NCBI GenBank assembly: GCA_017552435.1
Contig: JAFZPZ010000071.1
Span: 1 to 64,000, forward strand
Length of the DNA stretch: 64,000 nt
Origin: Bacteroidaceae bacterium
GTDB lineage: Bacteria; Bacteroidota; Bacteroidia; Bacteroidales; Bacteroidaceae
Reading direction: 5' to 3'
Below, piece by piece: positions 1 through 64,000 of the stretch. The first letter of the stretch is position 1; every line of letters begins with the position of its first letter. The notes beneath the pieces are model-generated. The model worked only from the letters and a program-made list of their open reading frames with translations, was not told where the DNA came from and did not search any database. The position numbers and the translations under genes were made by a program.

Positions 1-277
1 CGGCTACAGCATCGGCGTTCATGCTGAAGCGCAGGCTGCCCAGGCCGGGGATAGCTACCGAGTGGCCTTCGGTCACCCATGCCTTGATGACTTCGCCGAT
101 GGCGTCCCATGCGCCCTTCAGGGCTCCGCGAGCGATGCCGCTGCGGACGGATGCCTCCTGGATGACCTTGCTTTCGGCCAGCCGGCTGTAGGTTTCGGGT
201 CTCATGACGTACAGGAGCGTGCCTGCGTCGGTCTTGCTGAATTTAACCAGCGTCTGTTGTGCTTTGATGTTAATCAT
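1..277 (-). CDS. HU-like DNA-binding protein (3' end outside window)
   Basis: Translation from the ATG at 277 begins MINIKAQQTLVKFSKTDAG and runs off the window edge after 92 codons. The segment VRSGIARGALKGAWDAIGEV followed by an AWVTEGHSVAIPGLGSLRF stretch matches the Bacteroidales HU/IHF-like family: two helices, then the start of the beta arm, with the G-x-G-S-L-R-F turn. Such proteins bind DNA without much sequence preference and in Bacteroidales often sit beside helicase/primase-like accessory genes, as here. A good promoter lies at 552-582, which gives a leader of roughly 265 nt holding two palindromic repeats. The gene is divergent from the helicase/primase genes. The family is clear; whether it acts as nucleoid protein or as accessory factor of the neighbouring island is inference. 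Confidence 0.75.
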   Translation of the reverse strand, partial: MINIKAQQTLVKFSKTDAGTLLYVMRPETYSRLAESKVIQEASVRSGIARGALKGAWDAIGEVIKAWVTEGHSVAIPGLGSLRFSMNADAVA

Positions 278-285
278 AATTGTTG

Positions 286-324
286 GACCCTCTCCTTAAC
301 CCTCTCCCATAAGGGCTAGGGAAC
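286..324. repeat. GC-rich palindromic repeat (CTCTCC...AAGGG family)
   Basis: A CCCTCTCC...CCCTCTCCCATAAGGG stretch in the leader of the HU-like gene. It belongs to the same family as copies read in frame inside primase, Mfd, MalQ and UxaA genes further along. Confidence 0.6.
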
Positions 325-420
325 TGCTTTGCAGGGTCTTGGGCAGTTTCGTTAATAAATAGTTTTTGTTTTCTCTATATTGCACCGGTACTTTTTCTGT
401 TTGTAAAGATATTTCCATAT

Positions 421-446
421 CTCCACCTAAAGGGGGCTGGGGGGTC
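421..446. repeat. GC-rich palindromic repeat, CCACCTAAAGGGGGCTGGGG type
   Basis: Copy of the element that also occurs at 21129, 21303 and 22026 inside mfd. CCT(A/T)AAGG forms the palindromic centre and is followed by GGGGGGTC. Here it lies in the untranslated leader of the HU-like gene. Confidence 0.75.
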
Positions 447-551
447 TTTTAATTGCTCCGTAGGAGAATTTAATCTCTTCCGCCGAGGAAAAAATTTTGC
501 TCCGCCGAGCAGTTTTCTCGCAGGGGCGTCTGTTGCTTTTCTTTGACAATA

Positions 552-582
552 CAAAGGTACGACAATTTCGTAGATTTGTCAA
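552..582 (-). promoter_or_regulatory. Promoter of the HU-like gene
   Basis: On the minus strand a -7 box TACCTTTG (559-552) is preceded, 20 nt away, by TTG (582-580). This is the Bacteroidetes primary sigma factor pattern. Transcription would start near 545. Confidence 0.6.
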
Positions 583-663
583 GATTTGTCACGGATGTCG
601 GAAAGGGTTGTTACGGATCTCGTGCCTCATAGAAGGAAAGGCCCTCTCTTGGCAGTCTGGGGG

Positions 664-876
664 GCGTAACCGTAACCCGTAACTGCCCTTTTGCACATAT
701 ATACCAAGGGCAACAATCATAATATATTTTATTTCGTGTACATTATATATTATTATTTATTAAGTATGTATTTATAGAAAGAATATACTAAGAAAGATTT
801 AGCCTCCGAGAGAAAAAACCTTTACCCCTATTTGTGTATATATATGTTTTTGGGTGGTTACGGGTTACGGTTACGC
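664..876. mobile_element. AT-rich MITE-like element bounded by inverted GTAACC arrays
   Basis: The left end reads GCGTAACCGTAACCCGTAAC and the right end is its inverted copy at 857-876. Just inside each end is an ATATATA-type stretch (CACATATATAC on the left, GTGTATATATATG on the right), and the core of about 150 bp is very AT-rich with no convincing gene. Half copies of the same terminus occur at 4135 and 6558. A second element of the same architecture but with a different heptamer lies at 42309-42502. No transposase is encoded; the class assignment is by structure only. Confidence 0.55.
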
Positions 877-1035
877 TTTCTCTCTCTAAAGCTTTGATAA
901 AGATGCAGTTCAACAACGGTATGGACTCTACCTTCGTGTTCGATGTTACCGACCAGGTTAGCCAACGCTGCAAAGGCAGTGTGATAACAGTAGAGTATTA
1001 TAGGGGCCACACTACCCCGGAAAACCATACCGAAC
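877..1035. other. Intergenic stretch without a supported gene
   Basis: Between the AT-rich element and the next gene nothing convincing is seen. Both strands are open over parts of it, but no known family is recognisable, and it may be a decayed gene. Confidence 0.4.
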
Positions 1036-1350
1036 ATGAAGACAAAAGCAGAAAACTCAACCGGCCTCACCACCGCATTGACGATTGCCTACAGGGCCGT
1101 CATCCGTCTTGGTTACACACACCAGAGACTTGTCGAAGAGAACATTGGAGTGAACTATCCCACGCTTCGCCGCATCCAGAGTGGCAAACCCGGCAAAACC
1201 GCCACCGACCGCTTCTACCTGAGGCTGTTCGTGACACTGCTGAAGCAGGAGTATGAACGTCTGTCCGCAGAGGCCGACACAGCCGGTACCAGAGCCATGC
1301 TCAAAACCCTGTCAGAAATTCTCTATGCCGAGTTGGAAATCCCCGATTAG
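1036..1350 (+). CDS. Small unknown protein, possibly helix-turn-helix
   Basis: A 104-residue, mostly helical and basic protein. Residues about 29-52 (HQRLVEENIGVNYPTLRRIQ onward) could form a helix-turn-helix: a short helix, a turn at NIGV, and a recognition-like helix PTLRRIQSG. The remainder is amphipathic helix with many Leu and Glu. I do not recognise a family. It stands upstream of the helicase/primase genes in the same direction, separated by a hairpin (1370-1401) and a promoter (1406-1436), so it is probably its own transcription unit. A role as regulator of the island is inference from size and position. It could also be a chance frame, but its codon use and composition resemble a real gene. 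Confidence 0.55.
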   Translation: MKTKAENSTGLTTALTIAYRAVIRLGYTHQRLVEENIGVNYPTLRRIQSGKPGKTATDRFYLRLFVTLLKQEYERLSAEADTAGTRAMLKTLSEILYAELEIPD

Positions 1351-1369
1351 CAGGCTGTTTCGCAGAGGC

Positions 1370-1401
1370 CAGTGAAAAGATGAGGGGGCATTCTTTCACT
1401 G
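1370..1401 (+). terminator. Hairpin, possible terminator of the 1036 gene
   Basis: Perfect 8-bp inverted repeat CAGTGAAA (1370-1377) and TTTCACTG (1394-1401) 20 nt after the stop codon. There is no clear T-run, so termination activity is uncertain. Confidence 0.4.
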
Positions 1402-1405
1402 ACTA

Positions 1406-1436
1406 TTGCAGCTCCGTGGGCGTTGCCGTAAATTTG
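1406..1436 (+). promoter_or_regulatory. Promoter of the helicase/primase operon
   Basis: TTG at 1406-1408 and TAAATTTG at 1429-1436 are 20 nt apart. The predicted start near 1443 leaves a leader of about 105 nt containing a GC-rich palindrome at 1515-1544 just before the first start codon. Confidence 0.6.
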
Positions 1437-1514
1437 CAGTGTCATTCGCGACTGACATCAGAAAAAACAAGTAAAAACCATTAACAACCGCTATCCCCTC
1501 CGCGGAATACAAAA

Positions 1515-1544
1515 CTCCTCCCCTCGGGGAGGTCGGGAGGGGGC
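1515..1544. repeat. GC-rich palindromic repeat
   Basis: CTCCTCCCCTCGGGGAGG followed by TCGGGAGGGGGCT, five bases before the ATG at 1549. In RNA the CTCCCC/GGGGAG part can pair and could occlude translation start of the first gene of the operon. Confidence 0.65.
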
Positions 1545-1548
1545 TTAT

Positions 1549-1812
1549 ATGATCAAAAGAAAAGCAAACGTCACGGAGTACGACAACGGTAAGATTGTCA
1601 TCGACCCCTACTGCATCACCGGTACCCACCGCTACGAGCCGCTCCTCGACACGGAGTACGGTTCTGTCACCACCACGAAGCAGCACTTCCGCGTGCTGCT
1701 GATGTTCCCCCGCAAGGCCGGCATCCTGGCCGCCGTGCGCCACCTCATCAGCGAGGCTGCCCGCATCGCAACACTCATGACTAACCTCTCATGCAAACAC
1801 GATTTCTCATGA
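1549..1812 (+). CDS. Small hypothetical protein upstream of the helicase-like gene
   Basis: An 87-residue protein starting MIKRKANVTEYDNGKIVID. Its last codons overlap the next start in an ATGA (1809-1812), so it is translationally coupled to the helicase-like gene. There is no signal peptide or membrane segment. The middle section contains TTTKQHFRVLLMFPRKAGI. I do not recognise the family. By position it could be an N-terminal partner or a split-off domain of the downstream ATPase; that is inference from coupling only. Confidence 0.55.
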   Translation: MIKRKANVTEYDNGKIVIDPYCITGTHRYEPLLDTEYGSVTTTKQHFRVLLMFPRKAGILAAVRHLISEAARIATLMTNLSCKHDFS

Positions 1813-3122
1813 AAAAGGATTATTATGTAAAGCAACTTACGGCGGCGGACCTTCCGCCTGCCGTAAGGCCTTTCTGGACGAACATCGAGGGCACCCTGAC
1901 CCAGAAGCTGGCAGTCACGCTGGCGGCCATCGTCTGCTACTGCGGTCTTGCCCCGAGGCTTCGCGTGAAGTATGTCTATGACCATTTCCTGAGCATGCTC
2001 CTGCTCAACCTGCTGTGCGTCGGTCACAGTGGCAGCGGCAAGAGCCTGGTCAGATGGGTGGTGAACCTGCTCATGCAGGGCCAGATCCTTCGCGACCGGG
2101 AGGAACGCAGCATCCTGCGCGACTGCAAAGACGAGAACCACTGCAGGGGTGGCAACCAGCGGAAGGACCATGAACCGCTCGTCGTGATACGCTTCCTGCA
2201 GAAGTTCACGCTGCCGGTGGTGACGAAGTATGCGGATTTCGCCTACCGGCGCTACAAGGACTGGCTGCCGTTCTTCCTCTTCTCCGACGAGATGAGCACC
2301 TTCACCGAGAACCGGCGCAACCAGGGCGACTTCCAGGCCGTTGCGCGCTCGGCATTCAGCCTGGGCGAGACCTACAGCCGCGACACGCTCTACGATGGCG
2401 GCTACAATTGCATGGTCGATATCAACTGGTGCTCCGTCATCTGCGGGCAGGAACAATCCCTGGCCCGGTACATCGACAAGCAGGGCGTCGTCCTGGGAGA
2501 TGCTAGCCGCCAGATACTGGTCAAGGGGGACGACAGCCTCGGCGAGGAAGCCCCCATCATCAGGCCCTTCGACGAACAGCAGGAGCGCGACATCAACGGG
2601 ACCGTCGGAAGGCTCATGGCCGAGACCTACACCGACGACGACCAGCTCATGCCCACGCACGAGGTGGACATGCACTGGCTCGACAAGGATGTGCGCCAGT
2701 GGTGCAACCAGCAGCGCGAGATCATCCTGAAGACAGGCAGCCGTGCCCACGACTCCTTCTACGTCCGCGCCAGTGTCAGCGCCTTCCGCATCGCCACCAT
2801 ACTCTATCACCTCTGGGGCGAAAAGGAATCCCGGCACAGGGAAGTGCGTCGCTGCTACTGGTACTTCGCACAGTACATCCTCGACGGCCAAATGGCGCAG
2901 TGGGGCCAGCAGTACGAGGCAGCCATGCCCAGGGAAAGGGAGTGCGTAAAAGAGAAACCCACGCTCTTCGACGTCATTCCCAAGCGCTTCACCCGCGACA
3001 TGCTGCGCGAAACCATCGTCAAGGAGGAACTCAGCGCCCCCGCCCGTGTGTTCATCCACAAGTGGCTCAGCAAGAAGTGGATATGTGAGGTGGAGGAGAA
3101 TGTCTATGAGAAACTCTATTGA
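1809..3122 (+). CDS. P-loop ATPase/helicase-like protein (DUF3987-type)
   Basis: A 437-residue protein starting MKKDYYVKQLTAADLPP; this start is preferred because it overlaps the previous stop as ATGA. A Walker A motif GHSGSGKS lies near residue 73, and an acidic FFLFSDEMSTF stretch near residue 155 is a good Walker B candidate. The arrangement resembles DUF3987 proteins, which accompany VirE-like and primase-like proteins on Bacteroidales accessory islands and are thought to be replicative helicase-like ATPases. It overlaps the downstream primase gene by 17 nt. Together they would give the helicase and primase activities of a small replicating or mobilisable element. Family assignment is by motif and context; no experimental function is known to me. 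Confidence 0.65.
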   Translation: MKKDYYVKQLTAADLPPAVRPFWTNIEGTLTQKLAVTLAAIVCYCGLAPRLRVKYVYDHFLSMLLLNLLCVGHSGSGKSLVRWVVNLLMQGQILRDREERSILRDCKDENHCRGGNQRKDHEPLVVIRFLQKFTLPVVTKYADFAYRRYKDWLPFFLFSDEMSTFTENRRNQGDFQAVARSAFSLGETYSRDTLYDGGYNCMVDINWCSVICGQEQSLARYIDKQGVVLGDASRQILVKGDDSLGEEAPIIRPFDEQQERDINGTVGRLMAETYTDDDQLMPTHEVDMHWLDKDVRQWCNQQREIILKTGSRAHDSFYVRASVSAFRIATILYHLWGEKESRHREVRRCYWYFAQYILDGQMAQWGQQYEAAMPRERECVKEKPTLFDVIPKRFTRDMLRETIVKEELSAPARVFIHKWLSKKWICEVEENVYEKLY

Positions 3123-4140
3123 ACGTTTTCATGAAGCCGAGAGCAGAGGCCGAACTTGTTCGGACTATGCCGAGGCAAGGAAAAGGTGGGATGCAATCCA
3201 AATTCAGAAGTTCCGCGACCTTCCCATCGAGGGGGTCGCAGAGCGACTTGGGCTCCGGGTCGAGCGCCACAAATGCCTCTGTCCCTTCCACGACGACCAC
3301 CACGCCAGTTTGTCGTTCAAGAACAATAAGTTCAAGTGCTGGAGCTGTGGGGAAAACGGAGACACTATAAGCCTCGCCATGAAAGTGCTCGGGAAGGACT
3401 TCAAGGATGCCTGCCGTTGGCTTGCCGACGAAAATAACATAATCCTGACCGAGTATAAGCCAAAGGAGACGAAGCCAGCCAAGCCCTTCGATGCCAAGTA
3501 CTATGCAAGATTCTTCGAGCATCCTTGGTTGAGTGAAGCTGCCCGAAAGTTTCTCTTCGAGGAAAGGAAGCTGGACGAGCGTGTGGTGCGCTGGTGCCGC
3601 TTGACTTCGTGGCGCGACCGGCAGGGCATCAACTGGCTCCAGATACCCTACTATGACCGCGAAGGTAAGTTGATAGGTATTCAGAACCGCAATTTAGGAC
3701 CCTCTAAATCTCCCTTAAAGGGAGACTTTCTCTCCTCCCCCTTTGGGGGAGGCTGGGAGGGGGCTGCCCCTCGTTTCCGCTTCCCACGCGGCTCTGAGTG
3801 CAGCATTTACAACCTGCCAGTGCTGAACCTGCTGAAGCCCGGCGAGGCACTCTTCATCACCGAAGGCTGCTCCGACTGCTGGGCAATGCTCTCCTCCGGC
3901 CACAAAGCCATCGCCATCCCCTCGGCAACCCTGCTCAAACCCAAAGACGTGGAGCAATTGTCAATTATCAATTCTCAATTGTCAATTACTTTTCACATGT
4001 ACCCCGACAACGATGCCGCAGGGGAAAGCCTCTACAGACAGCTGCTCTCCGCCGCTTGCAAGGCAGGCTTCTGCCTCATTCGCCACAACCTGCCCGACGG
4101 CTGCAAGGACTTCTCCGACTATTGGGCAGCCAAAGCGTAA
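3106..4140 (+). CDS. CHC2 zinc-finger / Toprim primase-like protein with two in-frame repeat insertions
   Basis: About 344 residues. A DnaG-like zinc ribbon is visible near residues 60-90: CLCPFHDDHHASLSF then KCWSCGENGD. A Toprim domain follows, with EGCSDCWAM near residue 255 and YPDNDAAGE near residue 302, giving the acidic metal-binding residues (E; DND). The start at 3106 is chosen because GGAGG at 3092-3096 is 9 nt upstream; ATG 3100 is the alternative. Two repeats are read in frame: a GC-rich palindrome at 3711-3767 (peptide SPLKGDFLSSPFGGGWEG) and a heptamer array at 3955-3988 (peptide LSIINSQLSI), both between conserved blocks. The stop codon lies inside a GTAACC repeat. It would make RNA primers for the island, with the coupled ATPase upstream. 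Confidence 0.75.
   Translation: MRNSIERFHEAESRGRTCSDYAEARKRWDAIQIQKFRDLPIEGVAERLGLRVERHKCLCPFHDDHHASLSFKNNKFKCWSCGENGDTISLAMKVLGKDFKDACRWLADENNIILTEYKPKETKPAKPFDAKYYARFFEHPWLSEAARKFLFEERKLDERVVRWCRLTSWRDRQGINWLQIPYYDREGKLIGIQNRNLGPSKSPLKGDFLSSPFGGGWEGAAPRFRFPRGSECSIYNLPVLNLLKPGEALFITEGCSDCWAMLSSGHKAIAIPSATLLKPKDVEQLSIINSQLSITFHMYPDNDAAGESLYRQLLSAACKAGFCLIRHNLPDGCKDFSDYWAAKA
3711..3767. repeat. GC-rich palindromic repeat inside the primase-like gene
   Basis: Contains CTCCCTTAAAGGGAG followed by CTCCCCCTTTGGGGGAGG and then CTGGGAGGGGGCT. It is read in frame without a stop, adding about 19 residues in a loop between the zinc ribbon and the Toprim domain. Confidence 0.8.
3955..3988. repeat. Heptamer array inside the primase-like gene
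   Basis: Units AATTGTC, AATTATC, AATTCTC, AATTGTC, AATT in tandem, period exactly 7. The array is translated as QLSIINSQLSI between two strands of the Toprim domain. Confidence 0.85.
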
Positions 4141-4174
4141 CCGTAACCCGTAACCACACAAAAACATATATATA
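4135..4174. repeat. Half element: GTAACC array plus ATATATA
   Basis: GCGTAACCGTAACCCGTAAC, then CACACAAAAACATATATATA. This matches one terminus of the element at 664-876. The first TAA is the stop codon of the primase-like gene, and the AT stretch ends five bases before the DUF5675 start. Confidence 0.75.
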
Positions 4175-4178
4175 CATT

Positions 4179-4550
4179 ATGCAAATACTTCTTCACCGAC
4201 ACCGTATCAACGAGATCGCCTGCGACGGCACCCTCACAATCGACGACACCCGCATCTGCGACACCACCGAAAACGCCCGGTACCGCGTCCCTGCAGGCAC
4301 TTACCGCATCGCCCTCAGGTACAGCAGCATACATAGCCGCAAAGTACCAGTTCTCGTGGAAAAGCCCAGCGTATGCCTCGCCATCGGCAACGGCATCTGG
4401 AACCGCACCGACGGCCGCATCCTCACCGGCACCCGCATCGCCCCCGGCTGCGTCAAGCAAAGCCGCGAACCATTCATGCAGCTCTACAACCGCATCAATG
4501 CCTCCCTCCGCCGCCACCACGAAGTGACAATCAAAATCACAGAAGACTGA
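4179..4550 (+). CDS. DUF5675 family protein
   Basis: A 123-residue protein beginning MQILLHRHRINEIACDGTL. The pattern is that of DUF5675: an opening HRxxxNE, GTLTIDDTRICDTTE, YRVPAGTYRIALR, then GNGIWNRTDGRILTGTRIAP and a final SREPFMQLYNRI. In Bacteroidales and phages this family sits in small accessory clusters; its activity is not established to my knowledge, though the sequence pattern is similar to phage-encoded enzymes of cell-wall modules. There is no signal peptide. It is the last gene of the helicase/primase unit, 38 nt after the primase stop, and is followed directly by a strong terminator at 4562-4595. Confidence 0.75.
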   Translation: MQILLHRHRINEIACDGTLTIDDTRICDTTENARYRVPAGTYRIALRYSSIHSRKVPVLVEKPSVCLAIGNGIWNRTDGRILTGTRIAPGCVKQSREPFMQLYNRINASLRRHHEVTIKITED

Positions 4551-4561
4551 AAAAGCCAGAG

Positions 4562-4595
4562 AAAGCCTTTCCCCCACTAATGGAAAGGCTTTTTC
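4562..4595 (+). terminator. Intrinsic terminator of the helicase/primase operon
   Basis: Perfect 11-bp stem AAAGCCTTTCC (4562-4572) with GGAAAGGCTTT (4582-4592), followed by T residues, 11 nt after the DUF5675 stop. Confidence 0.85.
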
Positions 4596-4626
4596 GTGCC
4601 TGATACTCAAATAAATTGCATATTTC

Positions 4627-4657
4627 TTTGCTCGTATTGGATAAATCGCTAACTTTG
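4627..4657 (+). promoter_or_regulatory. Promoter of the MNT/HEPN pair
   Basis: TTTG at 4627-4630 and TAACTTTG at 4650-4657, 19 nt apart. Predicted transcription start is near 4664, only about a dozen bases before the ATG at 4676. Confidence 0.65.
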
Positions 4658-4675
4658 CAAAGCAGAATGTGTGTT

Positions 4676-4996
4676 ATGACAGCAAAAGAAGAGGAAATAA
4701 TTCAGAAATTAAAAGAAACCAGCAATCGGGTCGTTCCGCCAGGCGGTCAGGTATGGCTCTATGGCTCCCGCGCCCGTGGCGATGCCCACGAAGGCTCGGA
4801 TTGGGATATTTTGATTCTGTTGAATAAGCCTAAACTGGAAGCCAGTGATTACGATGTCACTTATCCGTTCCGTGAGTTGGGATGGGATATTGGTGAGGAA
4901 ATAAGTCCACATATTTATACCAAGAAACAGTGGGACGAATGGACATTTCTCCCATACAGAAAGAATGTAGAACGAGATAAATACGTACTGCAATGA
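4676..4996 (+). CDS. MNT-type nucleotidyltransferase (antitoxin-like)
   Basis: A 106-residue protein starting MTAKEEEIIQKLKE. The minimal nucleotidyltransferase signature is clear: LYGSRARGDAHEGSDWDIL near residues 30-48, i.e. GSxARG followed by SDxD, where the two Asp residues bind metal. In MNT/HEPN modules this protein adds nucleotides to the HEPN RNase and silences it. The start at 4676 is preferred over ATG 4667 because of the close promoter; both are possible. The end overlaps the next start as ATGA. The partner gene is broken, so this antitoxin may be an orphan. Confidence 0.8.
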   Translation: MTAKEEEIIQKLKETSNRVVPPGGQVWLYGSRARGDAHEGSDWDILILLNKPKLEASDYDVTYPFRELGWDIGEEISPHIYTKKQWDEWTFLPYRKNVERDKYVLQ

Positions 4997-5090
4997 GTAT
5001 GACAGATGATGAACGCACAACTTTGGTCACATTGGAATTGAACCGGCTCGAGATCTTATTGAAAAGATTGAAGAGCTAATAAACAAATAA
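4993..5090 (+). pseudogene. HEPN toxin gene with internal deletion
   Basis: The frame opens with MSMTDDERTTLVTLELNR, the usual beginning of a HEPN protein paired with MNT, and stops after 28 codons. In the +1 frame of the same sequence the C-terminal phrase ARDLIEKIEELINK ends at 5090, which looks like the normal last helix of a HEPN domain. The simplest reading is a deletion of roughly 100 codons that fused the start and end of the gene and shifted frame. The catalytic RxxxxH region is missing, so no RNase activity is expected. The call as HEPN rests on the two short ends and on the neighbour. Confidence 0.6.
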
Positions 5091-5365
5091 ACAATATTTC
5101 ACAAATATTGCCTATGGTATAAACAAAAGGATTTAGACATATAGGATGAACATCCACTTTTGATTCTTGTATTCTGAAAATCGGCAAATTGAAAGAATCG
5201 TAATCAAGAACTGAAGTAGATAGTTCACGCCGTTCGGCGTGGGCATTTGCTCGTTTAAGATTACAAGGTGTTTGCCGATACCGCAGAATACGTAGACGAA
5301 GTAAATTGTCCACGTTTTTTATGTCCTCATCAAAACGAATAACTAAAATACCAAACAAAACAATT
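5091..5365. other. Intergenic stretch with a strong small hairpin
   Basis: No gene is supported. A perfect stem CACGCC/GGCGTG with loop GTTC lies at 5226-5241 in a stretch that looks like the end of a larger repeated sequence. No promoter of the usual form was found in front of the next gene. Confidence 0.4.
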
Positions 5366-5911
5366 ATGAAACGAATTTTAATGACTTTTGCAGCAATGCT
5401 GCTAGTGAGTGTAGGTGCTTTTGCACAGAGTAGTGAAACTCCGCTGAAAGGTGATGTGAATGAAGATGGCGTAGTGGATGTTGCCGACATCAATGCCATT
5501 ATAGCCATTATGAAGAATGGTGGTGGAACAGGACAAGAGAAATACTATTATACTTATATTGGACCTGATGCAACATTTAAGATAGTTGATGACAAGGGGG
5601 ATGTTAAACCTACAGCTGCAACTAGTTTACCTACTATGCCTGAAGTCGTGAAATCTACAACAAAACCATCATCTATTAATGATGCTTATCCTGTTGGTAC
5701 TGTAATTACACCTAAGGATGCAATTTCTGCTGATTATGTCTATATCATAGCATTGGAGTCATTATTTAATAAATCGGATAATACACAATATTTTAAGACT
5801 CCAAATGGTAATCCTGTTGCTATGGATGAACTGGGAACATTTATTATGGGTACAAATACATATAAAGTGTTATCAACAAGAAGTATTGTATCTCAAGTAA
5901 TTGTCCAATAA
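5366..5911 (+). CDS. Secreted protein with dockerin-like repeat
   Basis: 181 residues. The start MKRILMTFAAMLLVSVGAFAQ gives a clear Sec signal peptide with cleavage after AFA. Residues about 29-47 read KGDVNEDGVVDVADINAII, a dockerin type I calcium loop (D-x-N-x-D-G-x-V-D-x-x-D). Only one loop is obvious; a normal dockerin has two. The remainder, with KYYYTYIGPDATFKIVDDKG, has no family I recognise and ends without the common GKK tail. The gene is followed 54 nt later by a secreted protein with a cohesin-like region, so the two may bind each other outside the cell. That pairing is inference from adjacency. Confidence 0.65.
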   Translation: MKRILMTFAAMLLVSVGAFAQSSETPLKGDVNEDGVVDVADINAIIAIMKNGGGTGQEKYYYTYIGPDATFKIVDDKGDVKPTAATSLPTMPEVVKSTTKPSSINDAYPVGTVITPKDAISADYVYIIALESLFNKSDNTQYFKTPNGNPVAMDELGTFIMGTNTYKVLSTRSIVSQVIVQ

Positions 5912-5965
5912 ATATACAATGTGGAATATATGAAGGTCTTGAATTATGGCTAAAATGAAATAAAT

Positions 5966-6493
5966 ATGAAACGAGTTATACATTTTCTGATAGCACTTGT
6001 GGCAATAGTTGGCAGTGCTAATGCCCAGAACCTCTCATTTGAGGTGCAGGCAAACGAGGCAAAGATAAGCCTCACAGGAGCAACGGAAATGACTGCCTTG
6101 CAGTTTAACATGAAGTTGCCCGAAGGCGTGAACGTCAATACAAACGATGCCACTCTTGGCTCTGCCACAGACGGACATACGCTCTGCATTGAGACGCTTG
6201 ACAACGGAGACTTGCTCTTCATCCTCTATAGCATGGATCTCAATCCATTCAAAGACGGCGAACTGCTTCGCCTTCCCGTCAATGGGGCATTAGGCGATGC
6301 CAGCCTCTACATCATCCGCTATGCAGACGCAGATGCTGTGAGCCACGAGGCTGAAGATATTGTGACAGGAATCAGCCTCACCCCAACCCTCTCCAAAGGC
6401 GAGGGAGCCATTTATAATGTCTCCGGGCAGCGCTTGAATAAGCTGCAGAAAGGCATCAATATTAATGATGGAAAGAAGGTTCTGGTAAAGTAA
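5966..6493 (+). CDS. Secreted cohesin-like protein with C-terminal tail
   Basis: 175 residues. Signal peptide MKRVIHFLIALVAIVGSANA. The region ALQFNMKLPEGVNVN through DNGDLLFILYSMDLNPFKDG and ELLRLPV resembles the opening and middle strands of cohesin domains (LQFDLKLPEGV..., then a small-domain stretch about increments in value). It is followed by LTPTLSKGEG, encoded by a GC-rich repeat at 6376-6409, and by the tail IYNVSGQRLNKLQKGININ with GKKVLVK, which is shared with several secreted proteins in the window. The repeat sits exactly at the junction of domain and tail. A terminator-like hairpin follows at 6515-6544. Confidence 0.65.
   Translation: MKRVIHFLIALVAIVGSANAQNLSFEVQANEAKISLTGATEMTALQFNMKLPEGVNVNTNDATLGSATDGHTLCIETLDNGDLLFILYSMDLNPFKDGELLRLPVNGALGDASLYIIRYADADAVSHEAEDIVTGISLTPTLSKGEGAIYNVSGQRLNKLQKGININDGKKVLVK
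6376..6409. repeat. GC-rich palindromic repeat inside the cohesin-like gene
   Basis: CTCACCCC...CCCTCTCCAAAGGCGAGGG, read in frame as LTPTLSKGEG between the main domain and the C-terminal tail. Confidence 0.75.
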
Positions 6494-6514
6494 AACTTAT
6501 AATTGACAATCGAA

Positions 6515-6544
6515 GCGGTCATCGGATTAAATTCTGGTGACCGC
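6515..6544 (+). terminator. Hairpin after the cohesin-like gene
   Basis: 7-bp perfect stem GCGGTCA (6515-6521) with TGACCGC (6538-6544), followed by CTGTTCTTT. Position after the stop codon suggests termination; the T-run is weak. Confidence 0.5.
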
Positions 6545-6557
6545 CTGTTCTTTGCGG

Positions 6558-6600
6558 GCGTAACCGTAACCCGTAACCGCCCAAAAACAAACACATATAT
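6558..6600. repeat. Half element: GTAACC array plus ATATATA
   Basis: GCGTAACCGTAACCCGTAAC then CGCCCAAAAACAAACACATA. Nearly identical to the copies at 4135 and 857-876 (inverted). No second inverted end is seen nearby. Confidence 0.7.
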
Positions 6601-6749
6601 AGAGGTGAAGATTGGAAATGAAGCATCGTAAGTATCCGATAAACTACATGTAGTAGTACCTATATACTACAACAGCAGTTACAGTCAAAATGCGCTTACA
6701 TTTATACGCAACCTACCTTTAAATTCTTTATACATCCCAGCTAAGGGGC

Positions 6750-9275
6750 CTAAGCTGTCTCATTCGTCTCGTCTTCAGCAGGAGCCTCAGGTTGACTTTC
6801 GTCGAGCGTTGCTTCGTCCTCGGCACGAGGCACAACACTCAGGTGACTGATGACATCGTTGCGCTTCTTGAGCTCGATGACCTTGGTACCCTGGGTAACG
6901 CGGTTCTTTGTTTCCTTGATGACGTCGGCATGCAGACGGATAGTGGTGCCACTCTTGTTGATAATCATCAAGTCATCTTCGTCCTTGATAACAGTGATTG
7001 CCACAAGGCTGCCTGTCCTTTCTGTAATGTCGAGTGTCTTTACGCCCTTTGCATGACGGTTTGTCTTACGGTAAGCCTCGACGTCGGTTCTCTTGCCGAA
7101 GCCGTTCTCGCTGAGAACCATAATACTTTCGGTCTCTGCATCGTTGATGACACACATGCCAACGACATGATTATCGGGAGTTTTTTCCTTCTCCAAATCA
7201 ATGCCATAAACACCTGTTGCCGTCCTACCCATTGCACGAACCTTTTCTTCGTCGAAACGAACTGCAAGGCCTGCTGAACTTGCGATGATGATTTCATTCT
7301 TGCCATTGGTCAGCTCTACGCCGATTACCTGGTCGTCTTCGCGGATATTGATGGCATTCACACCGTTTGTGCGGACACGGCTGTATTCGGTTAGGCATGT
7401 CTTCTTAATCATACCATTCTTCGTGCAGAACACCACATAGTGATTCTGGCAGAACTCGGGGTCGCTAAGCTTGCGGATGCAGAGACAAGCGCGGACAGCA
7501 TCACCCGGCTCAATCATGAGCATATTCTGGATAGCACGCCCCTTACCCTGCTTGTTGCCGTCGGGAATGTCGTAAACCTTCAGCCAATAGCAACGGCCTC
7601 TGTCGGTGAAGAAGAGCATCGTGTTGTGCATCGTAGCGGGATAAATCTTCTCGATGAAATCATTGTCGCGCGTAGAACTTGCTTTTACACCAATTCCGCC
7701 ACGACCTTGAGTCTTGAACTCTGCCAGAGGGATGCGTTTGATGTAACCCATATGGCTCATCGTAATAACCACCTCATCGTCGGCATAGAAGTCCTCTGCA
7801 TTGAACTCTTCTGCGCTGGGCAGAATCTCTGTGCGACGCTCGTCGCCGTACTGCTGCTTGATTTCCAGGAGGTCGTCCTTCATGACCTTGCGGCAGAGTG
7901 CATCATCGGTGAGAATCTGGTTATAGTACTTAATCTTCTCCATCAGGTCGTCGTACTCGGCATGAAGCTTCTCCTGATTGAGACCTGTGAGCTGGCCGAT
8001 ACGCATCTCAACGATGGCCTTGCTCTGCAATTCATCGAGTGCAAAGCGAGCCTCCAAAGCGCGCTGGGCATCCTGCGGTGTTTTGCTCTTCTTAACAATC
8101 TCAACCACCTCATTTATATTATCGCTGGCAATGATGAGGCCTTTCAGGATGTGTGCCCTTTCCTCTGCCTTGCGAAGGTCGTACTTCGTGCGACGAATGG
8201 TTACCTCGTGGCGATGAGCGACGAAGTTACTGATGAAGTCCTTCAGGGTAAGCAGCTGCGGACGGCCCTTGACAAGGGCGATACTATTCACGCTGAAACT
8301 TGTCTGTAGGGGAGTCATCTTGAAGAGTTTGTTCAAGACGACCCTCGCATTCGCATCGCGCTTCAGGTCAACCACGATGCGCATACCCTCGCTGTCGCTC
8401 TCATCGTTTACGTTGCTGATGCCATCTATCTTCTTCTCGCCGACAAGCTGGGCAATGTACTCAATCAGCTGCTGCTTGTTGACGCCGTAAGGAATCTCGC
8501 TGACAATAATCTTGTCGTGTGTGTCGCCGTTCTCAATCTCGGCCTTGGCACGGATGATGATGCGGCCGCGACCTGTCTCGTAAGCATCGCGGATGCCCTG
8601 CATACCCATGATGTAGGCACCGGTTGGGAAGTCGGGACCTTTCACATACTGCATCAAATCCTCAACCTCTAGGCTGTTGTCATCCACGAAAGCCACACAG
8701 GCATCAATGACTTCGCTCAAGTTGTGCGTTGGGATATTCGTTGCCATACCTACTGCAATACCCGTGGCTCCGTTGACGAGCAGGTTGGGGATTTTCGTAG
8801 GCATGACGGTAGGTTCCTGGAGCGTATCATCGAAGTTGTTTGTCATATCGACGGTTTCCTTCTCCAGGTCGTCCATCATGGCCTCGCCCATCAGGCTGAG
8901 GCGGGCCTCCGTGTAACGCATGGCAGCCGGGCTGTCACCATCTACGGAACCGAAGTTACCTTGTCCATCGACCAGGGTATAGCGCATTGCCCATTCCTGA
9001 GCCATACGAACAAGGGCCATATATACTGAGCTATCTCCGTGTGGATGGTACTTACCTAGCACCTCACCCACAATACGGGCACATTTCTTGTAAGGGCTGC
9101 TGTGAAAATTATGCAGTTCGCGCATACCATATAATATGCGACGGTGTACAGGTTTGAAGCCGTCTCGTACATCAGGCAGAGCACGAGCCACAATAACGCT
9201 CATCGAATAGTCGATGTAGCTCTTCTTCATCTCCTGTTGAATGTCAACTTTAATTATTCTTTCTTGGTCGTCCAT
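6750..9275 (-). CDS. gyrA: DNA gyrase subunit A
   Basis: 841 residues, the normal size. It introduces negative supercoils with GyrB. The N-terminal cleavage domain has [20 protein letters not shown] and the catalytic Tyr in [10 protein letters not shown] near residue 120. The C-terminal beta-pinwheel starts near residue 520. The GyrA box expected as QRRGGKG appears as QGRGGIG (residues about 554-560), so the DNA-wrapping motif is weakly conserved. The C-terminus is acidic (DEATLDESQ...ETNETA). In the quinolone-resistance region the Ser of HPHGDSS is present, and the position equivalent to E. coli Asp87 is Met. It has its own promoter at 9331-9362 and is monocistronic. Confidence 0.97.
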
Positions 9276-9330
9276 TGGTGTTAAGTTTGCTATTTTTCAA
9301 GCCATATAGGCTTGCTTCGTAATTTGGGCA

Positions 9331-9362
9331 CAAAGGTACAAATAAAATCTGTTTTTTGCAAA
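9331..9362 (-). promoter_or_regulatory. gyrA promoter
   Basis: Minus-strand -7 box TACCTTTG (9338-9331) with TTTG (9362-9359) 20 nt upstream. The transcript would start about 50 nt before the gyrA ATG. Confidence 0.7.
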
Positions 9363-9435
9363 TCCAGAAAGTAAAAAAATGATAATTATTCGTCGCCCTA
9401 AAATATCCTGCCCTGATGGAAGGTTATATGAGTTT

Positions 9436-11700
9436 TTAGAACGGCATTCCAACGGCAAAATGGAAGGTAAAATCGCGTTTGAAGTTAGGATGAGCGATAG
9501 GGAAATGCCTTTTACTGTCAGTATATGCGGGATGAATAGCTTTCACGCCGCCATCGAACCTCAAGATAAAGTAGTTGAAATTAAGGCGAAAACCGAGACC
9601 ATACGAAACTGCAATCTGTCGCCAGAATTCATCAATGTGGAATTGTCCGCCTGGCTGTTCCTTGTAATCTCTGATGGTCCATATGTTACCAGCATCAATG
9701 AATGCTGCCCCGTCCAGTTTCCAGAAGAGATGTGTACGATACTCGACATTCAGATCCAGTTTGATATCACCTGTCTGGTTAATGAAATCAATATTACCAT
9801 CCGTGCCCTGGAAACTACCAGGACCAAGCTCACGAACACTCCAGCCTCGAACACTATTGGCGCCACCGCTGAAATACCGCTTCTCATAGGGGAGAATGGT
9901 AGAATTGCCATAAGGACAGGCGATACCTAAAGCTGCATGGAGAGCCAATGAGTTGTTCTTATTGAACAAGATACTCTTGCAGAAGCTGGCGTCGAACTTG
10001 GCATACTGGGCATAGGCAATATTGAAGAGCGTGTATTGTCCGTCGGAATCTTGTTTTGTTTTTGCTGCGCTAGTAATACCATAGAGCAGGTTACCAGCTG
10101 TCTCGATGGCGAGCCGAATTGTATATGCGTTAGTGCCGTAGTTAGAGGCCGATGCGCCAAGAGGTCTGGAATTGTAGGCGAAATGGTAGCTCCAATTCAT
10201 GATGAAAAGATTCTCGTAGTTGTACTTCAGGATGGCATTGCGATTCTGCGGGTCGCTGAGATACTTCTCCCGGAATGTATCGCTAATCCAAGGCATGAAG
10301 ACATAGTCTATATTGAGCAGGTCAAAGCGATGTTGCAGTTGTCGGTTCATGCGTGTCCAGCGGTAACGGAGCACACCTGTCAACACTCGACGATGAAACT
10401 CTGGGCGGTCCTGTGAGTCGAAGGCAAAATTAACTTCGGTTGTGGCTTGTGCATTTCGACGGAAAGAGGAGCGTAGAAAAGGAAACTTGAAATCTGGGAA
10501 GGTAAGTCCGGTCTCGATACTGTATTCTATGAAATTCTGGTCAGCATAACCGCTCAGCCCTTTAATTGCTTCGAAAGCACCGCGAAGTTTAATATTAAAA
10601 AGTTCCGAGCCACGGAAGAGATTTCGGTTTTGAAATGTAAGACTTGCCGCAGCACCGAAGTCTCCTGCAGAGTTTGTTCCCTCCAATTCCGCGCTAAACG
10701 AATTGGGCTTATTGGGTGTCAAAGAAACGGCTACATCCAGAGTGTCACTATTATCTTCCCGCGGGTTGACACGAACATTCGCAGACATAACGGCACTAAG
10801 GCGTGTCATTCGTGCATAAGTCTCGTGCATGTCCGACTCACGATAAAGTTGTCCGCTACTGAGAGATGTAGCATTCCGCACTACTTTCGGACGCAGGAAT
10901 GGTTTTGAGGAAAGATACTCGTAACTGATGTTACCTATATGATAGCGGTGATGAGAAAAATCAGAACTATCGGCATTGGCCTGAGCCTGTTTTACAATCA
11001 TCTCGACATCTGCCAGATGATGTCCCAAAGTCGTGTCAACACGGAAGTGAATATACTCTTTGTTGAATTTATAGTAACCATTCTCAACCAACAATCCATA
11101 GAGGCGACTTCGTTCTTCTTCCAGCGCATTAATACTATAGGGTCGGTTCTTCTTTTCAAATTCATGATTTATTGCTGGTTGGTAACCGAAACTGTCGAGT
11201 TCTTGAAGGAGAGACTCATCCTGAACATTGAGGGTAAAATTGCGGACATAGTAGCGCTCATAAGGAAGGACGTGATAATTAATCTTTATGTGATTACGTT
11301 TGGTTGTCTCTCGCATCTGAACATCTGCATTCAGATATCCCATGTTTCGGATCACGAGTTGCATGTTGTTACATGCTTGCATCGTGCGCTCGCGGTCATA
11401 GATGACAGGAGCTTCACCCAAATGGCGGAGGAAACGATTGAACCACTTTGTACTATCCTTGCCGGAAAGGCAGTATATGCCAAGGGGAACCTTGAAGATG
11501 GAAAACCATTTGTTGTTTGGCCGCTGAGGCATATAAGCCTGTAATTCGTCGGTTCCTATATGCTTCCCTTCGGTAGTGATGGTTGTACCCGTTAGCAAAT
11601 AATCATTCTCCGGGATAAACCGTGAAGCACTACATCCGCTCAAGAGTATGAGAAAATGCAACGAAAACAGTAATGTTATGAGCTGTTTGACATGTTTCAC
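9436..11700 (-). CDS. TamL-like lipoprotein, BamA/Omp85 family outer membrane protein
   Basis: About 754 residues. A lipoprotein signal ends LLFSLHFLILLSGCSAS, with the lipobox Cys shortly after. POTRA-like repeats occupy roughly residues 25-390, and a 16-strand barrel the rest, with the Omp85 motif YFSGGANSVRGWSVRELGPG near residue 640 (SVRGW replaces the usual VRGF/Y). A lipid-anchored Omp85 protein in Bacteroidetes is the TamL type, a lipoprotein relative of TamA that helps assemble outer membrane proteins. GTG 11700 is chosen as start because an ATG at 11715 lies across a -7 box TATCTTTG (11712-11705). The gene is divergent from the TrmH-type gene. Confidence 0.85.
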   Translation of the reverse strand: MKHVKQLITLLFSLHFLILLSGCSASRFIPENDYLLTGTTITTEGKHIGTDELQAYMPQRPNNKWFSIFKVPLGIYCLSGKDSTKWFNRFLRHLGEAPVIYDRERTMQACNNMQLVIRNMGYLNADVQMRETTKRNHIKINYHVLPYERYYVRNFTLNVQDESLLQELDSFGYQPAINHEFEKKNRPYSINALEEERSRLYGLLVENGYYKFNKEYIHFRVDTTLGHHLADVEMIVKQAQANADSSDFSHHRYHIGNISYEYLSSKPFLRPKVVRNATSLSSGQLYRESDMHETYARMTRLSAVMSANVRVNPREDNSDTLDVAVSLTPNKPNSFSAELEGTNSAGDFGAAASLTFQNRNLFRGSELFNIKLRGAFEAIKGLSGYADQNFIEYSIETGLTFPDFKFPFLRSSFRRNAQATTEVNFAFDSQDRPEFHRRVLTGVLRYRWTRMNRQLQHRFDLLNIDYVFMPWISDTFREKYLSDPQNRNAILKYNYENLFIMNWSYHFAYNSRPLGASASNYGTNAYTIRLAIETAGNLLYGITSAAKTKQDSDGQYTLFNIAYAQYAKFDASFCKSILFNKNNSLALHAALGIACPYGNSTILPYEKRYFSGGANSVRGWSVRELGPGSFQGTDGNIDFINQTGDIKLDLNVEYRTHLFWKLDGAAFIDAGNIWTIRDYKEQPGGQFHIDEFWRQIAVSYGLGFRLNFNYFILRFDGGVKAIHPAYTDSKRHFPIAHPNFKRDFTFHFAVGMPF

Positions 11701-11704
11701 GCCA

Positions 11705-11712
11705 CAAAGATA
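11705..11712 (-). promoter_or_regulatory. -7 box in front of the TamL-like gene
   Basis: TATCTTTG on the minus strand, immediately upstream of the GTG at 11700. This suggests a very short leader or leaderless transcript. Confidence 0.5.
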
Positions 11713-11818
11713 CAAAGAAAATAAGAATAAAGAATTAAGATTTGAGAATTAAATTAAATTCCGCCTGTTCATAAGTTATTTTTATAAGGAAATACGTAGA
11801 ACTATGAATTAAAAGTCG

Positions 11819-11826
11819 TACCTTTG
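11819..11826 (+). promoter_or_regulatory. -7 box of the TrmH-type gene
   Basis: TACCTTTG at 11819-11826, 55 nt before the ATG. The -33 element is not obvious. Confidence 0.5.
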
Positions 11827-11880
11827 CAGCAAAGCCAAAAAGGAATTCTTAATATCTTATTTATATTTTAATTATACAGA

Positions 11881-12636
11881 ATGATAACCCGGGCTCGTAT
11901 AAAATGGATAAAGTCGCTTGAAATGCGCAAGTTCCGCCTGCTGCACAATGCATTTGTGGCAGAGGGACCAAAACTTGTGGGCGAGTTGCTACCTTATTCC
12001 ACTCCACTCTATGTGGCAGCCACACAAGAATGGCTAACAGAAAACAGCCATCTGCTTTCCGATTTAACAGAAGTGGATGTGGTAAATCAGGAAGAGTTAG
12101 AGAGAGTGAGCCTGCTGCGTACACCTCAAAGCGTTTTGGCTGTGATGCCTATTCGGGAGAAGAAACTTGATCTCGCGACACTTCAAAGCCAACTGGTTAT
12201 CGCTCTGGATGGCGTACAAGACCCTGGTAATCTTGGCACAATTCTTAGAATTGCCGATTGGTTTGGTATCCATCAGATTCTTTGCTCAGAAGGAACGGCA
12301 GATGTATATAATCCCAAATGCGTGCAGTCGTGTATGGGAGCTTTGGCAAGGGTGGAGGTGCATTATTGTAACCTACCGGATGTACTAGCGTGTATTCAGA
12401 TGCCTGTTTATGGCACATTCCTCGATGGGACCGATATTTATGGAGAAGCCCTCTCTGCGTACGGTATTATTGTAATGGGTAATGAAGGGAATGGAATCAG
12501 CAAAGAAGTGGCAAAGCTTGTCAGCCACCGTCTCTATATTCCCAACTTTCCGAAAGGTTCGTTTACCACCGAGAGTCTAAATGTAGCCATTGCCACAGGC
12601 ATTGTCTGCGCCGAGTTTCGCAGGCGAATGAATTAA
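11881..12636 (+). CDS. TrmH/SpoU family RNA 2'-O-methyltransferase
   Basis: 251 residues. It transfers a methyl group from SAM to a ribose 2'-OH in rRNA or tRNA. The N-terminus (KFRLLHNAFVAEGPKLVGEL) is the substrate-binding L30e-like domain. The knotted SPOUT domain shows the three SpoU motifs: QDPGNLGTILRIADWFGI near residue 115, IIVMGNEGNGIS near residue 200, and IPNFPKGSFTTESLNVAIAT near residue 225. Which nucleotide is modified cannot be told from sequence. The stop codon directly abuts the stop of the convergent gene with no spacer, within a TTAATTAA palindrome. Confidence 0.9.
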   Translation: MITRARIKWIKSLEMRKFRLLHNAFVAEGPKLVGELLPYSTPLYVAATQEWLTENSHLLSDLTEVDVVNQEELERVSLLRTPQSVLAVMPIREKKLDLATLQSQLVIALDGVQDPGNLGTILRIADWFGIHQILCSEGTADVYNPKCVQSCMGALARVEVHYCNLPDVLACIQMPVYGTFLDGTDIYGEALSAYGIIVMGNEGNGISKEVAKLVSHRLYIPNFPKGSFTTESLNVAIATGIVCAEFRRRMN

Positions 12637-13461
12637 TTAATCCTCGTCGCCTTCACTTACATCCTCTATGGAGAGGCCTTCTTCTTCAATGTCCTCGACA
12701 TTTGCCTCCGGTGTGAGGCTGCTGAAGTAGGTATCGTCGTTGTCGAGAGTATCCTCATCGAGTTCGTCATTCTCATTCAGTTCATCGTTGAGCGGAATGA
12801 GATTACCATCCTCGTCGTATTCTCTTTCGGGTATATCCATGTGAATTTTCTCCACAGGATTCTTCTTTTTGGCGAAGATTGCTTCCACCCATGTACCCTT
12901 CGGAATCTCCAGAACATCAAAACCTTGTGCCACCTTCTTCTCGACAGTGCCACCGGGAGCGTGAATGCGGCTCAATGGAAGTTGTGTCGTACTTATTTCG
13001 AATCCCGTTTCGATGATGTCGCGAATGGCCAATGCAATGGAATCCCATCCACCACCGAAATTGCGGTCGATGAGTTCCAATAACATAGCTGTTGAGATAT
13101 GCCTGATATTCTCATAGCTGAGATCTGTAATACGCTCGATTGCTTTGCGACGGATAGCCACACAACCCTTCGACTCCTGACAATGATTCAGTTTTGCCCA
13201 GCCTCCGTTCTCATATTTTGCCACATCGCGTTCATTTTCGGGATTGTAGTGTACAACCTCGAAAGCTATTCTTATAATATTGAGGAGCTTCATTTCGCTG
13301 ATAGTGAAGTCTTCCTCCTCACGTTCTCTTTCCCATGCTTCGGCAATGGCAAACTCATCCAAATCCCAAATGTTATTGGCATTCAGGTCGAGAATGTTAT
13401 CCAGAGTCTTAGTACTTTTTTTCTCTGCCTTCTTTTTGGCAACCTTCTTCTCTTCTTTCAT
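12637..13461 (-). CDS. Conserved-looking hypothetical protein with acidic tail
   Basis: 274 residues from MKEEKKVAKKKAEKKSTKTL. The N-terminus is very Lys-rich (residues 1-20), the middle is a folded-looking section (ISEMKLLNIIRIAFEVVHYN; GGGWDSIALAIRDIIETGFE), and the last 60 residues are extremely acidic. There is no signal peptide. The start is set at 13461 because a -7 box lies at 13480-13487 and upstream residues are unlike the rest. I do not recognise a family. The basic head and acidic tail suggest a nucleic-acid- or protein-binding chaperone-like role, but that is a guess. It is divergent from uvrB with a shared promoter region. Confidence 0.7.
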   Translation of the reverse strand: MKEEKKVAKKKAEKKSTKTLDNILDLNANNIWDLDEFAIAEAWEREREEEDFTISEMKLLNIIRIAFEVVHYNPENERDVAKYENGGWAKLNHCQESKGCVAIRRKAIERITDLSYENIRHISTAMLLELIDRNFGGGWDSIALAIRDIIETGFEISTTQLPLSRIHAPGGTVEKKVAQGFDVLEIPKGTWVEAIFAKKKNPVEKIHMDIPEREYDEDGNLIPLNDELNENDELDEDTLDNDDTYFSSLTPEANVEDIEEEGLSIEDVSEGDED

Positions 13462-13479
13462 ATTTCTCCTTTTTGCGCA

Positions 13480-13487
13480 CAAAAGTA
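13480..13487 (-). promoter_or_regulatory. -7 box of the acidic-tail gene
   Basis: TACTTTTG on the minus strand, 19 nt before the chosen start. Confidence 0.5.
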
Positions 13488-13505
13488 CAAAATATTTTTG
13501 AAATG

Positions 13506-13538
13506 TTGCTGTCAACAAGAAAAAAAATGCTACTTTTG
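13506..13538 (+). promoter_or_regulatory. uvrB promoter
   Basis: TTG at 13506-13508 and TACTTTTG at 13531-13538, 22 nt apart. The ATG at 13550 follows 11 nt after the box, so the leader is nearly absent. Confidence 0.6.
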
Positions 13539-13549
13539 CTAATTAAATT

Positions 13550-15556
13550 ATGAATTCATTCGAACTTATATCAGAATATGTGCCTACGGGTGACCAACCA
13601 GAGGCAATACAGCAGTTGACTGATGGTATTCGTCAAGGAATGCGAGCACAGACATTGCTCGGCGTCACCGGTAGCGGTAAGACATTCACCATTGCCAATG
13701 TCATCCGAAACATCGGACGCCCTACCCTCATCCTGTCGCATAACAAGACATTGGCTGCCCAGCTCTACGGAGAAATGAAGCAATTCTTCCCCCATAATGC
13801 AGTGGAATATTATGTCAGCTACTACGACTATTACCAGCCAGAAGCCTATATGCCATCCACCGATACTTACATCGAAAAGGACTTGGCTATCAACGATGAA
13901 ATTGACAAGATGCGGCTCTCTGCCACCAGCGCGCTTCTTTCTGGCAGGTCGGATGTCATCGTCGTGAGCAGTGTTTCGTGTATCTATGGTATGGGCAATC
14001 CCTCTACTTTCTACGAGAATCTGTTGGAGTTGCGCGTCGGCCAGAAATTTGAACGTAACGAGTTATTACGACGGCTGAACGAATTGCTTTATGTTCGTAA
14101 TGATATTACCCTGAATCGTGGCGAGTTTCGTGTCAAGGGCGATACCATAGATATTGCCCTCGCCTATAGTGACTTCCTGTTGCGCATTACCTTCTGGGGG
14201 GATGAAATAGAAAGTATAGATGAGCTTGACGCAGAATTGCTTATATGCATTCAGCGCTATGAATACTACAAGATATATCCCGCCAATCTCTTCATGACTA
14301 CGAAGGATGCCCAGGAACGCGCCATTGTGCAGATTCAAGAGGATTTGCGTGCTCAAGTTGCCTGGTTCGAAAATCAAGGCAAGGAGCTCGAAGCAAAACG
14401 TCTGCACGAACGCGTGACTTACGATATTGAGATGATTCGCGAGCTGGGACATTGCGCAGGTATCGAGAACTACAGCCGCTATTTCGACGGGCGTGCTCCA
14501 GGCACTCGTCCATATTGCCTGCTCGACTTCTTCCCCAAAGATTATCTGCTTGTCGTTGACGAGAGTCATGTCTCCGTTCCCCAATTACATGCCATGTATG
14601 GTGGGGACCAGGCTCGTAAGAATACGCTAGTGGAATACGGCTTCCGTTTGCCTGCAGCCAAGGATAATCGTCCACTGAAGTTTGAAGAGTTCCAGGATAT
14701 GACCAATCAGATCATCTATGTCAGTGCGACCCCTGCTGATTATGAGATTGCTCAGAGCGAAGGCATTGTGGTGGAACAGGTCATACGTCCCACGGGCCTT
14801 CTCGATCCCCCGATTGATGTACGGCCAACCGAGAACCAGGTTGATGACCTCATGGAAGAAATACAACAATGTATCGAGCGCAAGGAACGGGCCTTGGTGG
14901 TGACGCTGACCAAACGTATGGCTGAAGAGTTGGCAGAGTATCTGCTCAACGCAGGTATCCAGACGGCCTATATCCACAGCGACGTGGATACACTGGAACG
15001 TGTGCGCATCATCTCAGAACTGCGCTCTGGCGTTTATGATGTCCTGGTTGGTGTGAATCTTCTGCGTGAAGGACTGGACCTGCCGGAGGTGTCGCTGGTG
15101 GCTATTCTGGATGCCGACAAAGAAGGCTTCCTTCGCAATCAAAGGAGCCTGACGCAGACCATCGGTCGTGCTGCCCGCAATGTAAACGGACACGCCATTA
15201 TGTATGCCGACAATATCACGGACAGCATGGCTGCGACTATCAACGAGACGAACCGTCGCCGCGAGAAGCAGCTCAAGTACAATGAAACACATGGCATCAC
15301 ACCTCAACAGATACGCAAGGCAGCAACAATGGGTGACTTGATACAACATGGTCAGCATGCCGATATGAGGGCATACGTGGAGCCCGAGCCTTATGAGGTG
15401 CTTGCCGTCGCTGAACCCGAAATGCTTACTCTCGAGGAGAAGAAAAAACGTATTGCAAGCCTCAAGCGTAAAATGGAAGAGGCCGCGAAGAAGATGGAGT
15501 TTGTTGATGCCGCCATCCTTCGCGATGAAATGCTCCGCCTCCAGGCTGAGTGTTGA
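13550..15556 (+). CDS. uvrB: UvrABC excinuclease subunit B
   Basis: 668 residues, the usual length. UvrB verifies damage handed over by UvrA and recruits UvrC in nucleotide excision repair. Walker A is GVTGSGKTFT near residue 40. The damage-clamping beta hairpin YYVSYYDYYQPEAYMPSTDT lies at about residues 88-107. DESHVSVPQ (near 340) is the Walker B helicase motif, QTIGRAARN is motif VI, and the C-terminal UVR helix pair LKRKMEEAAKKMEFVDAAI binds UvrC. The stop is one base from the stop of the convergent tilS. Mfd, which couples this pathway to transcription, is encoded 3 kb away. Confidence 0.98.
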   Translation: MNSFELISEYVPTGDQPEAIQQLTDGIRQGMRAQTLLGVTGSGKTFTIANVIRNIGRPTLILSHNKTLAAQLYGEMKQFFPHNAVEYYVSYYDYYQPEAYMPSTDTYIEKDLAINDEIDKMRLSATSALLSGRSDVIVVSSVSCIYGMGNPSTFYENLLELRVGQKFERNELLRRLNELLYVRNDITLNRGEFRVKGDTIDIALAYSDFLLRITFWGDEIESIDELDAELLICIQRYEYYKIYPANLFMTTKDAQERAIVQIQEDLRAQVAWFENQGKELEAKRLHERVTYDIEMIRELGHCAGIENYSRYFDGRAPGTRPYCLLDFFPKDYLLVVDESHVSVPQLHAMYGGDQARKNTLVEYGFRLPAAKDNRPLKFEEFQDMTNQIIYVSATPADYEIAQSEGIVVEQVIRPTGLLDPPIDVRPTENQVDDLMEEIQQCIERKERALVVTLTKRMAEELAEYLLNAGIQTAYIHSDVDTLERVRIISELRSGVYDVLVGVNLLREGLDLPEVSLVAILDADKEGFLRNQRSLTQTIGRAARNVNGHAIMYADNITDSMAATINETNRRREKQLKYNETHGITPQQIRKAATMGDLIQHGQHADMRAYVEPEPYEVLAVAEPEMLTLEEKKKRIASLKRKMEEAAKKMEFVDAAILRDEMLRLQAEC

Positions 15557-15557
15557 A

Positions 15558-16910
15558 TCAGGAGCTTCTATCCCAAGAGAGTTTAAGGATGTGGGTGGTT
15601 CCCTCGGTGACGCGGTAACGATTGTCGCTTCGATGACCGATGAGCCAAATGATATCGTCCCCGCAAGTGGCAACGAACTGCTGAGCCTTCTCCAGTCGGT
15701 TCACCTTGCGGTCGGTCAAGTAATCGCTTACCAACTTCCTTCCCTTCATGCCGAAGGGTACAAAGGCATCGCCCTCGCGAACGGGACGCACTTCAATGGG
15801 GGCTGTCAGCAGATCTGCGTCAAAATAGGCGATGTCTGGGCCAGTCTCGGTGATGGAAGGTACTATCTCTTCATTAATTGACAATTGATAATTGACAATT
15901 GACAATGAGCGGGGAGCGAGTATCAGATTATCGCGGTCGCGGAGGACGGTGTGGGTGTGAGAGTGCCACATCTTGCCGACACTATTTCCATCTGCGCGAA
16001 GCATCTCTGCTTCCTGAGTGGCATTGAAGCCTTTGCCTGCAAGCCATTCGTGGAGTAATGGATTAGGGATTAGGGAATAAGGATTAGAGATTAAGGCCGA
16101 CAGCGGAAATCTTTCCTCTGTGATGCCAAGTTCCTGAAAAGCTGCCTCTATACCTTTTATATAATATGGCAGGCTTTGGCGCATGTTGTCGCAGGCAAGA
16201 ACGAGGTGCTCGACGGCTGCAGGATTGATGCTTTGGAGCAAAGGAATGACATCGAGACGAATGCGGTTACGTTGTGCGATGCGTTCGGAATTGGTGCTGT
16301 CGGTGACGTAGGGCTGTCCCTTTTGCTCGAGGTATTGCAGAATTTCTTCACGGCTCAGGCAAAGGAGCGGACGTATGATGCTGTCGTGCTTGGGCTGCAT
16401 CCCGGCTAAACCGCGCAACCCTGTGCCACGAAGCAGGTTGAGCAGCAGTGTCTCTGCCTGATCGTCACGATGATGGGCGACGGCGATGAAAGATTGGTCG
16501 TTTAGGAAATTGGTCGTTTGGTCGTTTGGGAAGAGTTTGAATTTTGAATTTTGAATTTTGAATTGTTTTAGCTCTTCCTGGAACCAGGTGTAGCGAAGGT
16601 CGCGGGCTGCCATCTCGATGCTGATGCCGCGCTGCTTCGACTCTTCTTCCGTTTGGAAGTGGCGCACACGCAAAGGCACATTCTGCTGACGACAGAGTTC
16701 CTCGACAAAAGCTTGGTCGCGGTCGGACTCTGCACCTCGCAAATGGAAGTTGCAATGCAGCGCCTCAACCATGTAACCCAGTTCCTTCATGATGAGCAAA
16801 AGAGCTGTAGAGTCGGCACCACCACTAAGCGCAATAAGAATATAAGACCCGGCTTCAAGCCCTATTTCCCGCTCGATATATGCACGAACCTTATTAATCA
16901 CATTCTTCAC
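15558..16910 (-). CDS. tilS: tRNA(Ile)-lysidine synthase with three in-frame heptamer arrays
   Basis: 450 residues from a GTG start at 16910, which overlaps the recN stop as GTGA. TilS converts C34 of tRNA-Ile(CAU) to lysidine. The PP-loop SGGADSTALLL lies near residue 30, HCNFHLRGAESDRD near 52, and VAHHRDDQAETLLLNLLRGT near 145. The C-terminal domain contains EVRPVREGDAFVPFGMKGRK. Three repeat arrays are translated: residues about 115-139 (QFKIQNSKFKLFPND region), 272-283 (LISNPYSLIPNPLL) and 334-346 (SLSIVNYQLSIN). All lie between conserved blocks, so the enzyme should be active. This gene is essential in most bacteria, which argues that the insertions are tolerated. Confidence 0.95.
   Translation of the reverse strand: MKNVINKVRAYIEREIGLEAGSYILIALSGGADSTALLLIMKELGYMVEALHCNFHLRGAESDRDQAFVEELCRQQNVPLRVRHFQTEEESKQRGISIEMAARDLRYTWFQEELKQFKIQNSKFKLFPNDQTTNFLNDQSFIAVAHHRDDQAETLLLNLLRGTGLRGLAGMQPKHDSIIRPLLCLSREEILQYLEQKGQPYVTDSTNSERIAQRNRIRLDVIPLLQSINPAAVEHLVLACDNMRQSLPYYIKGIEAAFQELGITEERFPLSALISNPYSLIPNPLLHEWLAGKGFNATQEAEMLRADGNSVGKMWHSHTHTVLRDRDNLILAPRSLSIVNYQLSINEEIVPSITETGPDIAYFDADLLTAPIEVRPVREGDAFVPFGMKGRKLVSDYLTDRKVNRLEKAQQFVATCGDDIIWLIGHRSDNRYRVTEGTTHILKLSWDRSS
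15871..15908. repeat. Heptamer array in tilS, AATTGAC type
   Basis: Five units related to ACAATTG with period 7. Read on the minus strand as SLSIVNYQLSIN. Confidence 0.85.
16060..16095. repeat. Heptamer array in tilS, GGATTAG type
   Basis: Units GGATTAG, GGATTAG, GGAATAA, GGATTAG, AGATTAA. Read on the minus strand as LISNPYSLIPNP. Confidence 0.85.
16492..16565. repeat. Double heptamer array in tilS, TTGGTCG and TTTGAAT types
   Basis: A TTGGTCG/TTTGGTCG block is followed by four exact TTTGAAT units. Two different arrays lie side by side and are both read in frame. Confidence 0.85.
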
Positions 16911-18586
16911 TCTTCATTTAACAGTTGTCTTGCATTCTCCTTTGCGGCTTCTGTGACGGTGCTGCCGCTGAGCATGTGTGCGAGTTCTGTGATGCGCTGC
17001 TCGGGGTCGAGCTGGCGGATGTGCGTCAGGGTGCGTCCGCTTCCATCCTCTTTATAAACAAAAAAGTGCGCGTTGCCTTTTGCAGCAATCTGCGGGAGAT
17101 GGGTGATGGCAAGCACTTGCTGACTTGCATTGCTGCTCATCTGTGCCATAATCTGCGCCATCGAACTGGCCACCTTGCCGCTCACGCCTGTATCTATCTC
17201 GTCGAAGATGATGGTCGGTAGATGCGTCTGCTTGCTTGTCAGAGCTTTCAGCGCAAGCATCACTCGCGACATCTCTCCGCCACTTGCCACATCGGCCAAG
17301 GGTCTGGGCGCCATGCTCTTGTTGGCCGAGAAGAGGAAGGTGACGATATCCTGTCCCGCTGGCAGCAGTTCCTCTGCTTTTTCCATGCTGACACAGAAGA
17401 CACAGGCGGGCATATCCATCTGAACAAGGGAATCTTTTACCAACTTCTCCACCTGTTTTGCAGCCTTGACGCGACCCGCGGTGAGCTTCTCTGCAAGCTT
17501 CTTCGCCTGTGCGGTATCGGCCTCTATCTGTTGCCGCAGAGCCTGGATGTTATCTTCGGAATCCGTGAGCGAAGAGAGCTGGGAACGGATGTCTTCTGCC
17601 AGAGCAATGAGTTCCTCCGCGGAGCCAACATGATGCTTCTGTTCGAGGGAGAAGAGATTGTCGAGCCTCTCTGTGACCTCTTGCAGACGGGCAGGATTAT
17701 ACTCCACATCCTCCGCGCGACTGCTGATGTCTCCGGCTATGTCGCGAACCTCGATAACAACACTTTCGAGGCGGTTCAGATAGTCTTCGATGGCAGGATA
17801 CACCTTGGCAATCTGCTGCATTGTTTGACAGGAACGGCGCAACGCATCAATGGCTCCCGATCCATCCTCGTTGTCACTGCCGTTAAGCAGGGCATCGACT
17901 CCGGACAGCGCAATCTTGATATCCTCGGCATGCGAAAGGGCACTCTGCAACTGCCTCAGTTCCTCGTCTTCGCCCGGTTGGGGTTTGAACTCGTCGAGCT
18001 GGTCAAGCTGGAAGCGGAGGTAATCCTCATCGCCTTGCCGCTTTGCCAAGTTCTCCTCCGCCTCCTTGAGCCTGCGACGTGCCTCAGTGATGCGGGCATA
18101 AAGTCCGCGATACTGCCCAAGTAATTCGGGATGGTTGGCAATGGTGTCGATGATGCCCAGTTGGAAGGCGGGATTTTCGAGCAACAGATTGCTATGTTGC
18201 GAGTGAATATCCAGCAGTCGAAGGGCAATCTGCCGGAGGACAGTAACATTGACAGGACTGTCGTTGACGAAGGCGCGGCTCTTGCCGTTTGCTGCGACCT
18301 CGCGGCGCAAGATGCATTCTGCAGGTTCGTAATCCAGTTCGTTCTCCTCGAAGATTGGCTGCATGTCATAGCCCTCGATGCCGAAAATACCCTCAACGGT
18401 ACATTTCGCAGCTCCGGGCATGATGCTCGCTGTGTCAGCTCTTTGTCCCATGAGCAGACCCAGGGCGCCGAGGATGATGGACTTACCCGCGCCTGTCTCG
18501 CCAGTCATGACGGAGAACCCGGGTTGCAGGTCGATGTCGAGTGCCTCGATGAGGACGTAATTATTGATGGTCAGATGCTTGAGCAT
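16907..18586 (-). CDS. recN: DNA repair protein RecN
   Basis: 559 residues. RecN is an SMC-like ATPase that holds broken DNA ends and sister chromatids together during double-strand break repair. Walker A GETGAGKSIILGALGLLMGQ lies near residue 30, long coiled-coil segments follow between residues 160 and 370, the ABC signature is DVASGGEMSRVMLALKAL near 435, and Walker B is TIIFDEIDTGVSG near 465. It overlaps tilS by 4 nt (GTGA) and follows mfd after a short spacer built entirely of CATAGTT heptamers, so mfd, recN and tilS look like one transcript: transcription-coupled repair, break repair and tRNA modification. Confidence 0.97.
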   Translation of the reverse strand: MLKHLTINNYVLIEALDIDLQPGFSVMTGETGAGKSIILGALGLLMGQRADTASIMPGAAKCTVEGIFGIEGYDMQPIFEENELDYEPAECILRREVAANGKSRAFVNDSPVNVTVLRQIALRLLDIHSQHSNLLLENPAFQLGIIDTIANHPELLGQYRGLYARITEARRRLKEAEENLAKRQGDEDYLRFQLDQLDEFKPQPGEDEELRQLQSALSHAEDIKIALSGVDALLNGSDNEDGSGAIDALRRSCQTMQQIAKVYPAIEDYLNRLESVVIEVRDIAGDISSRAEDVEYNPARLQEVTERLDNLFSLEQKHHVGSAEELIALAEDIRSQLSSLTDSEDNIQALRQQIEADTAQAKKLAEKLTAGRVKAAKQVEKLVKDSLVQMDMPACVFCVSMEKAEELLPAGQDIVTFLFSANKSMAPRPLADVASGGEMSRVMLALKALTSKQTHLPTIIFDEIDTGVSGKVASSMAQIMAQMSSNASQQVLAITHLPQIAAKGNAHFFVYKEDGSGRTLTHIRQLDPEQRITELAHMLSGSTVTEAAKENARQLLNEE

Positions 18587-18591
18587 AGTTC

Positions 18592-18625
18592 ATAGTTATA
18601 ATTCATAGTTCATAGTTCATTCTTC
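18592..18625. repeat. Heptamer array between mfd and recN
   Basis: Units CATAGTT, CATAGTT, ATAATT, CATAGTT, CATAGTT, CATTCTT. It contains the mfd stop codon and fills the whole intergenic spacer. Confidence 0.8.
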
Positions 18626-21600
18626 ACTCTTTTCAGCAGGTCAACTGCTTCTTTGATGGTACTGACGTCGTCGATGAGGAGGCTCCTCTTGCCCTTGTCT
18701 TGCTTGAAGTGGCAACGGTGGGCATTGGCTGTGGCAAAATCCACAATCTGCCCGAAGATGCGCCCATCGTAGAAGGGATTGTCGTCATCTGGACCGAAGA
18801 AGAGCCTTGCATGACTGGCCTTTAGGACGATGCGCTCGCAGCCGAAATGTTTGCCGAGACGGCGAAGGGTGACAACCCTCAGCAGGTCTTCTGCCTCCTG
18901 CGGCAGCGGGCCGAAACGGTCTATCATACGCTGGCGGAACCGCTCCACATCCTCGTCGCGCTCCATCCCGTCCAGTTCGCGGTAGAGAAGCATGCGCTCG
19001 CTGCTTGTCGGCACATAGTCCTCGCTGAAGTACATGGGCAGATTGCTATCGAGTTGGCAATCATCTACCACCTCCGTACTCTCCACGATGTTGCCCTCGC
19101 GCACCTCTTCGGCATAGAGTTCGTGGAACTCTTCGTTGCGCAGTTCGGTGACAGCTTGCGAGAGAATCTTCTGATAGGTCTCGTAGCCGAGGTCGGCGAT
19201 GAAGCCGCTCTGTTCGGCACCCAGCAGGTTACCAGCACCGCGGATGTCGAGATCCTGCATGGCAATGTGGATGCCGCTGCCCAGGTCGCTGAAGTTCTCG
19301 ATGGCCTGCAGACGGCGACGCGCATCGAGGTTGAGGGCTGAGAGTGGAGGTGCCAGCAGGTAACAGAACGCCTTCTTATTCGAGCGCCCTACCCGACCAC
19401 GCATCTGGTGCAGGTCGCTCAGGCCGAAGTTATGCGCTCCGTTTATGATAATGGTATTGGCATTCGGGATGTCCAGGCCGCTCTCGATGATGGTGGTGGA
19501 GATGAGGACATCGTAGTCGTAGTTGGTAAAATCAACCATGATCCGCTCCAGCTCCTCGGGCGGCATCTGTCCGTGAGCCACAGCGACGCGGGCATCGGGC
19601 ACATGCTTGCGGACCAGTTCGGCCAGTTCCGGCAGTTGGCTGATGCGGTTGTTCACAAAAAATACCTGTCCGCTGCGGCTCATCTCGAACTCGATGGCTT
19701 CGGCAATCACCTCGGCGCTGAAACAGCAGAGTTGCGTTTGTATCGGGTACCGGTTGGGCGGCGGTGTCTGTATGACGCTCAGGTCGCGGGCTCCCATCAG
19801 GCTGAACTGCAAGGTGCGGGGGATAGGCGTAGCCGTCAGCGTGAGGGTATCGACGTTGGTCTTCAGCTGACGCAGTTTCTCCTTTGTCGAGACGCCGAAC
19901 TTCTGCTCCTCGTCGATGATGAGCAGACCCAGGTCCTTGAACTTGACGCTCTTGCCGATGAGCTTGTGGGTGCCGATGATGATGTTGACCGAGCCGTTCT
20001 TCAGACCCTCCAGAATCTCTTTCGTCTTCTGGGGCGAGCGGGCACGGGTCAGGTATTCTATCTTGACGGGGAAATCCTTCAGGCGGCTCGTAAAGGTGCG
20101 GAAGTGCTGATAGGCCAGCACCGTGGTCGGCACGAGTACTGCCACCTGTTTGTTATCGACACATGCCTTGAAGGCGGCCCGGATGGCCACTTCCGTCTTG
20201 CCGAAGCCCACGTCGCCGCAGACCAGGCGGTCCATCGGGCGCTGGCGTTCCATATCCAGCTTGACGTCCTGCGTAGCCTTCAGCTGGTCGGGCGTGTCCT
20301 CATATAGGAAACTGGCTTCCAACTCGTGTTGCATGAAGCTGTCGTGACTGAAGGCGAAGCCCTTCTCCTCGCGACGGCGGCTATAGAGCAGAATCAGGTC
20401 GCGGGCAATGTCCTTGATCTTCTTCTTCGTGCGCTCCTTCATGCGCTCCCAGGCGCCGGTGCCGATGTGGCTGATGCGTGGCGGCTCGCCCTCTTTGCCC
20501 TTGTATTTCGAGACCTTGTGCAGGCTGTGGATAGAGACATAGACGGTGTCGTCGCCCGAGTAGATGATCTTGATGACCTCCTGCATCTGGTCGCCGTTCT
20601 GCATTCGCACCAGGCCGCCGAAGCGCCCCACACCGTAGTCGATATGCACCACATAGTCGCCCACCTCGAACTGTTGCAGCTCCTTCAGCGTCAGCGCCAC
20701 CTTACCGCCCATCGCGCGTTCGCTGCGCAGGTTGTATTTGTGGTAGCGGTCGAATATCTGGTGGTCGGTGAAGAAGGCCACGTGCAGGTCGTCGTCGCTG
20801 AAGCCGGCGTGCAGGGCGTGGTCAACAGGCGTGAACTGGATGCCTGTCTCCTTGTCGTGGAAGATGCTCTCCAGGCGGTCCGTCTGCTTCTGGCTGTCGG
20901 CCAGGATATAGAGGTCGGTCCCCTCGTCCTGAAGCTTCTTGAAAGCATCGATGAGCAGGTCGAAGTTCTTGTGGAATACCGGCTGGGGATGAGTGTTGAA
21001 CTGGATTAGGGAATAGGGATTAGGGATTAGGGTTGGGGATGGCTTTAGCTCGATGCGGCGGAAGTCAAGAATCTGCTTCCTGAACTCCTCCGGGTTGACT
21101 AACAGTAACTCCGGAGACAAGATTGTTTCTCCCCCTAAAGGGGGTTGGGGGGTCTGGGTCTCCTGCTCCACTATCGCCGACTGGCTGAAGCCCTCGTTGT
21201 AGGTCTGTTCCACCATGTCGCACAGGAACACCAGGTCCTTCACAACCATGATGGTATTCTCCGGCAGGAACTTCAAAAAGGTTTCAACCCCACGGCCTTT
21301 TACTCCCCCTAAAGGGGGTTGGGGGGTCCTTAGTTCTGGCACTATCGAGATGCTCTGCTGCCTGTCGCGGCTCAGCTGGCTATGCACCTCGAAGGTGCGG
21401 ATGCTATCCACCTCGTCGCCAAAGAAGTCGATGCGGTAAGGCAGTTCGCACGAGTAGGAATAGACGTCGATGATGCTGCCGCGCACAGCGAACTGCCCGG
21501 GCTCATAGACATAGTCGGTGCGGTGGAAGCCGTAGCTGAGCAGAGTCTCCTGAACGAACATGATATCCACGTGCTCCCCTACCCCCAGCGTCAGCGTCTG

Positions 21601-22131
21601 TTCGCAGAGCTTCTGCTTGGTGACAACCAGTTCGCAGAGTGCCTGCGGATGGGTGACAATATACATTGAACATTGAGCATTGAACATTGAGTCCTGCCCT
21701 TTAGTATTTGCAGACATCTCTTCTGATGTCGAATGGTCAATGGTCAATGGTGAATGGTCAATGAGTCTTGACAGCACCTCGGTGCGGAGAATCTCCTGCC
21801 CAGCGTTGCGCTGCCCGAACTTGATGGCGCGTTTGTAGCTGCTTGGAAAGAAGAGCACCTGCTCCTCGCCCAGCAAGCGTGTCAGGTCGTGGTAGAAATA
21901 GCCCGCCTCCTCCTCGTCATCGAGCACAAAGACATAGGGAACGTTCAATAGCTGCGGAGCCTTCACAGCCAGAGCAGCAAACACCAGCGGCGCACTGCTC
22001 CCCTGCAAACCCGAAAGCTGTATAACTCCACCTAAAGGGGGCTGGGGGGTCCAGGTCTTCCCTATTGCTGCCGCCAGGGCCTTCACACCCGGGTGCTTGG
22101 CAAAGATGCTCTGTAGTTTCTGTATCTCCAT
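18610..22131 (-). CDS. mfd: Transcription-repair coupling factor with six in-frame repeat insertions
   Basis: 1173 residues. Mfd pushes stalled RNA polymerase off DNA and recruits UvrA. The N-terminal UvrB-like part is followed by the RNA-polymerase-interacting module (VGDYVVHIDYGVGRFGGLVR near residue 500), the RecG-like motor with Walker A DVGFGKTEVAIRAAF near 645 and DEEQKFGV near 745, QMRGRVGRSNKKAFCYLL near 910, and the C-terminal regulatory domain. Three GC-rich palindromes give TPQPPLGG at residues about 27, 267 and 326. Three heptamer arrays give inserts at about 123-134, 147-156 and 365-376. All six are in the N-terminal third, away from the motor. A promoter is at 22149-22156; recN and tilS follow. 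Confidence 0.97.
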   Translation of the reverse strand: MEIQKLQSIFAKHPGVKALAAAIGKTWTPQPPLGGVIQLSGLQGSSAPLVFAALAVKAPQLLNVPYVFVLDDEEEAGYFYHDLTRLLGEEQVLFFPSSYKRAIKFGQRNAGQEILRTEVLSRLIDHSPLTIDHSTSEEMSANTKGQDSMFNAQCSMYIVTHPQALCELVVTKQKLCEQTLTLGVGEHVDIMFVQETLLSYGFHRTDYVYEPGQFAVRGSIIDVYSYSCELPYRIDFFGDEVDSIRTFEVHSQLSRDRQQSISIVPELRTPQPPLGGVKGRGVETFLKFLPENTIMVVKDLVFLCDMVEQTYNEGFSQSAIVEQETQTPQPPLGGETILSPELLLVNPEEFRKQILDFRRIELKPSPTLIPNPYSLIQFNTHPQPVFHKNFDLLIDAFKKLQDEGTDLYILADSQKQTDRLESIFHDKETGIQFTPVDHALHAGFSDDDLHVAFFTDHQIFDRYHKYNLRSERAMGGKVALTLKELQQFEVGDYVVHIDYGVGRFGGLVRMQNGDQMQEVIKIIYSGDDTVYVSIHSLHKVSKYKGKEGEPPRISHIGTGAWERMKERTKKKIKDIARDLILLYSRRREEKGFAFSHDSFMQHELEASFLYEDTPDQLKATQDVKLDMERQRPMDRLVCGDVGFGKTEVAIRAAFKACVDNKQVAVLVPTTVLAYQHFRTFTSRLKDFPVKIEYLTRARSPQKTKEILEGLKNGSVNIIIGTHKLIGKSVKFKDLGLLIIDEEQKFGVSTKEKLRQLKTNVDTLTLTATPIPRTLQFSLMGARDLSVIQTPPPNRYPIQTQLCCFSAEVIAEAIEFEMSRSGQVFFVNNRISQLPELAELVRKHVPDARVAVAHGQMPPEELERIMVDFTNYDYDVLISTTIIESGLDIPNANTIIINGAHNFGLSDLHQMRGRVGRSNKKAFCYLLAPPLSALNLDARRRLQAIENFSDLGSGIHIAMQDLDIRGAGNLLGAEQSGFIADLGYETYQKILSQAVTELRNEEFHELYAEEVREGNIVESTEVVDDCQLDSNLPMYFSEDYVPTSSERMLLYRELDGMERDEDVERFRQRMIDRFGPLPQEAEDLLRVVTLRRLGKHFGCERIVLKASHARLFFGPDDDNPFYDGRIFGQIVDFATANAHRCHFKQDKGKRSLLIDDVSTIKEAVDLLKRVKNEL
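21003..21036. repeat. Heptamer array in mfd, GGATTAG type
   Basis: Units GGATTAG, GGAATAG, GGATTAG, GGATTAG, period 7. Translated on the minus strand as SPTLIPNPYSLIQ. It is the same unit as one of the tilS arrays. Confidence 0.85.
21129..21154. repeat. GC-rich palindromic repeat in mfd, copy 1
   Basis: CTCCCCCTAAAGGGGGTTGG then GGGGTC. Translated on the minus strand as TPQPPLGGE. Confidence 0.85.
21303..21329. repeat. GC-rich palindromic repeat in mfd, copy 2
   Basis: Identical core to the copy at 21129. Translated as TPQPPLGGV. Confidence 0.85.
21663..21691. repeat. Heptamer array in mfd, ATTGAAC type
   Basis: Units ATTGAAC, ATTGAGC, ATTGAAC, ATTGAG. Translated on the minus strand as SMFNAQCSMY. 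Confidence 0.85.
21731..21765. repeat. Heptamer array in mfd, GGTCAAT type
   Basis: Units GGTCAAT, GGTCAAT, GGTGAAT, GGTCAAT. Translated on the minus strand as LIDHSPLTIDHS. Confidence 0.85.
22026..22052. repeat. GC-rich palindromic repeat in mfd, copy 3
   Basis: CTCCACCTAAAGGGGGCTGG then GGGGTCC, the same variant as at 421-446. Translated as TPQPPLGGV near the N-terminus of Mfd. Confidence 0.85.
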
Positions 22132-22148
22132 CTGATGTTTTCAGCCCA

Positions 22149-22156
22149 CAAAGGTA
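22149..22156 (-). promoter_or_regulatory. mfd -7 box
   Basis: TACCTTTG on the minus strand, 18 nt before the mfd ATG. A second identical box occurs near 22236-22244, so transcription may start at two sites. Confidence 0.5.
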
Positions 22157-22893
22157 CGGGTAAGTGAGAACAATACAAAAAAAAACGGAAGTTTTTTATT
22201 TTTATTGTCGAACGTAAGTACCTTCGACGCAGTCAAAGGTACGAATAAGCGAGAGAAAAACCAAATTTATTTGAGTTTATCCGAGCGCAGAAGTAGCTCG
22301 CCAATAAAAACACAAACACCTAAGGACAAAACATTCTGATACCCAATATAAAAGTTCTTAATACCGCGGACAAAACCATTCTCAAGCTTTGAAAATTTAT
22401 TTTCATGGTTTGGTTATATATTTTCAAGACTTGATTATATATTTTCAAGGCTTGAAAATAATTATAAATGCCGCAGAAAAGACTTTTATCCCTAAGACAA
22501 AATTGTTTTTCTCCCTAATTCCAACCAACTCTGGTTGTTTCGCCAACAACGTTACATACATTTCTGTCGAGGTAAATTCTAATTTCACTTTGCCGCGGCC
22601 TTTTCTCGAAGCGACTCCTTTTCTGTCAAAAATGGCTGTAACGTACTTTTGGCTCATTTTTCTGCTATTTTTGCATTACAAGCGATGGGGATTCAAGAAA
22701 TTACAGCACTTCGTGTACATCATATATATTTTGTGTGTACATTTTTGTACAATTTGATGTACACAAATGGCTTATTGCGCCTCCTTCTGTCTCCTTGTAT
22801 CGCCTGCAATTATAGTTAGACATATACTTTATTGTCCTCCGACAAACAACTAAAAAATGAGCCATTTATATGCAAAATTAAGAAGGCTATAAG
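22157..22893. other. Long AT-rich intergenic region with integrase remnant
   Basis: About 740 bp without an intact gene. It contains a second promoter-like box near 22240, three repeats of TATATATTTTCAAG type around 22410-22460, an integrase N-terminal remnant at 22445-22657, and an inverted repeat GTGTACATCA...TGATGTACAC around 22711-22764. Confidence 0.5.
22445..22657 (-). pseudogene. Remnant of a tyrosine recombinase, arm-binding domain only
   Basis: The frame begins MSQKYVTAIFDRKGVASRKG and continues GRGKVKLEFTSTEMYVTL. This is the pattern of the N-terminal arm-type DNA-binding domain of Bacteroidales tyrosine integrases (K-x-VIFDRK......KGxGxVexxxY). After about 45 residues the similarity stops and the frame ends at 70 residues; no core-binding or catalytic domain (R..HxxR..Y) follows. 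It points toward the 3' end of the tRNA-Thr gene about 280 bp away, a usual attachment place for such elements. I read it as the scar of a departed integrative element. The assignment rests on one short domain. Confidence 0.5.
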
Positions 22894-22927
22894 ACAAAAA
22901 GAGAGGCTCTGTAAAGAGTCTCTCTAA
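22894..22927 (-). terminator. Terminator of tRNA-Thr
   Basis: On the minus strand the stem AGAGAGACTC pairs with GAGCCTCTCT around a TTTACA loop and is followed by TTTTTG. It lies 13 nt after the tRNA. Confidence 0.8.
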
Positions 22928-22939
22928 ATGCCTTTTCTG

Positions 22940-23012
<73 letters not shown>

Positions 23013-23023
23013 GAATTGCGGCG

Positions 23024-23031
23024 CAAAGGTA
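23024..23031 (-). promoter_or_regulatory. tRNA-Thr -7 box
   Basis: TACCTTTG on the minus strand, 12 nt upstream of the tRNA 5' end. Confidence 0.55.
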
Positions 23032-23035
23032 CAAC

Positions 23036-23071
23036 AAAAAGTGAAAAATGAAAAGTGAAAAGTGAAAAATT
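23036..23071. repeat. Heptamer array between tRNA-Thr and mltG
   Basis: Units AAAAGTG and AAAAATG alternating, period 7, four to five copies, in the divergent promoter region. Confidence 0.75.
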
Positions 23072-23101
23072 TTGTGCTTCACTTGTTTTTTTGTAATTTT
23101 G
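23071..23101 (+). promoter_or_regulatory. mltG promoter
   Basis: TTTG at 23071-23074 and TAATTTTG at 23094-23101, 19 nt apart. The ATG follows at 23124. The -33 element abuts the heptamer array. Confidence 0.6.
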
Positions 23102-23123
23102 TCCCTGATTTAGCATTCTGACA

Positions 23124-24131
23124 ATGAATAGGAAAATACTCTGGACCCTGATTGGGGCTATCATCATACTAATCGGCATCGCAGTCTTCTTTATCCTCTC
23201 TTTAATGACTGCAAAGGTACAAACCGGCGTTGGAGATACGGAACAGTTGATATTCGTTGACAGGGACGACACGGCGGATAGTGTACGAACAAAGTCGGTC
23301 TTAGGATGGCGATGGGATGTTTATAGCAAGGTGTTGAGTTTTCATCCCCACACGGGTCGATATCGTATTTTGCCGGAGATGTCATGTCTGGAGCTTTACC
23401 GCCTGCTGCGTAACGGCACACAGGAGCCTACGCGTCTTGTCGTCCCGACTTCACGAACGATGGACAAACTGGCCGCTGTGCTCAGTCAGAGCCTGATGGT
23501 CGATTCGGCAGAGATTGCTTCGGCCCTTACCGACAGCGCCTATCTGGCCAGCCACGGCTATACCAGGGCTACCATTCCCGCTCTGTTCATCCCCAACACT
23601 TACGAGGTCTATTGGGACATCTCGGTGGATAAACTCATGGAACGGATGGAGCGCGAAAACAACCGATTCTGGACTGCAGAAAGAAAGGCAAAGGCTCAAG
23701 CTTGTGGCTTGACCCACGAACAGGTGGCCACCTTGGCAAGTATCGTGGACGAGGAAACAGCCAATGATGGCGAAAAGCCGATGATAGCAGGCCTCTACCT
23801 GAACCGTTTGCGCCTGGGGATGCCCCTACAAGCCGACCCGACTGTAAAGTTCGCGGTGGGGAACTTTAAACTGCGCCGCATCCTGAACAAACACCTTAAG
23901 GTGGAAAGTCCCTACAATACCTATCTCGTAACAGGCCTACCGCCTGGTCCCATCCGCATAGCAAGCATCGCCGGACTTGAAGCAGTACTTAATCATGCGG
24001 GGCATAACTACTTATATATGTGTGCAAAGGAAGATTTCTCTGGTACTCACAATTTTGCCCGAACGCTATCGGAGCACTACAAGAACGCACGCCGATACGT
24101 CAAAGCACTCAATGCGAGGGGAATCAAGTGA
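23124..24131 (+). CDS. mltG: Endolytic murein transglycosylase MltG
   Basis: 335 residues, typical for the family. MltG cuts nascent peptidoglycan strands at the inner membrane and limits their length. One transmembrane helix IIILIGIAVFFILSL lies at residues 14-28. The YceG domain holds ASIVDEETANDGEKPMIAGL near residue 210, carrying the catalytic Glu (usual form VEKET), then LYLNRLRLGMPLQADPTVKF, and near the end the LPPGPIRIASIAGLEAVLNH block with HNFARTLSEHYKNARRY. It is transcribed alone, divergent from tRNA-Thr, and its 3' end is convergent with malQ. The sequence between the two stops (24132-24168) is again AATTT-rich heptamer-like repeat. Confidence 0.95.
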   Translation: MNRKILWTLIGAIIILIGIAVFFILSLMTAKVQTGVGDTEQLIFVDRDDTADSVRTKSVLGWRWDVYSKVLSFHPHTGRYRILPEMSCLELYRLLRNGTQEPTRLVVPTSRTMDKLAAVLSQSLMVDSAEIASALTDSAYLASHGYTRATIPALFIPNTYEVYWDISVDKLMERMERENNRFWTAERKAKAQACGLTHEQVATLASIVDEETANDGEKPMIAGLYLNRLRLGMPLQADPTVKFAVGNFKLRRILNKHLKVESPYNTYLVTGLPPGPIRIASIAGLEAVLNHAGHNYLYMCAKEDFSGTHNFARTLSEHYKNARRYVKALNARGIK

Positions 24132-24168
24132 TTTTCAATTTGACGATTTACAATTTACCATTTGAGGT

Positions 24169-26679
24169 TTATGCTCGTTCGGAACGTGTGATGAGGGTTT
24201 TCAGACGTTCGTTTAACGTCTTGGCATTCTGAAGCCTGGAAATGGGCAGATGTATGCGGTAGCGCCAATAGTTCTTTGGGTTGGACGGAACATTGATGCG
24301 CTCCTCCTCAAGATTGGGATTTCTGAGTTCTTCGTCCATCGAAAGCCAGTCCTGGAAACTGATGAGACATAGCATCGAAGGAGAGTTGAGGTGGTGTGCC
24401 ACAATCTCCTCGCAAAGCCATCCAGGCAATTCAGCAGGAGCCTGTCCGTCGTGCTCGAGAACAGTATTATAGAAAAGCTGTGTTCGCTCGGGATTCTCCT
24501 TCCACCATAATCTGAGCGTTGGCATATCATGTGTGAATATTGTATCGACGCTGCAATATGGATTGCGATGTAGCTGTGCGAATGGTTCGCCATACGTTTT
24601 TGGCATTGCCTGTATCTCGAGGCTGAGAATACCCAGCTGCCGCATAACAGGCCCTACGCATTCGGGCACCATCCCCAGGTCCTCGCCACAAACCAGCATA
24701 TTGCTTGCCCCAAGGAGTGCAGGCAGTTTCTGCATTGCCTGAGCTGCCCAGAAATCATTATGACGACGGAAGAAGAAGTCTTCGTAAAGGCGAATAAAGG
24801 CATCTTGCTCATATTTGGGAAGTGAACGCCAAACACTCTCACCTATCACACCGATACGAGGATGGTAAAGTCTCTCCCCCATCCCCTCTCCCGTGTGAGA
24901 GGGGAGATTCTCTACAAATAATTCTGGATTGAAACGCATTCCGTAGGACTCTATTTCCTCTATACTCAATGGCAATGCTGGTGAGAACTGACCCAACAGA
25001 GCCGTTGGGCTGTCTTTGGGTATCTGCCAGATTCGGAAGAAACCGAGGATATGATCGATGCGATATGCACTGAAATACTGAGCCATTCCACCCAACCTCT
25101 GTCGCCACCATAGATAGCCGTCGGCTGCCATTCGTTCCCAATCGTACGTCGGGAAGCCCCAGTTCTGTCCATCCCTCGCGAAATCGTCGGGCGGAGCGCC
25201 AGCCACCATATCCATGTGGAAGAGATACGGTTCCTGCCAAGCTTCGACGCTATTGGGACTGATACCGATAGGCAAATCCCCTTTGAGGAAGACATGGTGA
25301 TGGCGTGCATAATCGGCAGCTTCGGCAAGCTGCGTATGCAAGAGATACTGCACGAAAGCATAGAAGCCAACTTCCTCCGCATGACGCTCGATATATCTCG
25401 CCACAACGCTGCGGTTGTATGTCGAGAACTTAGGCCATTTGGCAAAACAAGGCGTGCCGTATGTATCGCGCAAATGACAGAAGGCGCTATAAGGCTGCAA
25501 CCATTCTGCATTTTCGCTGACAAAAGTTTGGTAGCCAGCAAAACCTTTAGAGAGGGTTTGTTCCTCATAATAAGCATGCAAGTATTCCTCCTTCAAACGG
25601 ATAACCTCAACATAATCCAAAGCCGGAAGGGCATTCAACCGACGCCAACGTTCCTGGAAGGAGGCATGCTTTTCTGTGTCAGCAAGCGGCAGCTGGCGAA
25701 GGTCGGCATAAATAGGATGCAGAGCATGCACGCTGATGGCATTGTAGGGATAACTGTCCGTCGTTGTGCGCCCTTGTGTTGTATCATAAATAGGCAGGAG
25801 TTGAACGGCATGCATTCCTGTCTGGGCAGCCCAATCGACAATCTCCTTTAGGTCGCCGAAGTCCCCTATCCCCTGACTGCCTTCCGTCCTGAGCGAGAAA
25901 AGTGGCACCACAAGACCGGCGACTTTCCAATGTGGCGCCTGCAAGCGTATCTCGCCATCGGTCAAGGCGATGACCCATTGACCATTGACCATTCTTGCGC
26001 TCCGTTGGTGCTCAGATGGTAAGCCGAAAGACCATTGACTATTTGATGGACTTTCCCGGTTGGGACCTTCTTCCCAACATACCGAATGATTCTCTCCTAG
26101 CACCACATATTTATATTGGAACGGCAAATGCAAGCCGTCACCACTGATAGAGAGAAGCCATTCTTGTTGCCCAGATTGAATCATCGGCAAGGCACGAGCT
26201 ATGTCCCAATTGCCGAGCGAAGGTTGGTCGCCCACAAGAGCCACCCTCTCACCCGAAGCAAGTTGAGGTGCCTGAATGCGGAAAAAAAATGTCCGAGGAA
26301 AAAGAGCAATCGAAGCAGACGACGTCTTCCAAAGCCCTGTAGCGACCTGGAATGCGTCGGTATAGCAATAAGATGCAGCAGGCACATCGCGCCAATGGTC
26401 CATGAAATAATAGGTGCGAGCATCGTCGGCAGGAAACAGGCGCGGAACGACGTCCCATTCGCGACGAAGGACAGCCTCCCCGCCAGTTACCAGATACGAA
26501 TACTGGAACTGCTTGCTACGAGCGCGAAGCATACACACAGCTGTCCAGACGAGACCATCATCGGTCTCAAGAGTAATGCGCTGCCAATGCGATTTTCCAT
26601 CGGAAGAAAGAAAGCAAAGTTCGACTTCGATGTTCTGTCCCCACTCTGTGCGGTATTCTATCGAGAAATGTAATGTCAT
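24169..26679 (-). CDS. malQ: 4-alpha-glucanotransferase with N-terminal starch-binding domains
   Basis: 836 residues starting MTLHFSIEYRTEWGQNIEV. It disproportionates malto-oligosaccharides in glycogen or starch use. Two CBM20-like domains occupy residues about 1-115 and 130-230 (VGDQPSLGNWDIARALPMIQ is typical of CBM20). GH77 begins near 245. Catalytic positions are visible: AYRIDHILGFF (Asp nucleophile), CGEDLGMVPECV (Glu acid/base) and FTHDMPTLRLWW (Asp). This is the type with starch-binding domains known from Bacteroidetes and plant DPE2. In-frame repeats appear at 25971-25994 and at 24871-24910 (LPSHTGEGMGERL), the latter between catalytic Asp and Glu blocks. The ATG at 26679 is preferred over 26709, where the extra residues do not fit the domain. 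Confidence 0.95.
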   Translation of the reverse strand: MTLHFSIEYRTEWGQNIEVELCFLSSDGKSHWQRITLETDDGLVWTAVCMLRARSKQFQYSYLVTGGEAVLRREWDVVPRLFPADDARTYYFMDHWRDVPAASYCYTDAFQVATGLWKTSSASIALFPRTFFFRIQAPQLASGERVALVGDQPSLGNWDIARALPMIQSGQQEWLLSISGDGLHLPFQYKYVVLGENHSVCWEEGPNRESPSNSQWSFGLPSEHQRSARMVNGQWVIALTDGEIRLQAPHWKVAGLVVPLFSLRTEGSQGIGDFGDLKEIVDWAAQTGMHAVQLLPIYDTTQGRTTTDSYPYNAISVHALHPIYADLRQLPLADTEKHASFQERWRRLNALPALDYVEVIRLKEEYLHAYYEEQTLSKGFAGYQTFVSENAEWLQPYSAFCHLRDTYGTPCFAKWPKFSTYNRSVVARYIERHAEEVGFYAFVQYLLHTQLAEAADYARHHHVFLKGDLPIGISPNSVEAWQEPYLFHMDMVAGAPPDDFARDGQNWGFPTYDWERMAADGYLWWRQRLGGMAQYFSAYRIDHILGFFRIWQIPKDSPTALLGQFSPALPLSIEEIESYGMRFNPELFVENLPSHTGEGMGERLYHPRIGVIGESVWRSLPKYEQDAFIRLYEDFFFRRHNDFWAAQAMQKLPALLGASNMLVCGEDLGMVPECVGPVMRQLGILSLEIQAMPKTYGEPFAQLHRNPYCSVDTIFTHDMPTLRLWWKENPERTQLFYNTVLEHDGQAPAELPGWLCEEIVAHHLNSPSMLCLISFQDWLSMDEELRNPNLEEERINVPSNPKNYWRYRIHLPISRLQNAKTLNERLKTLITRSERA
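24871..24910. repeat. GC-rich palindromic repeat in malQ
   Basis: CTCTCCCCCATCCCCTCTCC, then CGTGTGAGAGGGGAGA. Translated on the minus strand as LPSHTGEGMGERL. Confidence 0.8.
25971..25994. repeat. Short heptamer array in malQ
   Basis: Units CATTGAC, CATTGAC, CATTCTT after GACC. Read on the minus strand as RMVNGQWVI in the linker between the CBM20 region and GH77. Confidence 0.65.
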
Positions 26680-26765
26680 TATATGATTATCTTTCGATTT
26701 TTTTAACAAAATTAGTACTTATTCAACAAATCAGCAAGAAGAAATGCAGAAAATGACGAAAAAAC

Positions 26766-26796
26766 TTGCATAATATCTGCAGAACAGCTATTTTTG
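26766..26796 (+). promoter_or_regulatory. Promoter of a candidate non-coding RNA
   Basis: TTG at 26766-26768 and TATTTTTG at 26789-26796, 20 nt apart: one of the best promoter matches in the window, with no gene downstream on this strand. Confidence 0.65.
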
Positions 26797-26802
26797 CATT
26801 AT

Positions 26803-26995
26803 CATTGAAGTCCTAAAGTGGGTCTTGCAGCTGGCAGGACAGAGACATCATACGGGCGTACTGGTTAGATCGGGATACTCATCAATTTACATTTTATTAC
26901 CGAGAACTGTTTCGCTAGCTAATGGCGTGCCATCCCTTTTGGTTAGGTGGATTACAAAGGCGGCGAACCCTCAAAACCTGTTTTTCGGAGTTTCA
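26803..26995 (+). ncRNA. Candidate structured RNA, possibly 6S-like
   Basis: About 190 nt between malQ and the LOG-family gene are base-balanced, unlike the AT-rich spacers nearby, and follow a strong promoter. Helices visible by eye: GTCCT/AGGAC around 26820-26850 with TGC/GCA inside, TCGG/CCGA around 26879-26912, and CCATCC/GGTGG around 26930-26950. GTGGGT near the 5' end could also pair with ACCCTC near the 3' end, which would give one long interrupted hairpin as in 6S RNA. It does not match tmRNA, RNase P RNA or SRP RNA as I know them. Bacteroidales-1 or 6S RNA is a guess; the 3' end is uncertain. Confidence 0.45.
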
Positions 26996-28123
26996 TCACA
27001 TCACCAGTGCGCCCTTTTTTTCCCCCTGCAACACTTGTAATGCTTCATCAGCACTATCGGTCAGGCAAAGGATGAGATTCTTGTATCTACCATTTTCCAC
27101 AAGATGCATCATCAAAGGCCAGATAGGCACCTCTTCCGTCCAGAACTTCTTCCCCATAAAAATCATAGGAGATGCATAACCGAAGGTGAGATAGTGGTTC
27201 TGCACGGCCTCCTGGAAAATCTCCTGCAACGTGCCGGCACTGCCAGGGGTATAGATGATTCCACCTCGGGCAATGGTGAGGATGCCATCCTCGCGAATGC
27301 TGTTTTCAAAGTACTTGGCAATATGTGTGGCAAGTGGTGTAGAAGGCTCGTGTCCATAAAGCCAGGTGGGGATACCCAGACTTTCATAACCAAGATTCGG
27401 ATAACGACTACGAACCTGCCAGGCTGTCGGAAGCCACCCAGGATCTGTATAGAGTGGAGCAACTGACATGATGGAAAGGGCTTCCTCCAACTCTTCTTCG
27501 GCACGACCTGCCATCCATGCTCCCAGATGTGTGGCTTCCATTGCCCCCGGACCACCCCCAGATATCATCAGGAAACCTTCCTCCGTCAAACGTTTGCTGA
27601 AACGTGCCACCTGATTGTAGGCTTCATCTAACCTCGAAAGCCCGTGTCCACCCATAACACCTACCAGTTTGTGCTCGTCAAAACGGGAAAGGTAATCCTG
27701 AAGGCAATCGCTGACAGAATGGTCATGCAAAGTCCGAGCCAATGTCTCCTTGATATCTGTGTTCTTTTTCCCCTTCTTCAGATAATGACGATAGACACGT
27801 CCATCATAACATTTCTCGTAGCTGTCCGGCTGGATAGGATTATAGCCATCATAAAGTTCCTCTGGAGAATAGAGGTGATTCGGGAAACCGAATGTCTCGC
27901 CCATATTGGGCAAGAAGAGACAACCCATTGACTGACGCTTCAGGCCCATCGGTAAGCGACAGCTAAGGAAGAGACATTCGCGATAGAAATGCCTCAATGC
28001 AAGTTCTGCGATATCGGTAAAGTTAACATTCTGGAAAGCGAAGCGCCTAAGTTCCTGCTCCGGCTGGTTCAACAATTCGGCAAGTTCATTGTTGTTTTTT
28101 ATCTGTCGATAGCGGTCTCTCAT
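26996..28123 (-). CDS. LOG family protein (lysine decarboxylase-like Rossmann fold)
   Basis: 375 residues, longer than typical cytokinin-activating LOG proteins (about 190). The LOG core occupies about residues 150-375: VGVMGGHGLSR, LMISGGGPGAMEATHLGAWM, and GGIIYTPGSAGTLQEIFQEA, where the family motif PGGxGTxxE is PGSAGTLQE. The N-terminal 145 residues are an extension typical of a long subfamily in Bacteroidetes. LOG proteins hydrolyse nucleoside 5'-monophosphates to base and ribose phosphate; the substrate here is not known. There is no signal peptide. A -7 box at 28171-28178 gives a leader of about 40 nt. Confidence 0.85.
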   Translation of the reverse strand: MRDRYRQIKNNNELAELLNQPEQELRRFAFQNVNFTDIAELALRHFYRECLFLSCRLPMGLKRQSMGCLFLPNMGETFGFPNHLYSPEELYDGYNPIQPDSYEKCYDGRVYRHYLKKGKKNTDIKETLARTLHDHSVSDCLQDYLSRFDEHKLVGVMGGHGLSRLDEAYNQVARFSKRLTEEGFLMISGGGPGAMEATHLGAWMAGRAEEELEEALSIMSVAPLYTDPGWLPTAWQVRSRYPNLGYESLGIPTWLYGHEPSTPLATHIAKYFENSIREDGILTIARGGIIYTPGSAGTLQEIFQEAVQNHYLTFGYASPMIFMGKKFWTEEVPIWPLMMHLVENGRYKNLILCLTDSADEALQVLQGEKKGALVM

Positions 28124-28170
28124 AATAAAGTGAAGAGTAGAAAATGAAGAGTGATGAGTAAATTATGATG

Positions 28171-28178
28171 CAAAGATA
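28171..28178 (-). promoter_or_regulatory. -7 box of the LOG-family gene
   Basis: TATCTTTG on the minus strand. The next 50 bp toward the divergent operon are a TTAATTC heptamer array. Confidence 0.45.
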
Positions 28179-28186
28179 ACACTTTT

Positions 28187-28229
28187 AATTCATAATTATT
28201 AATTCTTAACTCTTAATTCTTAATTTCTT
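28187..28229. repeat. Heptamer array in a divergent promoter region
   Basis: Units TTAATTC, TTAACTC, TTAATTC in tandem, directly upstream of the -7 box at 28232-28239. Confidence 0.75.
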
Positions 28230-28231
28230 TG

Positions 28232-28239
28232 TATCTTTG
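28232..28239 (+). promoter_or_regulatory. -7 box of the SGNH/SGNH/MBOAT operon
   Basis: TATCTTTG at 28232-28239, 36 nt before the ATG at 28276. The -33 region falls in the heptamer array. Confidence 0.5.
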
Positions 28240-28275
28240 CACACCAAATAGTACATCAAACATCATTCATCATAC

Positions 28276-29754
28276 ATGAACTCTCGCCAATCACTGCTAT
28301 TCTTTTGCAGCGTGATGGCAGGTCTTGCCCTGCTCTGCATCTGCTTCCCTTCTGATGGATTACCATTGGGAAATGGTTCCTGTTTACGATTTCCCAACCT
28401 GACGGAGGTTATGGGGCAAGGAGCAGGGAGCAAGGAACAAGAAGAGATTTACGAAGAAAAGGACACTTTGCCCGACCTGACGCCGGAGGAACTGCTACAG
28501 ATGCGGCAGGATGCTCTCAATGCCAAGCAGATAGAGGACTTCCGTACATATTGTGAAAAAGACGCAGCACGCATCTTTATGCCAAATGGTGATGAGACCT
28601 ATCTGGACGGTCTATGGGAAATGCTGCAACTTGCTGGCACCAGACATGTACGCATCATGCACTATGGTGATTCGCAGATTGAGTGCGACCGTATCACAAG
28701 TCTTCTTAGACAACAGTTCCAGGATGAATTCGGAGGTATGGGCGTTGGCTTGGTACCTGCCTTGCAGACCATCCCCACATTCACACTCGGTTCGAGCATC
28801 TCACCAGACGACGTGCCGCAATATCTGTCATACGGACCTGCCGACATGAGGGGAACAGACAACTTCTATGGACCTTTGGCAAGGGTGACACATATTCCAG
28901 AGCATGCCACACTCCGACTCGCTGGAATCGGCGGAAAGGAATATTTCCACTCTTGTCGTTTCAGTCGGATTACCGTTATCACGAGACAACCTGCAACACT
29001 CCTGCTGAAAACAGGCGAGGATGAGGAAGCGCAGGAGATGACGAGTGAAAGTGGTGGCGAGCCATGCTTCTACACAATGACATTTAGCAGAGGTATCAAC
29101 AGCGCCACTTTAGAAGTGGAAGGCGAGACAGATATCCTCGGCATCCAGTTGGACGGGCAGACGGGTGTCAACATGGACAATATTCCCATGCGCGGAAGTT
29201 CGGGCAGCAACATCACTAGCATCAGCCGCTCATCGCTTCGTCCTTTCTTCGACCGCGAAAACGTAGCACTCGTCATTCTACAGTTCGGCGGCAATAGCCT
29301 GCCTTATCTTAATCGCGACAAGCTGCATGATTTCAAGGAAAGCGTTAAGCATCTTATCCGCACGTTCCATGAACTAGAGCCGGATGCGAAAGTACTCTTC
29401 ATCGGACCTGCCGATATGGCACGGAACAACGAGGACGGAGAACTGGAGTCCTACCCTATCTTGCCTGCACTCAACGACAGCCTTCGTGCAGCAGCCGATG
29501 AGGCCGGAGCAGCTTTCTGGAACATGTATGCCGCTATGGGCGGCAGAGGCAGCATCATACGTTGGGTAGAATCCAATCCGCAACTGGCAGGCGAGGACTA
29601 TATTCACTTCACGCCGCTTGGAGCAAAGAAGATCGCACAACTGCTTTACGACACGCTCCATCTCTACTACAGATTCTACCTATTCCGCACGGGACAGGAG
29701 AATGTAGAACTAACAGCAGAGGACTCTGCTGCCTTTAATATTAAACAGGAATGA
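28276..29754 (+). CDS. Secreted SGNH-fold hydrolase, first of two
   Basis: 492 residues. The N-terminal hydrophobic stretch LLFFCSVMAGLALLCICF is a signal peptide or anchor. The SGNH catalytic blocks are complete: RIMHYGDSQIECDRI with the nucleophile Ser near residue 134, VILQFGGNSLPY with the Gly/Asn near 337, and AGEDYIHFTPLGAKKIAQLL with Asp-x-x-His near 440. Such proteins act like AlgJ/AlgX or plant-type acyl esterases, moving acyl groups onto exported polysaccharides. A heptamer-like array at 28413-28445 (GAGSKEQEE) sits just after the signal segment. The stop overlaps the next start as ATGA. With the MBOAT protein two genes on, a cell-surface O-acylation machine is likely. Confidence 0.85.
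   Translation: MNSRQSLLFFCSVMAGLALLCICFPSDGLPLGNGSCLRFPNLTEVMGQGAGSKEQEEIYEEKDTLPDLTPEELLQMRQDALNAKQIEDFRTYCEKDAARIFMPNGDETYLDGLWEMLQLAGTRHVRIMHYGDSQIECDRITSLLRQQFQDEFGGMGVGLVPALQTIPTFTLGSSISPDDVPQYLSYGPADMRGTDNFYGPLARVTHIPEHATLRLAGIGGKEYFHSCRFSRITVITRQPATLLLKTGEDEEAQEMTSESGGEPCFYTMTFSRGINSATLEVEGETDILGIQLDGQTGVNMDNIPMRGSSGSNITSISRSSLRPFFDRENVALVILQFGGNSLPYLNRDKLHDFKESVKHLIRTFHELEPDAKVLFIGPADMARNNEDGELESYPILPALNDSLRAAADEAGAAFWNMYAAMGGRGSIIRWVESNPQLAGEDYIHFTPLGAKKIAQLLYDTLHLYYRFYLFRTGQENVELTAEDSAAFNIKQE
28413..28445. repeat. Purine-rich heptamer array inside the SGNH gene
   Basis: Units AGGAGCA/GGGAGCA/AGGAACA, period 7, translated as QGAGSKEQEE in the linker after the signal segment. Confidence 0.7.
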
Positions 29755-30923
29755 AACGCGCTCTGATACTCTATAATATAATAATGTGTATGCTTTTTAC
29801 CGCGGCAGCACAAGACACAATACCCATTTCAGATGTGTCAGGCATCCGGTTGGGGACGAACCGTCTTGACTACCCTGGCTCCAGGGAAAGATTCGATTCG
29901 CTATTGCACCGTCTGCGAAACAGCGATGAGCCTCTGAACATCCTGCACATCGGCGGTAGCCACGTACAGGCAGGCATCTTCCCGAATCGTCTGCGAGAAC
30001 ATTTCGGTGCAGCCCGCGGGCTCATCTTCCCTTGGAAGGCTATCCGCACAAACGCCCCCACCGACTACAACCTCATACCTTCCGGCATTTGGGAAAAGTC
30101 GCGCTGCACAGAGCTTACACCAATGGAGAGGCTTGGCATGAGTGGTGCGGCAGCAATTACCTCCGACTCCCTTGCCTCGCTTCGATTGGAACTTCCTCCG
30201 AAGTATACCTTCTCCCGTTTGCGCATCATCGGAGAAGCAGAAGGCGGAGCAAAGCCGTATCTCGTTATTGATAAAGGCGATACAATTATGGGATTAAAGC
30301 AAGAGTCTGGCTTTCTCTTCCTGCTTGAAAAACCCGACAGCATCTGCACAATTGCCCTTAATGGCATGAAGACAGGTTCGCGTTTTGTTCTTCGCGGTAT
30401 CTATCCCGAATGTGAACAGCGCATCGTCTACACGGAGAGCGGTGTTAACGGAGCCAGCGTCCCATCTTGGCTGCGATGCGAACTCCTGTCAGAAGAAATC
30501 TCGCAAATTTGTCCGCCAGACTTAGTCATTTTTGGTATAGGCATCAACGACGCCAATGTGCCTCTTTCGAAATTTGATACTGAAGCATTCAAGATTTCAT
30601 ATCGCAGCTTAATGGGCGAATTACGCAAGGCCAACCCCAACGTCTGCTTTCTCTTCATCACCAACAATGACTGCTGGTTGCGTGTGGGCAGGCAACGTCG
30701 CATCCTTAACCGCAACACACAGAAGGTGGAACAGGCTATGATGGAGCTAGCCCGTGAATGCGACGGTGCAGTCTGGAACCAGTTCCGAATCATGGGCGGC
30801 TATGGCAGCAGCAACCGCTGGGTGAATGCTCGACTAATGAACCGCGACCATATCCATTTCCTTCGACCAGGCTATGAACTACTGGCCGACCTACTCTACA
30901 ATGCATTGACCATTGAACATTGA
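29751..30923 (+). CDS. Secreted SGNH-like protein, second of two, with altered GDS motif
   Basis: 390 residues with signal peptide MKRALILYNIIMCMLFTAAAQ. The expected GDS block is NILHIGGSHVQAGIFPNRL near residue 66, i.e. GGSH: Asp is replaced by Gly while the Ser stays. LVIFGIGINDAN near residue 260 supplies the Gly/Asn block, and DHIHFLRPGYELLADLL near residue 366 the Asp-x-x-His. It may be a weaker or differently specific esterase/transferase than its neighbour. It overlaps both neighbours: ATGA with the first, and 11 nt with the MBOAT gene inside an ATTGAAC heptamer array (30902-30923). Partner of the MBOAT protein by gene order. Confidence 0.8.
   Translation: MKRALILYNIIMCMLFTAAAQDTIPISDVSGIRLGTNRLDYPGSRERFDSLLHRLRNSDEPLNILHIGGSHVQAGIFPNRLREHFGAARGLIFPWKAIRTNAPTDYNLIPSGIWEKSRCTELTPMERLGMSGAAAITSDSLASLRLELPPKYTFSRLRIIGEAEGGAKPYLVIDKGDTIMGLKQESGFLFLLEKPDSICTIALNGMKTGSRFVLRGIYPECEQRIVYTESGVNGASVPSWLRCELLSEEISQICPPDLVIFGIGINDANVPLSKFDTEAFKISYRSLMGELRKANPNVCFLFITNNDCWLRVGRQRRILNRNTQKVEQAMMELARECDGAVWNQFRIMGGYGSSNRWVNARLMNRDHIHFLRPGYELLADLLYNALTIEH
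30902..30923. repeat. Heptamer array spanning a stop and a start codon
   Basis: Units CATTGAC, CATTGAA, CATTGA. They encode the last residues of the second SGNH protein and the TTG start of the MBOAT gene. Confidence 0.65.
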
Positions 30924-32748
30924 TTTGCTCATAAACTATCTACTGGACGTCTTTTCTTTCGACGAGAACAGTCCGCTGCTTTTCACACAGATGCATTTCT
31001 GGGTATTCTTCTGCATTGTTTTCGCAGGTTTTGCCTACATGCAGAAACGGGCCCAGATGCGCAACGCCTACCTGATGGCAGTGAGTTTGCTTTTCTACTA
31101 CAAAACGAGCGGATTGTTCGTGGGATTGCTGCTGCTGGTCACTTGTAGCGACTTCTTCATTGCCCAACAGATATATGCTTGTAGTGAAAGATGGAAGAAG
31201 CGGCTTTGGCTCACACTCAGCGTCACACTCGACCTCGGCATCCTCTGCTACTTCAAGTACAGCTACTTCTTTGCCGACATCATCGGACAAATCTTCGGCA
31301 TCCACTTCGATGTCAGGAACATAGCTGCCGAATGGTTCAATGCGGCAACAGGAAGTCCTATCTTCAGTGTGGACCGCATCATCCTGCCTGTCGGCATATC
31401 GTTCTACACCTTCCAGGTTATCAGCTACACGGCCGACGTCTATCGCGGGCTCATCAAACCCGTGAGGAATATTCTCGATTTCGGATTCTATGTCAGCTTT
31501 TTTCCGCAGCTTGTAGCCGGTCCCATCGTCAAGGCCAGCGACTTCATCCCTCAACTCTCCCGTCGCTACTTCCTGAGCCGCAGAATGTTCGGCCTAGCCA
31601 TCTTCATGATACTGGGTGGCCTGACAAAAAAGATTATCCTAAGTGACTATCTGGCTTTGAACTTCATCGACCGCGTCTTTGCCAATCCCTTACTTTTCAC
31701 GGGCTTCGAGAACCTTGCAGCCCTCTTCCTCTATTCCCTGCAAGTCTATGCCGACTTCTCCGGCTACACGGACATCGCCATCGGCCTGTCGCTCTTGATG
31801 GGCTTCCATTTGCCGAAGAACTTCAACTCGCCCTACAAGGCCCAGAACTGCTCCAACTTCTGGAAGCGTTGGCACATCAGTCTGAGCCGCTGGTTGCAAA
31901 ACTACCTCTATATTCCCCTTGGAGGAAACCGGGAAATCACCTTCGGAACATACTTCTGGATTGCAACGCTCACCCTCTCAGCCTTGATTCTTAGCGGCAG
32001 CATCTGGATTGCACTGGTAGCCTTGCTGCTTGCAGTTTCGGTTATCGTGACTGCTTGGCGTTGCCCAGACAGGAGGAAAAAGATATACGCCAATCTCAAC
32101 AGCATGATAACGATGTTGCTTGGAGGTCTTTGGCATGGAGCAAGCCTCAACTTTCTCATCTGGGGTGGTTTGAACGGTGTTGGAATGATCGTCTATAAGT
32201 TCTGGCGCGACGCAAAGCCTTTACACCGAGCCATCGCCACCACCTTGGCAGCTTTGCTTTGTTGGGTATTCACCATCTTCTGGCCAGCCCCCTTGTGGCG
32301 CATTTTCCTCTGTTTCACAGGCTTCATCGCTGTAAGCGCGTGGTTGAGGGCGGTAGTAAATTCTTCATTCTTCAACAGGCCTTGGTCCATCCTCGTCACT
32401 TTCACTTTCATTACCTTCACGAGACTCTTTTTCCGTTCTGGTAGTAATCTCGACCCAGCCACAGCCAACCAGCAGGCATGGCAGACAGCCAGTCAGATGG
32501 TCACCCGTATCGGTTCACGCTGGACGGGTAATGAATGGGCCATCATCAGTACTTATCGCAGCGTCTTCCTGCTCTTTATTTTAGGCATGATTATCCACTG
32601 GTTGCCCGAAAATTGGAAACGTCGCTACCGTCTCGCATTTGCAGCCTTGCCCCTACCTGTGATGTGCATCGTCTGCATCATTGCCGTGCTTATCATCTAC
32701 CAATTTGTTAGCGCCGAGATGCAACCTTTCATCTACTTCCAGTTCTGA
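30913..32748 (+). CDS. MBOAT family O-acyltransferase (AlgI-like)
   Basis: 611 residues from a TTG at 30913; an ATG-started shorter form is possible. About a dozen hydrophobic helices. MBOAT signatures are clear: FFPQLVAGPIVKASDFIPQL near residue 195, NFWKRWHISLSRWLQNYLYIP near residue 316, and the active-site His in LLGGLWHGASLNFLIWGGLNG near residue 400. It carries acyl groups from the cytoplasm across the membrane and passes them to SGNH transferases, here the two proteins encoded upstream, for O-acylation of an exported glycan. The target glycan is not visible in the window; GH and CotH genes further on are not evidently linked. The 3' end faces smpB. Confidence 0.9.
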   Translation: MNIDLLINYLLDVFSFDENSPLLFTQMHFWVFFCIVFAGFAYMQKRAQMRNAYLMAVSLLFYYKTSGLFVGLLLLVTCSDFFIAQQIYACSERWKKRLWLTLSVTLDLGILCYFKYSYFFADIIGQIFGIHFDVRNIAAEWFNAATGSPIFSVDRIILPVGISFYTFQVISYTADVYRGLIKPVRNILDFGFYVSFFPQLVAGPIVKASDFIPQLSRRYFLSRRMFGLAIFMILGGLTKKIILSDYLALNFIDRVFANPLLFTGFENLAALFLYSLQVYADFSGYTDIAIGLSLLMGFHLPKNFNSPYKAQNCSNFWKRWHISLSRWLQNYLYIPLGGNREITFGTYFWIATLTLSALILSGSIWIALVALLLAVSVIVTAWRCPDRRKKIYANLNSMITMLLGGLWHGASLNFLIWGGLNGVGMIVYKFWRDAKPLHRAIATTLAALLCWVFTIFWPAPLWRIFLCFTGFIAVSAWLRAVVNSSFFNRPWSILVTFTFITFTRLFFRSGSNLDPATANQQAWQTASQMVTRIGSRWTGNEWAIISTYRSVFLLFILGMIIHWLPENWKRRYRLAFAALPLPVMCIVCIIAVLIIYQFVSAEMQPFIYFQF

Positions 32749-32766
32749 CTGAACGAAAAAAAATAA

Positions 32767-33246
32767 TCAAAAATCCTTCTTGAACTGGCGGGCGATGTTG
32801 CGGCGGTCCTCCTTCTCCTTGAGCGTCTCGCGCTTGTCGTATTCACGTTTGCCTCGGACAATATGAATATCGAGTTTGGCACGTCCGTTCTCATCGATAA
32901 AAAGCAGGACGGGTACAATGCTGAAACCTGGCACCTTTACCGATGACTGAATCTTACGAATCTCTTTACGGTTGAGCAGAAGTTTACGATCGCGACGCTC
33001 CATGTGATTATTATAGGAGCCCTGTTCGTATTGGGCGATGTACATATTCTTGACCCATACCTCGCCACCGAGAATGACGCAATAGGTATCCACAAGGCTT
33101 GCCTTGCCCTTGCGGATGCTCTTTATCTCGGTGCCGGTCAGCACGATACCAGCCGTATATTTATCGAGGAGCAAATAGTCGAACTCGGCCCGCTTGTTCT
33201 TAATATTTATCGTAGTTCCCTTATTTGGAATCAATGACTTTGCCAT
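32767..33246 (-). CDS. smpB: SsrA-binding protein SmpB
   Basis: 159 residues, normal size. SmpB brings tmRNA to stalled ribosomes for trans-translation. The conserved opening [32 protein letters not shown], the core ASLVDTYC...[14 protein letters not shown], and the basic C-terminal tail [20 protein letters not shown] that inserts in the mRNA channel are all present. The start overlaps the upstream DUF4375 gene by 26 nt, so the two are co-transcribed from the promoter at 33758-33765. The C-terminal tail is complete (ends KKDF). Confidence 0.97.
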
Positions 33247-33736
33247 TTATAAAACATTTTAAATTCTCATCCACATAGTGGGCAATAGTGTCGGTAACCT
33301 CCTCCTCCATTTCGATGAAAGCGTCGTCCAATTCGTCGAACTCGGGGTACTGCTCAAAAAGCGCCATGAACTCTTCGTCTGTACAGTCGTTTTGGAGTTT
33401 GTCACTATACTCTTCGAAGAGTTTACGTCCCTTGTAGATAAGTTTGCTGAAATCGTGAGCCCCCCAAAGACGCATTGCCTTTGCGAAGGGATTGAGGAAA
33501 ATGAAAGGGCCGTAGCCGTTGTGTATAAGCTGGATGAAGCCACCGTCCATCACCTCATCGCGCAGAATGAAATATGCCAACAGGGTCGTCTGTTCGCCGT
33601 TCAGCATGGGCAGCGTCTCTGCATTCACCTCGCCGCCGACAGCTTCCAGAATCTTATCGTGTACAAGCGTCAGAAAAGCATCCGTTCCCTTGCACGCAGC
33701 CTCTCTCAACTCAGTATCATTTATAATAACATCCAT
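33221..33736 (-). CDS. DUF4375 family protein (DMP19-like)
   Basis: 171 residues. The block [37 protein letters not shown] and the following [19 protein letters not shown] match the DUF4375 family, best known from the DMP19 DNA mimic of Neisseria. The protein is acidic ([20 protein letters not shown]), consistent with a DNA-mimic-like surface, but that function is not shown for this branch. It is upstream of, and overlapping with, smpB; any functional link is unknown. Confidence 0.75.
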
Positions 33737-33757
33737 ATCTTAGTCGTTATTGTCTGC

Positions 33758-33765
33758 AAAGGTAC
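33758..33765 (-). promoter_or_regulatory. -7 box of the DUF4375-smpB unit
   Basis: TACCTTTG on the minus strand, 22 nt before the ATG. Confidence 0.5.
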
Positions 33766-33799
33766 GATTAAATGAGTGAATTGCCAAATTATTGTAAAA

Positions 33800-36781
33800 T
33801 CAGAAAAGAATCTTTTTACCGTTTCTAATGTAGATACCCTTCTGTAATTGTGATTTGTCTGTTCGGCGGCCATCCAGTGTGTACCAGGTGTCTGCGGCAT
33901 TGTTTGTTTTCATTTGTCCCCTTTCAATACCAGAGGAGGCTTTTACCTCATAGGGTCCATAGAACAAAAGTCCGAAGTTGTCGAAGCATGTCCACCACGA
34001 GGTACCGCTTTTCTGGGAACGTATGCCAATCCTAAGCGTCGAGGCCGAAGGCAAATTGATAGCTAGAAGATTTTTATAATATCCATCCACAAACCAGGAA
34101 TTGGCGGCCACCACATTATTGGGGATATAAAGCCCGTTGTATTTCGCACAGGTCCCGGTCTTTTTTGTATCGCAGGCACCATCCCAGATATTCTTTATAG
34201 TTTGATATATTGTATTTCCGCCTCCAGTGGCATACATCTGAGCCATCACGGTATTCTCGTCTGAGGTCCAGTCGGCATAGGCATCCTGATAGGTTCCTGG
34301 CCGTTGAAATGCATTCACCGTTACTGCATAGTTGCCGACAGGAAGTGCAGGCGAGATGGTCTGATAGGTATTGAAAACTGTTTCCAGAAATTCGGCAACG
34401 CCATTTTTTATGCTTTCCGGCCCCTTGGTCCATCCGTTGGCATTCTCGTCGAATCCTGGGTTTTCTATCAGCCACGAAATTGGTATGGGTTGCGTGGGCG
34501 AGACGGGCTTAACATTCTCCAAATATTGTATAAAGGTTTGGCGAATAGTAGTAAAGGTACTTTCCATGTCACCCATGTTATAACTGTCCTTCTCTTCTTC
34601 TATCTGTGCCAACAAATCTGTCATCGGTTGGGTAACGTCTTCAACACTCATTTCTTCCGAGAGCGGTTGACAGCCAGCTTCCATCGACTCTTTTACAGCC
34701 GCCAGTATGCCATCCAGCTTAGGCATTGCCTTTTCGATGCAGAACTGATCGAAGGCTGTCATCTCTTCTGCCGTAAGTACAAGCCAGTGTTGCTTGGTAT
34801 TAATGTCATCGGCATCAAAACTGGCACCACCAATTGCTGTTTTACTTTTGGCTACAAGAGCCACTTTATTGATGGTTACCCAATACGAGGTTGTATTAAG
34901 CGAACCCTTTTTAAACGTTGACCTCGACGGCAGCAGCTGTACACGCTCCGTTGTGGTGGGGGCAGTCCGGGTAATAGTTCTGAACTGTTGGCCTGAGCAA
35001 GACATCATACGTCCTGTGCCTACATTGCGCAGCGTATAGTATGCCGTTTTAGGGTCGTATATGATGTTCCAGGCGAAGTTATCGTCGGTCTTAGCCTGTG
35101 CTGCACTTATCTGTTTCTGTATCAGGGCACCTGCCTCCGTTACGCCAAGGAGTGAAGTCTCATTACCGAAAGCCTCGTCTGTGGTTTTGATGTAGTATTT
35201 CGTCTCATCTTCCTGAGCAAAGGTATAGGCTGGCGAAGCAAATCCTACAGATGAAGAACATATCAGTCCATCTTGATGCAAAGCATGTGTGATGAGCACG
35301 TTTCCATAATAAAGCAAGGTGTTCTCGGGGTTGTATGTATCCTCGTGTGCCCCATTGATACCATAGTTAGGTCCGCTATACGACGATACTGGCCACATGT
35401 GTGTGTTATCGCCCGTCATGTAAGCCGAGTTGTCCTTGTTCAAGAATTGTATCATCTGTGTAGCTCTCGGTCCAAGCCATTTGCCACGGTCGCCATTCTC
35501 ACGATAGTTTCCGTTCCACCAGACATCACTAGTGCCTACACCTACGCCGTGATTTGTCTCGTGCAGTACCGTACCTGTCTGCTGATAAGACGAATTAGCA
35601 CCGACGCGCATCCAGCCGCCATACGAACAGTCTGCTGTCGGTGTGCCAGCACTATAATGTACACTTAGGTTGATACCCTTTACAGATGAAATATTGTTGT
35701 ATAGCCACAGTATCTCTTCCACAGCCGAGGCAATGCGGTAGTTCTCCTCTGTGCTTCCTCCATTGTCATAGTCGGCAGTTACTGAGCCTTTGGGTAATGT
35801 GGGTACTTTTATGATGTCACCGTATGCTAACATATATTTGTTGGTCAGAATATAAGGCCGCACATAATACATCGTGCCGGGTTTCAGCCTCTCCATACGG
35901 TATATATCACCATTGGCAGAGAAGCAGCGCGTCGATCGATTATCGAAAATAGTCGGCTCCGGTGTCTCGCTCCAGCAGAAGCCCTTTTCCAAAACGCCCG
36001 ATGTAGGGGTTGCTGTCATGCGTCCCAACAGCACAGTAGCTCCAGCTGCCACAAACTTATTGGTGGATGTTACCCTCGGAGCCGTACCTGTAGCGTTCAG
36101 GATGCGATAGTTCAGTGTCGCATCGCTCAATCGCTTGGCGAGTGCGCCAATCCCCTCATCAGTGCCGCCTTCTATCAGGTTTCTTGCATCGCTGATGGCA
36201 GCGGACAATTCCGCAGCACTTTCACCTTCACCCAGTACTTCAGCGGCCTTGTCAATCAGTTTTTGCAGCTCTGCATATTCCGCCTCTATGTTAGTATCCA
36301 GTAGAGTTAGTTTCACGTTATCGATGGCAGCCCAGTTGGCATTTGTAGAGACAACTTTGAATCCTATGCGTGTCATACCCTGCAGCACGGTGAAGGTCAC
36401 GCTGTAATTCTTGCTCTCTGTCACCTTGGTCGAGACATCACCACCATAGAGGGTAGCACCCGTGCATTCTGGTATTCTACCAGACTGTTGAATGTTCTGG
36501 CATCCTGCAGTCAGCGTATAGGTTCCTGCAGGCAAATACAGGTCCTGGCTAATCTCCACATTTGGGATTTTGCTACCCGATGACACCCATCTCTCCATAT
36601 AGATTTTTCCGTGCTTTTGACCAAAGCTCGAGTTGGTAACAAAATAAAAACCGCTATTATCCCATCCGACGAATCTTGCTTCGAAGTTGGGGTTTTCCAC
36701 GTAGATATTGGTTACGTCAGTATCCGCTATGATACTCAAGGCAAAAAACAGAGAAATTGAGAAGAAAAGAATCCTTTTCAT
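33800..36781 (-). CDS. Large secreted metzincin-like zinc peptidase
   Basis: 993 residues from MKRILFFSISLFFALSIIA (signal peptide). A carbohydrate-binding-like domain (VENPNFEARFVGWDNSGFYF) is followed by a helical linker and a fibronectin-like segment (GVLEKGFCWSETPEPTIFDN). The peptidase site is TGTVLHETNHGVGVGTSDVWW near residue 415: HExxH with two His, Glu and the metzincin Gly; the third ligand position (normally H or D at +10) is Thr, with Asp two further on. A second NPGFDENANGWTKGPESI domain and the tail WYTLDGRRTDKSQLQKGIYI-RNGKKILF end the protein. Likely exported to the surface to attack glycoproteins or glycan-bound protein. A promoter lies at 36827-36834. Confidence 0.75.
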   Translation of the reverse strand: MKRILFFSISLFFALSIIADTDVTNIYVENPNFEARFVGWDNSGFYFVTNSSFGQKHGKIYMERWVSSGSKIPNVEISQDLYLPAGTYTLTAGCQNIQQSGRIPECTGATLYGGDVSTKVTESKNYSVTFTVLQGMTRIGFKVVSTNANWAAIDNVKLTLLDTNIEAEYAELQKLIDKAAEVLGEGESAAELSAAISDARNLIEGGTDEGIGALAKRLSDATLNYRILNATGTAPRVTSTNKFVAAGATVLLGRMTATPTSGVLEKGFCWSETPEPTIFDNRSTRCFSANGDIYRMERLKPGTMYYVRPYILTNKYMLAYGDIIKVPTLPKGSVTADYDNGGSTEENYRIASAVEEILWLYNNISSVKGINLSVHYSAGTPTADCSYGGWMRVGANSSYQQTGTVLHETNHGVGVGTSDVWWNGNYRENGDRGKWLGPRATQMIQFLNKDNSAYMTGDNTHMWPVSSYSGPNYGINGAHEDTYNPENTLLYYGNVLITHALHQDGLICSSSVGFASPAYTFAQEDETKYYIKTTDEAFGNETSLLGVTEAGALIQKQISAAQAKTDDNFAWNIIYDPKTAYYTLRNVGTGRMMSCSGQQFRTITRTAPTTTERVQLLPSRSTFKKGSLNTTSYWVTINKVALVAKSKTAIGGASFDADDINTKQHWLVLTAEEMTAFDQFCIEKAMPKLDGILAAVKESMEAGCQPLSEEMSVEDVTQPMTDLLAQIEEEKDSYNMGDMESTFTTIRQTFIQYLENVKPVSPTQPIPISWLIENPGFDENANGWTKGPESIKNGVAEFLETVFNTYQTISPALPVGNYAVTVNAFQRPGTYQDAYADWTSDENTVMAQMYATGGGNTIYQTIKNIWDGACDTKKTGTCAKYNGLYIPNNVVAANSWFVDGYYKNLLAINLPSASTLRIGIRSQKSGTSWWTCFDNFGLLFYGPYEVKASSGIERGQMKTNNAADTWYTLDGRRTDKSQLQKGIYIRNGKKILF

Positions 36782-36826
36782 GGTAATCTGTCGAGAAAAA
36801 TTGTAGTTTAATGTGCTATTTGGTGA

Positions 36827-36834
36827 CAAATATA
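36827..36834 (-). promoter_or_regulatory. -7 box of the metzincin-like gene
   Basis: TATATTTG on the minus strand, 45 nt before the chosen ATG at 36781; it supports that start over the upstream 36829. Confidence 0.5.
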
Positions 36835-36857
36835 CGCTTTTTTTTCTTAAAATACAT

Positions 36858-36865
36858 TATCTTTG
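36858..36865 (+). promoter_or_regulatory. -7 box of the 36928 gene
   Basis: TATCTTTG, 62 nt before the ATG. It is divergent from the previous box, and the two lie within 40 bp. Confidence 0.5.
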
Positions 36866-36927
36866 CAGCAGAAATAACGAGAATCATATAAAAATTATAT
36901 AATCCTTTACCAACTATCAGCAAAAAG

Positions 36928-37812
36928 ATGAAGACCCGACTTTTTATCCTGTCGTTGTTTACTTTGCTTTTCACAACGACTAACTGGGCTCAAGAGGCTC
37001 AATCAGACAGAAACCAAAAGTACAATATCACTCTTGGCAAAGTGGAATACACCCACCACGGGGAGAAGATGTCTACTGGCGAAGCTGTGGGCAAAATAGT
37101 CACCGGTGTGCTGACAGGACAGACATCGGTCCAAGCCACAAAGTACGAAGAGGACGTGAAGGCCGCCATCATCAAGGGACTATCTGGTGCCTACCGCTTT
37201 CTTTACAATGACGGCCTGCGGATGGATAATTCCGCCGAGGATGGCAGTATTGTGGTTGAGGCTCTCATCACTAACATTCAGGCGAAGTCGAGCACTAGCA
37301 CATGGAAGGATAAGAACGACAAGGTGCAGGTCTCTACATGGTACACGGGCGTAGTTGAAGCGGTGCTCACGTTGAAGGACGCAAAGACAGGCGATGTGAT
37401 ATCCAACCCCACCGTGGGCGGCTATGGCTCCGGCTCCTCCAAGTTTTCCACCACCGACCAAGCTATTCGCGATGCTATCAACAAATTGGCGAGTCGCGTC
37501 ACCGTTTGGTTGAACCAGTACAAACCTTTGGAGGCCAACATTATTGAGGGCTCTACCGCCAAAAAAGACAAGCAGAAAGAGGTGTACATCGATCTGGGTA
37601 GCAGCGAAGGCGCCTTCAATGGGCTCCACATGGGTGTTTTTATTGTTAAGAACGTTGCCGGACGCGAGGCCAAGTCGCAAGTCGGTAAACTGAAGATCGA
37701 GAACGTTGAAGGCGATGACATCAGCCTCTGCAAGGTGGTGAGCGGCGGTAAGGACATCAAATCCGCCATCGATGCTGGTGCTAATCTCCGCGTCTTTTCC
37801 ATCGACAAATAA
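36928..37812 (+). CDS. Periplasmic or outer-membrane protein, CsgG/FlgT-C-like
   Basis: 294 residues with signal peptide MKTRLFILSLFTLLFTTTNW-AQ. The central part (YEEDVKAAIIKGLSGAYRFL, VVEALITNIQAKSS, TWYTGVVEAVLTLKDAKTGD, ATTDQAIRDAINKLASRV-like) has the look of CsgG or LPP20-type alpha/beta domains. The C-terminal section GSSEGAFNGLHMGVFIVK...GKLKIENVEGDDISLCKVVSGG resembles the FlgT C-terminal beta domain. I cannot place it in a named family. It sits 14 nt upstream of the GH127-type gene and probably shares its transcript. Confidence 0.5.
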   Translation: MKTRLFILSLFTLLFTTTNWAQEAQSDRNQKYNITLGKVEYTHHGEKMSTGEAVGKIVTGVLTGQTSVQATKYEEDVKAAIIKGLSGAYRFLYNDGLRMDNSAEDGSIVVEALITNIQAKSSTSTWKDKNDKVQVSTWYTGVVEAVLTLKDAKTGDVISNPTVGGYGSGSSKFSTTDQAIRDAINKLASRVTVWLNQYKPLEANIIEGSTAKKDKQKEVYIDLGSSEGAFNGLHMGVFIVKNVAGREAKSQVGKLKIENVEGDDISLCKVVSGGKDIKSAIDAGANLRVFSIDK

Positions 37813-37826
37813 GATATAATCAATCA

Positions 37827-40325
37827 ATGAAGACAAGGTTCCTTTGGATACAGGGTGCATTGTCAGCCATTCTCATCTGCGCCTCTACCTATGCCTACGC
37901 ACAACGCAATAGCAAATATACAACAGGGAAGGTCACTGATATCCATCCTTCAGGATGGTTGCAGACCTTGTTACAGCGCCAGCACGACGGACTGACAGGT
38001 CATCCCGAAGCGCTGTCCTATCCTTATAACTCATGCCTCTGGGCAGGCGAGATTTCGCGTCCCGACGAGACCTACGGTGACAACTGGTGGCGCTACGAGC
38101 AGACAGCTTACTACACCGACGGACTGCTCCGCCTGGGCTATGAACTCAATGCCGAAGAGATGGTCGCTAAGGCTATGGAGGGCATCGAATACACGCTGGC
38201 ACATCCCGACGAGAATGGCGTGCTGGGTAACTCCACGCTGGTAGGTATCACATGGCCTATGTCTGTTTTCTTCCGTGTGCTGCAGGCCAAATACGAGCAC
38301 GACGGCGACGAGCGCATCCCTACTGCCTTGGAGAAACACTACCTGAACTTCACGCCCGACGACCTGGCAGGCGGCATTGTGGGCGGCCGCAACATCATAT
38401 CAATCGAAGGTATCCTCTGGACCTACGGCAAGACGGGCAACGAGAAGCTGCTGCAACTGGCCGAAGAGGCTTGGTCTCGTCAGGACTGCTTCGCTGTCGA
38501 TGAGACTGCCATCATGAACGACGAACCCTTTTACATGCACAGCGTCACTTTCTGCGAGATGCTGAAGCTGCCCCTACTACTTTACGCCTACACCGGCAAG
38601 CAGCACTACCTGGATCTCGCCATGATGGCCATCCGCAAGGTGGAACGCGAATCCATACTGCCCGACGGTGTGCCCTCCAGTGCCGAGTTCCTACTGGGCG
38701 ACGATATTGACATCAGCCACGAGACCTGCGACATAGTCGATTTCACCTGGACGCTAAGCCACTACCTAGCTATAACGGGCGAAGCCGAGTGGGCCGACAA
38801 GATCGAAAAAGCCATCTACAACGCCGGTTTGGGTTGCATTACCAAGGACTTCAAGTCGCTGCAGTATTTCTCGTCCATCAACCAGTTCATCGCTACAGGT
38901 ACTTCTAACCATAATATATATAAGCACGGCTCCACGTGGATGGCATACCGTCCAACGCACGAGACCGAATGCTGTTCGGGCAACGTGAACCGTATGCTTC
39001 CCAATTTCCTGAGCCGCATGTGGATGACGGACAGCGAGGGTGGTGCAGTCGCCACATTCTATGGTCCTAGCCAGACAACGTTCCAAACAGACAAGGGCGA
39101 TGTGACCATCACTTGCGAAACCAACTATCCCTTTGATGAGACGCTTACTTTTAAGGTGAGTGGTGACGAAGGTACATCCATTCCTCTGACTTTGCGCATT
39201 CCATCTTGGTGCACGGATGCCTCGCTAATGATTAACGATTTGGCTGTAAACCTGTTCTTACCTGCTGGTTTTTTCACTAAGCTGCCAGAAACTGTCAAAG
39301 GCGGCGATGTCATCACATTGACGCTTCCCATGACGGTAGAGAAGAAGACCATCGAAGGCCAAGGCATCTGTTTCCAGCGCGGTCCATTGCTCTTTGCATA
39401 TGCCATCCCTCAGCAGATGATAGAGGACACCACAGAATATGAGTGTATGCACGGTAAAAAGCCCGACAATCCCGACTTCAAATGCTGGAACATCACGCCC
39501 ACTGGCGACTTCAACTACGCCTACGCTGATGATGGGAAAGCAATAGATATCATTTATCCAGCCATTGAAAAAATCGGTGGGACAATCCCATACGACCTCA
39601 ACTATACCCCTGTCAAGCTGCGCATCCCCGTGAAGAAGATTGAATGGAACCTCAAGGAGGACCGCTACACACCAGGACTTCCCGAGCAGGGCCATCTGTC
39701 GTTGTTGAGCAATGAGACACAATACATAGACCTGGTACCCTACGGCTGCACTGAGTTGCGTCTCACCGTCTTCCCCGATGCTGATGCAAAGCCATTGCCA
39801 GCCCCCGAGAAACCCGATTACACCCGTCCTGCTGATGCGCCTGCCTGCGTAGAGGCCATAGATGGCGTGTACTACGCATACTTCGAGGAGCCACGTTTCT
39901 GTTGGGACGAGCCTATTTACTGCAAATGGCGTACAGCAGACGATACAACTACCGACCTGAACAGTCCTCAGGAAGGCGACCTCTGCGAAATAGTCGGGAA
40001 AACAGCCAATGGCCGCTATATCTGGCGCTGGACAGGTCCCGCTGTCAGCGAGTCTGCTCCCGTAGAGCTCATTTTCACCAACCATGACCTGCTGACTGAC
40101 ATCATGCCTTTTGCCAACAGCGGCTACTATAATTACGATCGCATGCTCTATCTGGCCGAACAAACCACAGGCATCAGGGAAATAAATGACGAACAATGTA
40201 CGACGGACAATTACTACGACATTGCGGGACGTCATTTGAGCGAAAAGCCCACAACAAGAGGTCTGTACATTGGCGGAAGTAAAAAACAAGGGACGCCAAA
40301 CACCCTTTTCCTACAGCAAAAGTAG
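37827..40325 (+). CDS. Secreted GH127-type beta-L-arabinofuranosidase (DUF1680)
   Basis: 832 residues with signal peptide ending in AYAQ. The (alpha/alpha)6 barrel spans about residues 40-420. GH127/146 catalytic Cys-type residues can be seen: SHETCDIVDFTWTLSHYLAIT near residue 295 and HETECCSGNVNRMLPNFLSR near 375, where the ECC motif gives the nucleophilic and zinc-binding cysteines. Two beta-sandwich domains follow, and the C-terminus has YYDIAGRHLSEKPTTRGLYI, a variant of the shared secretion tail. Family members remove beta-L-arabinofuranose from plant glycoproteins and pectic arabinan side chains. It is co-directional with the 36928 gene and followed by an independent transporter gene. 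Confidence 0.85.
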   Translation: MKTRFLWIQGALSAILICASTYAYAQRNSKYTTGKVTDIHPSGWLQTLLQRQHDGLTGHPEALSYPYNSCLWAGEISRPDETYGDNWWRYEQTAYYTDGLLRLGYELNAEEMVAKAMEGIEYTLAHPDENGVLGNSTLVGITWPMSVFFRVLQAKYEHDGDERIPTALEKHYLNFTPDDLAGGIVGGRNIISIEGILWTYGKTGNEKLLQLAEEAWSRQDCFAVDETAIMNDEPFYMHSVTFCEMLKLPLLLYAYTGKQHYLDLAMMAIRKVERESILPDGVPSSAEFLLGDDIDISHETCDIVDFTWTLSHYLAITGEAEWADKIEKAIYNAGLGCITKDFKSLQYFSSINQFIATGTSNHNIYKHGSTWMAYRPTHETECCSGNVNRMLPNFLSRMWMTDSEGGAVATFYGPSQTTFQTDKGDVTITCETNYPFDETLTFKVSGDEGTSIPLTLRIPSWCTDASLMINDLAVNLFLPAGFFTKLPETVKGGDVITLTLPMTVEKKTIEGQGICFQRGPLLFAYAIPQQMIEDTTEYECMHGKKPDNPDFKCWNITPTGDFNYAYADDGKAIDIIYPAIEKIGGTIPYDLNYTPVKLRIPVKKIEWNLKEDRYTPGLPEQGHLSLLSNETQYIDLVPYGCTELRLTVFPDADAKPLPAPEKPDYTRPADAPACVEAIDGVYYAYFEEPRFCWDEPIYCKWRTADDTTTDLNSPQEGDLCEIVGKTANGRYIWRWTGPAVSESAPVELIFTNHDLLTDIMPFANSGYYNYDRMLYLAEQTTGIREINDEQCTTDNYYDIAGRHLSEKPTTRGLYIGGSKKQGTPNTLFLQQK

Positions 40326-40340
40326 AAAAATAGCAGATTA

Positions 40341-40373
40341 TTTGGCGTAAGTCCCCAAAAAATGTTAAATTTG
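40341..40373 (+). promoter_or_regulatory. Promoter of the Na/Pi cotransporter gene
   Basis: TTTG at 40341-40344 and TAAATTTG at 40366-40373, 21 nt apart. The ATG is at 40425. Confidence 0.6.
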
Positions 40374-40424
40374 CAGCATAATTAATTCCAAAGACCATTA
40401 AACATTCTAACACCCCATAACACC

Positions 40425-42173
40425 ATGTCTTTACTCATTATCTTTAAGTTACTGGGCTCCCTGGCGTTGCTCATGTTCGGTATGAAATCCATGAGCGAGG
40501 CATTGCAGAAAATGGCAGGCCCACAGTTGCGCCATGTGCTCGGTGCAATGACCACAAACCGTTTCACGGGTGTCCTGACGGGTATGCTGGTTACGGCCTC
40601 CGTACAGTCCTCTACTGCGACCACCGTCATGACGGTGTCGTTTGTCAATGCGGGGTTGCTGACGCTGGCACAGGCCATATCGGTCATCATGGGTGCCAAT
40701 ATCGGTACGACGCTGACGGCATGGATTATGTCAGCAGGTATGTCATTCGACATCACCAGTGCCGTCTATCCAGCCTTCCTGATAGGCATCATCCTGATAT
40801 ACATGAAGAAGCACCGCTACATAGGTGACTTCCTCTTCGGTCTGTCGTTCATGCTTTTAGGCTTAGGCACATTACGTATTACTGGAATGGAGATGCATCT
40901 GGGTGAAAATCAGGCATTGCTGGATTTCTTTGCATCCTTCAATCCTACATCCTTCTCTACAACGTTGATATTCCTGCTTCTGGGCGGAATTCTGACATTC
41001 TGCGTCCAATCCTCGGCAGCAGTTATGGCTATCACAATGATTTTGTGCTCAAGCGGTGCGCTGCCCATTTATCAGGGTATAGCATTGGTAATGGGCGAGA
41101 ACATCGGCACAACTATTACCTCCAACATCGTGGCTCTCAGCGCCAACACACAGGCCCGTCGTGCTGCTCTCTCGCACATGTTTTTCAACTTCTTCGGCGT
41201 ATTCTGGATTCTGTTCGTGTTCCGAATGTTCGTCGATGCCGTGTGCGGATTCGTTGGCTACGATGTTGAGATGACAAGGGAGTTGGCTGGACCGGAAGCA
41301 TTTATGGCCAATGCGAGCAAGCTGAGCTTCGTGCTGGCAGCGTTCCACACTTGCTTCAACGTAGCCAATACACTTATTCTAATCTGGTTTATCCCCTTCA
41401 TCGAGAAACTAGTGTGCATGATAATCAAGCCCAAAAAGATGGACGAGGAGGAAGACTTCCGCTTACATTTTATAACTTCGGGCATCATGAAGACTCCCGA
41501 ATTGTCGGTGCTTGAGGCACAGAAGGAGATCCAGAACTTTTCTATGCGAATGCAACGCATGTTCTCGATGGTGCACGAACTGCTGATACTCTCCTCTACA
41601 TCCACAGGCAAGAAGAAGAGCAATCAGGAGACAGAGTTCAACAAGCTGTACTCACGCATTGAGAAGTACGAAAGCATCTCTGACAACCTGGAACTGGAGA
41701 TTGCCAATTATCTCGACCAGGTAAGTGACGCCCATCTCTCGGACGACACGAAGGCCAAGATAAGAGGCATGTTGCGTGAAATCTCCGAACTGGAGAGTAT
41801 CGGCGACAGCTGCTACAACATGGCACGTACAATCAGCCGCAAGTACCAAGGCAAGGAAGACCACTTCAACGACGAGCAGTACAACCATCTGCACCAGATG
41901 ATGGGGCTTGCCGACCAGGCCCTCACACACATGAACCAGCTTATAGGCGGCAGGAAGGACTACTTCGACGTTAACCGCTGTTACAACATCGAGAACGAGA
42001 TAAACAATTATCGTGACCAGCTGAAGTCTCAGAATATCATCGACATCAACAACCACGCATACACCTATGCCGTCGGTACCATATACATGGACCTCATCAA
42101 CGCCTGCGAGAAGCTGGGTGACTATGTCGTCAACGTTGTCGAGGCCCGCACCGGCACCCGCATGAGGCAATAA
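40425..42173 (+). CDS. Na+/Pi cotransporter family protein with PhoU-like tail
   Basis: 582 residues. The N-terminal half has eight or so membrane helices with the duplicated NptA/SLC34 signature: VTASVQSSTATTVMTVSFVN near residue 55 and FCVQSSAAVMAITMILCSSG near residue 190, the QSS motifs that bind phosphate and sodium, plus GANIGTTLTAW and GENIGTTITSN. Residues about 345-575 are a helical PhoU-like domain (EKYESISDNLELEIANYLDQ). Proteins of this build import phosphate with sodium. It has its own promoter and is followed by a hairpin (42229-42264). Confidence 0.92.
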   Translation: MSLLIIFKLLGSLALLMFGMKSMSEALQKMAGPQLRHVLGAMTTNRFTGVLTGMLVTASVQSSTATTVMTVSFVNAGLLTLAQAISVIMGANIGTTLTAWIMSAGMSFDITSAVYPAFLIGIILIYMKKHRYIGDFLFGLSFMLLGLGTLRITGMEMHLGENQALLDFFASFNPTSFSTTLIFLLLGGILTFCVQSSAAVMAITMILCSSGALPIYQGIALVMGENIGTTITSNIVALSANTQARRAALSHMFFNFFGVFWILFVFRMFVDAVCGFVGYDVEMTRELAGPEAFMANASKLSFVLAAFHTCFNVANTLILIWFIPFIEKLVCMIIKPKKMDEEEDFRLHFITSGIMKTPELSVLEAQKEIQNFSMRMQRMFSMVHELLILSSTSTGKKKSNQETEFNKLYSRIEKYESISDNLELEIANYLDQVSDAHLSDDTKAKIRGMLREISELESIGDSCYNMARTISRKYQGKEDHFNDEQYNHLHQMMGLADQALTHMNQLIGGRKDYFDVNRCYNIENEINNYRDQLKSQNIIDINNHAYTYAVGTIYMDLINACEKLGDYVVNVVEARTGTRMRQ

Positions 42174-42228
42174 GGTTCCATATCACACAGACAGGAATCG
42201 AAAACACAAATTTTACTCGTGAGCCACG

Positions 42229-42264
42229 ATAACATGCCATTATTGGCGAATAAAGGCATGTTAT
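42229..42264 (+). terminator. Hairpin after the cotransporter gene
   Basis: 10-bp perfect stem ATAACATGCC (42229-42238) with GGCATGTTAT (42255-42264), 55 nt after the stop. There is no T-run, so it could be a terminator or a binding site. Confidence 0.45.
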
Positions 42265-42308
42265 TGGTTGATAAGACCGGGTTATTGCCTCTGTAAAAGT
42301 TGCTTCGG

Positions 42309-42502
42309 ATGACAGATGACAGATGACAGTTTCTATATGAGCCCCTACCACCGCGAGAGGAGGGAAATTATACATTATTAATTATATTTTTAGTTATTTA
42401 TATAAGTATAATAATATATATATAATAGTATATATAGTAGAGTATTTCCTTTTTTCCGCATAGGGGGTGTCCATATATAAACTGTCATCTGTCATTTGTC
42501 AT
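42309..42502. mobile_element. AT-rich MITE-like element bounded by inverted ATGACAG arrays
   Basis: The left end is three ATGACAG units followed by TTTCTATATGAGCCCC. The right end is the inverted counterpart: GGGGGTGTCCATATATAAA then CTGTCAT, CTGTCAT, TTGTCAT. The core is almost pure A/T, about 100 bp. The architecture (heptamer array, TATATA, short C-run, AT-rich core, mirror image) is the same as at 664-876, though the sequences differ. It lies between the transporter gene and the beta-helix gene and encodes nothing. Confidence 0.6.
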
Positions 42503-42543
42503 AAACGGGGCTGATTTGTCCTCAAAATAACGGATTACTGATA

Positions 42544-43764
42544 ATGAAAACTACACACGCTAATCATTTCCTCGCCTTCTTTGTACTGTGGCTGGTGGCT
42601 ATGGCGGCAGAGGCTCAGGGAATCCTCTCGGTACAGGCCGTGGGGGTGCTACCAGGTAATACGCCAGAGGAAAACAGTCGCAACATGCAAGCTGCCATCG
42701 ACAAAATGAGCGCCACGGGCGGCGTGCTTTATGTCGAACCCACTGAGGGCGGCTACCCAATGCAAGGCGGCATCATCCTGCGCCGCAATGTGACGCTGCA
42801 GGGCGCACATGGTCCCACAGGCAGAGGCACTGCCCTACCCGACCGCTCGGGACCAACAGGCTCGCTCTTCGTCATCAGGGACCGCCAACAGCCGTTTCTC
42901 ACTGTGGAATCGGCCACACAGGTGCGTGGCATCCAGTTCTACTACCCCGAGCAAGCATGGAAAGACCCCAATGGTATTATCGCCTATCCGCCAACCATCC
43001 GTATGTCGCCAGACGAGGCGGTGCAGGGCGTGACGCTGAGCTGCCTTACGTTCTACGGCGAATACATGGCGATGGACTTCAGGGCCCAAGCACCGCATAT
43101 CTGCGAACAGATTCTTTTTGAGCACTGCTACGGCTATCCACTTGGCGGACAATTCATCGCCATAGACCGCTGCTACGACGTGCCGCGCATACTTCATTGC
43201 CACATCAACCCAGCCAATATGAGGGAATTCCGACGCTCGTTCACACCAGCTGTCATCGATTCCGTGGTGCGCCAGGGGACCTTCAGCTATTGGATAGACC
43301 ACACGGACAATGCCCAGCTAATGGACATTTTCACCTTTGGCGTCTATGGCGGCATCTATTTGGGCAACGAGACGTACGGACAGCTCACCAACTTCAATTT
43401 CGACTGTGTGGGCGTGGGTATTCACAAACTGGGCAGCCAGTGGAAGAACCGCAACTGGCAGATAGCACAAGGCTCCATTATAGCCAATGTGGGCGAGCGC
43501 ATAGAGGAGGTACATCCCATCCTAATTGAAGGCATGGGGCATACCTCATTGTCGAACGTGGAGTGCTTCTCGGGCAGCAATCCGGCACTTACGACCCTCG
43601 GCGCATCATGGGACTTCATCACCGTCACAGGTAGTGCTACCGTCATTATGACCGGTTGCCGCATGCAGGGCTATAAGGCCGACACGCCTATTCACGCAAG
43701 CCTCGAAGCACAAATCCATGCAATAGGCTGTTTTGACCGCGATAATAAACCGCTGTCATACTAA
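42544..43764 (+). CDS. Secreted right-handed beta-helix protein (pectate lyase superfamily type)
   Basis: 406 residues with signal peptide ending AAEAQ. The opening VQAVGVLPGNTPEENSRNMQAAIDKMSATGGVLYVEP is the standard first coil of pectate-lyase-3/phage-tailspike-like helices, and repeated turns follow (RGIQFYYPEQ, LSCLTFYGEYMAMDFRA, LTNFNFDCVGVGIHKLG, LSNVECFSGSNPALTTLGAS). No particular polysaccharide lyase catalytic residues can be named with confidence. It probably binds or cuts a plant or host glycan outside the cell. No promoter of the usual form was found. A 430-bp spacer follows. Confidence 0.7.
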   Translation: MKTTHANHFLAFFVLWLVAMAAEAQGILSVQAVGVLPGNTPEENSRNMQAAIDKMSATGGVLYVEPTEGGYPMQGGIILRRNVTLQGAHGPTGRGTALPDRSGPTGSLFVIRDRQQPFLTVESATQVRGIQFYYPEQAWKDPNGIIAYPPTIRMSPDEAVQGVTLSCLTFYGEYMAMDFRAQAPHICEQILFEHCYGYPLGGQFIAIDRCYDVPRILHCHINPANMREFRRSFTPAVIDSVVRQGTFSYWIDHTDNAQLMDIFTFGVYGGIYLGNETYGQLTNFNFDCVGVGIHKLGSQWKNRNWQIAQGSIIANVGERIEEVHPILIEGMGHTSLSNVECFSGSNPALTTLGASWDFITVTGSATVIMTGCRMQGYKADTPIHASLEAQIHAIGCFDRDNKPLSY

Positions 43765-43899
43765 AAAGGTGAGAAGTTAAAGTTAGAGATACGAAATATG
43801 AGATGGGATCTTAGATTCTGGAAAGGACAAAAAAAAGATTCCTAATCTCACGACTAAGAATCTCAACCTTAAAAATCTAATACCATGAAAAACACTTTT

Positions 43900-43968
43900 G
43901 CTTCGTAGTATGGATGGGAATCGCACCCATTCCAAACCTCATGCCTCGGTTTTTTTCCGATTGCGATG
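43900..43968 (-). other. tRNA-like fragment or small RNA
   Basis: On the minus strand a -7 box TAACTTTG (43976-43969) is followed by TCGG/CCGA with a seven-A loop, then a TGGGTGCGATTCCCA stem-loop whose loop TGCGATT is close to the T-loop consensus TTCRANN. A matching 5' acceptor strand and D arm are missing, so it is not a working tRNA. It may be a decayed tRNA or a small RNA. Confidence 0.25.
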
Positions 43969-44144
43969 CAAAGTTAAGAAGAAATTTCAAAATGACCTAA
44001 ACATTTGTGATTTTTTTTTGCAAAAAAGATAAAAAAAATAATATTTGTGCCCAAAAACTGCCAGAAAACATAGAAATCACGATGTTCAACTGCAAAATCG
44101 TGTGTTACTTTTTTACTTTAACTTCTCAATTTATTTTTTTGTTG

Positions 44145-44152
44145 TATCTTTG
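44145..44152 (+). promoter_or_regulatory. -7 box of the EEP/CotH operon
   Basis: TATCTTTG, 43 nt before the ATG at 44195; it supports that start rather than one further upstream. Confidence 0.5.
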
Positions 44153-44194
44153 TATCGAATTTCACAAGATATACATATAAAAACGCACAGATTT

Positions 44195-45151
44195 ATGATG
44201 AAAATATGGTTTCTGATATTGTTCGCTGCCGTTGGCATCCAAACCAACGAAGCACGCCAGTCAGAGCGGGATGTCTGTCTGCTCTACTGGAACATACAGA
44301 ACGGCATGTGGGATGGTCAAACCGATAACTACCTGCGGTTCACATCGTGGGTAAAGGCACAGAATCCAGACATCTGCGTGTGGTGCGAGGCACAGAAACT
44401 CTACGTTACTAATACCGCCAAATCAGAAGTAGAGACAGAAGCAGAATGTATGGAACGTTGGAAAAAACTGGCAGAACGCTATGGACATACATACGTCTAT
44501 CTCAGTGCCCATCCCGACCACTATCCCCAGCTCATCACCTCACGTTTTCCGTTGGAGCCTGAGAAACTCATCTCAGGTAATGCCGACACCATCGTCTGTC
44601 ACGGGGCATCGTGGTACAAACTGCAGCAAGGGGGCAAGACGCTGAACATCGTCACTCTGCATACTTGGCCACAAGGCTATGGTTACAAGGTGCCACAGGC
44701 GGAGCGCGAAGCCAGTCGTGCCCGCCATGAGGGCGACCTCTTCCGGCGTGTAGAGATGGTATATATCTGCAAGGAAACTGTTCTGTCGCATCCAAAGGCT
44801 AATAAGGAATTATGGGCCATGATGGGCGACTTCAACTCCATCTCCCGTGTGGACAACGCCACATATCAGCTGCCCGACAGCTCCACCCGTTTTCTTGTTC
44901 ATGATTTCATCCTCGGGCAGACACCATACATCGACCTCATCCACGATATCTATCCGGAGCAGTTCATCAGCACGACAGGCAGTAAGTCACGTATAGATTT
45001 CCTATATGTCACGCCCGCCCTGCGAAAACGCATTCATGATGCCACTGTGATTCGTGACGACTACACCACACCCGTTCGCAACCCGCAGAACATCTCCAAT
45101 TTCTGGCATCCCTCAGACCACTGTCCAATCCTCGTCCATTTCAAACTATAA
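44195..45151 (+). CDS. Secreted endonuclease/exonuclease/phosphatase family protein
   Basis: 318 residues starting MMKIWFLILFAAVGIQTNEA (signal peptide). EEP fold blocks are complete: LLYWNIQNGMWDG with the metal-binding Asn, DICVWCEAQKLY with Glu, NIVTLHTWP, MMGDFNSISR with Asp and Asn, and SDHCPILVHF with the catalytic Asp-His. Substrates of the family range from DNA to phospholipids and inositol phosphates and cannot be read from sequence; export from the cytoplasm is certain enough to make DNA repair unlikely. The stop overlaps the CotH start by one base (TAATG), so the two are coupled. Confidence 0.85.
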   Translation: MMKIWFLILFAAVGIQTNEARQSERDVCLLYWNIQNGMWDGQTDNYLRFTSWVKAQNPDICVWCEAQKLYVTNTAKSEVETEAECMERWKKLAERYGHTYVYLSAHPDHYPQLITSRFPLEPEKLISGNADTIVCHGASWYKLQQGGKTLNIVTLHTWPQGYGYKVPQAEREASRARHEGDLFRRVEMVYICKETVLSHPKANKELWAMMGDFNSISRVDNATYQLPDSSTRFLVHDFILGQTPYIDLIHDIYPEQFISTTGSKSRIDFLYVTPALRKRIHDATVIRDDYTTPVRNPQNISNFWHPSDHCPILVHFKL

Positions 45152-46644
45152 TGAATAAAAAGATTATATTCTTCATGCTATTGACAGCAATCGTCAGTGG
45201 CCTTCAAGCGCAAGAGATTGTAAGTCTGCCCGTACTAAGGGTCAACTTCGAAGGAAAATTCAAAAAGAAAATGGACTATGTATTTGGCCAGATGCAGCTG
45301 ACCGATACTGATGGTACTATCATTGAAATGCCGGCCAAATTCAAAACACGTGGGGCTACAGCCATGTCCTATATGATGAAACCGTCGTTCAACATGAAAC
45401 TGCGTACAGCAGACGACTCTGAAGAGGTTGACTCCGCTCTGCTGGGTATGCGTTCGTGCTCATCGTGGATTCTGGATGCAATGGCTATCGACCGCATCTG
45501 CATGCGCAACCGTGTGGCCTTTGATATCTGGAATGAATTCTCGCGTCTGCCATACGATACAGAATTCGATGAGCGAAATGGAACCGAAGGACGCTTCCTT
45601 GAGGTCTATATCAACGACAAGTACCACGGAATCTATTGCATGAGCGACCGCATCAACCGCAAGCTGCTGAACCTGAAAAAGGTACAGGAAAACGAGGAGG
45701 ACGGCTCCGTGCTCGTTCGCGGTGTACTCTACAAAAGCGGGACAAGCAGCATTTCCAACCAAAACGAGCCCAGCTTTAACGCAGATTCCACGGCCTGCGT
45801 CGTCTCGTGGCACAATGCCTGGGAACTGTCATATCCCGAAGACTACGGCGGGATGACCGCATGGCAACCACTATTGGATGCATTTGCAGTGGGCAAAACA
45901 ACCGACTACGTCAAGAAGTACTTCTATCTCGAGAACCTGGCCGACTACCAGATACACGTAATGGCACTCTCCATCGGTGACAACTGGGGTAACAAGAACC
46001 ACTTCCTTTCCATACGCAACATCAACAAGGACATCGACGACTCAGATATCACACAAGCTTGGCGACGACGCTTTGTCATCACGCCGTGGGATCTCGACAC
46101 CAGTCTGGGAGGCGGTTACGACGGAAGGTACTACGATGGAAACTATGCTGTCTGGCCTGTCGCCGATATTGGCAAAAATGCGCTCTACCCCATTTCGGCC
46201 ATAAGTGGGGATGCGGAATACCAGGAAATATTGAAACGACGCTGGATGGAGGGCCGCACAGGTGCCTTCTCCCTGACATCCCTCAAATCCAAACTGGAGG
46301 GTTACCGCGACCTTTTCCTGAAGAGCGGTGCATGGCAGCGTATGGTGAATCACTTCGATGCCCAAAGCAGCAAACCGAAATATGTCTCCGACCTGACACA
46401 CGAAATTGAATGCATCGAGGCTTGGTACGTCGATCGCTTATATGAAATGGATGCCTATTTCGGTCTAACGGAAACAGACACAGACGGCATCGATGAAATT
46501 AAGAGTGAAGAATTAAGAATGAAGAATGAGGGTGCTATTTACGACCTCAGCGGCAGGCAAATCGTAAATAGTAAATCGTCAAATCGTAAATTGCCACGGG
46601 GTCTCTATATCCAAAACGGCAAGAAAGTCTTTATTCAGCAGTGA
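45151..46644 (+). CDS. Secreted CotH kinase family protein
   Basis: 497 residues, signal peptide MNKKIIFFMLLTAIVSGLQA. CotH features: FKTRGATAMSYMMKPSFNMKL near residue 65, DRICMRNRVAFDIWNEFSRLP, RFLEVYINDKYHGIYCMSDR near 150, and the DxD block FVITPWDLDTSLGGGYDG near 310. CotH proteins are atypical kinases that phosphorylate proteins outside the cytoplasm. The tail IYDLSGRQI...KLPRGLYIQNGKKVFIQQ is the shared secretion tail; two repeat arrays (46499-46536 and 46560-46592) are translated at its start and middle. It is coupled to the EEP gene. The 3' end overlaps the opposite CotH gene by 14 nt. Confidence 0.85.
   Translation: MNKKIIFFMLLTAIVSGLQAQEIVSLPVLRVNFEGKFKKKMDYVFGQMQLTDTDGTIIEMPAKFKTRGATAMSYMMKPSFNMKLRTADDSEEVDSALLGMRSCSSWILDAMAIDRICMRNRVAFDIWNEFSRLPYDTEFDERNGTEGRFLEVYINDKYHGIYCMSDRINRKLLNLKKVQENEEDGSVLVRGVLYKSGTSSISNQNEPSFNADSTACVVSWHNAWELSYPEDYGGMTAWQPLLDAFAVGKTTDYVKKYFYLENLADYQIHVMALSIGDNWGNKNHFLSIRNINKDIDDSDITQAWRRRFVITPWDLDTSLGGGYDGRYYDGNYAVWPVADIGKNALYPISAISGDAEYQEILKRRWMEGRTGAFSLTSLKSKLEGYRDLFLKSGAWQRMVNHFDAQSSKPKYVSDLTHEIECIEAWYVDRLYEMDAYFGLTETDTDGIDEIKSEELRMKNEGAIYDLSGRQIVNSKSSNRKLPRGLYIQNGKKVFIQQ
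46499..46536. repeat. Heptamer array in the CotH gene, AAGAATG type
   Basis: Units AAGAGTG, AAGAATT, AAGAATG, AAGAATG. Translated as KSEELRMKNE just before the C-terminal tail. Confidence 0.8.
46560..46592. repeat. Heptamer array inside the C-terminal tail of CotH
   Basis: Units GTAAATA, GTAAATC, GTCAAATC, GTAAATT. Translated as VNSKSSNRKL between the two halves of the secretion tail. Confidence 0.7.
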
Positions 46645-49600
46645 TGGTGGTCAGCTCTTCCAATGCATCGAGGGTGTCGCCCGTCAGAAGAGTATAGATG
46701 CTGCCTTTTTGAAGCAGAGGAGATGAATAGAGGATGGTCTGTGTGTCATAGGCCTGCGTCTCAAGCACTCTCAACTCATTACCGTCTGCATCAACAATCT
46801 TAACATATCGTTTCACGCCTTTATAATGGTCCAGACGGAAGAAAGCCTGCTTTGACTTATCTGCCTTGGGCTGGTCACTCTTGAAGCCCATACCTATGAC
46901 TGTTCCGCCATTACAGGTGAAATTCTTTACATCAAATGCCGCCTCAGCGCCCTCAGGACCGCATGAACAAATAAAACCGTCGTTCATATGGATACTGCCC
47001 TTGGAATCGGTGCCATCGTTTGTCAGACTTGATGTGAAGGTAAAACCACCATTGATAGTCAAATCCGAGCCAATCTTCATGGGGTCGTCGTAGGTAGCAA
47101 TGTAGTTGTGACCGCCATTAATTATCAGTTTTTTAATTGCAGCCAGGCCAACAGCGCCATTATGGCCAAGAGTCTTAATATACAGGCTGCCGCCATTGAC
47201 GTTGATATTGTTAGCCAAGACGGCACGTGCACCCAGCTCGGGATTTTTGGGGAATGAAGCATCAGTGAGTGTTCCACTGCCTGTCATCATAAAATAGATC
47301 TGACCATCTTCTATGGTAACATCGCCAGTTGTGTAAATGCATTTCCCGTCGAACTCTCCATTATAAAAATTCAGTGCATAAGACGTATTGATTGTCAAGT
47401 CGCAATCGGCTGTAATACTGGAAAGCATGGTACCACCTTCAGCGGCAGCTATTTTGCAAGGATGCAGGCTTTCGATACAGACCTTACCTTCCTCGGAACG
47501 ACCGTCGAGAAGAATCTCTACACCCTCCAGTTCAGTTGCGAGAGAAACACTTGCGCCATCAACTGCAGCAACAAAACCCTCCATATTCCCCTTTATAAAG
47601 ACCTCCGCCCCATCGAAGATGATTTGGATAGTACGCTGGACATCAAAAGATGAAGCTTCACCCGCCTCGTTAATGGGGATGGATGAAGTGACGGGAGCAT
47701 AGCGGGTGTCGAAATCGAAGACGTACCTCAGACTGTCGGGCACAAAGGCTGGGGTTGGATAGATGCCGGAATGAGTCGTCTTGACTTCTTTTATGTCATC
47801 CATGTCGTAATCTTGTTCTCTATCTTCGCGGACAACAATCATCCGGCCATCTCTGTAGTCGATATTGGTGATGCCGTCCACAAGTTCCTGCTGGACAGAA
47901 CCAGTCATTGTCACTGTGCAGTCCTCGTGTTTCGACGTCACATCATTACCTATTATATATAAAGCCTTGGAGCTGTTCTCCCTGACATATTCGTCCTCGT
48001 TATATTCATCGTGAATCCAGTTGTCTGAAGCCATTTTCTGATTGAAGATAGCATAGTTCTCCTCGAGGAACGACATCATAAACTCCACTTCTTCTTGAGG
48101 CGTGTCGGAGATTTTAACATTGTCTTTCTTATAAGTTGGTATCCAGCGGGCTTTCTCTCTTTCCCATGCCCCGGAAGTGACAAACAGATTGGCGTATTTC
48201 TCCATCAAGGCCCTGACGTTCTGGAGCGACAGTTCGTGAGTTGTGAGGTATTGCCAGCGATTGTTCATCTTTGTAGAAAAACCATCGGGACGCAGTTTCT
48301 TGGTCTTGAACACGTGTATCATGTGATGGTATCCCAGTTTCTCGCCCCATGCCATCTGTTTGGGGTCCTTTCCGCTGGGAGTGCCTCCCGCCAGGCGCCC
48401 GATGGAGCCGTCGAGATCCCAGAGTGTGAACAGGAACTTCTCCTCCTTGTCGTAATTCCGCACGCTCAGATAGTAGTTCTTCTTCTGGTTGTCGATGAGT
48501 TGGAAAGCCTGGATGAAAAGAATGAAATCGATGACATTCTGCTCGTATAGCCAGTCCGGGTAATCGGTCCCGAATTCCTTGGAATCAAAGAAATCAATCA
48601 GGTGGCAGATGGGGTCGAAGAAGGCTTGGGTGACGGTATCGCCGGGATACTTCTGATCCCATCCGTATGTGCCCTTCGACTCCTTGTATGGCCACAGGAA
48701 AGAGTCGTTGGCAGGAAGGGTGTCATACCCTCCCAGATATGTCTCGCTGCATTCCCAGTTAGCCTTCCACAACAGCCCACGCTTCACCTCCGGTGACGTT
48801 TCGGTGGCTTCCTTTGTCTTTTTCAGGTTCAGCTTCTTACGGTCTATCTTGTCAGTGAAGCAGTACATGCCGTAGTACCCTCCATTCATGAAGACCTCGA
48901 CGAACTCGCCCTGAGTACCGTTGCACTGATAGCGGTTGTCTGTGCCGTACGGCAGTCTGTCAACTGCAGTCCACAAATCCATCAGCACACGATTGCGCAT
49001 ACGACCGAAATCAAGGTATTCCGCCGACAAAATCCAGTCATCATCTTTCCGGTAGCCCAGCAGATGGGCATCCTGACTCTCACCGTCTTTTACGAGCTCT
49101 ATGTTGAGGCTCTGCTTGGGCTGGGAACCGGTTGTTGCCCCCCGGAGACGCGTTCTAATCTCGGAATTAAAGCATGCCATGCCCCGGAGGTCTGAGTCCT
49201 TCAGTTTTGTCCTGCACCGTGCATCGATGACGCTGATATAGCCCGGGAACTTTATGTAATGGCCTTCAGTACCTTTTGTCATGGAATAGGTACTCTTCAT
49301 CTCTTTCAGGGGACAGTCTATCACGACGAAGGGCAAGGTGCTGAACCGAAGCGTCCACTGCCTGTTCTCGTCGTTTTCGATGGTTATGGTGTTTGTGGCA
49401 TTCATCGACCAGTCGGGGACTTCCAGATTGCCCTGTTTGCCGTTTTCCAGAGGGACATCCCCCAGCGTGACGCCCCGGTGCATGCTCTCATCCCAGCGCA
49501 ACGTGCCCTTCAGAGCATGACCGATGCCAGGCTCGATGGTAGCATAGATGGTACCTCCGACTGTATCAGCCACAAGGGGCACCTCGTTGAGCCACAGCCC

Positions 49601-49675
49601 GCAGCTGCGTTGAGCCCAGCTTCTGCTTGCCGCAAGCAGAAGCCCAATAAACATTAACCAAGAACCTTTAACCAT
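46631..49675 (-). CDS. Secreted CotH kinase fused to a DUF4353-like carbohydrate-binding domain
   Basis: 1014 residues. The signal peptide core MFIGLLLAASRSWAQ is preceded by MVKGSWL, which comes from an AACATTAACC-type repeat; the natural start may be the second Met. The CotH part spans about residues 130-600: RTRLRGATTGSQPKQSLNIEL, FGRMRNRVLMDLWTAVDRLP, FVEVFMNGGYYGMYCFTDKID, and FLFTLWDLDGSIGRLAGG with DxD. From about 650 a beta-helical DUF4353-like part follows (QIIFDGAEVFIKGNMEGF, VTIEDGQIYFMMTGSGTL, INGGFTFTSSLTNDGTDSKG). A fusion of kinase and glycan-binding domain suggests phosphorylation of a surface-bound substrate. It lies next to a paralogous binding protein with the same signal peptide. 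Confidence 0.85.
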   Translation of the reverse strand: MVKGSWLMFIGLLLAASRSWAQRSCGLWLNEVPLVADTVGGTIYATIEPGIGHALKGTLRWDESMHRGVTLGDVPLENGKQGNLEVPDWSMNATNTITIENDENRQWTLRFSTLPFVVIDCPLKEMKSTYSMTKGTEGHYIKFPGYISVIDARCRTKLKDSDLRGMACFNSEIRTRLRGATTGSQPKQSLNIELVKDGESQDAHLLGYRKDDDWILSAEYLDFGRMRNRVLMDLWTAVDRLPYGTDNRYQCNGTQGEFVEVFMNGGYYGMYCFTDKIDRKKLNLKKTKEATETSPEVKRGLLWKANWECSETYLGGYDTLPANDSFLWPYKESKGTYGWDQKYPGDTVTQAFFDPICHLIDFFDSKEFGTDYPDWLYEQNVIDFILFIQAFQLIDNQKKNYYLSVRNYDKEEKFLFTLWDLDGSIGRLAGGTPSGKDPKQMAWGEKLGYHHMIHVFKTKKLRPDGFSTKMNNRWQYLTTHELSLQNVRALMEKYANLFVTSGAWEREKARWIPTYKKDNVKISDTPQEEVEFMMSFLEENYAIFNQKMASDNWIHDEYNEDEYVRENSSKALYIIGNDVTSKHEDCTVTMTGSVQQELVDGITNIDYRDGRMIVVREDREQDYDMDDIKEVKTTHSGIYPTPAFVPDSLRYVFDFDTRYAPVTSSIPINEAGEASSFDVQRTIQIIFDGAEVFIKGNMEGFVAAVDGASVSLATELEGVEILLDGRSEEGKVCIESLHPCKIAAAEGGTMLSSITADCDLTINTSYALNFYNGEFDGKCIYTTGDVTIEDGQIYFMMTGSGTLTDASFPKNPELGARAVLANNINVNGGSLYIKTLGHNGAVGLAAIKKLIINGGHNYIATYDDPMKIGSDLTINGGFTFTSSLTNDGTDSKGSIHMNDGFICSCGPEGAEAAFDVKNFTCNGGTVIGMGFKSDQPKADKSKQAFFRLDHYKGVKRYVKIVDADGNELRVLETQAYDTQTILYSSPLLQKGSIYTLLTGDTLDALEELTTITAE
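49615..49645. repeat. Palindrome inside the signal-peptide coding region
   Basis: CTTCTGCTTG-CCG-CAAGCAGAAG: 10-bp arms around three bases. Almost the same palindrome lies at 51617-51639 in the neighbouring gene, at the same place in its signal peptide. Confidence 0.65.
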
Positions 49676-49700
49676 TAATCCCTAATCTCTAATCCTTACT
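49660..49700. repeat. Heptamer arrays across a gene start
   Basis: AACATTAACC/ACCATTAATC and TAATCCC/TAATCTC units between the two DUF4353-like genes. They include the first codons of the 49675 gene. Confidence 0.7.
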
Positions 49701-51671
49701 CTTCTTGCTTCCCAATGTGATGAATTTCTCTTCTATCTTCTCGAGGTACTCTTCTTCCATAGAGAAATCATACTCGACCACAGGAACATCATCGAACGAG
49801 TCCTTGTAGCTGAGAATCTTGTATCTTTTACCCACCTGGATCTGGTCGTTGGAAACGAGAAGACAGAGGACAGGATACGTGTTGGGCGTAGGGAACTGCG
49901 TGATGATATTCCCTTCGGCATCTGCCACAGCCACGCCGCTGCAATAGGTCTCGGGCAGGTAGAAACAGACACTGGCCTGGGAGCAGGTTCCGTGAGGAGT
50001 ACAGCTGCGGGCTCCCACGCCGATAATCTCACCTCCATATATCTCGAAGGTCTTCCCGTCGGTATCTATACCCATCTGCTGTTCACCGCTACCCACGCCA
50101 TACAGCGTTCCGTTAAATATTTTAAGGCTGCTTGCATCAAGGCCGTCGTTCTCGGAACTGCAGACAAAGATATCTCCGTCGTTAATCAGACATCCTGTGC
50201 AGTTCATGCCGTCGTCGGTGCAATAGCTGCGTATCTTACCGCCATAGATGTCGATACGCTTCTTCGACTCCAAGCCCTCGGCAGCACCGCCGCCGGAACC
50301 CCGGACATAGATGTTGCCGGAATTGATGGCCATATTATTGATACACTTGATGCACTTGGGCGAGGCCGATGCGCCTACCTTATGGCCATGACCGTCCTCT
50401 TCCTTTTTCTCCGGGATACGCGTGCCGGTGGTACGGACATAGATATCGGCACCGGCAATAGTGAGACCGCCGTTGTAGTATTTCTTCGTTTTATCATTCA
50501 CGATAGTCTCCAGATAGTGACCCGCACTGATGCCCTTGCCGCCTGTTCCGGTCGAGAGGCAATAAATCTCGCCTCCGCTGATGGTCATGTCCCACGCGCT
50601 CTTGATGCCGCAGCACGAGCTGTAGTCCTCTTCGTCGTCATCCCATACGGCATCGCCATTGGTAATGGCCTTGATGACACCGCCTGTAATCGAGAGCAGC
50701 GAGTCGGAGGCAACGCCTTTGCCTGCCTCACCGTCGCAGTAAGTTCTCAGCACGCCGCCGCCCACGATGACATTGTCCTTGCCATAGACGCCCTTACCTT
50801 TCTGAGCATGAGCGTTGACATGGACAAAGCCGTCAAGGAGATGCACATAGTCGTCAGAGGCAATGCCGCACTTCTTGTTGCCGTTCACATACAGCTCTCC
50901 GCGCCCCGAGATGCAGATCTTGCCCTCGGCAAAGATGCAGCCGCGCTGGTCCTCGCCTTTCACCTTCGTGTATTTAGAGCCATCCGTCAGGGTATTGACC
51001 GTATTGTCTGCCAATTCTATAAACAGGCGCTTTTTCAGCTGACTGTTGATGACCGGGCCCTGGGGATTGGTGAGGTTCACGCCGTTCAACACCAGACAGG
51101 CTTTATGGCCGCTGTAGAGTTTGAGGCACGCATCCTCGCTGCTGCCCGAGACAATGTATTTCAGTCCTGCTGTAGTCGTCTCTATCGTGAGATGCGCACC
51201 CTCCTGAGTCACTGACAGAGAGTCGGTATCGCCCGTTATGGTCACGTCGGTTCCGTCGAAGACGATACGGACTGTCTTGGTCCATGTACTGTGCGTCAGG
51301 AAGTCGTCGTAGAATTTGCTGGTCTCATCCGTCACCTCCGGCTCTGCCTTCACACGCTCCTTGTCGGCATCCTCGAAGGCGATGTCATAGTCGAAGTCGG
51401 CAAGGTAGCGCTCCGGCATCACCTTAGTCCGCCACGGGTCTTTCTCGGCGAGACTCATTTTCCCTACCGCAGAGGCATCGAAGCTACAGGGGGTATCGCC
51501 GCTCCATAGTGTCGCACCCTCCGGAGCGAAATCAATCTTGTTCACACCATTGACGATGCGTACCCGATTGTAGCCGTTGAAGTCCTCGTTGATATAGACA
51601 TTACGTTGCGCCCAACTGCTGCTTGCCGCAAGCAGAAGCCCGATAAACATTGACCATTGAATATTGACCAT
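49689..51671 (-). CDS. Secreted DUF4353-like carbohydrate-binding protein
   Basis: 660 residues. The signal peptide MFIGLLLAASSSWAQRN is preceded by residues MVNIQWS that derive from ATTGACC heptamers. Repeated coils of a beta-helix with FDGTDVTITGD, LVLNGVNLTNPQGPVINSQL, RGCIFAEGKICISGRGEL, DGFVHVNAHAQKGKGVYGKD, GGVLRTYCDGEAGKGVAS, GGEIYCLSTGTGGKGIS, NSGNIYVRGSGGGAAEGLES and DGDIFVCSSENDGLDASSL are typical of the DUF4353 family, which is usually annotated as a carbohydrate-binding domain and accompanies CotH genes. The C-terminus has no secretion tail. It is directly upstream of the CotH fusion gene with 13 nt between them, so they form one unit. Confidence 0.8.
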   Translation of the reverse strand: MVNIQWSMFIGLLLAASSSWAQRNVYINEDFNGYNRVRIVNGVNKIDFAPEGATLWSGDTPCSFDASAVGKMSLAEKDPWRTKVMPERYLADFDYDIAFEDADKERVKAEPEVTDETSKFYDDFLTHSTWTKTVRIVFDGTDVTITGDTDSLSVTQEGAHLTIETTTAGLKYIVSGSSEDACLKLYSGHKACLVLNGVNLTNPQGPVINSQLKKRLFIELADNTVNTLTDGSKYTKVKGEDQRGCIFAEGKICISGRGELYVNGNKKCGIASDDYVHLLDGFVHVNAHAQKGKGVYGKDNVIVGGGVLRTYCDGEAGKGVASDSLLSITGGVIKAITNGDAVWDDDEEDYSSCCGIKSAWDMTISGGEIYCLSTGTGGKGISAGHYLETIVNDKTKKYYNGGLTIAGADIYVRTTGTRIPEKKEEDGHGHKVGASASPKCIKCINNMAINSGNIYVRGSGGGAAEGLESKKRIDIYGGKIRSYCTDDGMNCTGCLINDGDIFVCSSENDGLDASSLKIFNGTLYGVGSGEQQMGIDTDGKTFEIYGGEIIGVGARSCTPHGTCSQASVCFYLPETYCSGVAVADAEGNIITQFPTPNTYPVLCLLVSNDQIQVGKRYKILSYKDSFDDVPVVEYDFSMEEEYLEKIEEKFITLGSKKSKD

Positions 51672-51716
51672 TAATCCCTATTCTCTAATCCCTATTCCCT
51701 AATCTCTAATCCAACC
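51648..51716. repeat. Long heptamer array between two secreted-protein genes
   Basis: ATTGACC/ATTGAAT units followed by TAATCCC, TATTCTC, TAATCCC, TATTCCC, TAATCTC, TAATCC. One of the longest arrays in the window, with two unit types side by side. It covers the first codons of the 51671 gene. Confidence 0.85.
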
Positions 51717-51717
51717 C

Positions 51718-52209
51718 TCACTTCACCAGAAACTTAACGCATGTGTTGCCTGTTTTCAGCAGGTAAGTACCTTTGGCAAAACCGTTCAGGCTAATAATTG
51801 TCATCCCGTTGGCAGTCTTGAGCGAAGGAGTCACCAATCGACCGTTTGTGTCATAGATGGCGACTTTCCCATTGGCTTTTGTAGATTGACTGTTGAGAAT
51901 TGTCAATTGTCCACCCTCGATCTTGATCCGTGCATTTCCATCCTTCACATTGTCAATGGCGTCAGGATCTTCGACGTCAGAGAAGACCCACGACTCCACG
52001 TCGGCAAAGTTCCATTGCCCGACTGTACCCGTGAGGGAAGTCAGCGTGATGGTCTTCTCGCCGAACAGCATCTGCGGTTCCCTGTCCAGAGCGCACACTA
52101 TCTCAGTACCACCCACCAAATGTATAAGGAGTGAAAGTGGGGAAGCATTGGCAATACTGGGAATCCCCAGCATTGCAAACATTATCAGAGTGAACAATCT
52201 TGATTTCAT
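51718..52209 (-). CDS. Small secreted protein with C-terminal sorting-type domain
   Basis: 163 residues from MKSRLFTLIMFAMLGIPSIA (signal peptide). The middle part (LLIHLVGGTEIVCALDREPQ...TLTSLTGTVGQWNFADVESWVF) fits a short domain often present before Bacteroidales secretion tails. The end GKVAIYDTNGRLVTP...LNGFAKGTYLLKTGNTCVKFLVK is a type IX secretion-like C-terminal domain. It is probably a small partner exported to the surface with the CotH/DUF4353 proteins, with which it is co-directional. A short AATTGTC-type stretch near 51893-51907 gives QLTILNSQS. The ATG at 52209 is preferred over 52245 because it begins the signal peptide. Confidence 0.7.
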   Translation of the reverse strand: MKSRLFTLIMFAMLGIPSIANASPLSLLIHLVGGTEIVCALDREPQMLFGEKTITLTSLTGTVGQWNFADVESWVFSDVEDPDAIDNVKDGNARIKIEGGQLTILNSQSTKANGKVAIYDTNGRLVTPSLKTANGMTIISLNGFAKGTYLLKTGNTCVKFLVK

Positions 52210-52329
52210 ATCGGATGAATTCTTTAGCGGCTGCAAAATTAGCAATTATTTCGTAATCCTCCGTATAATTGCAGGCATTTTTTACGTGGTTTTCATAAAA
52301 AATACGCAATACTATTGTATAGTACTCAT

Positions 52330-53436
52330 TTATTTTTCGACAACCATATCAAACTGGCAGCAGGAATCTGTTTGATGAGCCAAGTGTTTGGTCATGGGCG
52401 AAATGCCGAAAAGGACGCTATAAGTTGAAGCCTTGATAGTCTTGCCGTCAGGCATGAACTCCAGTAGGCGAAGCCAGCCGTCACCCCCGTTGCCTTCCCA
52501 TCCTCCACCCAGACACTGCACGTTAAACATCATCTGGTGGACAGTCTTTCCTGCCACATTCTTGTCGCAGCGATAGGCGTTGTTTACCTCGTGGTCGTAA
52601 CTGCTACCTGTCTCCTTTCCCTCATCGGAAGCAGGATGTCCTGTGTGTCCACACACAGCCAGCCGGATATTCCGGCAAGGATAGAGGAGTTTCTCCCATA
52701 TCTCCTTGCCGTAATTGCGCGGCTGAATCTTATAATTTTCATTGTCTGTATATTTCGCTGAACGCTCTAAAAGCAGCGAGTGGGTGAGGAAGATTACCGT
52801 GTGATTCTGATACTTCTCGCTGTCGCAGAGCCCTTTCGCCCACTGCAGCACTTCATCGCGCGGTGCCCATTCCGAACCAATGACGAGCAGCTTGCCCCAG
52901 TGCTTGTCACGGAACTCCCATGCGGCGTTCTCAAGAGAGGCCTGCCCCATGCGGTTCGGGTATGTAGCTACAAGGTGCTGGGCGTTCATCGGATTGCGCT
53001 CGTAGGTGTAGTATTCGGGATAATGTGTAAATGGCTCGTCGCCTCGCACATAGCCATATTCATGGTTGCCACCGGCGATGATGTAGTTCACGTGTCCGTC
53101 TAGGCGCTCAAGACAGTGGCTGGACCATTCCCACATCTGCTTGCTCGTCTGATTAAGCATATTGCGGTTGCGCATGAAATTCTCATTCTGTTCAATGAGG
53201 TCGCCAGTGAACAGCACGCTCTGGATATGAAGGTTTTCAACATTGTCGGCAATCCACGCTGTGCAGAGTTCGTAGAGTGGTTGATTGATATCGTACTTTG
53301 AGTAGCCCTGCGGGTCGCCGAAGACAACGAAGGAAAACGACTCCGGGTCATTGAGTTTCTGAGGGTCTGCCCTATGTTGCGATGATACCATCAGCACATA
53401 TACGGATGTCAATAGAATAATTGTCAGCCTTTTCAT
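52330..53436 (-). CDS. Secreted calcineurin-like metallophosphoesterase
   Basis: 368 residues with signal peptide MKRLTIILLTSVYVLMVSS. All metallophosphoesterase blocks are present: FVVFGDPQGYSKY (GDxH has Gln in place of His), VLFTGDLIEQN, IIAGGNHEYGY, VIFLTHSLLL and LAVCGHTGHPA. It resembles secreted acid-phosphatase-like enzymes. The substrate is unknown; phosphomonoesters released outside the cell, or phosphorylated products of the neighbouring CotH kinases, are possible by context only. It has its own promoter (53471-53478) and is divergent from the L-galactose operon. Confidence 0.85.
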   Translation of the reverse strand: MKRLTIILLTSVYVLMVSSQHRADPQKLNDPESFSFVVFGDPQGYSKYDINQPLYELCTAWIADNVENLHIQSVLFTGDLIEQNENFMRNRNMLNQTSKQMWEWSSHCLERLDGHVNYIIAGGNHEYGYVRGDEPFTHYPEYYTYERNPMNAQHLVATYPNRMGQASLENAAWEFRDKHWGKLLVIGSEWAPRDEVLQWAKGLCDSEKYQNHTVIFLTHSLLLERSAKYTDNENYKIQPRNYGKEIWEKLLYPCRNIRLAVCGHTGHPASDEGKETGSSYDHEVNNAYRCDKNVAGKTVHQMMFNVQCLGGGWEGNGGDGWLRLLEFMPDGKTIKASTYSVLFGISPMTKHLAHQTDSCCQFDMVVEK

Positions 53437-53470
53437 TTTTCTCTAATTAGTTTGTTATGTTTTCAGGGAA

Positions 53471-53478
53471 CAAAGGTA
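53471..53478 (-). promoter_or_regulatory. -7 box of the metallophosphoesterase gene
   Basis: TACCTTTG on the minus strand, 34 nt before the ATG. Confidence 0.5.
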
Positions 53479-53486
53479 CAAAAAAA

Positions 53487-53580
53487 ATAAGAATTATGAG
53501 TTAAGGGTCGAGAATTAAGAGTAAAGAAAAAACAATTTCATTAATTTATTCTTCATTTTTTACTTTTCATTTTTAATTTA
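53487..53580. repeat. Degenerate heptamer-like region in the divergent promoter
   Basis: TTAAGGG/AATTAAGAG/TTTTTACT-like short repeats between the two -7 boxes. Less regular than the other arrays. Confidence 0.4.
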
Positions 53581-53593
53581 TCACTTTTTTTTG

Positions 53594-53601
53594 TATCTTT
53601 G
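53594..53601 (+). promoter_or_regulatory. -7 box of the L-galactose operon
   Basis: TATCTTTG, 31 nt before the ATG at 53633. No second promoter is seen inside the operon of seven genes. Confidence 0.5.
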
Positions 53602-53632
53602 CCGACTCGAAGTATAAAAATCACGACTGAAT

Positions 53633-54580
53633 ATGAAATACAGAACTCTTGGGAAAACAGGTTTGCAAGTCTCGACATTGAGTTTCGGTGCCTCGTCGCT
53701 AGGTGGTGTCTTTCACGACATTGATGAAGGACGAGCCATCGAGAGTGTCTTCACGGCTTTGGACGGCGGCATGAACCTAATTGATGTGTCGCCATACTAC
53801 GGACACTACAAAGCGGAAACGGTGCTGGGCAAGGCGCTGCGACAAATTCCGCGCGACCGCTACATCCTCTCCACCAAAGTGGGTCGCTACGGCAAGGATG
53901 GTGTAAACACTTGGGACTATAGTTGGAAGCGGGTACAGGAGAGCGTCTATGAGAGCATGGAGCGTCTGGGTGTCGAACACATCGATTTGATTCACGTTCA
54001 TGACATCGAATTCCAGACATCACTGCCCGGAGGTCTCCAAAAGATAGTAGATGAGACACTGCCCGCGTTGGTGGAGTTGAAGGAGAAAGGACTCGTGAGC
54101 CATGTCGGCATTACGGACCTGCAGATTGAGAACTTGCGCTGGGTCATCGACCACAGTAAGGAAGGCACGGTGGAGACCGTCCTGAATTTCTGCCATTATT
54201 GTCTCTGCGACGATGCCCTTGCCGATAACCTCGACTACTTCGAAGCTCACGGCATTGGCCTTATCAACGCTTCGCCTCTGTCGATGGGTCTGCTTTCTGA
54301 GCGCGGAATCCCCGACTGGCATCCTGCTCCGAAACTATTGGTGGAAACCTGCAAGAGTGCAGCTTTGTACTGCAAGGAGAAAAACTATCCTATCGAGAAA
54401 CTCGCCATGCAGTTCTCCGTCAGCAATCCCCGCATCCCTTCTACCTTATTCTCTTCGGCCAACCCAGACAATGTCCGCCGCAATCTCCAGTATATCGAGG
54501 AGCCAATCGACTGGCAACTGGTTGAGGAAGTGCAAGAGATTATCGGACCAGCAATGCGACTTACATGGGCGAACACATGA
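53633..54580 (+). CDS. Aldo/keto reductase, L-galactose dehydrogenase type
   Basis: 315 residues. Oxidises the sugar at C1 with NAD(P) to the lactone. AKR catalytic tetrad: Asp in NLIDVSPYYG, Tyr in the same block, Lys in LSTKVGRYG and His in LIHVHDIEF. The sequence is of the plant L-galactose dehydrogenase/L-fucose dehydrogenase branch (opening RTLGKTGLQVSTLSFGASSL). L-galactose and L-fucose differ only at C6, so it may take both. The stop overlaps the next start as ATGA, so it is coupled to the lactonase. With the later genes it matches the L-galactose pathway described in Bacteroides vulgatus. Confidence 0.85.
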   Translation: MKYRTLGKTGLQVSTLSFGASSLGGVFHDIDEGRAIESVFTALDGGMNLIDVSPYYGHYKAETVLGKALRQIPRDRYILSTKVGRYGKDGVNTWDYSWKRVQESVYESMERLGVEHIDLIHVHDIEFQTSLPGGLQKIVDETLPALVELKEKGLVSHVGITDLQIENLRWVIDHSKEGTVETVLNFCHYCLCDDALADNLDYFEAHGIGLINASPLSMGLLSERGIPDWHPAPKLLVETCKSAALYCKEKNYPIEKLAMQFSVSNPRIPSTLFSSANPDNVRRNLQYIEEPIDWQLVEEVQEIIGPAMRLTWANT

Positions 54581-55482
54581 ACATTATCGACGCTCACTCC
54601 CACCTTTGGCTGCGGCAGGATACCACAGTCAATGGGAAACGAATTCTCTCGCAGAAGAACGGGCGCAGCATCTTCATGGATCAGGAGGTTCAAATGTTGC
54701 CGCCGTTCATGATTGACGGGCAGAACACAGCTGAGGTGTTCCTCAGCAATATGGACTATGCGCAGGTCGGTGCCGCCGTTGTTGTTCAGGAAGTGATAGA
54801 CGGCTGCCAAAATGAATATCTAGAGCAGGTGCAAAAGCATTATCCCGATCGCTTTTTTTGCATGGGAATGGCCTGGAACCTCGAAGATGCGCAGGCCGTT
54901 GCCAAAATAGGATTGAAGGGCATCGCCTTCCCGGGGCACAGAATTCAACAGTCGCTATTGACACTTATGCCCGTCTTCAAAATGATGGAAGAGCGTGGCA
55001 TGATTGTCTCCATGTGTCTGGCAGACGGTGACAAGCAGACAGCCGAACTGCGCGAAGTCATCGCCGAATGTCCGCACCTGAAGATTGCTATCGGACACCT
55101 CGGAATGGCCGACCAGCCCACCACACCACCTTGGGAGAACGAGAACTGGCGGCGGCAGATTCTGTTGGCACGTAACAAGAACGTGATGGTAGAAAGCGGC
55201 GGTATCACGTGGCTCTATAATCCTGAGTTCTACCCCTACCCCTCCGCCGTCCGAGCCATCCGCGAGGCAGCAGAACTTGTGGGTTGGGACAAACTGATGT
55301 GGGGTTCGGACTACCCCCGAACTATTACTGCTATCACCTACCGCATGTCCTACGACTTCATCACGAAGTCCAGCGAACTGACTGTTGAGCAGAAGTCTGC
55401 CTTCCTCGGCGAGAATGCTAAGCGGTTCTATGGCTTCAAGAACTTGCCTCTTTTACCATATATTAAAAATATGAGCGAATAG
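54577..55482 (+). CDS. Amidohydrolase-family sugar lactonase
   Basis: 301 residues from MNIIDAHSHLWLRQ; this start makes the ATGA overlap and begins at the conserved strand. The metal-dependent amidohydrolase-2 (COG3618) pattern is clear: DAHSHLW at the N-terminus, KGIAFPGH, LKIAIGHLGMADQ near residue 170, and LMWGSDYPRTI near residue 240. Members of this family open L-fucono-, L-galactono- or L-rhamnono-lactones to the free acid. Here the product would be L-galactonate (or L-fuconate), the substrate of the dehydrogenase encoded three genes later. Confidence 0.85.
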   Translation: MNIIDAHSHLWLRQDTTVNGKRILSQKNGRSIFMDQEVQMLPPFMIDGQNTAEVFLSNMDYAQVGAAVVVQEVIDGCQNEYLEQVQKHYPDRFFCMGMAWNLEDAQAVAKIGLKGIAFPGHRIQQSLLTLMPVFKMMEERGMIVSMCLADGDKQTAELREVIAECPHLKIAIGHLGMADQPTTPPWENENWRRQILLARNKNVMVESGGITWLYNPEFYPYPSAVRAIREAAELVGWDKLMWGSDYPRTITAITYRMSYDFITKSSELTVEQKSAFLGENAKRFYGFKNLPLLPYIKNMSE

Positions 55483-55533
55483 ACTCTTTTCGTATAACAT
55501 AACAACGTAATAAAGATATAACGTATTAACCTT

Positions 55534-57351
55534 ATGAAATATCCCAAAATTGGGATTCGTCCCACTATCGACGGTCGCCAGGGCGGTGTCCGCGAGAGTC
55601 TTGAAGAAAAGACAATGGCCTTGGCCAAGGCTGTTGCCGAGTTGATAACCACGAATCTGCGCAATGGCGACGGTTCGCCAGTGGAGTGCGTCATTGCCGA
55701 TGGTACCATCGGACGCGTGGCCGAGAGTGCTGCCTGTGCCGAGAAGTTCGAGCGCGAGGGTGTGGGTTCAACTATCACCGTCACCTCATGCTGGTGCTAT
55801 GGCTCAGAGACGATGGACATGAATCCGCATTACCCCAAGGCGGTGTGGGGCTTCAACGGTACGGAGCGTCCAGGAGCCGTTTATCTGGCTGCCGTGCTGG
55901 CTGCGCACGCACAAAAAGGTCTGCCCGCTTTTGGAATCTATGGTCACGATGTGCAAGACCTGAATGATAACACGATCCCCGCCGATGTGGCTGAGAAGAT
56001 TCTGCGTTTTGCCCGTTCTGCTCAGGCTGTGGCCACGATGAAGGGTAAGAGCTACCTTTCGCTTGGCAACACCTGTATGGGTATTGCAGGCTCTATCGTC
56101 AATGCCGACTTTCTGCAGCTGTATCTGGGTATGCGCACGGAGTATGTGTCGCTGGTCGAAATCCTGCGCCGCGTTGATTTCGAAATTTACGACCACGAAG
56201 AGTTTAAGAAGGCTATGCAGTGGGTAGAGAAGTACTGCAAGACTCAAGAGGGCCACGACTACAACGAAGATCGCCCACTCTTCCCCGGTACGCCTATGAC
56301 CACCTTCAACGGTAAGGGCAAGGGTAAAAACCGCGAGGAGAAAGATGCCGACTGGGAGTTCACCGTCAAGACCATGATGATTATCCGCGACCTGATGGAG
56401 GGCAATCCTCGTCTGCTGGAAATGGGCTACAAGGAAGAGGCACTGGGACACAACGCCATCGCTGGCGGTGTGCAGGGACAGCGCCAGTGGACTGACTACA
56501 AACCAAACTTCGACTTCCCTGAGTCGATGCTCTGCACCTCTTTCGACTGGAACGGCAAGCGCGAAGCCAAGATTCTGGCTACAGAGAATGACTTTCTCAA
56601 CGGCATGACAATGCTCTTCGGACATCTGCTGACCAATCGCGGCGTGATGTTCTCAGACATCCGCACCTATTGGAGTCCTGAGGCTGTGAAGCGCGTAGCT
56701 GGCAAGAAGCCCGAAGGTGCTGCTGCTGGCGGATTCATCCACCTTATCAATAGCGGTGCTACTACCCTTGATGCAACAGGTGCAGCTACCGACAAGGACG
56801 GCAAGCCCACCATGAAGCCCTATTGGGAGCTGACGGACGGCGATGTGGAAGCCTGCCTGAAGGCTACCTCGTGGATGCCTGCCGACCGCGACTACTTCCG
56901 TGGAGGAGGTTATAGTTCTCACTTCGTAACGAAGGGCGGTATGCCGATGACGATGATGCGTTTGAACATGGTGCAGGGTCTTGGTCCCGTATTGCAGCTG
57001 GCCGAAGGTTGGACAGTAGAGCTCAATCCGGAAATACACGATATTCTTGACAAGCGCACCGACCCCACATGGCCCACCACTTGGTTCGCTCCCCGACTCG
57101 ATCCCACCAAGGATTGCTTCAAGGATGTGTACTCGGTCATGAACTGCTGGGGTGCCAATCACGGAGCCATCGCCTACGGACACATCGGTGCCGACATGCT
57201 GACACTGTGCTCCATCCTACGCATCCCTGTCTGCATGCACAACATCGAGGACAAGGACATCTTCCGTCCTGCCGCCTGGAACGCCTTCGGCATGGACAAG
57301 GAAGGAGCCGACTATCGCGCATGTACCAATTTCGGACCATTATATAAATAA
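55534..57351 (+). CDS. fucI: L-fucose isomerase
   Basis: 605 residues, a full-length FucI. Converts L-fucose to L-fuculose with Mn2+; L-galactose and D-arabinose can be slow substrates. Conserved phrases include [20 protein letters not shown] at the N-terminus, [51 protein letters not shown] and the metal-site region [20 protein letters not shown] near the end. It has its own 51-nt spacer after the lactonase and is followed 3 nt later by fucP. Its presence in an otherwise oxidative pathway is unusual; no fuculokinase or fuculose-phosphate aldolase lies in the window. Confidence 0.95.
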
Positions 57352-57354
57352 GGT

Positions 57355-58650
57355 ATGGAAAAGAAAAGATTAGTCGAGAAGAAATATCTCTTCACTTTTA
57401 TTCTCATCACTTCTCTGTTCGCCTTGTGGGGCTTTGCCAATGACATCACGAACCCGATGGTGGCGGCGTTTCAGACGCTGATGGAGATATCTGCGGCGAA
57501 GGCATCGATGGTGCAGTTCGCTTTCTACGGCGGTTATGCCACGATGGCAGTTCCTGCAGCCCTGTTCATCCGTAAATACTCGTACAAGGTGGGTGTGCTC
57601 ATCGGCCTCGGCCTCTATGCCTTGGGCGCTTTCCTGTTCATCCCCGCTGCGCAGTTTCAAGAGTTCACTTTCTTCTGCGTATCGCTCTACATCCTTACCT
57701 TCGGTCTCGCCTTCCTTGAGACCAGCGCTAACCCTTTTATCCTTTCGCTGGGCGACAAGAGCAATTCCACACGTCGCCTGAATCTGGCGCAGGCCTTCAA
57801 TCCCGTAGGGTCACTATCCGGTATGGCTGTAGCTTCGTTCATCGTGCTGCCCAACCTTATTTCCGATAAGCGCGATGCAGCCGGACAGATTATCTTCGGT
57901 TCTCTCTCCGAGGCCGAGAAGGCCAACATCCGGCTCCATGACCTCGCCGTTATCCGCGACCCCTATGTGGCCATTGGATTGGTGGTGCTCGTGATGTTCG
58001 TCATCATTGCCCTGACCAAGATGCCCTCTCTGAAAGGCGAGAATGACGCTCAGACGAGCGCTCGCACCACGCTATCCAACCTGTGGCACAACCGTATCTA
58101 CCGCAACGGTGTGCTGGCTCAGGTACTGTATGTGGCTGCCCAGATTATGGTGTGGACCTTCATCATCCAGTATGCCGATCATCTCGGTATCGACAAGGCG
58201 ACAGCTCAGCGCTACAACATCCTGGCGATGTCCCTGTCGCTGACGGGACGTTTCGTTGGAACGTATATCATGAAATACATCAACCAGCGCCGCCTGCTCA
58301 TGGTTTTCGGCATTGGAGCTTCGATATGTACGCTTGGTGCCATCTGCATCGAGGGTATGTGGGGTCTCTACAGCCTCGTCTGCATCAGCCTCTTCATGTC
58401 CATCATGTTCCCAAGTATTTATGGCATTGCGCTCGAGAATGTTCGTAGTGAAGACACCTCGCTTGGTGCCGCTTTCCTGGTGATGGCCATCGTGGGTGGA
58501 GCCTTGATGCCTCCCTTGCAGGGGCATCTCATCGACCAACAGGTCATCTTTGGCTGGCCCGCTGTTAACTTCTCGTTTGTGCTGCCACTTATCTGTTTCG
58601 TTTTGATTACCATCTATGGCTACCAAACATTCCGGCAAGTAAAATCATAA
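57355..58650 (+). CDS. fucP: L-fucose/L-galactose:H+ symporter
   Basis: 431 residues, 12 transmembrane helices of the major facilitator family. FucP subfamily marks: LFALWGFANDITNPMVAAFQ near residue 20 with the Asn/Asp pair, FYGGYATMAVPAALFIRKYSYK, FGLAFLETSANPFILSLGD near 110, LNLAQAFNPVGSLSGM near 142, and PSIYGIALENVRSEDTSLGAAF in the C-terminal half. It imports L-fucose and probably L-galactose with a proton. It sits between fucI and the L-galactonate dehydrogenase gene, with 3 and 16 nt spacers. Confidence 0.93.
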   Translation: MEKKRLVEKKYLFTFILITSLFALWGFANDITNPMVAAFQTLMEISAAKASMVQFAFYGGYATMAVPAALFIRKYSYKVGVLIGLGLYALGAFLFIPAAQFQEFTFFCVSLYILTFGLAFLETSANPFILSLGDKSNSTRRLNLAQAFNPVGSLSGMAVASFIVLPNLISDKRDAAGQIIFGSLSEAEKANIRLHDLAVIRDPYVAIGLVVLVMFVIIALTKMPSLKGENDAQTSARTTLSNLWHNRIYRNGVLAQVLYVAAQIMVWTFIIQYADHLGIDKATAQRYNILAMSLSLTGRFVGTYIMKYINQRRLLMVFGIGASICTLGAICIEGMWGLYSLVCISLFMSIMFPSIYGIALENVRSEDTSLGAAFLVMAIVGGALMPPLQGHLIDQQVIFGWPAVNFSFVLPLICFVLITIYGYQTFRQVKS

Positions 58651-58666
58651 AATAATAGAATAAAGC

Positions 58667-59683
58667 ATGAAAGCATTACAGATTTCTGATATTAAGAAGC
58701 TCGATGTCATCGAGCTTACAGCACCGCAGCCAGCCGCTGGTGAGGTGTTGCTGCGCATCAATTACGTGGGTTTCTGCGGCTCTGACCTCAACACTTTTCG
58801 TGGCCGCAACGCACTGGCCCTGAAGCCAGTCATTCCTGGTCACGAGATTAGCGCCACCGTGGAGCGTGTGGGCGAGGGAGTGCCGGCAAAGTTCCAGAAG
58901 GGACAGATTGTTACTGTTGACCCCTATACCGCTTGTGGCAATTGCCCCAGTTGCCGTCGCCGCCGTTTCAACGCTTGCCAGCACAACGAGACGCTGGGCG
59001 TGCAGCGCCACGGCGCGATGCGCGAATTCATTTGCGTGCCTTGGCAGAAGGTGATTTCCGCTGAGGGCCTTGCACCGCAGGATGTGGCACTGATTGAACC
59101 GATGAGTGTGGGCTTTCACGCTGTGGATCGTGGACAAGTGACGGACAGCGACACGGTGTTGGTCATTGGCTGCGGCATGATAGGCGTAGGCGCTATTGTT
59201 CGTGCCAGCTTGCGCGGTGCAACCGTCATCGCTATGGACTTGGATGACGAAAAACTGGCGTTGGCACGTGAACTCGGTGCTGCAGCCACTGTGAATAGCG
59301 GCAAGGACGATGTTCACGCTCGCCTGCAAGAGTTGACGGATGGCGCTGGCCCGGATGTGGTCATCGAAGCCGTTGGTGCTGCCGTGACCTATGCTACCGC
59401 TGTCAATGAAGTGGCTTTCACTGGCCGCATCGTCTGCATCGGCTATGCGCCCACCGACGTGACCCTCGCCACCAAGTTCTTCGTGCAGAAGGAACTGGAT
59501 ATTCGCGGTTCTCGCAATGCCTTACCCGACGATTTTCGCGCTGTCATCCGCTATTTGCGTCGCGGCGAATGCCCCACCGACAGATTGATTTCCGGCATCG
59601 TAGCCCCCGAGGCCGCTGCACAGGCTATGGCCGACTGGGATACCGCCCCAGGCAAAGTGTTTAGAATTTTAGTAAAATTTTAG
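58667..59683 (+). CDS. Zinc-dependent L-galactonate 5-dehydrogenase (LgoD-like)
   Basis: 338 residues, medium-chain dehydrogenase family. Catalytic zinc ligands: Cys and Asp/His in GFCGSDLNTF and PGHEISATVERVGEGV; structural zinc cluster CGNCPSCRRRRFNAC. Rossmann motif VIGCGMIGVGAI near residue 165. The relative YjjN/LgoD of E. coli oxidises L-galactonate to D-tagaturonate, and the next gene (UxaB) reduces D-tagaturonate, so this order gives a continuous route. Sorbitol- or threonine-dehydrogenase-like activity is the alternative if seen without context. It is spaced by 6 nt from uxaB. Confidence 0.82.
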   Translation: MKALQISDIKKLDVIELTAPQPAAGEVLLRINYVGFCGSDLNTFRGRNALALKPVIPGHEISATVERVGEGVPAKFQKGQIVTVDPYTACGNCPSCRRRRFNACQHNETLGVQRHGAMREFICVPWQKVISAEGLAPQDVALIEPMSVGFHAVDRGQVTDSDTVLVIGCGMIGVGAIVRASLRGATVIAMDLDDEKLALARELGAAATVNSGKDDVHARLQELTDGAGPDVVIEAVGAAVTYATAVNEVAFTGRIVCIGYAPTDVTLATKFFVQKELDIRGSRNALPDDFRAVIRYLRRGECPTDRLISGIVAPEAAAQAMADWDTAPGKVFRILVKF

Positions 59684-59688
59684 TCGAT

Positions 59689-61164
59689 ATGCAACCCCTT
59701 AATGAAACTACCGCCGCTAAGGCGCAGCGCCCCGAGCGCATCATACAGTTTGGCGAAGGCAACTTTCTTCGCGCATTCATCGATTGGATTGTGTGGCAGA
59801 TGGACCAGCGCACCGATTTCGATGCTTCTGTCGTCATCGTCCAACCCATCGCACAAGGCATGGCAGATCGTCTGCAGGCGCAAGACTGTCTCTATCATGT
59901 CAACCTGCAGGGCCTCATTGACGGCCAGGCCGTGAACTCGCTGGAGCTCATCGATAGCGTCAGCCGCACGGTGAACCCCTACACAGACCACAATGCCTTC
60001 CTGGCCTTGGCTACACAGCCGGACATCCGCTTCGTCATCTCCAACACTACAGAGGCCGGCATCGCCTTTGACTCTGCATGTCGCTTGAACGACGCACCGC
60101 CCGCCTCCTACCCCGCCAAGCTCACCCAGCTGCTTTACCACCGCTTCCGTGCCTTCAATGGCGATCCGTCTAAGGGACTCATCATCTTCCCCTGCGAGCT
60201 CATCTTCCAGAACGGCCATCACCTCGTGGATTGCATCCGCAAATACATTGAGCTATGGAAGGATGATCTTGGTGCCGACTTCGAGGCCTTCCGCCAGTGG
60301 TTTGAGCAGGCGTGCTACGTCTGCACCACGCTCGTGGATCGCATCGTGCCGGGATTCCCTCGCAAAGATATCGATGCCATTCAACAGAAGGTGGGCTATG
60401 CCGACCAGATGGTGGTTCAGGCAGAAGCTTTCCATCTTTGGGTCATCGAGACTGCGCCTAACCTGTCGCTGGAGCAACTGGCCCGCGAGTTCCCTGCTGA
60501 TAAGGCAGGACTTCATGTAGTACTCACCCACGACGAGTCGCCCTACCATGAGCGTAAGGTGACACTGCTCAACGGCCCGCACACCGTGCTCTCGCCTGTG
60601 GCTTTCCTGGCTGGTTTGAACATTGTACGCGATGCTTGTCAGCACGAGGTCATCGGCCCCTTCATTCGCCGCGTGATGTACGAGGAACTGCTGCCGACGT
60701 TGAATCTTCCTGAAGATGAGCTGCGCCGCTTTGCTGACGATGTGATGGAGCGCTTCTGCAACCCCTTTGTGGATCACCAACTGACGAGCATTATGCTCAA
60801 CAGTCTGCCCAAGTTCCAGACGCGCGACCTGCCCGGTCTGAAGACTTACCTCCAGCGCAAAGGCACACTGCCGAAAGGCATCGTCCTTGGTCTCGCTGCT
60901 ATCTGCGTCTATTACCGTGGCGGACAGCGTGCTGATGGCACTCCCATTCAGCCCAACGACGATCCGCGCATCATGCAACTGCTCGCAGACCTGTGGGCAT
61001 CGGGTGATACTCGAAAGGTTGCCGAAGGTGTCCTCGCTGCTAAGGACCTTATCTGGCACGAGCACGGCGACCTCAACGCTATCCCGGGCCTCACCGACCT
61101 CCTGACCGAGAGCATCCAGAGCATCTTGGATCGCGGCATGATGAGTACAGTTGAGAGTTTATAG
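59689..61164 (+). CDS. uxaB: Tagaturonate reductase
   Basis: 491 residues, polyol-specific long-chain dehydrogenase family. Reduces D-tagaturonate to D-altronate with NADH. RIIQFGEGNFLRAFIDWIVW near residue 15 is the nucleotide-binding start, FVISNTTEAGI and ELIFQNGHHLVDCIRKYI are typical, KVTLLNGPHTVLSPVAFLAG near residue 290 carries the catalytic Lys and Asn/His region, and the C-terminal helical domain is complete. In Bacteroidetes the enzyme also serves galacturonate breakdown, but the uxaC isomerase for that route is not in the window. Confidence 0.93.
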   Translation: MQPLNETTAAKAQRPERIIQFGEGNFLRAFIDWIVWQMDQRTDFDASVVIVQPIAQGMADRLQAQDCLYHVNLQGLIDGQAVNSLELIDSVSRTVNPYTDHNAFLALATQPDIRFVISNTTEAGIAFDSACRLNDAPPASYPAKLTQLLYHRFRAFNGDPSKGLIIFPCELIFQNGHHLVDCIRKYIELWKDDLGADFEAFRQWFEQACYVCTTLVDRIVPGFPRKDIDAIQQKVGYADQMVVQAEAFHLWVIETAPNLSLEQLAREFPADKAGLHVVLTHDESPYHERKVTLLNGPHTVLSPVAFLAGLNIVRDACQHEVIGPFIRRVMYEELLPTLNLPEDELRRFADDVMERFCNPFVDHQLTSIMLNSLPKFQTRDLPGLKTYLQRKGTLPKGIVLGLAAICVYYRGGQRADGTPIQPNDDPRIMQLLADLWASGDTRKVAEGVLAAKDLIWHEHGDLNAIPGLTDLLTESIQSILDRGMMSTVESL

Positions 61165-61196
61165 AATATGTTAATTGTTAATACGTTAATCCGTTG
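61165..61196. repeat. Heptamer array before uxaA
   Basis: Units TTAATTG, TTAATAC, GTTAATCC; the TTG start codon of uxaA is directly at its end. Confidence 0.6.
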
Positions 61197-62660
61197 AAGC
61201 AGTTTCTTCAAATCAATCCCGCCGATACGGTGGCTGTTGCCCTGAAAGACCTTCCTAGCATTCCCGCTGGCCATAAGTTTGCCCTCCGCAACATCGCTGC
61301 TGGAGAGGACGTCATCAAGTACGGAAATCCCATCGGTCATGCCACCCGTGATATCCGCAAAGGTGAACTCGTGGATCATCATAACATCGCCACCAACCTT
61401 AGCGGAACGTTGGATTATAGTAGCCTCACCCCCGCCCCCTCTCCCGTGGGCGAGGGGAACCAAAAGGGTGAGGAAGAGGCCTTCTTCGGCGGCTACCCAC
61501 GCCCCGACGGACAGGTCGGCATCCGCAATGACATCTGGGTCATCCCGACTGTCGGTTGCGTAAATGGCATCTGCCGTCAAATCGTAGAAAAGGCAAAAGA
61601 ACAATTGTCAATTGTTAATTCTCAATTATCAATTAACTACTTCCCTCACAACTATGGCTGCTCCCAGCTCGGCGACGACCACGAGAACACGCGGCTTATT
61701 CTGCGAGATATGGTTTTGCACCCCAATGCCGGCGGCGTTCTCGTTGTGGGCCTGGGTTGCGAGAATAACCAGCCGCGTGAATTTGAGAAGCTGTTAGGCG
61801 ACTATGACCGCCAGCGCATCCGCTTTCTCATCTCACAGGAAGTGGAGGGCGACGAAGTGGAGGCCGGCGTGAAGATTGTCAAGGAACTCTATGAGCAAGC
61901 GCAAAAAGATGAGCGTGTGTCTGTACAGGTTAGTAAACTGCGTGTAGGTCTGAAGTGCGGCGGTTCCGACGGATTCTCCGGCATCACCGCCAACCCGCTC
62001 CTCGGTGCTTTCTCCGATTGGCTTTGTGAACAGGGCGGCACCACTATCCTGACAGAGGTGCCTGAGATGTTCGGGGCAGAACATCTGCTCATGCGTCGCG
62101 CCATCTCCGATGATGTCCTGCAGGACACCATCCGCCTCATCAACGACTTCAAAGAATACTACCTTCGTCACGGCCAGCCTGTCGGTGAGAACCCATCGCC
62201 CGGCAACAAGGCAGGTGGTATCTCCACCCTCGAAGAGAAAGCGCTCGGCTGCACACAGAAGTCTGGCACTTCGCCTGTTTGTGGCGTGCTTGCTTATGGA
62301 GAGAGACTTACCTCAGATTCTTCAGGCCTCCACCTCCTCTCCGCACCCGGCAATGACCTTGTGGCCTCAACGGCGCTCGCTGCTGCCGGTTGCCAGCTCG
62401 TTCTCTTCACCACCGGTCGCGGCACTCCTTTCTCCACTTTCGTGCCTACGCTGAAGGTCTCAACGAACAGCAATTTGGCCCGTCGCAAACCGCAATGGAT
62501 AGACTTCGATGCTGGTGTGCTTTTGGAAACCCAGACAATGGAAGAAACTCTGCAAGACTTCTGTCAACTAATTATTGACGTGGCGAACGGTCACCCCGTA
62601 CATGCCGAAAAGGCCGGAACATCAGAAATCTCAATCTGGAAGAATGGAGTAACGCTGTAA
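61194..62660 (+). CDS. uxaA: Altronate dehydratase with two in-frame repeat insertions
   Basis: 488 residues from a TTG at 61194; the preceding bases are a GTTAATT/GTTAATA heptamer array. It dehydrates D-altronate to 2-keto-3-deoxygluconate. The N-terminal SAF-type domain (residues 1-75, KQFLQINPADTVAVALKDLP) is followed, after a GC-rich repeat (LTPAPSPVGEGN, about residues 77-89), by the main domain GGYPRPDGQVGIRNDIWVIP, LVVGLGCENNQ, LRVGLKCGGSDGFSGITANP (Cys and Gly-Gly-Ser-Asp) and LFTTGRGTPFSTFVPTLKVS. A heptamer array gives QLSIVNSQLSI at 136-148. Both insertions lie at domain edges. It is the last gene of the operon and meets wbuC tail to tail. Confidence 0.92.
   Translation: MKQFLQINPADTVAVALKDLPSIPAGHKFALRNIAAGEDVIKYGNPIGHATRDIRKGELVDHHNIATNLSGTLDYSSLTPAPSPVGEGNQKGEEEAFFGGYPRPDGQVGIRNDIWVIPTVGCVNGICRQIVEKAKEQLSIVNSQLSINYFPHNYGCSQLGDDHENTRLILRDMVLHPNAGGVLVVGLGCENNQPREFEKLLGDYDRQRIRFLISQEVEGDEVEAGVKIVKELYEQAQKDERVSVQVSKLRVGLKCGGSDGFSGITANPLLGAFSDWLCEQGGTTILTEVPEMFGAEHLLMRRAISDDVLQDTIRLINDFKEYYLRHGQPVGENPSPGNKAGGISTLEEKALGCTQKSGTSPVCGVLAYGERLTSDSSGLHLLSAPGNDLVASTALAAAGCQLVLFTTGRGTPFSTFVPTLKVSTNSNLARRKPQWIDFDAGVLLETQTMEETLQDFCQLIIDVANGHPVHAEKAGTSEISIWKNGVTL
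61424..61460. repeat. GC-rich palindromic repeat in uxaA
   Basis: CTCACCCCCGCCCCCTCTCC then CGTGGGCGAGGGGAAC. Translated as LTPAPSPVGEGN. Confidence 0.8.
61601..61636. repeat. Heptamer array in uxaA, AATTGTC type
   Basis: Units AATTGTC, AATTGTT, AATTCTC, AATTATC, AATTAAC. Translated as QLSIVNSQLSIN. Confidence 0.85.
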
Positions 62661-62696
62661 ATATAAGTTTTGAGCTTATAACTATTTAGACCGCTC

Positions 62697-63104
62697 TTAC
62701 TTGCTGCTCTTTATCTCCAAGATTCCGTCCGTTTCATGATCGACGAACGGGCCTTCTTTGCATTCAAACAAGACAGATGGCTCTAAGCACTCAAGGCCAT
62801 GCCATACATTCTTTGGGATATCAACCCCATATCTACCACTCTCCGGACTTATGACGCAAGACTCCAAGACATCTCCATCATCATTATAGGTTGTAATTCT
62901 AACTTTGCCTTTCAGAATCACAACGGTCTCATCTTTGGTCGGATGGTGATGCACAGGGAGAAATGTTCCAGGCTCCAAGGCATTGAGTAAACGATGGCAT
63001 TTGTCATCGAGACTCTGATGGAAATTATAGTTCATTCTCAGTCGCGGTGACTTCTTAGCCAATTCCACCACGCCGCTGATTAGTTGGTCGTCTATTATTT
63101 TCAT
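62697..63104 (-). CDS. WbuC family cupin-fold metalloprotein
   Basis: 135 residues. Cupin metal-binding His residues appear in FLPVHHHPTKDETVVILKGK near residue 50 and in PKNVWHGLECLEPSVLFECK near residue 100, with ECKEGPF close to the end, the signature of the WbuC family found in O-antigen and capsule clusters. The enzymatic role is not established; small-molecule or sugar-nucleotide modification is usually assumed. No polysaccharide cluster is in view. It is convergent with uxaA and in the same direction as the phosphatase gene upstream, 33 nt away. Confidence 0.8.
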   Translation of the reverse strand: MKIIDDQLISGVVELAKKSPRLRMNYNFHQSLDDKCHRLLNALEPGTFLPVHHHPTKDETVVILKGKVRITTYNDDGDVLESCVISPESGRYGVDIPKNVWHGLECLEPSVLFECKEGPFVDHETDGILEIKSSK

Positions 63105-63137
63105 TTCTTATACTATTATAATAGTTCTATTCTTCAC

Positions 63138-64000
63138 TCACTTAGCCAAAATCTTCTTTCCTCTCACAATGTAGATACCCTTCCTGATTTGACTGCTAAG
63201 GATTTTGCGCCCACAAAGGTCGTATATATCATTGAACATTGGACACAGACCATTGGACGTCGTTTCAGAGACTTCCTGCACCGAATCATCTTCGTCGGTG
63301 CCTAGCATTTTGGCGCGGAATGCGTCGATATATGTATTGCTGATGCCGAAGTACGTCCTCAGGTACGTACGGAACTTCTCTTCCAAGGTCTCTCCGGCCT
63401 GAGCTTCAACCGTAGCAAACATTTCATCAAGCTGACCTTTGCTGCACGGGGTATTGAAGTAAGAGAAGTTGGTCAATTCATAATCTTTGTATATGTCACT
63501 CTTGCTCATGCCGAGCACACCTTCCAGTAGAAATGCCAGAGTGCCGGTGCGGTCGCGTCCAATGGCACAGTGGAAATATACGGGCCTGTTGCTACGCACG
63601 CAGGTCAATACATATTGTAAAGCTGTTTTGTAGGTGTTCTTCGAATTGGTCAGGCCCTCCATATGGCTGGCAGTTTGTGCAAGCGGTGTGCGCTTGTATT
63701 GGATGTCATTACCCAATACAGACTTTGTAATGTTCTTTGCCTCGCTGTCACTGCGCAGGTCCAGCTCAACCTTGATACCAACTTGGCGCAGAGCCTCTAT
63801 ACCCTCTGGCTCCAGAGTGTGGCCACCGTTCCACTCAGCGCCTCGGAATATCTTACCGTAACGAATCGGACGACCGCATGCCGTTGGCCAGCCACCAAGG
63901 TCGCGGACGTTGGCCGTCCCCGGGGCCTTGATCATGCGAACCTGCCCGGTCGTAGTGAAAGAGAAGTTGGCGAGGTATGACAGGTCGTCTATAAAGTCCG
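63138..64000 (-). CDS. Secreted tyrosine-protein phosphatase (5' end outside window)
   Basis: The frame is open to the window edge; the visible part starts DFIDDLSYLANFSFTTTGQV, then MIKAPGTANVRDLGGWPTAC. The phosphatase site is PVYFHCAIGRDRTGTLAFLL, i.e. HCxxGxDRTG with the catalytic Cys and Arg. It belongs to the Y_phosphatase3 type of Bacteroidales, which are exported and often end with the same tail as here, IYDLCGRKILSSQIRKGIYI-VRGKKILAK. They dephosphorylate tyrosine or phosphoinositides outside the cytoplasm. The missing N-terminus should hold a signal peptide and an Ig-like domain. Confidence 0.85.
   Translation of the reverse strand, partial: DFIDDLSYLANFSFTTTGQVRMIKAPGTANVRDLGGWPTACGRPIRYGKIFRGAEWNGGHTLEPEGIEALRQVGIKVELDLRSDSEAKNITKSVLGNDIQYKRTPLAQTASHMEGLTNSKNTYKTALQYVLTCVRSNRPVYFHCAIGRDRTGTLAFLLEGVLGMSKSDIYKDYELTNFSYFNTPCSKGQLDEMFATVEAQAGETLEEKFRTYLRTYFGISNTYIDAFRAKMLGTDEDDSVQEVSETTSNGLCPMFNDIYDLCGRKILSSQIRKGIYIVRGKKILAK

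What the first reader, a model, noticed from the sequence alone, without database searches (positions are those of the whole stretch)
3955..61636. Some twenty tandem arrays with a constant 7-nt period but variable unit
Units such as AATTGTC, GGATTAG, ATTGAAC, GGTCAAT, CATAGTT, TTTGAAT, AAGAATG, TAATCCC and ATGACAG each form 3-6 tandem copies. The period is always 7, with the sequence homogeneous within an array and different between arrays. They lie in spacers (e.g. 18592, 23036, 28187, 51648, 61165) and inside genes. A constant period with changing sequence is unlike slippage of one motif and suggests a mechanism that copies the last seven bases, or repeated gain with local homogenisation. 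The nearest described parallel I know is the heptanucleotide STRR family of filamentous cyanobacteria.
Basis: partly seen in the sequence, partly recalled or inferred. Interest (0 to 1): 0.88.

Follow-up and report, generated by a model that had tools for sequence, protein, structure and literature searches.

The report
Seven-base DNA repeats sharing one grammar
A gut bacterium's genome is sprinkled with short runs of seven-base repeats that draw on a small shared vocabulary and, when they sit close together, usually face each other, which points to copying during DNA repair rather than ordinary copying slips.

Summary
The lag-7 excess is real. The window holds 16 arrays at lag 7, 1 at lag 8 and none at lags 4-6 and 9-13; 805 kb of the same MAG (rumen Bacteroidaceae), window included, holds 167, against 0 at lag 5, 9 at lag 6 and 31 at lag 8.

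An indifferent mechanism that copies the last seven bases is not supported. The arrays use a small dictionary: 31 distinct units in 82 arrays where 78 are expected. Units share a grammar, T-N-A-N-N-R-N, and copies within arrays vary least at those positions, also in held-out DNA. Of 26 adjacent pairs 19 face inward and 2 outward; sister species give 7 against 0. A relative with flanks about 95% identical lacks one facing pair: here 103 bases stand in place of about 25 ancestral ones, with no seed unit seen.

Heptamer arrays are known in cyanobacteria, Xanthomonas, Beggiatoaceae and Geobacter, convergent pairs in Xanthomonas. New in what I read: dictionary, position test, polarity test, empty site. 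Best explanation: break-repair insertions primed by 3' ends copying existing arrays. The mechanism is unproven.

The parts
3955..3987 (-). heptamer array, unit TGACAAT (strand = strand bearing T-N-A-N-N-R-N)
15876..15906 (+). heptamer array TGACAAT inside the tilS-like gene 15558-16910(-)
   Evidence: at the orthologous place L001 has an array of another unit in the same polarity, 11 other relatives have none
16060..16093 (+). heptamer array TTAGGGA inside the same tilS-like gene
16536..16564 (-). heptamer array TCAAAAT (TTTGAAT), same gene; orientation call has a small margin
18598..18631 (.). mosaic array TCATAGT>TCATTCT>TCACTCT in the spacer between a recN-like gene and mfd, reaching into the last mfd codons (TRF row 18584-18620); the two orientation rules used disagree
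21003..21032 (+). heptamer array TTAGGGA in an mfd linker; same unit type in L011 and L021
21663..21690 (+). left arm of a convergent array pair in mfd, unit TGAACAT
   Evidence: absent from L021 and from all 31 loci compared
21691..21731 (.). 41-nt filler between the two arms
   Evidence: no other copy with up to 3 mismatches in the MAG
21732..21763 (-). right arm of the same pair, unit TGACCAT
23037..23068 (+). heptamer array TGAAAAG upstream of a yceG-like gene
25975..25993 (+). heptamer array TGACCAT in a 4-alpha-glucanotransferase gene
28186..28225 (-). array TTAAGAA in the spacer between two divergent genes
42308..42329 (+). array TGACAGA, faces the array at 42482 (152 nt away, so not counted as a pair)
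42482..42502 (-). array TGACAGA in inverse orientation
46501..46529 (+). array TGAAGAA inside a CotH-like gene
51648..51711 (.). two joined arrays, CATTGAC (51648-51672, in the coding start of gene 49689-51671(-)) and TAATCCC (51678-51711, in its 5' leader); a similar start lies at 49644-49695
   Evidence: the reading as a signal-peptide start is by eye
61165..61195 (.). mixed 7/8-nt array over the 29-nt spacer 61165-61193
   Evidence: period 8, 83% match, 8% indels; for the ORFs
61602..61635 (-). array TGACAAT/TGATAAT inside a galactarate dehydratase/altronate hydrolase-like gene

Best explanation
The arrays are dispersed insertions made when DNA ends are repaired, copied from a genome-wide pool of similar arrays, and then reworked by unit gain, loss and exchange. 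Proposed steps: (1) a break or gap opens at a place that tolerates change (spacer, leader, protein loop). (2) Some ancestral bases are lost. (3) Each 3' end anneals by a few bases to an existing array elsewhere and is extended reiteratively, mostly making the T-N-A-N-N-R-N strand. (4) The two extended ends are joined, often with filler, leaving two arrays that face each other with related but rarely identical units. (5) Later exchange between arrays keeps a small dictionary. The period of 7 would be set by slippage on the template: 7 may be the shortest unit whose loop clears the polymerase (idea of Mrazek 2007, known to me only through MacGregor 2015 and Rehm 2015). Shown: a dictionary shared by unlinked sites, the grammar, the facing polarity, and one deletion-plus-insertion empty site. 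Inferred: the 3'-end priming, the template source, and why this strand and this length.
For: Dictionary: 31 distinct units in 82 arrays against 78.2 +- 1.9 expected from spacer heptamers; 72 of 85 held-out arrays use units of the first set; 131 of 195 single-difference copies are the unit of another array, expected 39, or 74 given the position. Grammar: within-array deviations are lowest at T0, A2 and R5 (p 2e-11; held-out p 6e-7), alike in arrays called genic and intergenic, which speaks for a making process rather than gene function. Polarity: 19 facing against 2 back-to-back pairs, also with an orientation rule taken only from 132 unpaired arrays; 7 against 0 in other species of the genus. 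Empty site: L021, L002, L020 and L001 share the ancestral stretch; this genome has 103 nt (array, filler, array) where L021 has 25, and I see no seed heptamer in the empty site. A few bases at both junctions (GAC, TGAC) match the units (by eye, not tested against chance). L006 keeps two arrays in the same polarity at the place of L073:19335-19430, but with other units. A flank, GCGG(T/C)AGCAAATTC, stands beside arrays of the TGAAGAG type at five sites.
Against: The filler of the one clear empty site has no second copy in the assembly, so its source is unseen. Only one gain is seen against a close relative. Five of 26 adjacent pairs are direct, and 132 of 183 arrays stand alone. In other species of the genus 2 of the 7 facing pairs rest on small orientation margins, and purine content alone gives 3 against 2 there. 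In other families 26 of 46 pairs are direct, the own-genome rule gives 11 against 9, and only the purine criterion shows polarity (16 against 5, p 0.027). The species comparison of dictionaries is small and mixed: G022 (3 arrays, all one unit) matches this genome at 0.024-0.082, as well as the genome matches itself. Sequence-biased local expansion could mimic part of the dictionary. No repair gene has been tied to it.
Confidence: 0.4

Rival explanations
1. Local replication slippage alone: any sequence that has by chance two copies of a heptamer expands, and 7 is favoured because of the polymerase footprint and because repair misses large loops.
For: Sharp onset at 7 with decline after it: 0, 9, 167, 31, 10, 2 arrays at lags 5-10. 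The footprint idea is in print (as told in MacGregor 2015, and Rehm 2015), and poor repair of large loops too (PMC4060949, passages). Unit and copy make-up differ between L007 and L012 at one shared array.
Against: Unit reuse far above chance, position-specific constraint, sharing of variants between sites, inward polarity and an empty site without a visible seed. Lag 11 is out of order (17 arrays).
Confidence: 0.15
2. REPIN-like dispersal by Y1 (HUH) transposases of the RAYT type: the arrays are non-autonomous elements moved as single strands.
For: Y1_Tnp in 38 of 40 array-rich against 10 of 37 array-poor Bacteroidales (Fisher p 4e-10; in 2.4-4.2 Mb genomes 28/30 against 8/24, p 4e-6). Control DDE_Tnp_1: 32/40 against 20/37, p 0.03. 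Inverted pairs and a population of near variants resemble REPINs (recalled). This MAG has a sub-threshold Y1 remnant at C5:36456-36617 (E 0.015, one stop).
Against: No Y1 at E<=0.001 in this MAG or in G137. Within the genus the 6 genomes with a strong Y1 (E<=1e-10) do not differ from the other 55 (median 170 against 130, p 0.59). Four Y1 loci of the genus (13.3 kb in all, a small sample) hold no lag-7 array, and all four have other inverted repeats of 28-53 nt on both sides of the gene.
Confidence: 0.15
3. A dedicated enzyme heals ends by adding heptamers to 3' ends, telomerase-like, from an RNA or protein template.
For: Facing polarity with the purine-rich strand growing 3' from both sides is what fused, end-extended breaks would give.
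Against: RVT_1 reverse transcriptases are not found at E<=0.001 in 18 of 40 array-rich genomes, including G105, the one with the highest counts. Some 42 units in one genome and different units in the two arms do not fit one template.
Confidence: 0.1
4. The arrays are kept by selection as binding sites or as leaders (regulatory heptamer repeats).
For: 47 of 102 array-to-start distances are within 15 nt (39 of 78 array-to-stop distances too); in same-direction spacers the T-N-A strand is sense in 42 and antisense in 18. MacGregor 2015 proposes translational control for TAACTGA.
Against: 75 of 167 arrays are called genic, on both strands, with the same position constraint. The stop-codon strand shows no bias (28 against 32). 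Orthologous intervals mostly lack an array (137 of 146 comparisons).
Confidence: 0.08

Closest known systems
GGGAATC / GGGGA(C/T)T heptamer repeats of Xanthomonas and Nostoc (Rehm et al. 2015, PMC4692102; passages and sections 10 and 16 read)
   Same: Heptamer arrays dispersed over the genome, most often four copies; variable positions in the unit; 70 (Xcc) and 75 (Xac) cases of two convergent arrays close together; no regulatory role identified. Rotated, GGGANTN reads TNGGGAN, close to T-N-A-N-N-R-N.
   Different: They searched for one G-rich unit and read it as quadruplex-forming, 7-11% in genes; here 42 distinct units, mostly AT-rich, in one genome, 45% in genes by my own gene calls, and a gain seen against an empty site.
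TAACTGA direct repeats of marine Beggiatoaceae, cyanobacteria and a few Bacteroidetes (MacGregor 2015, PMC4679880; abstract, sections 3 and 12, passages read)
   Same: Heptamer, 2-6 copies per set, many sites; rotated TGATAAC fits the grammar; other heptamer repeats noted in Bacteroidetes spacers, absent from the relatives compared.
   Different: One unit followed, mostly just upstream of start codons; related heptamers rare there.
Heptanucleotide elements of Geobacter metallireducens (PMC2700814; passages only)
   Same: Four tandem heptamers (GGGACCG) at 49 sites within and between genes; [quoted passage not shown]
   Different: Annotated as regulatory; no test of polarity or of empty sites in the passages seen.
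Long simple sequence repeats, heptamer class (Mrazek et al. 2007; not read, described in PMC4679880 and PMC4692102)
   Same: Heptamers the most abundant class in most genomes rich in longer repeats; slippage tied to polymerase footprint.
   Different: Does not, as described there, address unit sharing or polarity.
STRR of filamentous cyanobacteria (recalled; Rehm cites three heptanucleotides in Calothrix)
   Same: Several heptamers in one genome.
   Different: Other phylum; sequences not compared here.

Membership tests
Heptamer class of bacterial long simple sequence repeats | Period 7 in excess over neighbouring lags | tested here: met
Heptamer class of bacterial long simple sequence repeats | Patchy spread among genomes | tested here: met
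   the four counts range from all 0 to 614/460/447/566 (G105) in 295 genomes; 57 of 61 in the genus have a match
Convergent heptamer pairs as in Xanthomonas | Two arrays close together on opposite strands, purine-rich strand first | tested here: met
   19 against 2 here and 7 against 0 in sister species; not shown with the same rule in other families (11 against 9)
Convergent heptamer pairs as in Xanthomonas | G-rich unit able to form a quadruplex | tested here: not met
   by unit list only; the TTAGGGA type is 13 of 167
TAACTGA repeats | Unit TAACTGA | tested here: not met
   42 distinct units listed, none of them TAACTGA
REPIN / RAYT system | Palindromic REP with GTAG or CGTC head (from an abstract in the listing, and recalled) | tested here: not met
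   single arrays are not palindromes
REPIN / RAYT system | Cognate Y1 transposase in the genome | tested here: not met
   only a sub-threshold remnant; assembly 88% complete
REPIN / RAYT system | Inverted pair of elements | tested here: met
   21 of 26 adjacent pairs inverted, but 132 of 183 arrays unpaired
Telomere-like repeats made by telomerase | Reverse transcriptase in all bearers | tested here: not met
   RVT_1 in 22 of 40 rich genomes; divergent families not searched
Phase-variable contingency loci | Copy number varies among cells or strains and switches expression | not testable with these tools
   No strain set or reads; only one close relative (L021) at this locus
STRR of cyanobacteria | Unit sequences of the published STRRs | not tested
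   Nostoc plasmid record not held

The most novel reading that the evidence does not exclude
Many bacteria of unrelated phyla repair DNA ends by a polar, reiterative 3'-end extension that adds heptamers of one loose grammar (T-N-R-N-N-R-N) from both sides of a break, leaving facing arrays like fused chromosome ends, without any telomerase-type reverse transcriptase. The heptamer arrays of Bacteroidales, Xanthomonas, Geobacter, Beggiatoaceae and cyanobacteria would be scars of this one process.
Probability: 0.15. Interest if true: 0.92.

Novelty: new variant of a known kind. Interest (0 to 1): 0.66.

Why it matters
In the papers I read, the dominance of heptamers among longer bacterial simple repeats is left to a suggestion about polymerase footprint. 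Unit sharing across the genome, a positional grammar and inward polarity are features that a slippage-only account does not give and that can be checked in any genome collection. If the repair reading holds, these arrays record where and how broken DNA ends were joined, and they add new peptide loops to core proteins such as Mfd and TilS within one genus.

Tried and rejected
Stop-codon cassette: nearly every T-N-A core is a stop on one strand, but the stop strand shows no orientation bias in same-direction spacers (28 sense, 32 antisense). Rejected.

Ku-based end joining: Ku in 1 of 77 genomes. No association.

RVT_1 (telomerase-like or retroelement): 22 of 40 rich, 12 of 37 poor (my count, which had 80 genomes: the same 77 plus G344, G018 and G004, all three with a match). 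Not required.

Y1 transposase: strong across the order, no relation within the genus. Kept as a rival. The 40 rich and 37 poor genomes were picked by hand (sum of the four counts at least 150, and at most 1); others that meet the first cut (for example G269, G272, G303, G322, G238) were left out, and not every genome under the second cut was taken. They are not phylogenetically independent.

Transfer of the own-genome orientation rule to other families: no polarity (11 against 9, 26 of 46 pairs direct). Polarity there rests on purine content only (16 against 5, p 0.027), and in the sister species purine content gives 3 against 2.

Published heptamers against the grammar: TAACTGA, GGGAATC, GGGGATT, GGGGACT and GTGATTA all fit T-N-R-N-N-A-N, but 29% of random heptamers do so too; suggestive only. 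GGGACCG of Geobacter does not fit, by eye.

Shuffle control of the grammar: the real units had 25 restarts, the shuffled ones 6, which favours the real set a little; the within-array test does not depend on it. A refit on all 167 arrays gives 3.0, 5.2 and 3.2% deviation at the core positions against 5.7-12.8% elsewhere, a little weaker than the two separate sets.

Origin of the 41-nt filler: no second copy. Palindromes and arrays share neighbourhoods in 7 of 39 cases, 2.7 expected; weak.

Gene calls for strand tests are my own ORF scoring, not a standard gene finder; 23 of 75 'genic' arrays carry a stop core on the sense strand, so some genic labels are wrong. Stretches from other families were partly chosen on contigs where one search had listed matches, so their densities are not random samples.
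Full report
WHAT IS THERE. The window lies on contig C93 of a 3.5-Mb, 129-contig MAG, 88% complete. The nearest named relatives, found through Mfd, are rumen and gut Bacteroidaceae/Prevotellaceae MAGs; the HIP1 octamer of cyanobacteria is absent from the window. In the window, Tandem Repeats Finder gives 30 of 72 rows at period 7, and an X-drop scan gives 16 arrays at lag 7, 1 at lag 8 and none at lags 4-6 and 9-13. They hold 167 arrays at lag 7, against 0 at lag 5, 9 at lag 6, 31 at lag 8, 10 at lag 9, 2 at lag 10 and 17 at lag 11; five first-order Markov replicates give a mean of 0.2 at lag 7. Median length is 30 nt, about 4.3 copies.

NOT FREE SEQUENCE: A DICTIONARY. The first 82 arrays use 31 distinct units (rotation and strand ignored). 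Drawing 82 units from spacer heptamers gives 78.2 +- 1.9 distinct and a top count of about 2; the top count seen is 9. A second set of 380 kb, fetched afterwards, gave 85 arrays, of which 72 use units of the first set. Over both sets, five units make up 73 of 167 arrays. Among 195 array copies that differ from their own array's unit by one base, 131 equal the unit of another array; 39 are expected for a random change and 74 for a random change at the same position. Between species the data are thin: the chance that two arrays share a unit is 0.046-0.048 within this genome, 0.012-0.041 against G008 and G035 (5 and 6 arrays), 0-0.016 against G018 and G344 (12 and 7), 0 against G032 (4), but 0.024-0.082 against G022 (3 arrays, all one unit). 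Within one genome this looks like concerted change across unlinked sites.

A GRAMMAR. Aligning the 31 units by rotation and strand gives 4.86 bits, against 4.11 +- 0.16 (maximum 4.68 of 40) for letter-shuffled units, which had fewer restarts. The alignment reads T-N-A-N-N-R-N. As a separate test, copies within arrays deviate from their own consensus at 2.8% (T), 2.6% (A) and 2.6% (R) of sites in the three core positions, and at 5.4-14.2% in the others (p 2e-11). In the held-out set, with the register fixed from the first set, the same holds: 3.5, 1.2 and 4.7% against 6.4-10.6% (p 6e-7); a refit on all 167 arrays is a little weaker (3.0, 5.2 and 3.2% against 5.7-12.8%). The pattern is alike in arrays called genic and intergenic. 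A constraint that ignores reading frame, strand and gene context speaks for the way units are made or copied more than for what they do. Other families have other units: G158 keeps a T-N-A core, others less clearly.

POLARITY. Neighbouring arrays within 150 nt form 26 pairs (about 6 expected by chance): 19 have the T-N-A strand first and its complement second, 2 are the reverse, 5 are direct. To avoid circularity I took the orientation rule from the 132 unpaired arrays only: again 19 against 2. Without any rule, purine-then-pyrimidine pairs outnumber the reverse 14 to 2. In other species of the genus, with the rule from this genome, 7 against 0 of 10 pairs (5 against 0 with clear margins; purine content alone 3 against 2). 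In other families 26 of 46 pairs are direct, that rule gives 11 against 9, and the purine criterion gives 16 against 5, p 0.027. A wish for hairpins would accept both inverted orders, so polarity needs a strand-specific process. The two members share a unit in only 2 of the 26 pairs; in the rotation test 8 of 26 differ by at most one base.

GAIN AND TURNOVER. Of 167 arrays, 21 have an orthologous interval in a fetched relative. In the closest relative 17 have no array, 3 have an array of another unit in the same polarity, and 1 has the same unit; over all 146 comparisons 137 have none, 4 another unit in the same polarity, 3 another unit in the opposite polarity, 2 the same unit. The best case is in mfd. 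L021, a buffalo reticulum MAG, is 91-98% identical in the five aligned blocks of this region, about 95% in the 300-nt flanks. It shares with L002, L020 and L001 the ancestral stretch; between the aligned edges L021 has 25 nt and this genome 103 nt: array, 41-nt filler, array, facing inward, in frame. By eye nothing in the empty site resembles the units. This is deletion plus insertion, not slippage. At both junctions a few bases (GAC, TGAC) match the incoming unit; I did not test this against chance. In the same gene, another loop carries a CCCCCTTTAGGGGG palindrome here and a TTAGAGA array in L021, and different species carry different arrays, some of 8 nt, at the same few loops of Mfd. L007 and L012 (95.6% identical over 6.4 kb) share an array in one loop with other copy make-up, and have wholly different fillings in another. 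L006 keeps two facing arrays in the spacer orthologous to L073:19335-19430, with other units.

SPREAD. A pattern of four TGANNNN units and its mirror control were counted in 295 Bacteroidales: some genomes have none, others hundreds, G105 614/460/447/566. In the genus, 57 of 61 have at least one match, with sums of the four counts from 0 to 917. Fetched stretches from 20 other Bacteroidales and six sister species, partly chosen on contigs with listed matches, again put lag 7 first: 104 at lag 7 against 1, 14, 22, 23 and 5 at lags 5, 6, 8, 9 and 10.

WHICH GENES GO WITH IT. Among 40 rich and 37 poor genomes picked by hand, Y1 transposases (PF01797) occur in 38 and 10 (p 4e-10; still 28/30 against 8/24 at matched size); DDE_Tnp_1 in 32 and 20; RVT_1 in 22 and 12; Ku in 1 and 0. 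But Y1 is below threshold in this MAG, where only a remnant with one stop is seen, and within the genus the 6 genomes with a strong Y1 do not differ in array counts (p 0.59). The four Y1 loci looked at in the genus have inverted repeats of 28-53 nt on both sides of the gene, and no lag-7 array. So the Y1 link is open, and may mark genomes that tolerate dispersed repeats.

HOW IT MOST LIKELY WORKS. Shown: a vocabulary shared by unlinked sites, positional constraint, inward polarity, and one insertion with loss of ancestral bases. Inferred: at a broken end the 3' strand anneals to an array elsewhere and is extended again and again along it, mostly making the T-N-A-N-N-R-N strand; both ends do so; the ends are joined. 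Slippage on the template, with 7 as the shortest favoured unit, would set the period. Slippage alone (0.15), Y1-driven dispersal (0.15), a dedicated end-extending enzyme (0.1) and selection for function (0.08) are the rivals.

WHAT IS KNOWN. Heptamers as the leading class of longer bacterial repeats, and the footprint idea, are from Mrazek 2007 (not read; told in PMC4679880 and PMC4692102). TAACTGA arrays are described by MacGregor 2015, GGGAATC and GGGGA(C/T)T arrays by Rehm 2015, who report 70 and 75 convergent pairs in two Xanthomonas genomes, and heptanucleotide elements, one family at 49 sites, in Geobacter. A later survey (PMC4060949, passages) finds longer-unit repeats mostly normally or weakly over-represented across phyla. 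The eight paper searches made listed no paper on heptamer arrays in Bacteroidales beyond MacGregor's few Bacteroidetes; several listings were capped (for example 20 of 70 and 25 of 50 shown), and most subscription journals are not in that library. The kind is therefore known; the multi-unit dictionary, the position test, the polarity test and the empty site were not seen in what I read.

LIMITS. One MAG, sampled in parts; my own gene calls; one close relative; a hand-picked genome set; no strain series.

Noticed in passing
window 21131-21152 and 21305-21326 (a variant at 3737); 39 exact cores in 805 kb: A dispersed palindrome around CCCCCTTTAGGGGG, in spacers and in protein loops (it encodes TPQPPLGG at least twice in this Mfd and is absent there from L021).
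   Followed up: partly
window 18610-22131 (mfd) and 15558-16910 (tilS-like): Two core genes carry three heptamer arrays each; linkers of Mfd are lengthened or replaced between species.
   Followed up: partly
L134 16456-16617 (G000:C5:36456-36617): Sub-threshold Y1 transposase remnant with one stop; a TGAACAT-type heptamer array begins about 130 nt after it.
   Followed up: partly
L174 2738-2863 (G022): About 0.9 kb from a Y1 gene, an inverted pair of 11-nt repeats (CAGAAAATTAT), 97% complementary over 34 nt; 11 is also an over-used lag in this genome.
   Followed up: no
L168 4725-4821 and 5549-5639 (G241): Two facing TGAATTA array pairs enclose cores that by eye are near reverse complements of each other, so a short element with array ends may have spread there.
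   Followed up: no
window 46631-49675 and 49689-51671: Neighbouring genes (CotH-like; Cthe_2159-like) share nearly the same coding start, which looks like a signal peptide, and array-filled leaders.
   Followed up: no
window 665-683, 856-875, 4136-4155, 6559-6579: Four copies of CGTAACCGTAACCCGTAAC (6/7-nt mix), one in inverse orientation; perhaps related to a dispersed element with GGTTACGTAACTATGTAACC (L070 10769-10807, also L058 and L067).
   Followed up: no
window 22378-22461: Four 21-nt copies of a palindrome-like unit ATTTTCAAGGCTTGAAAATAT between mfd and tRNA-Thr.
   Followed up: no
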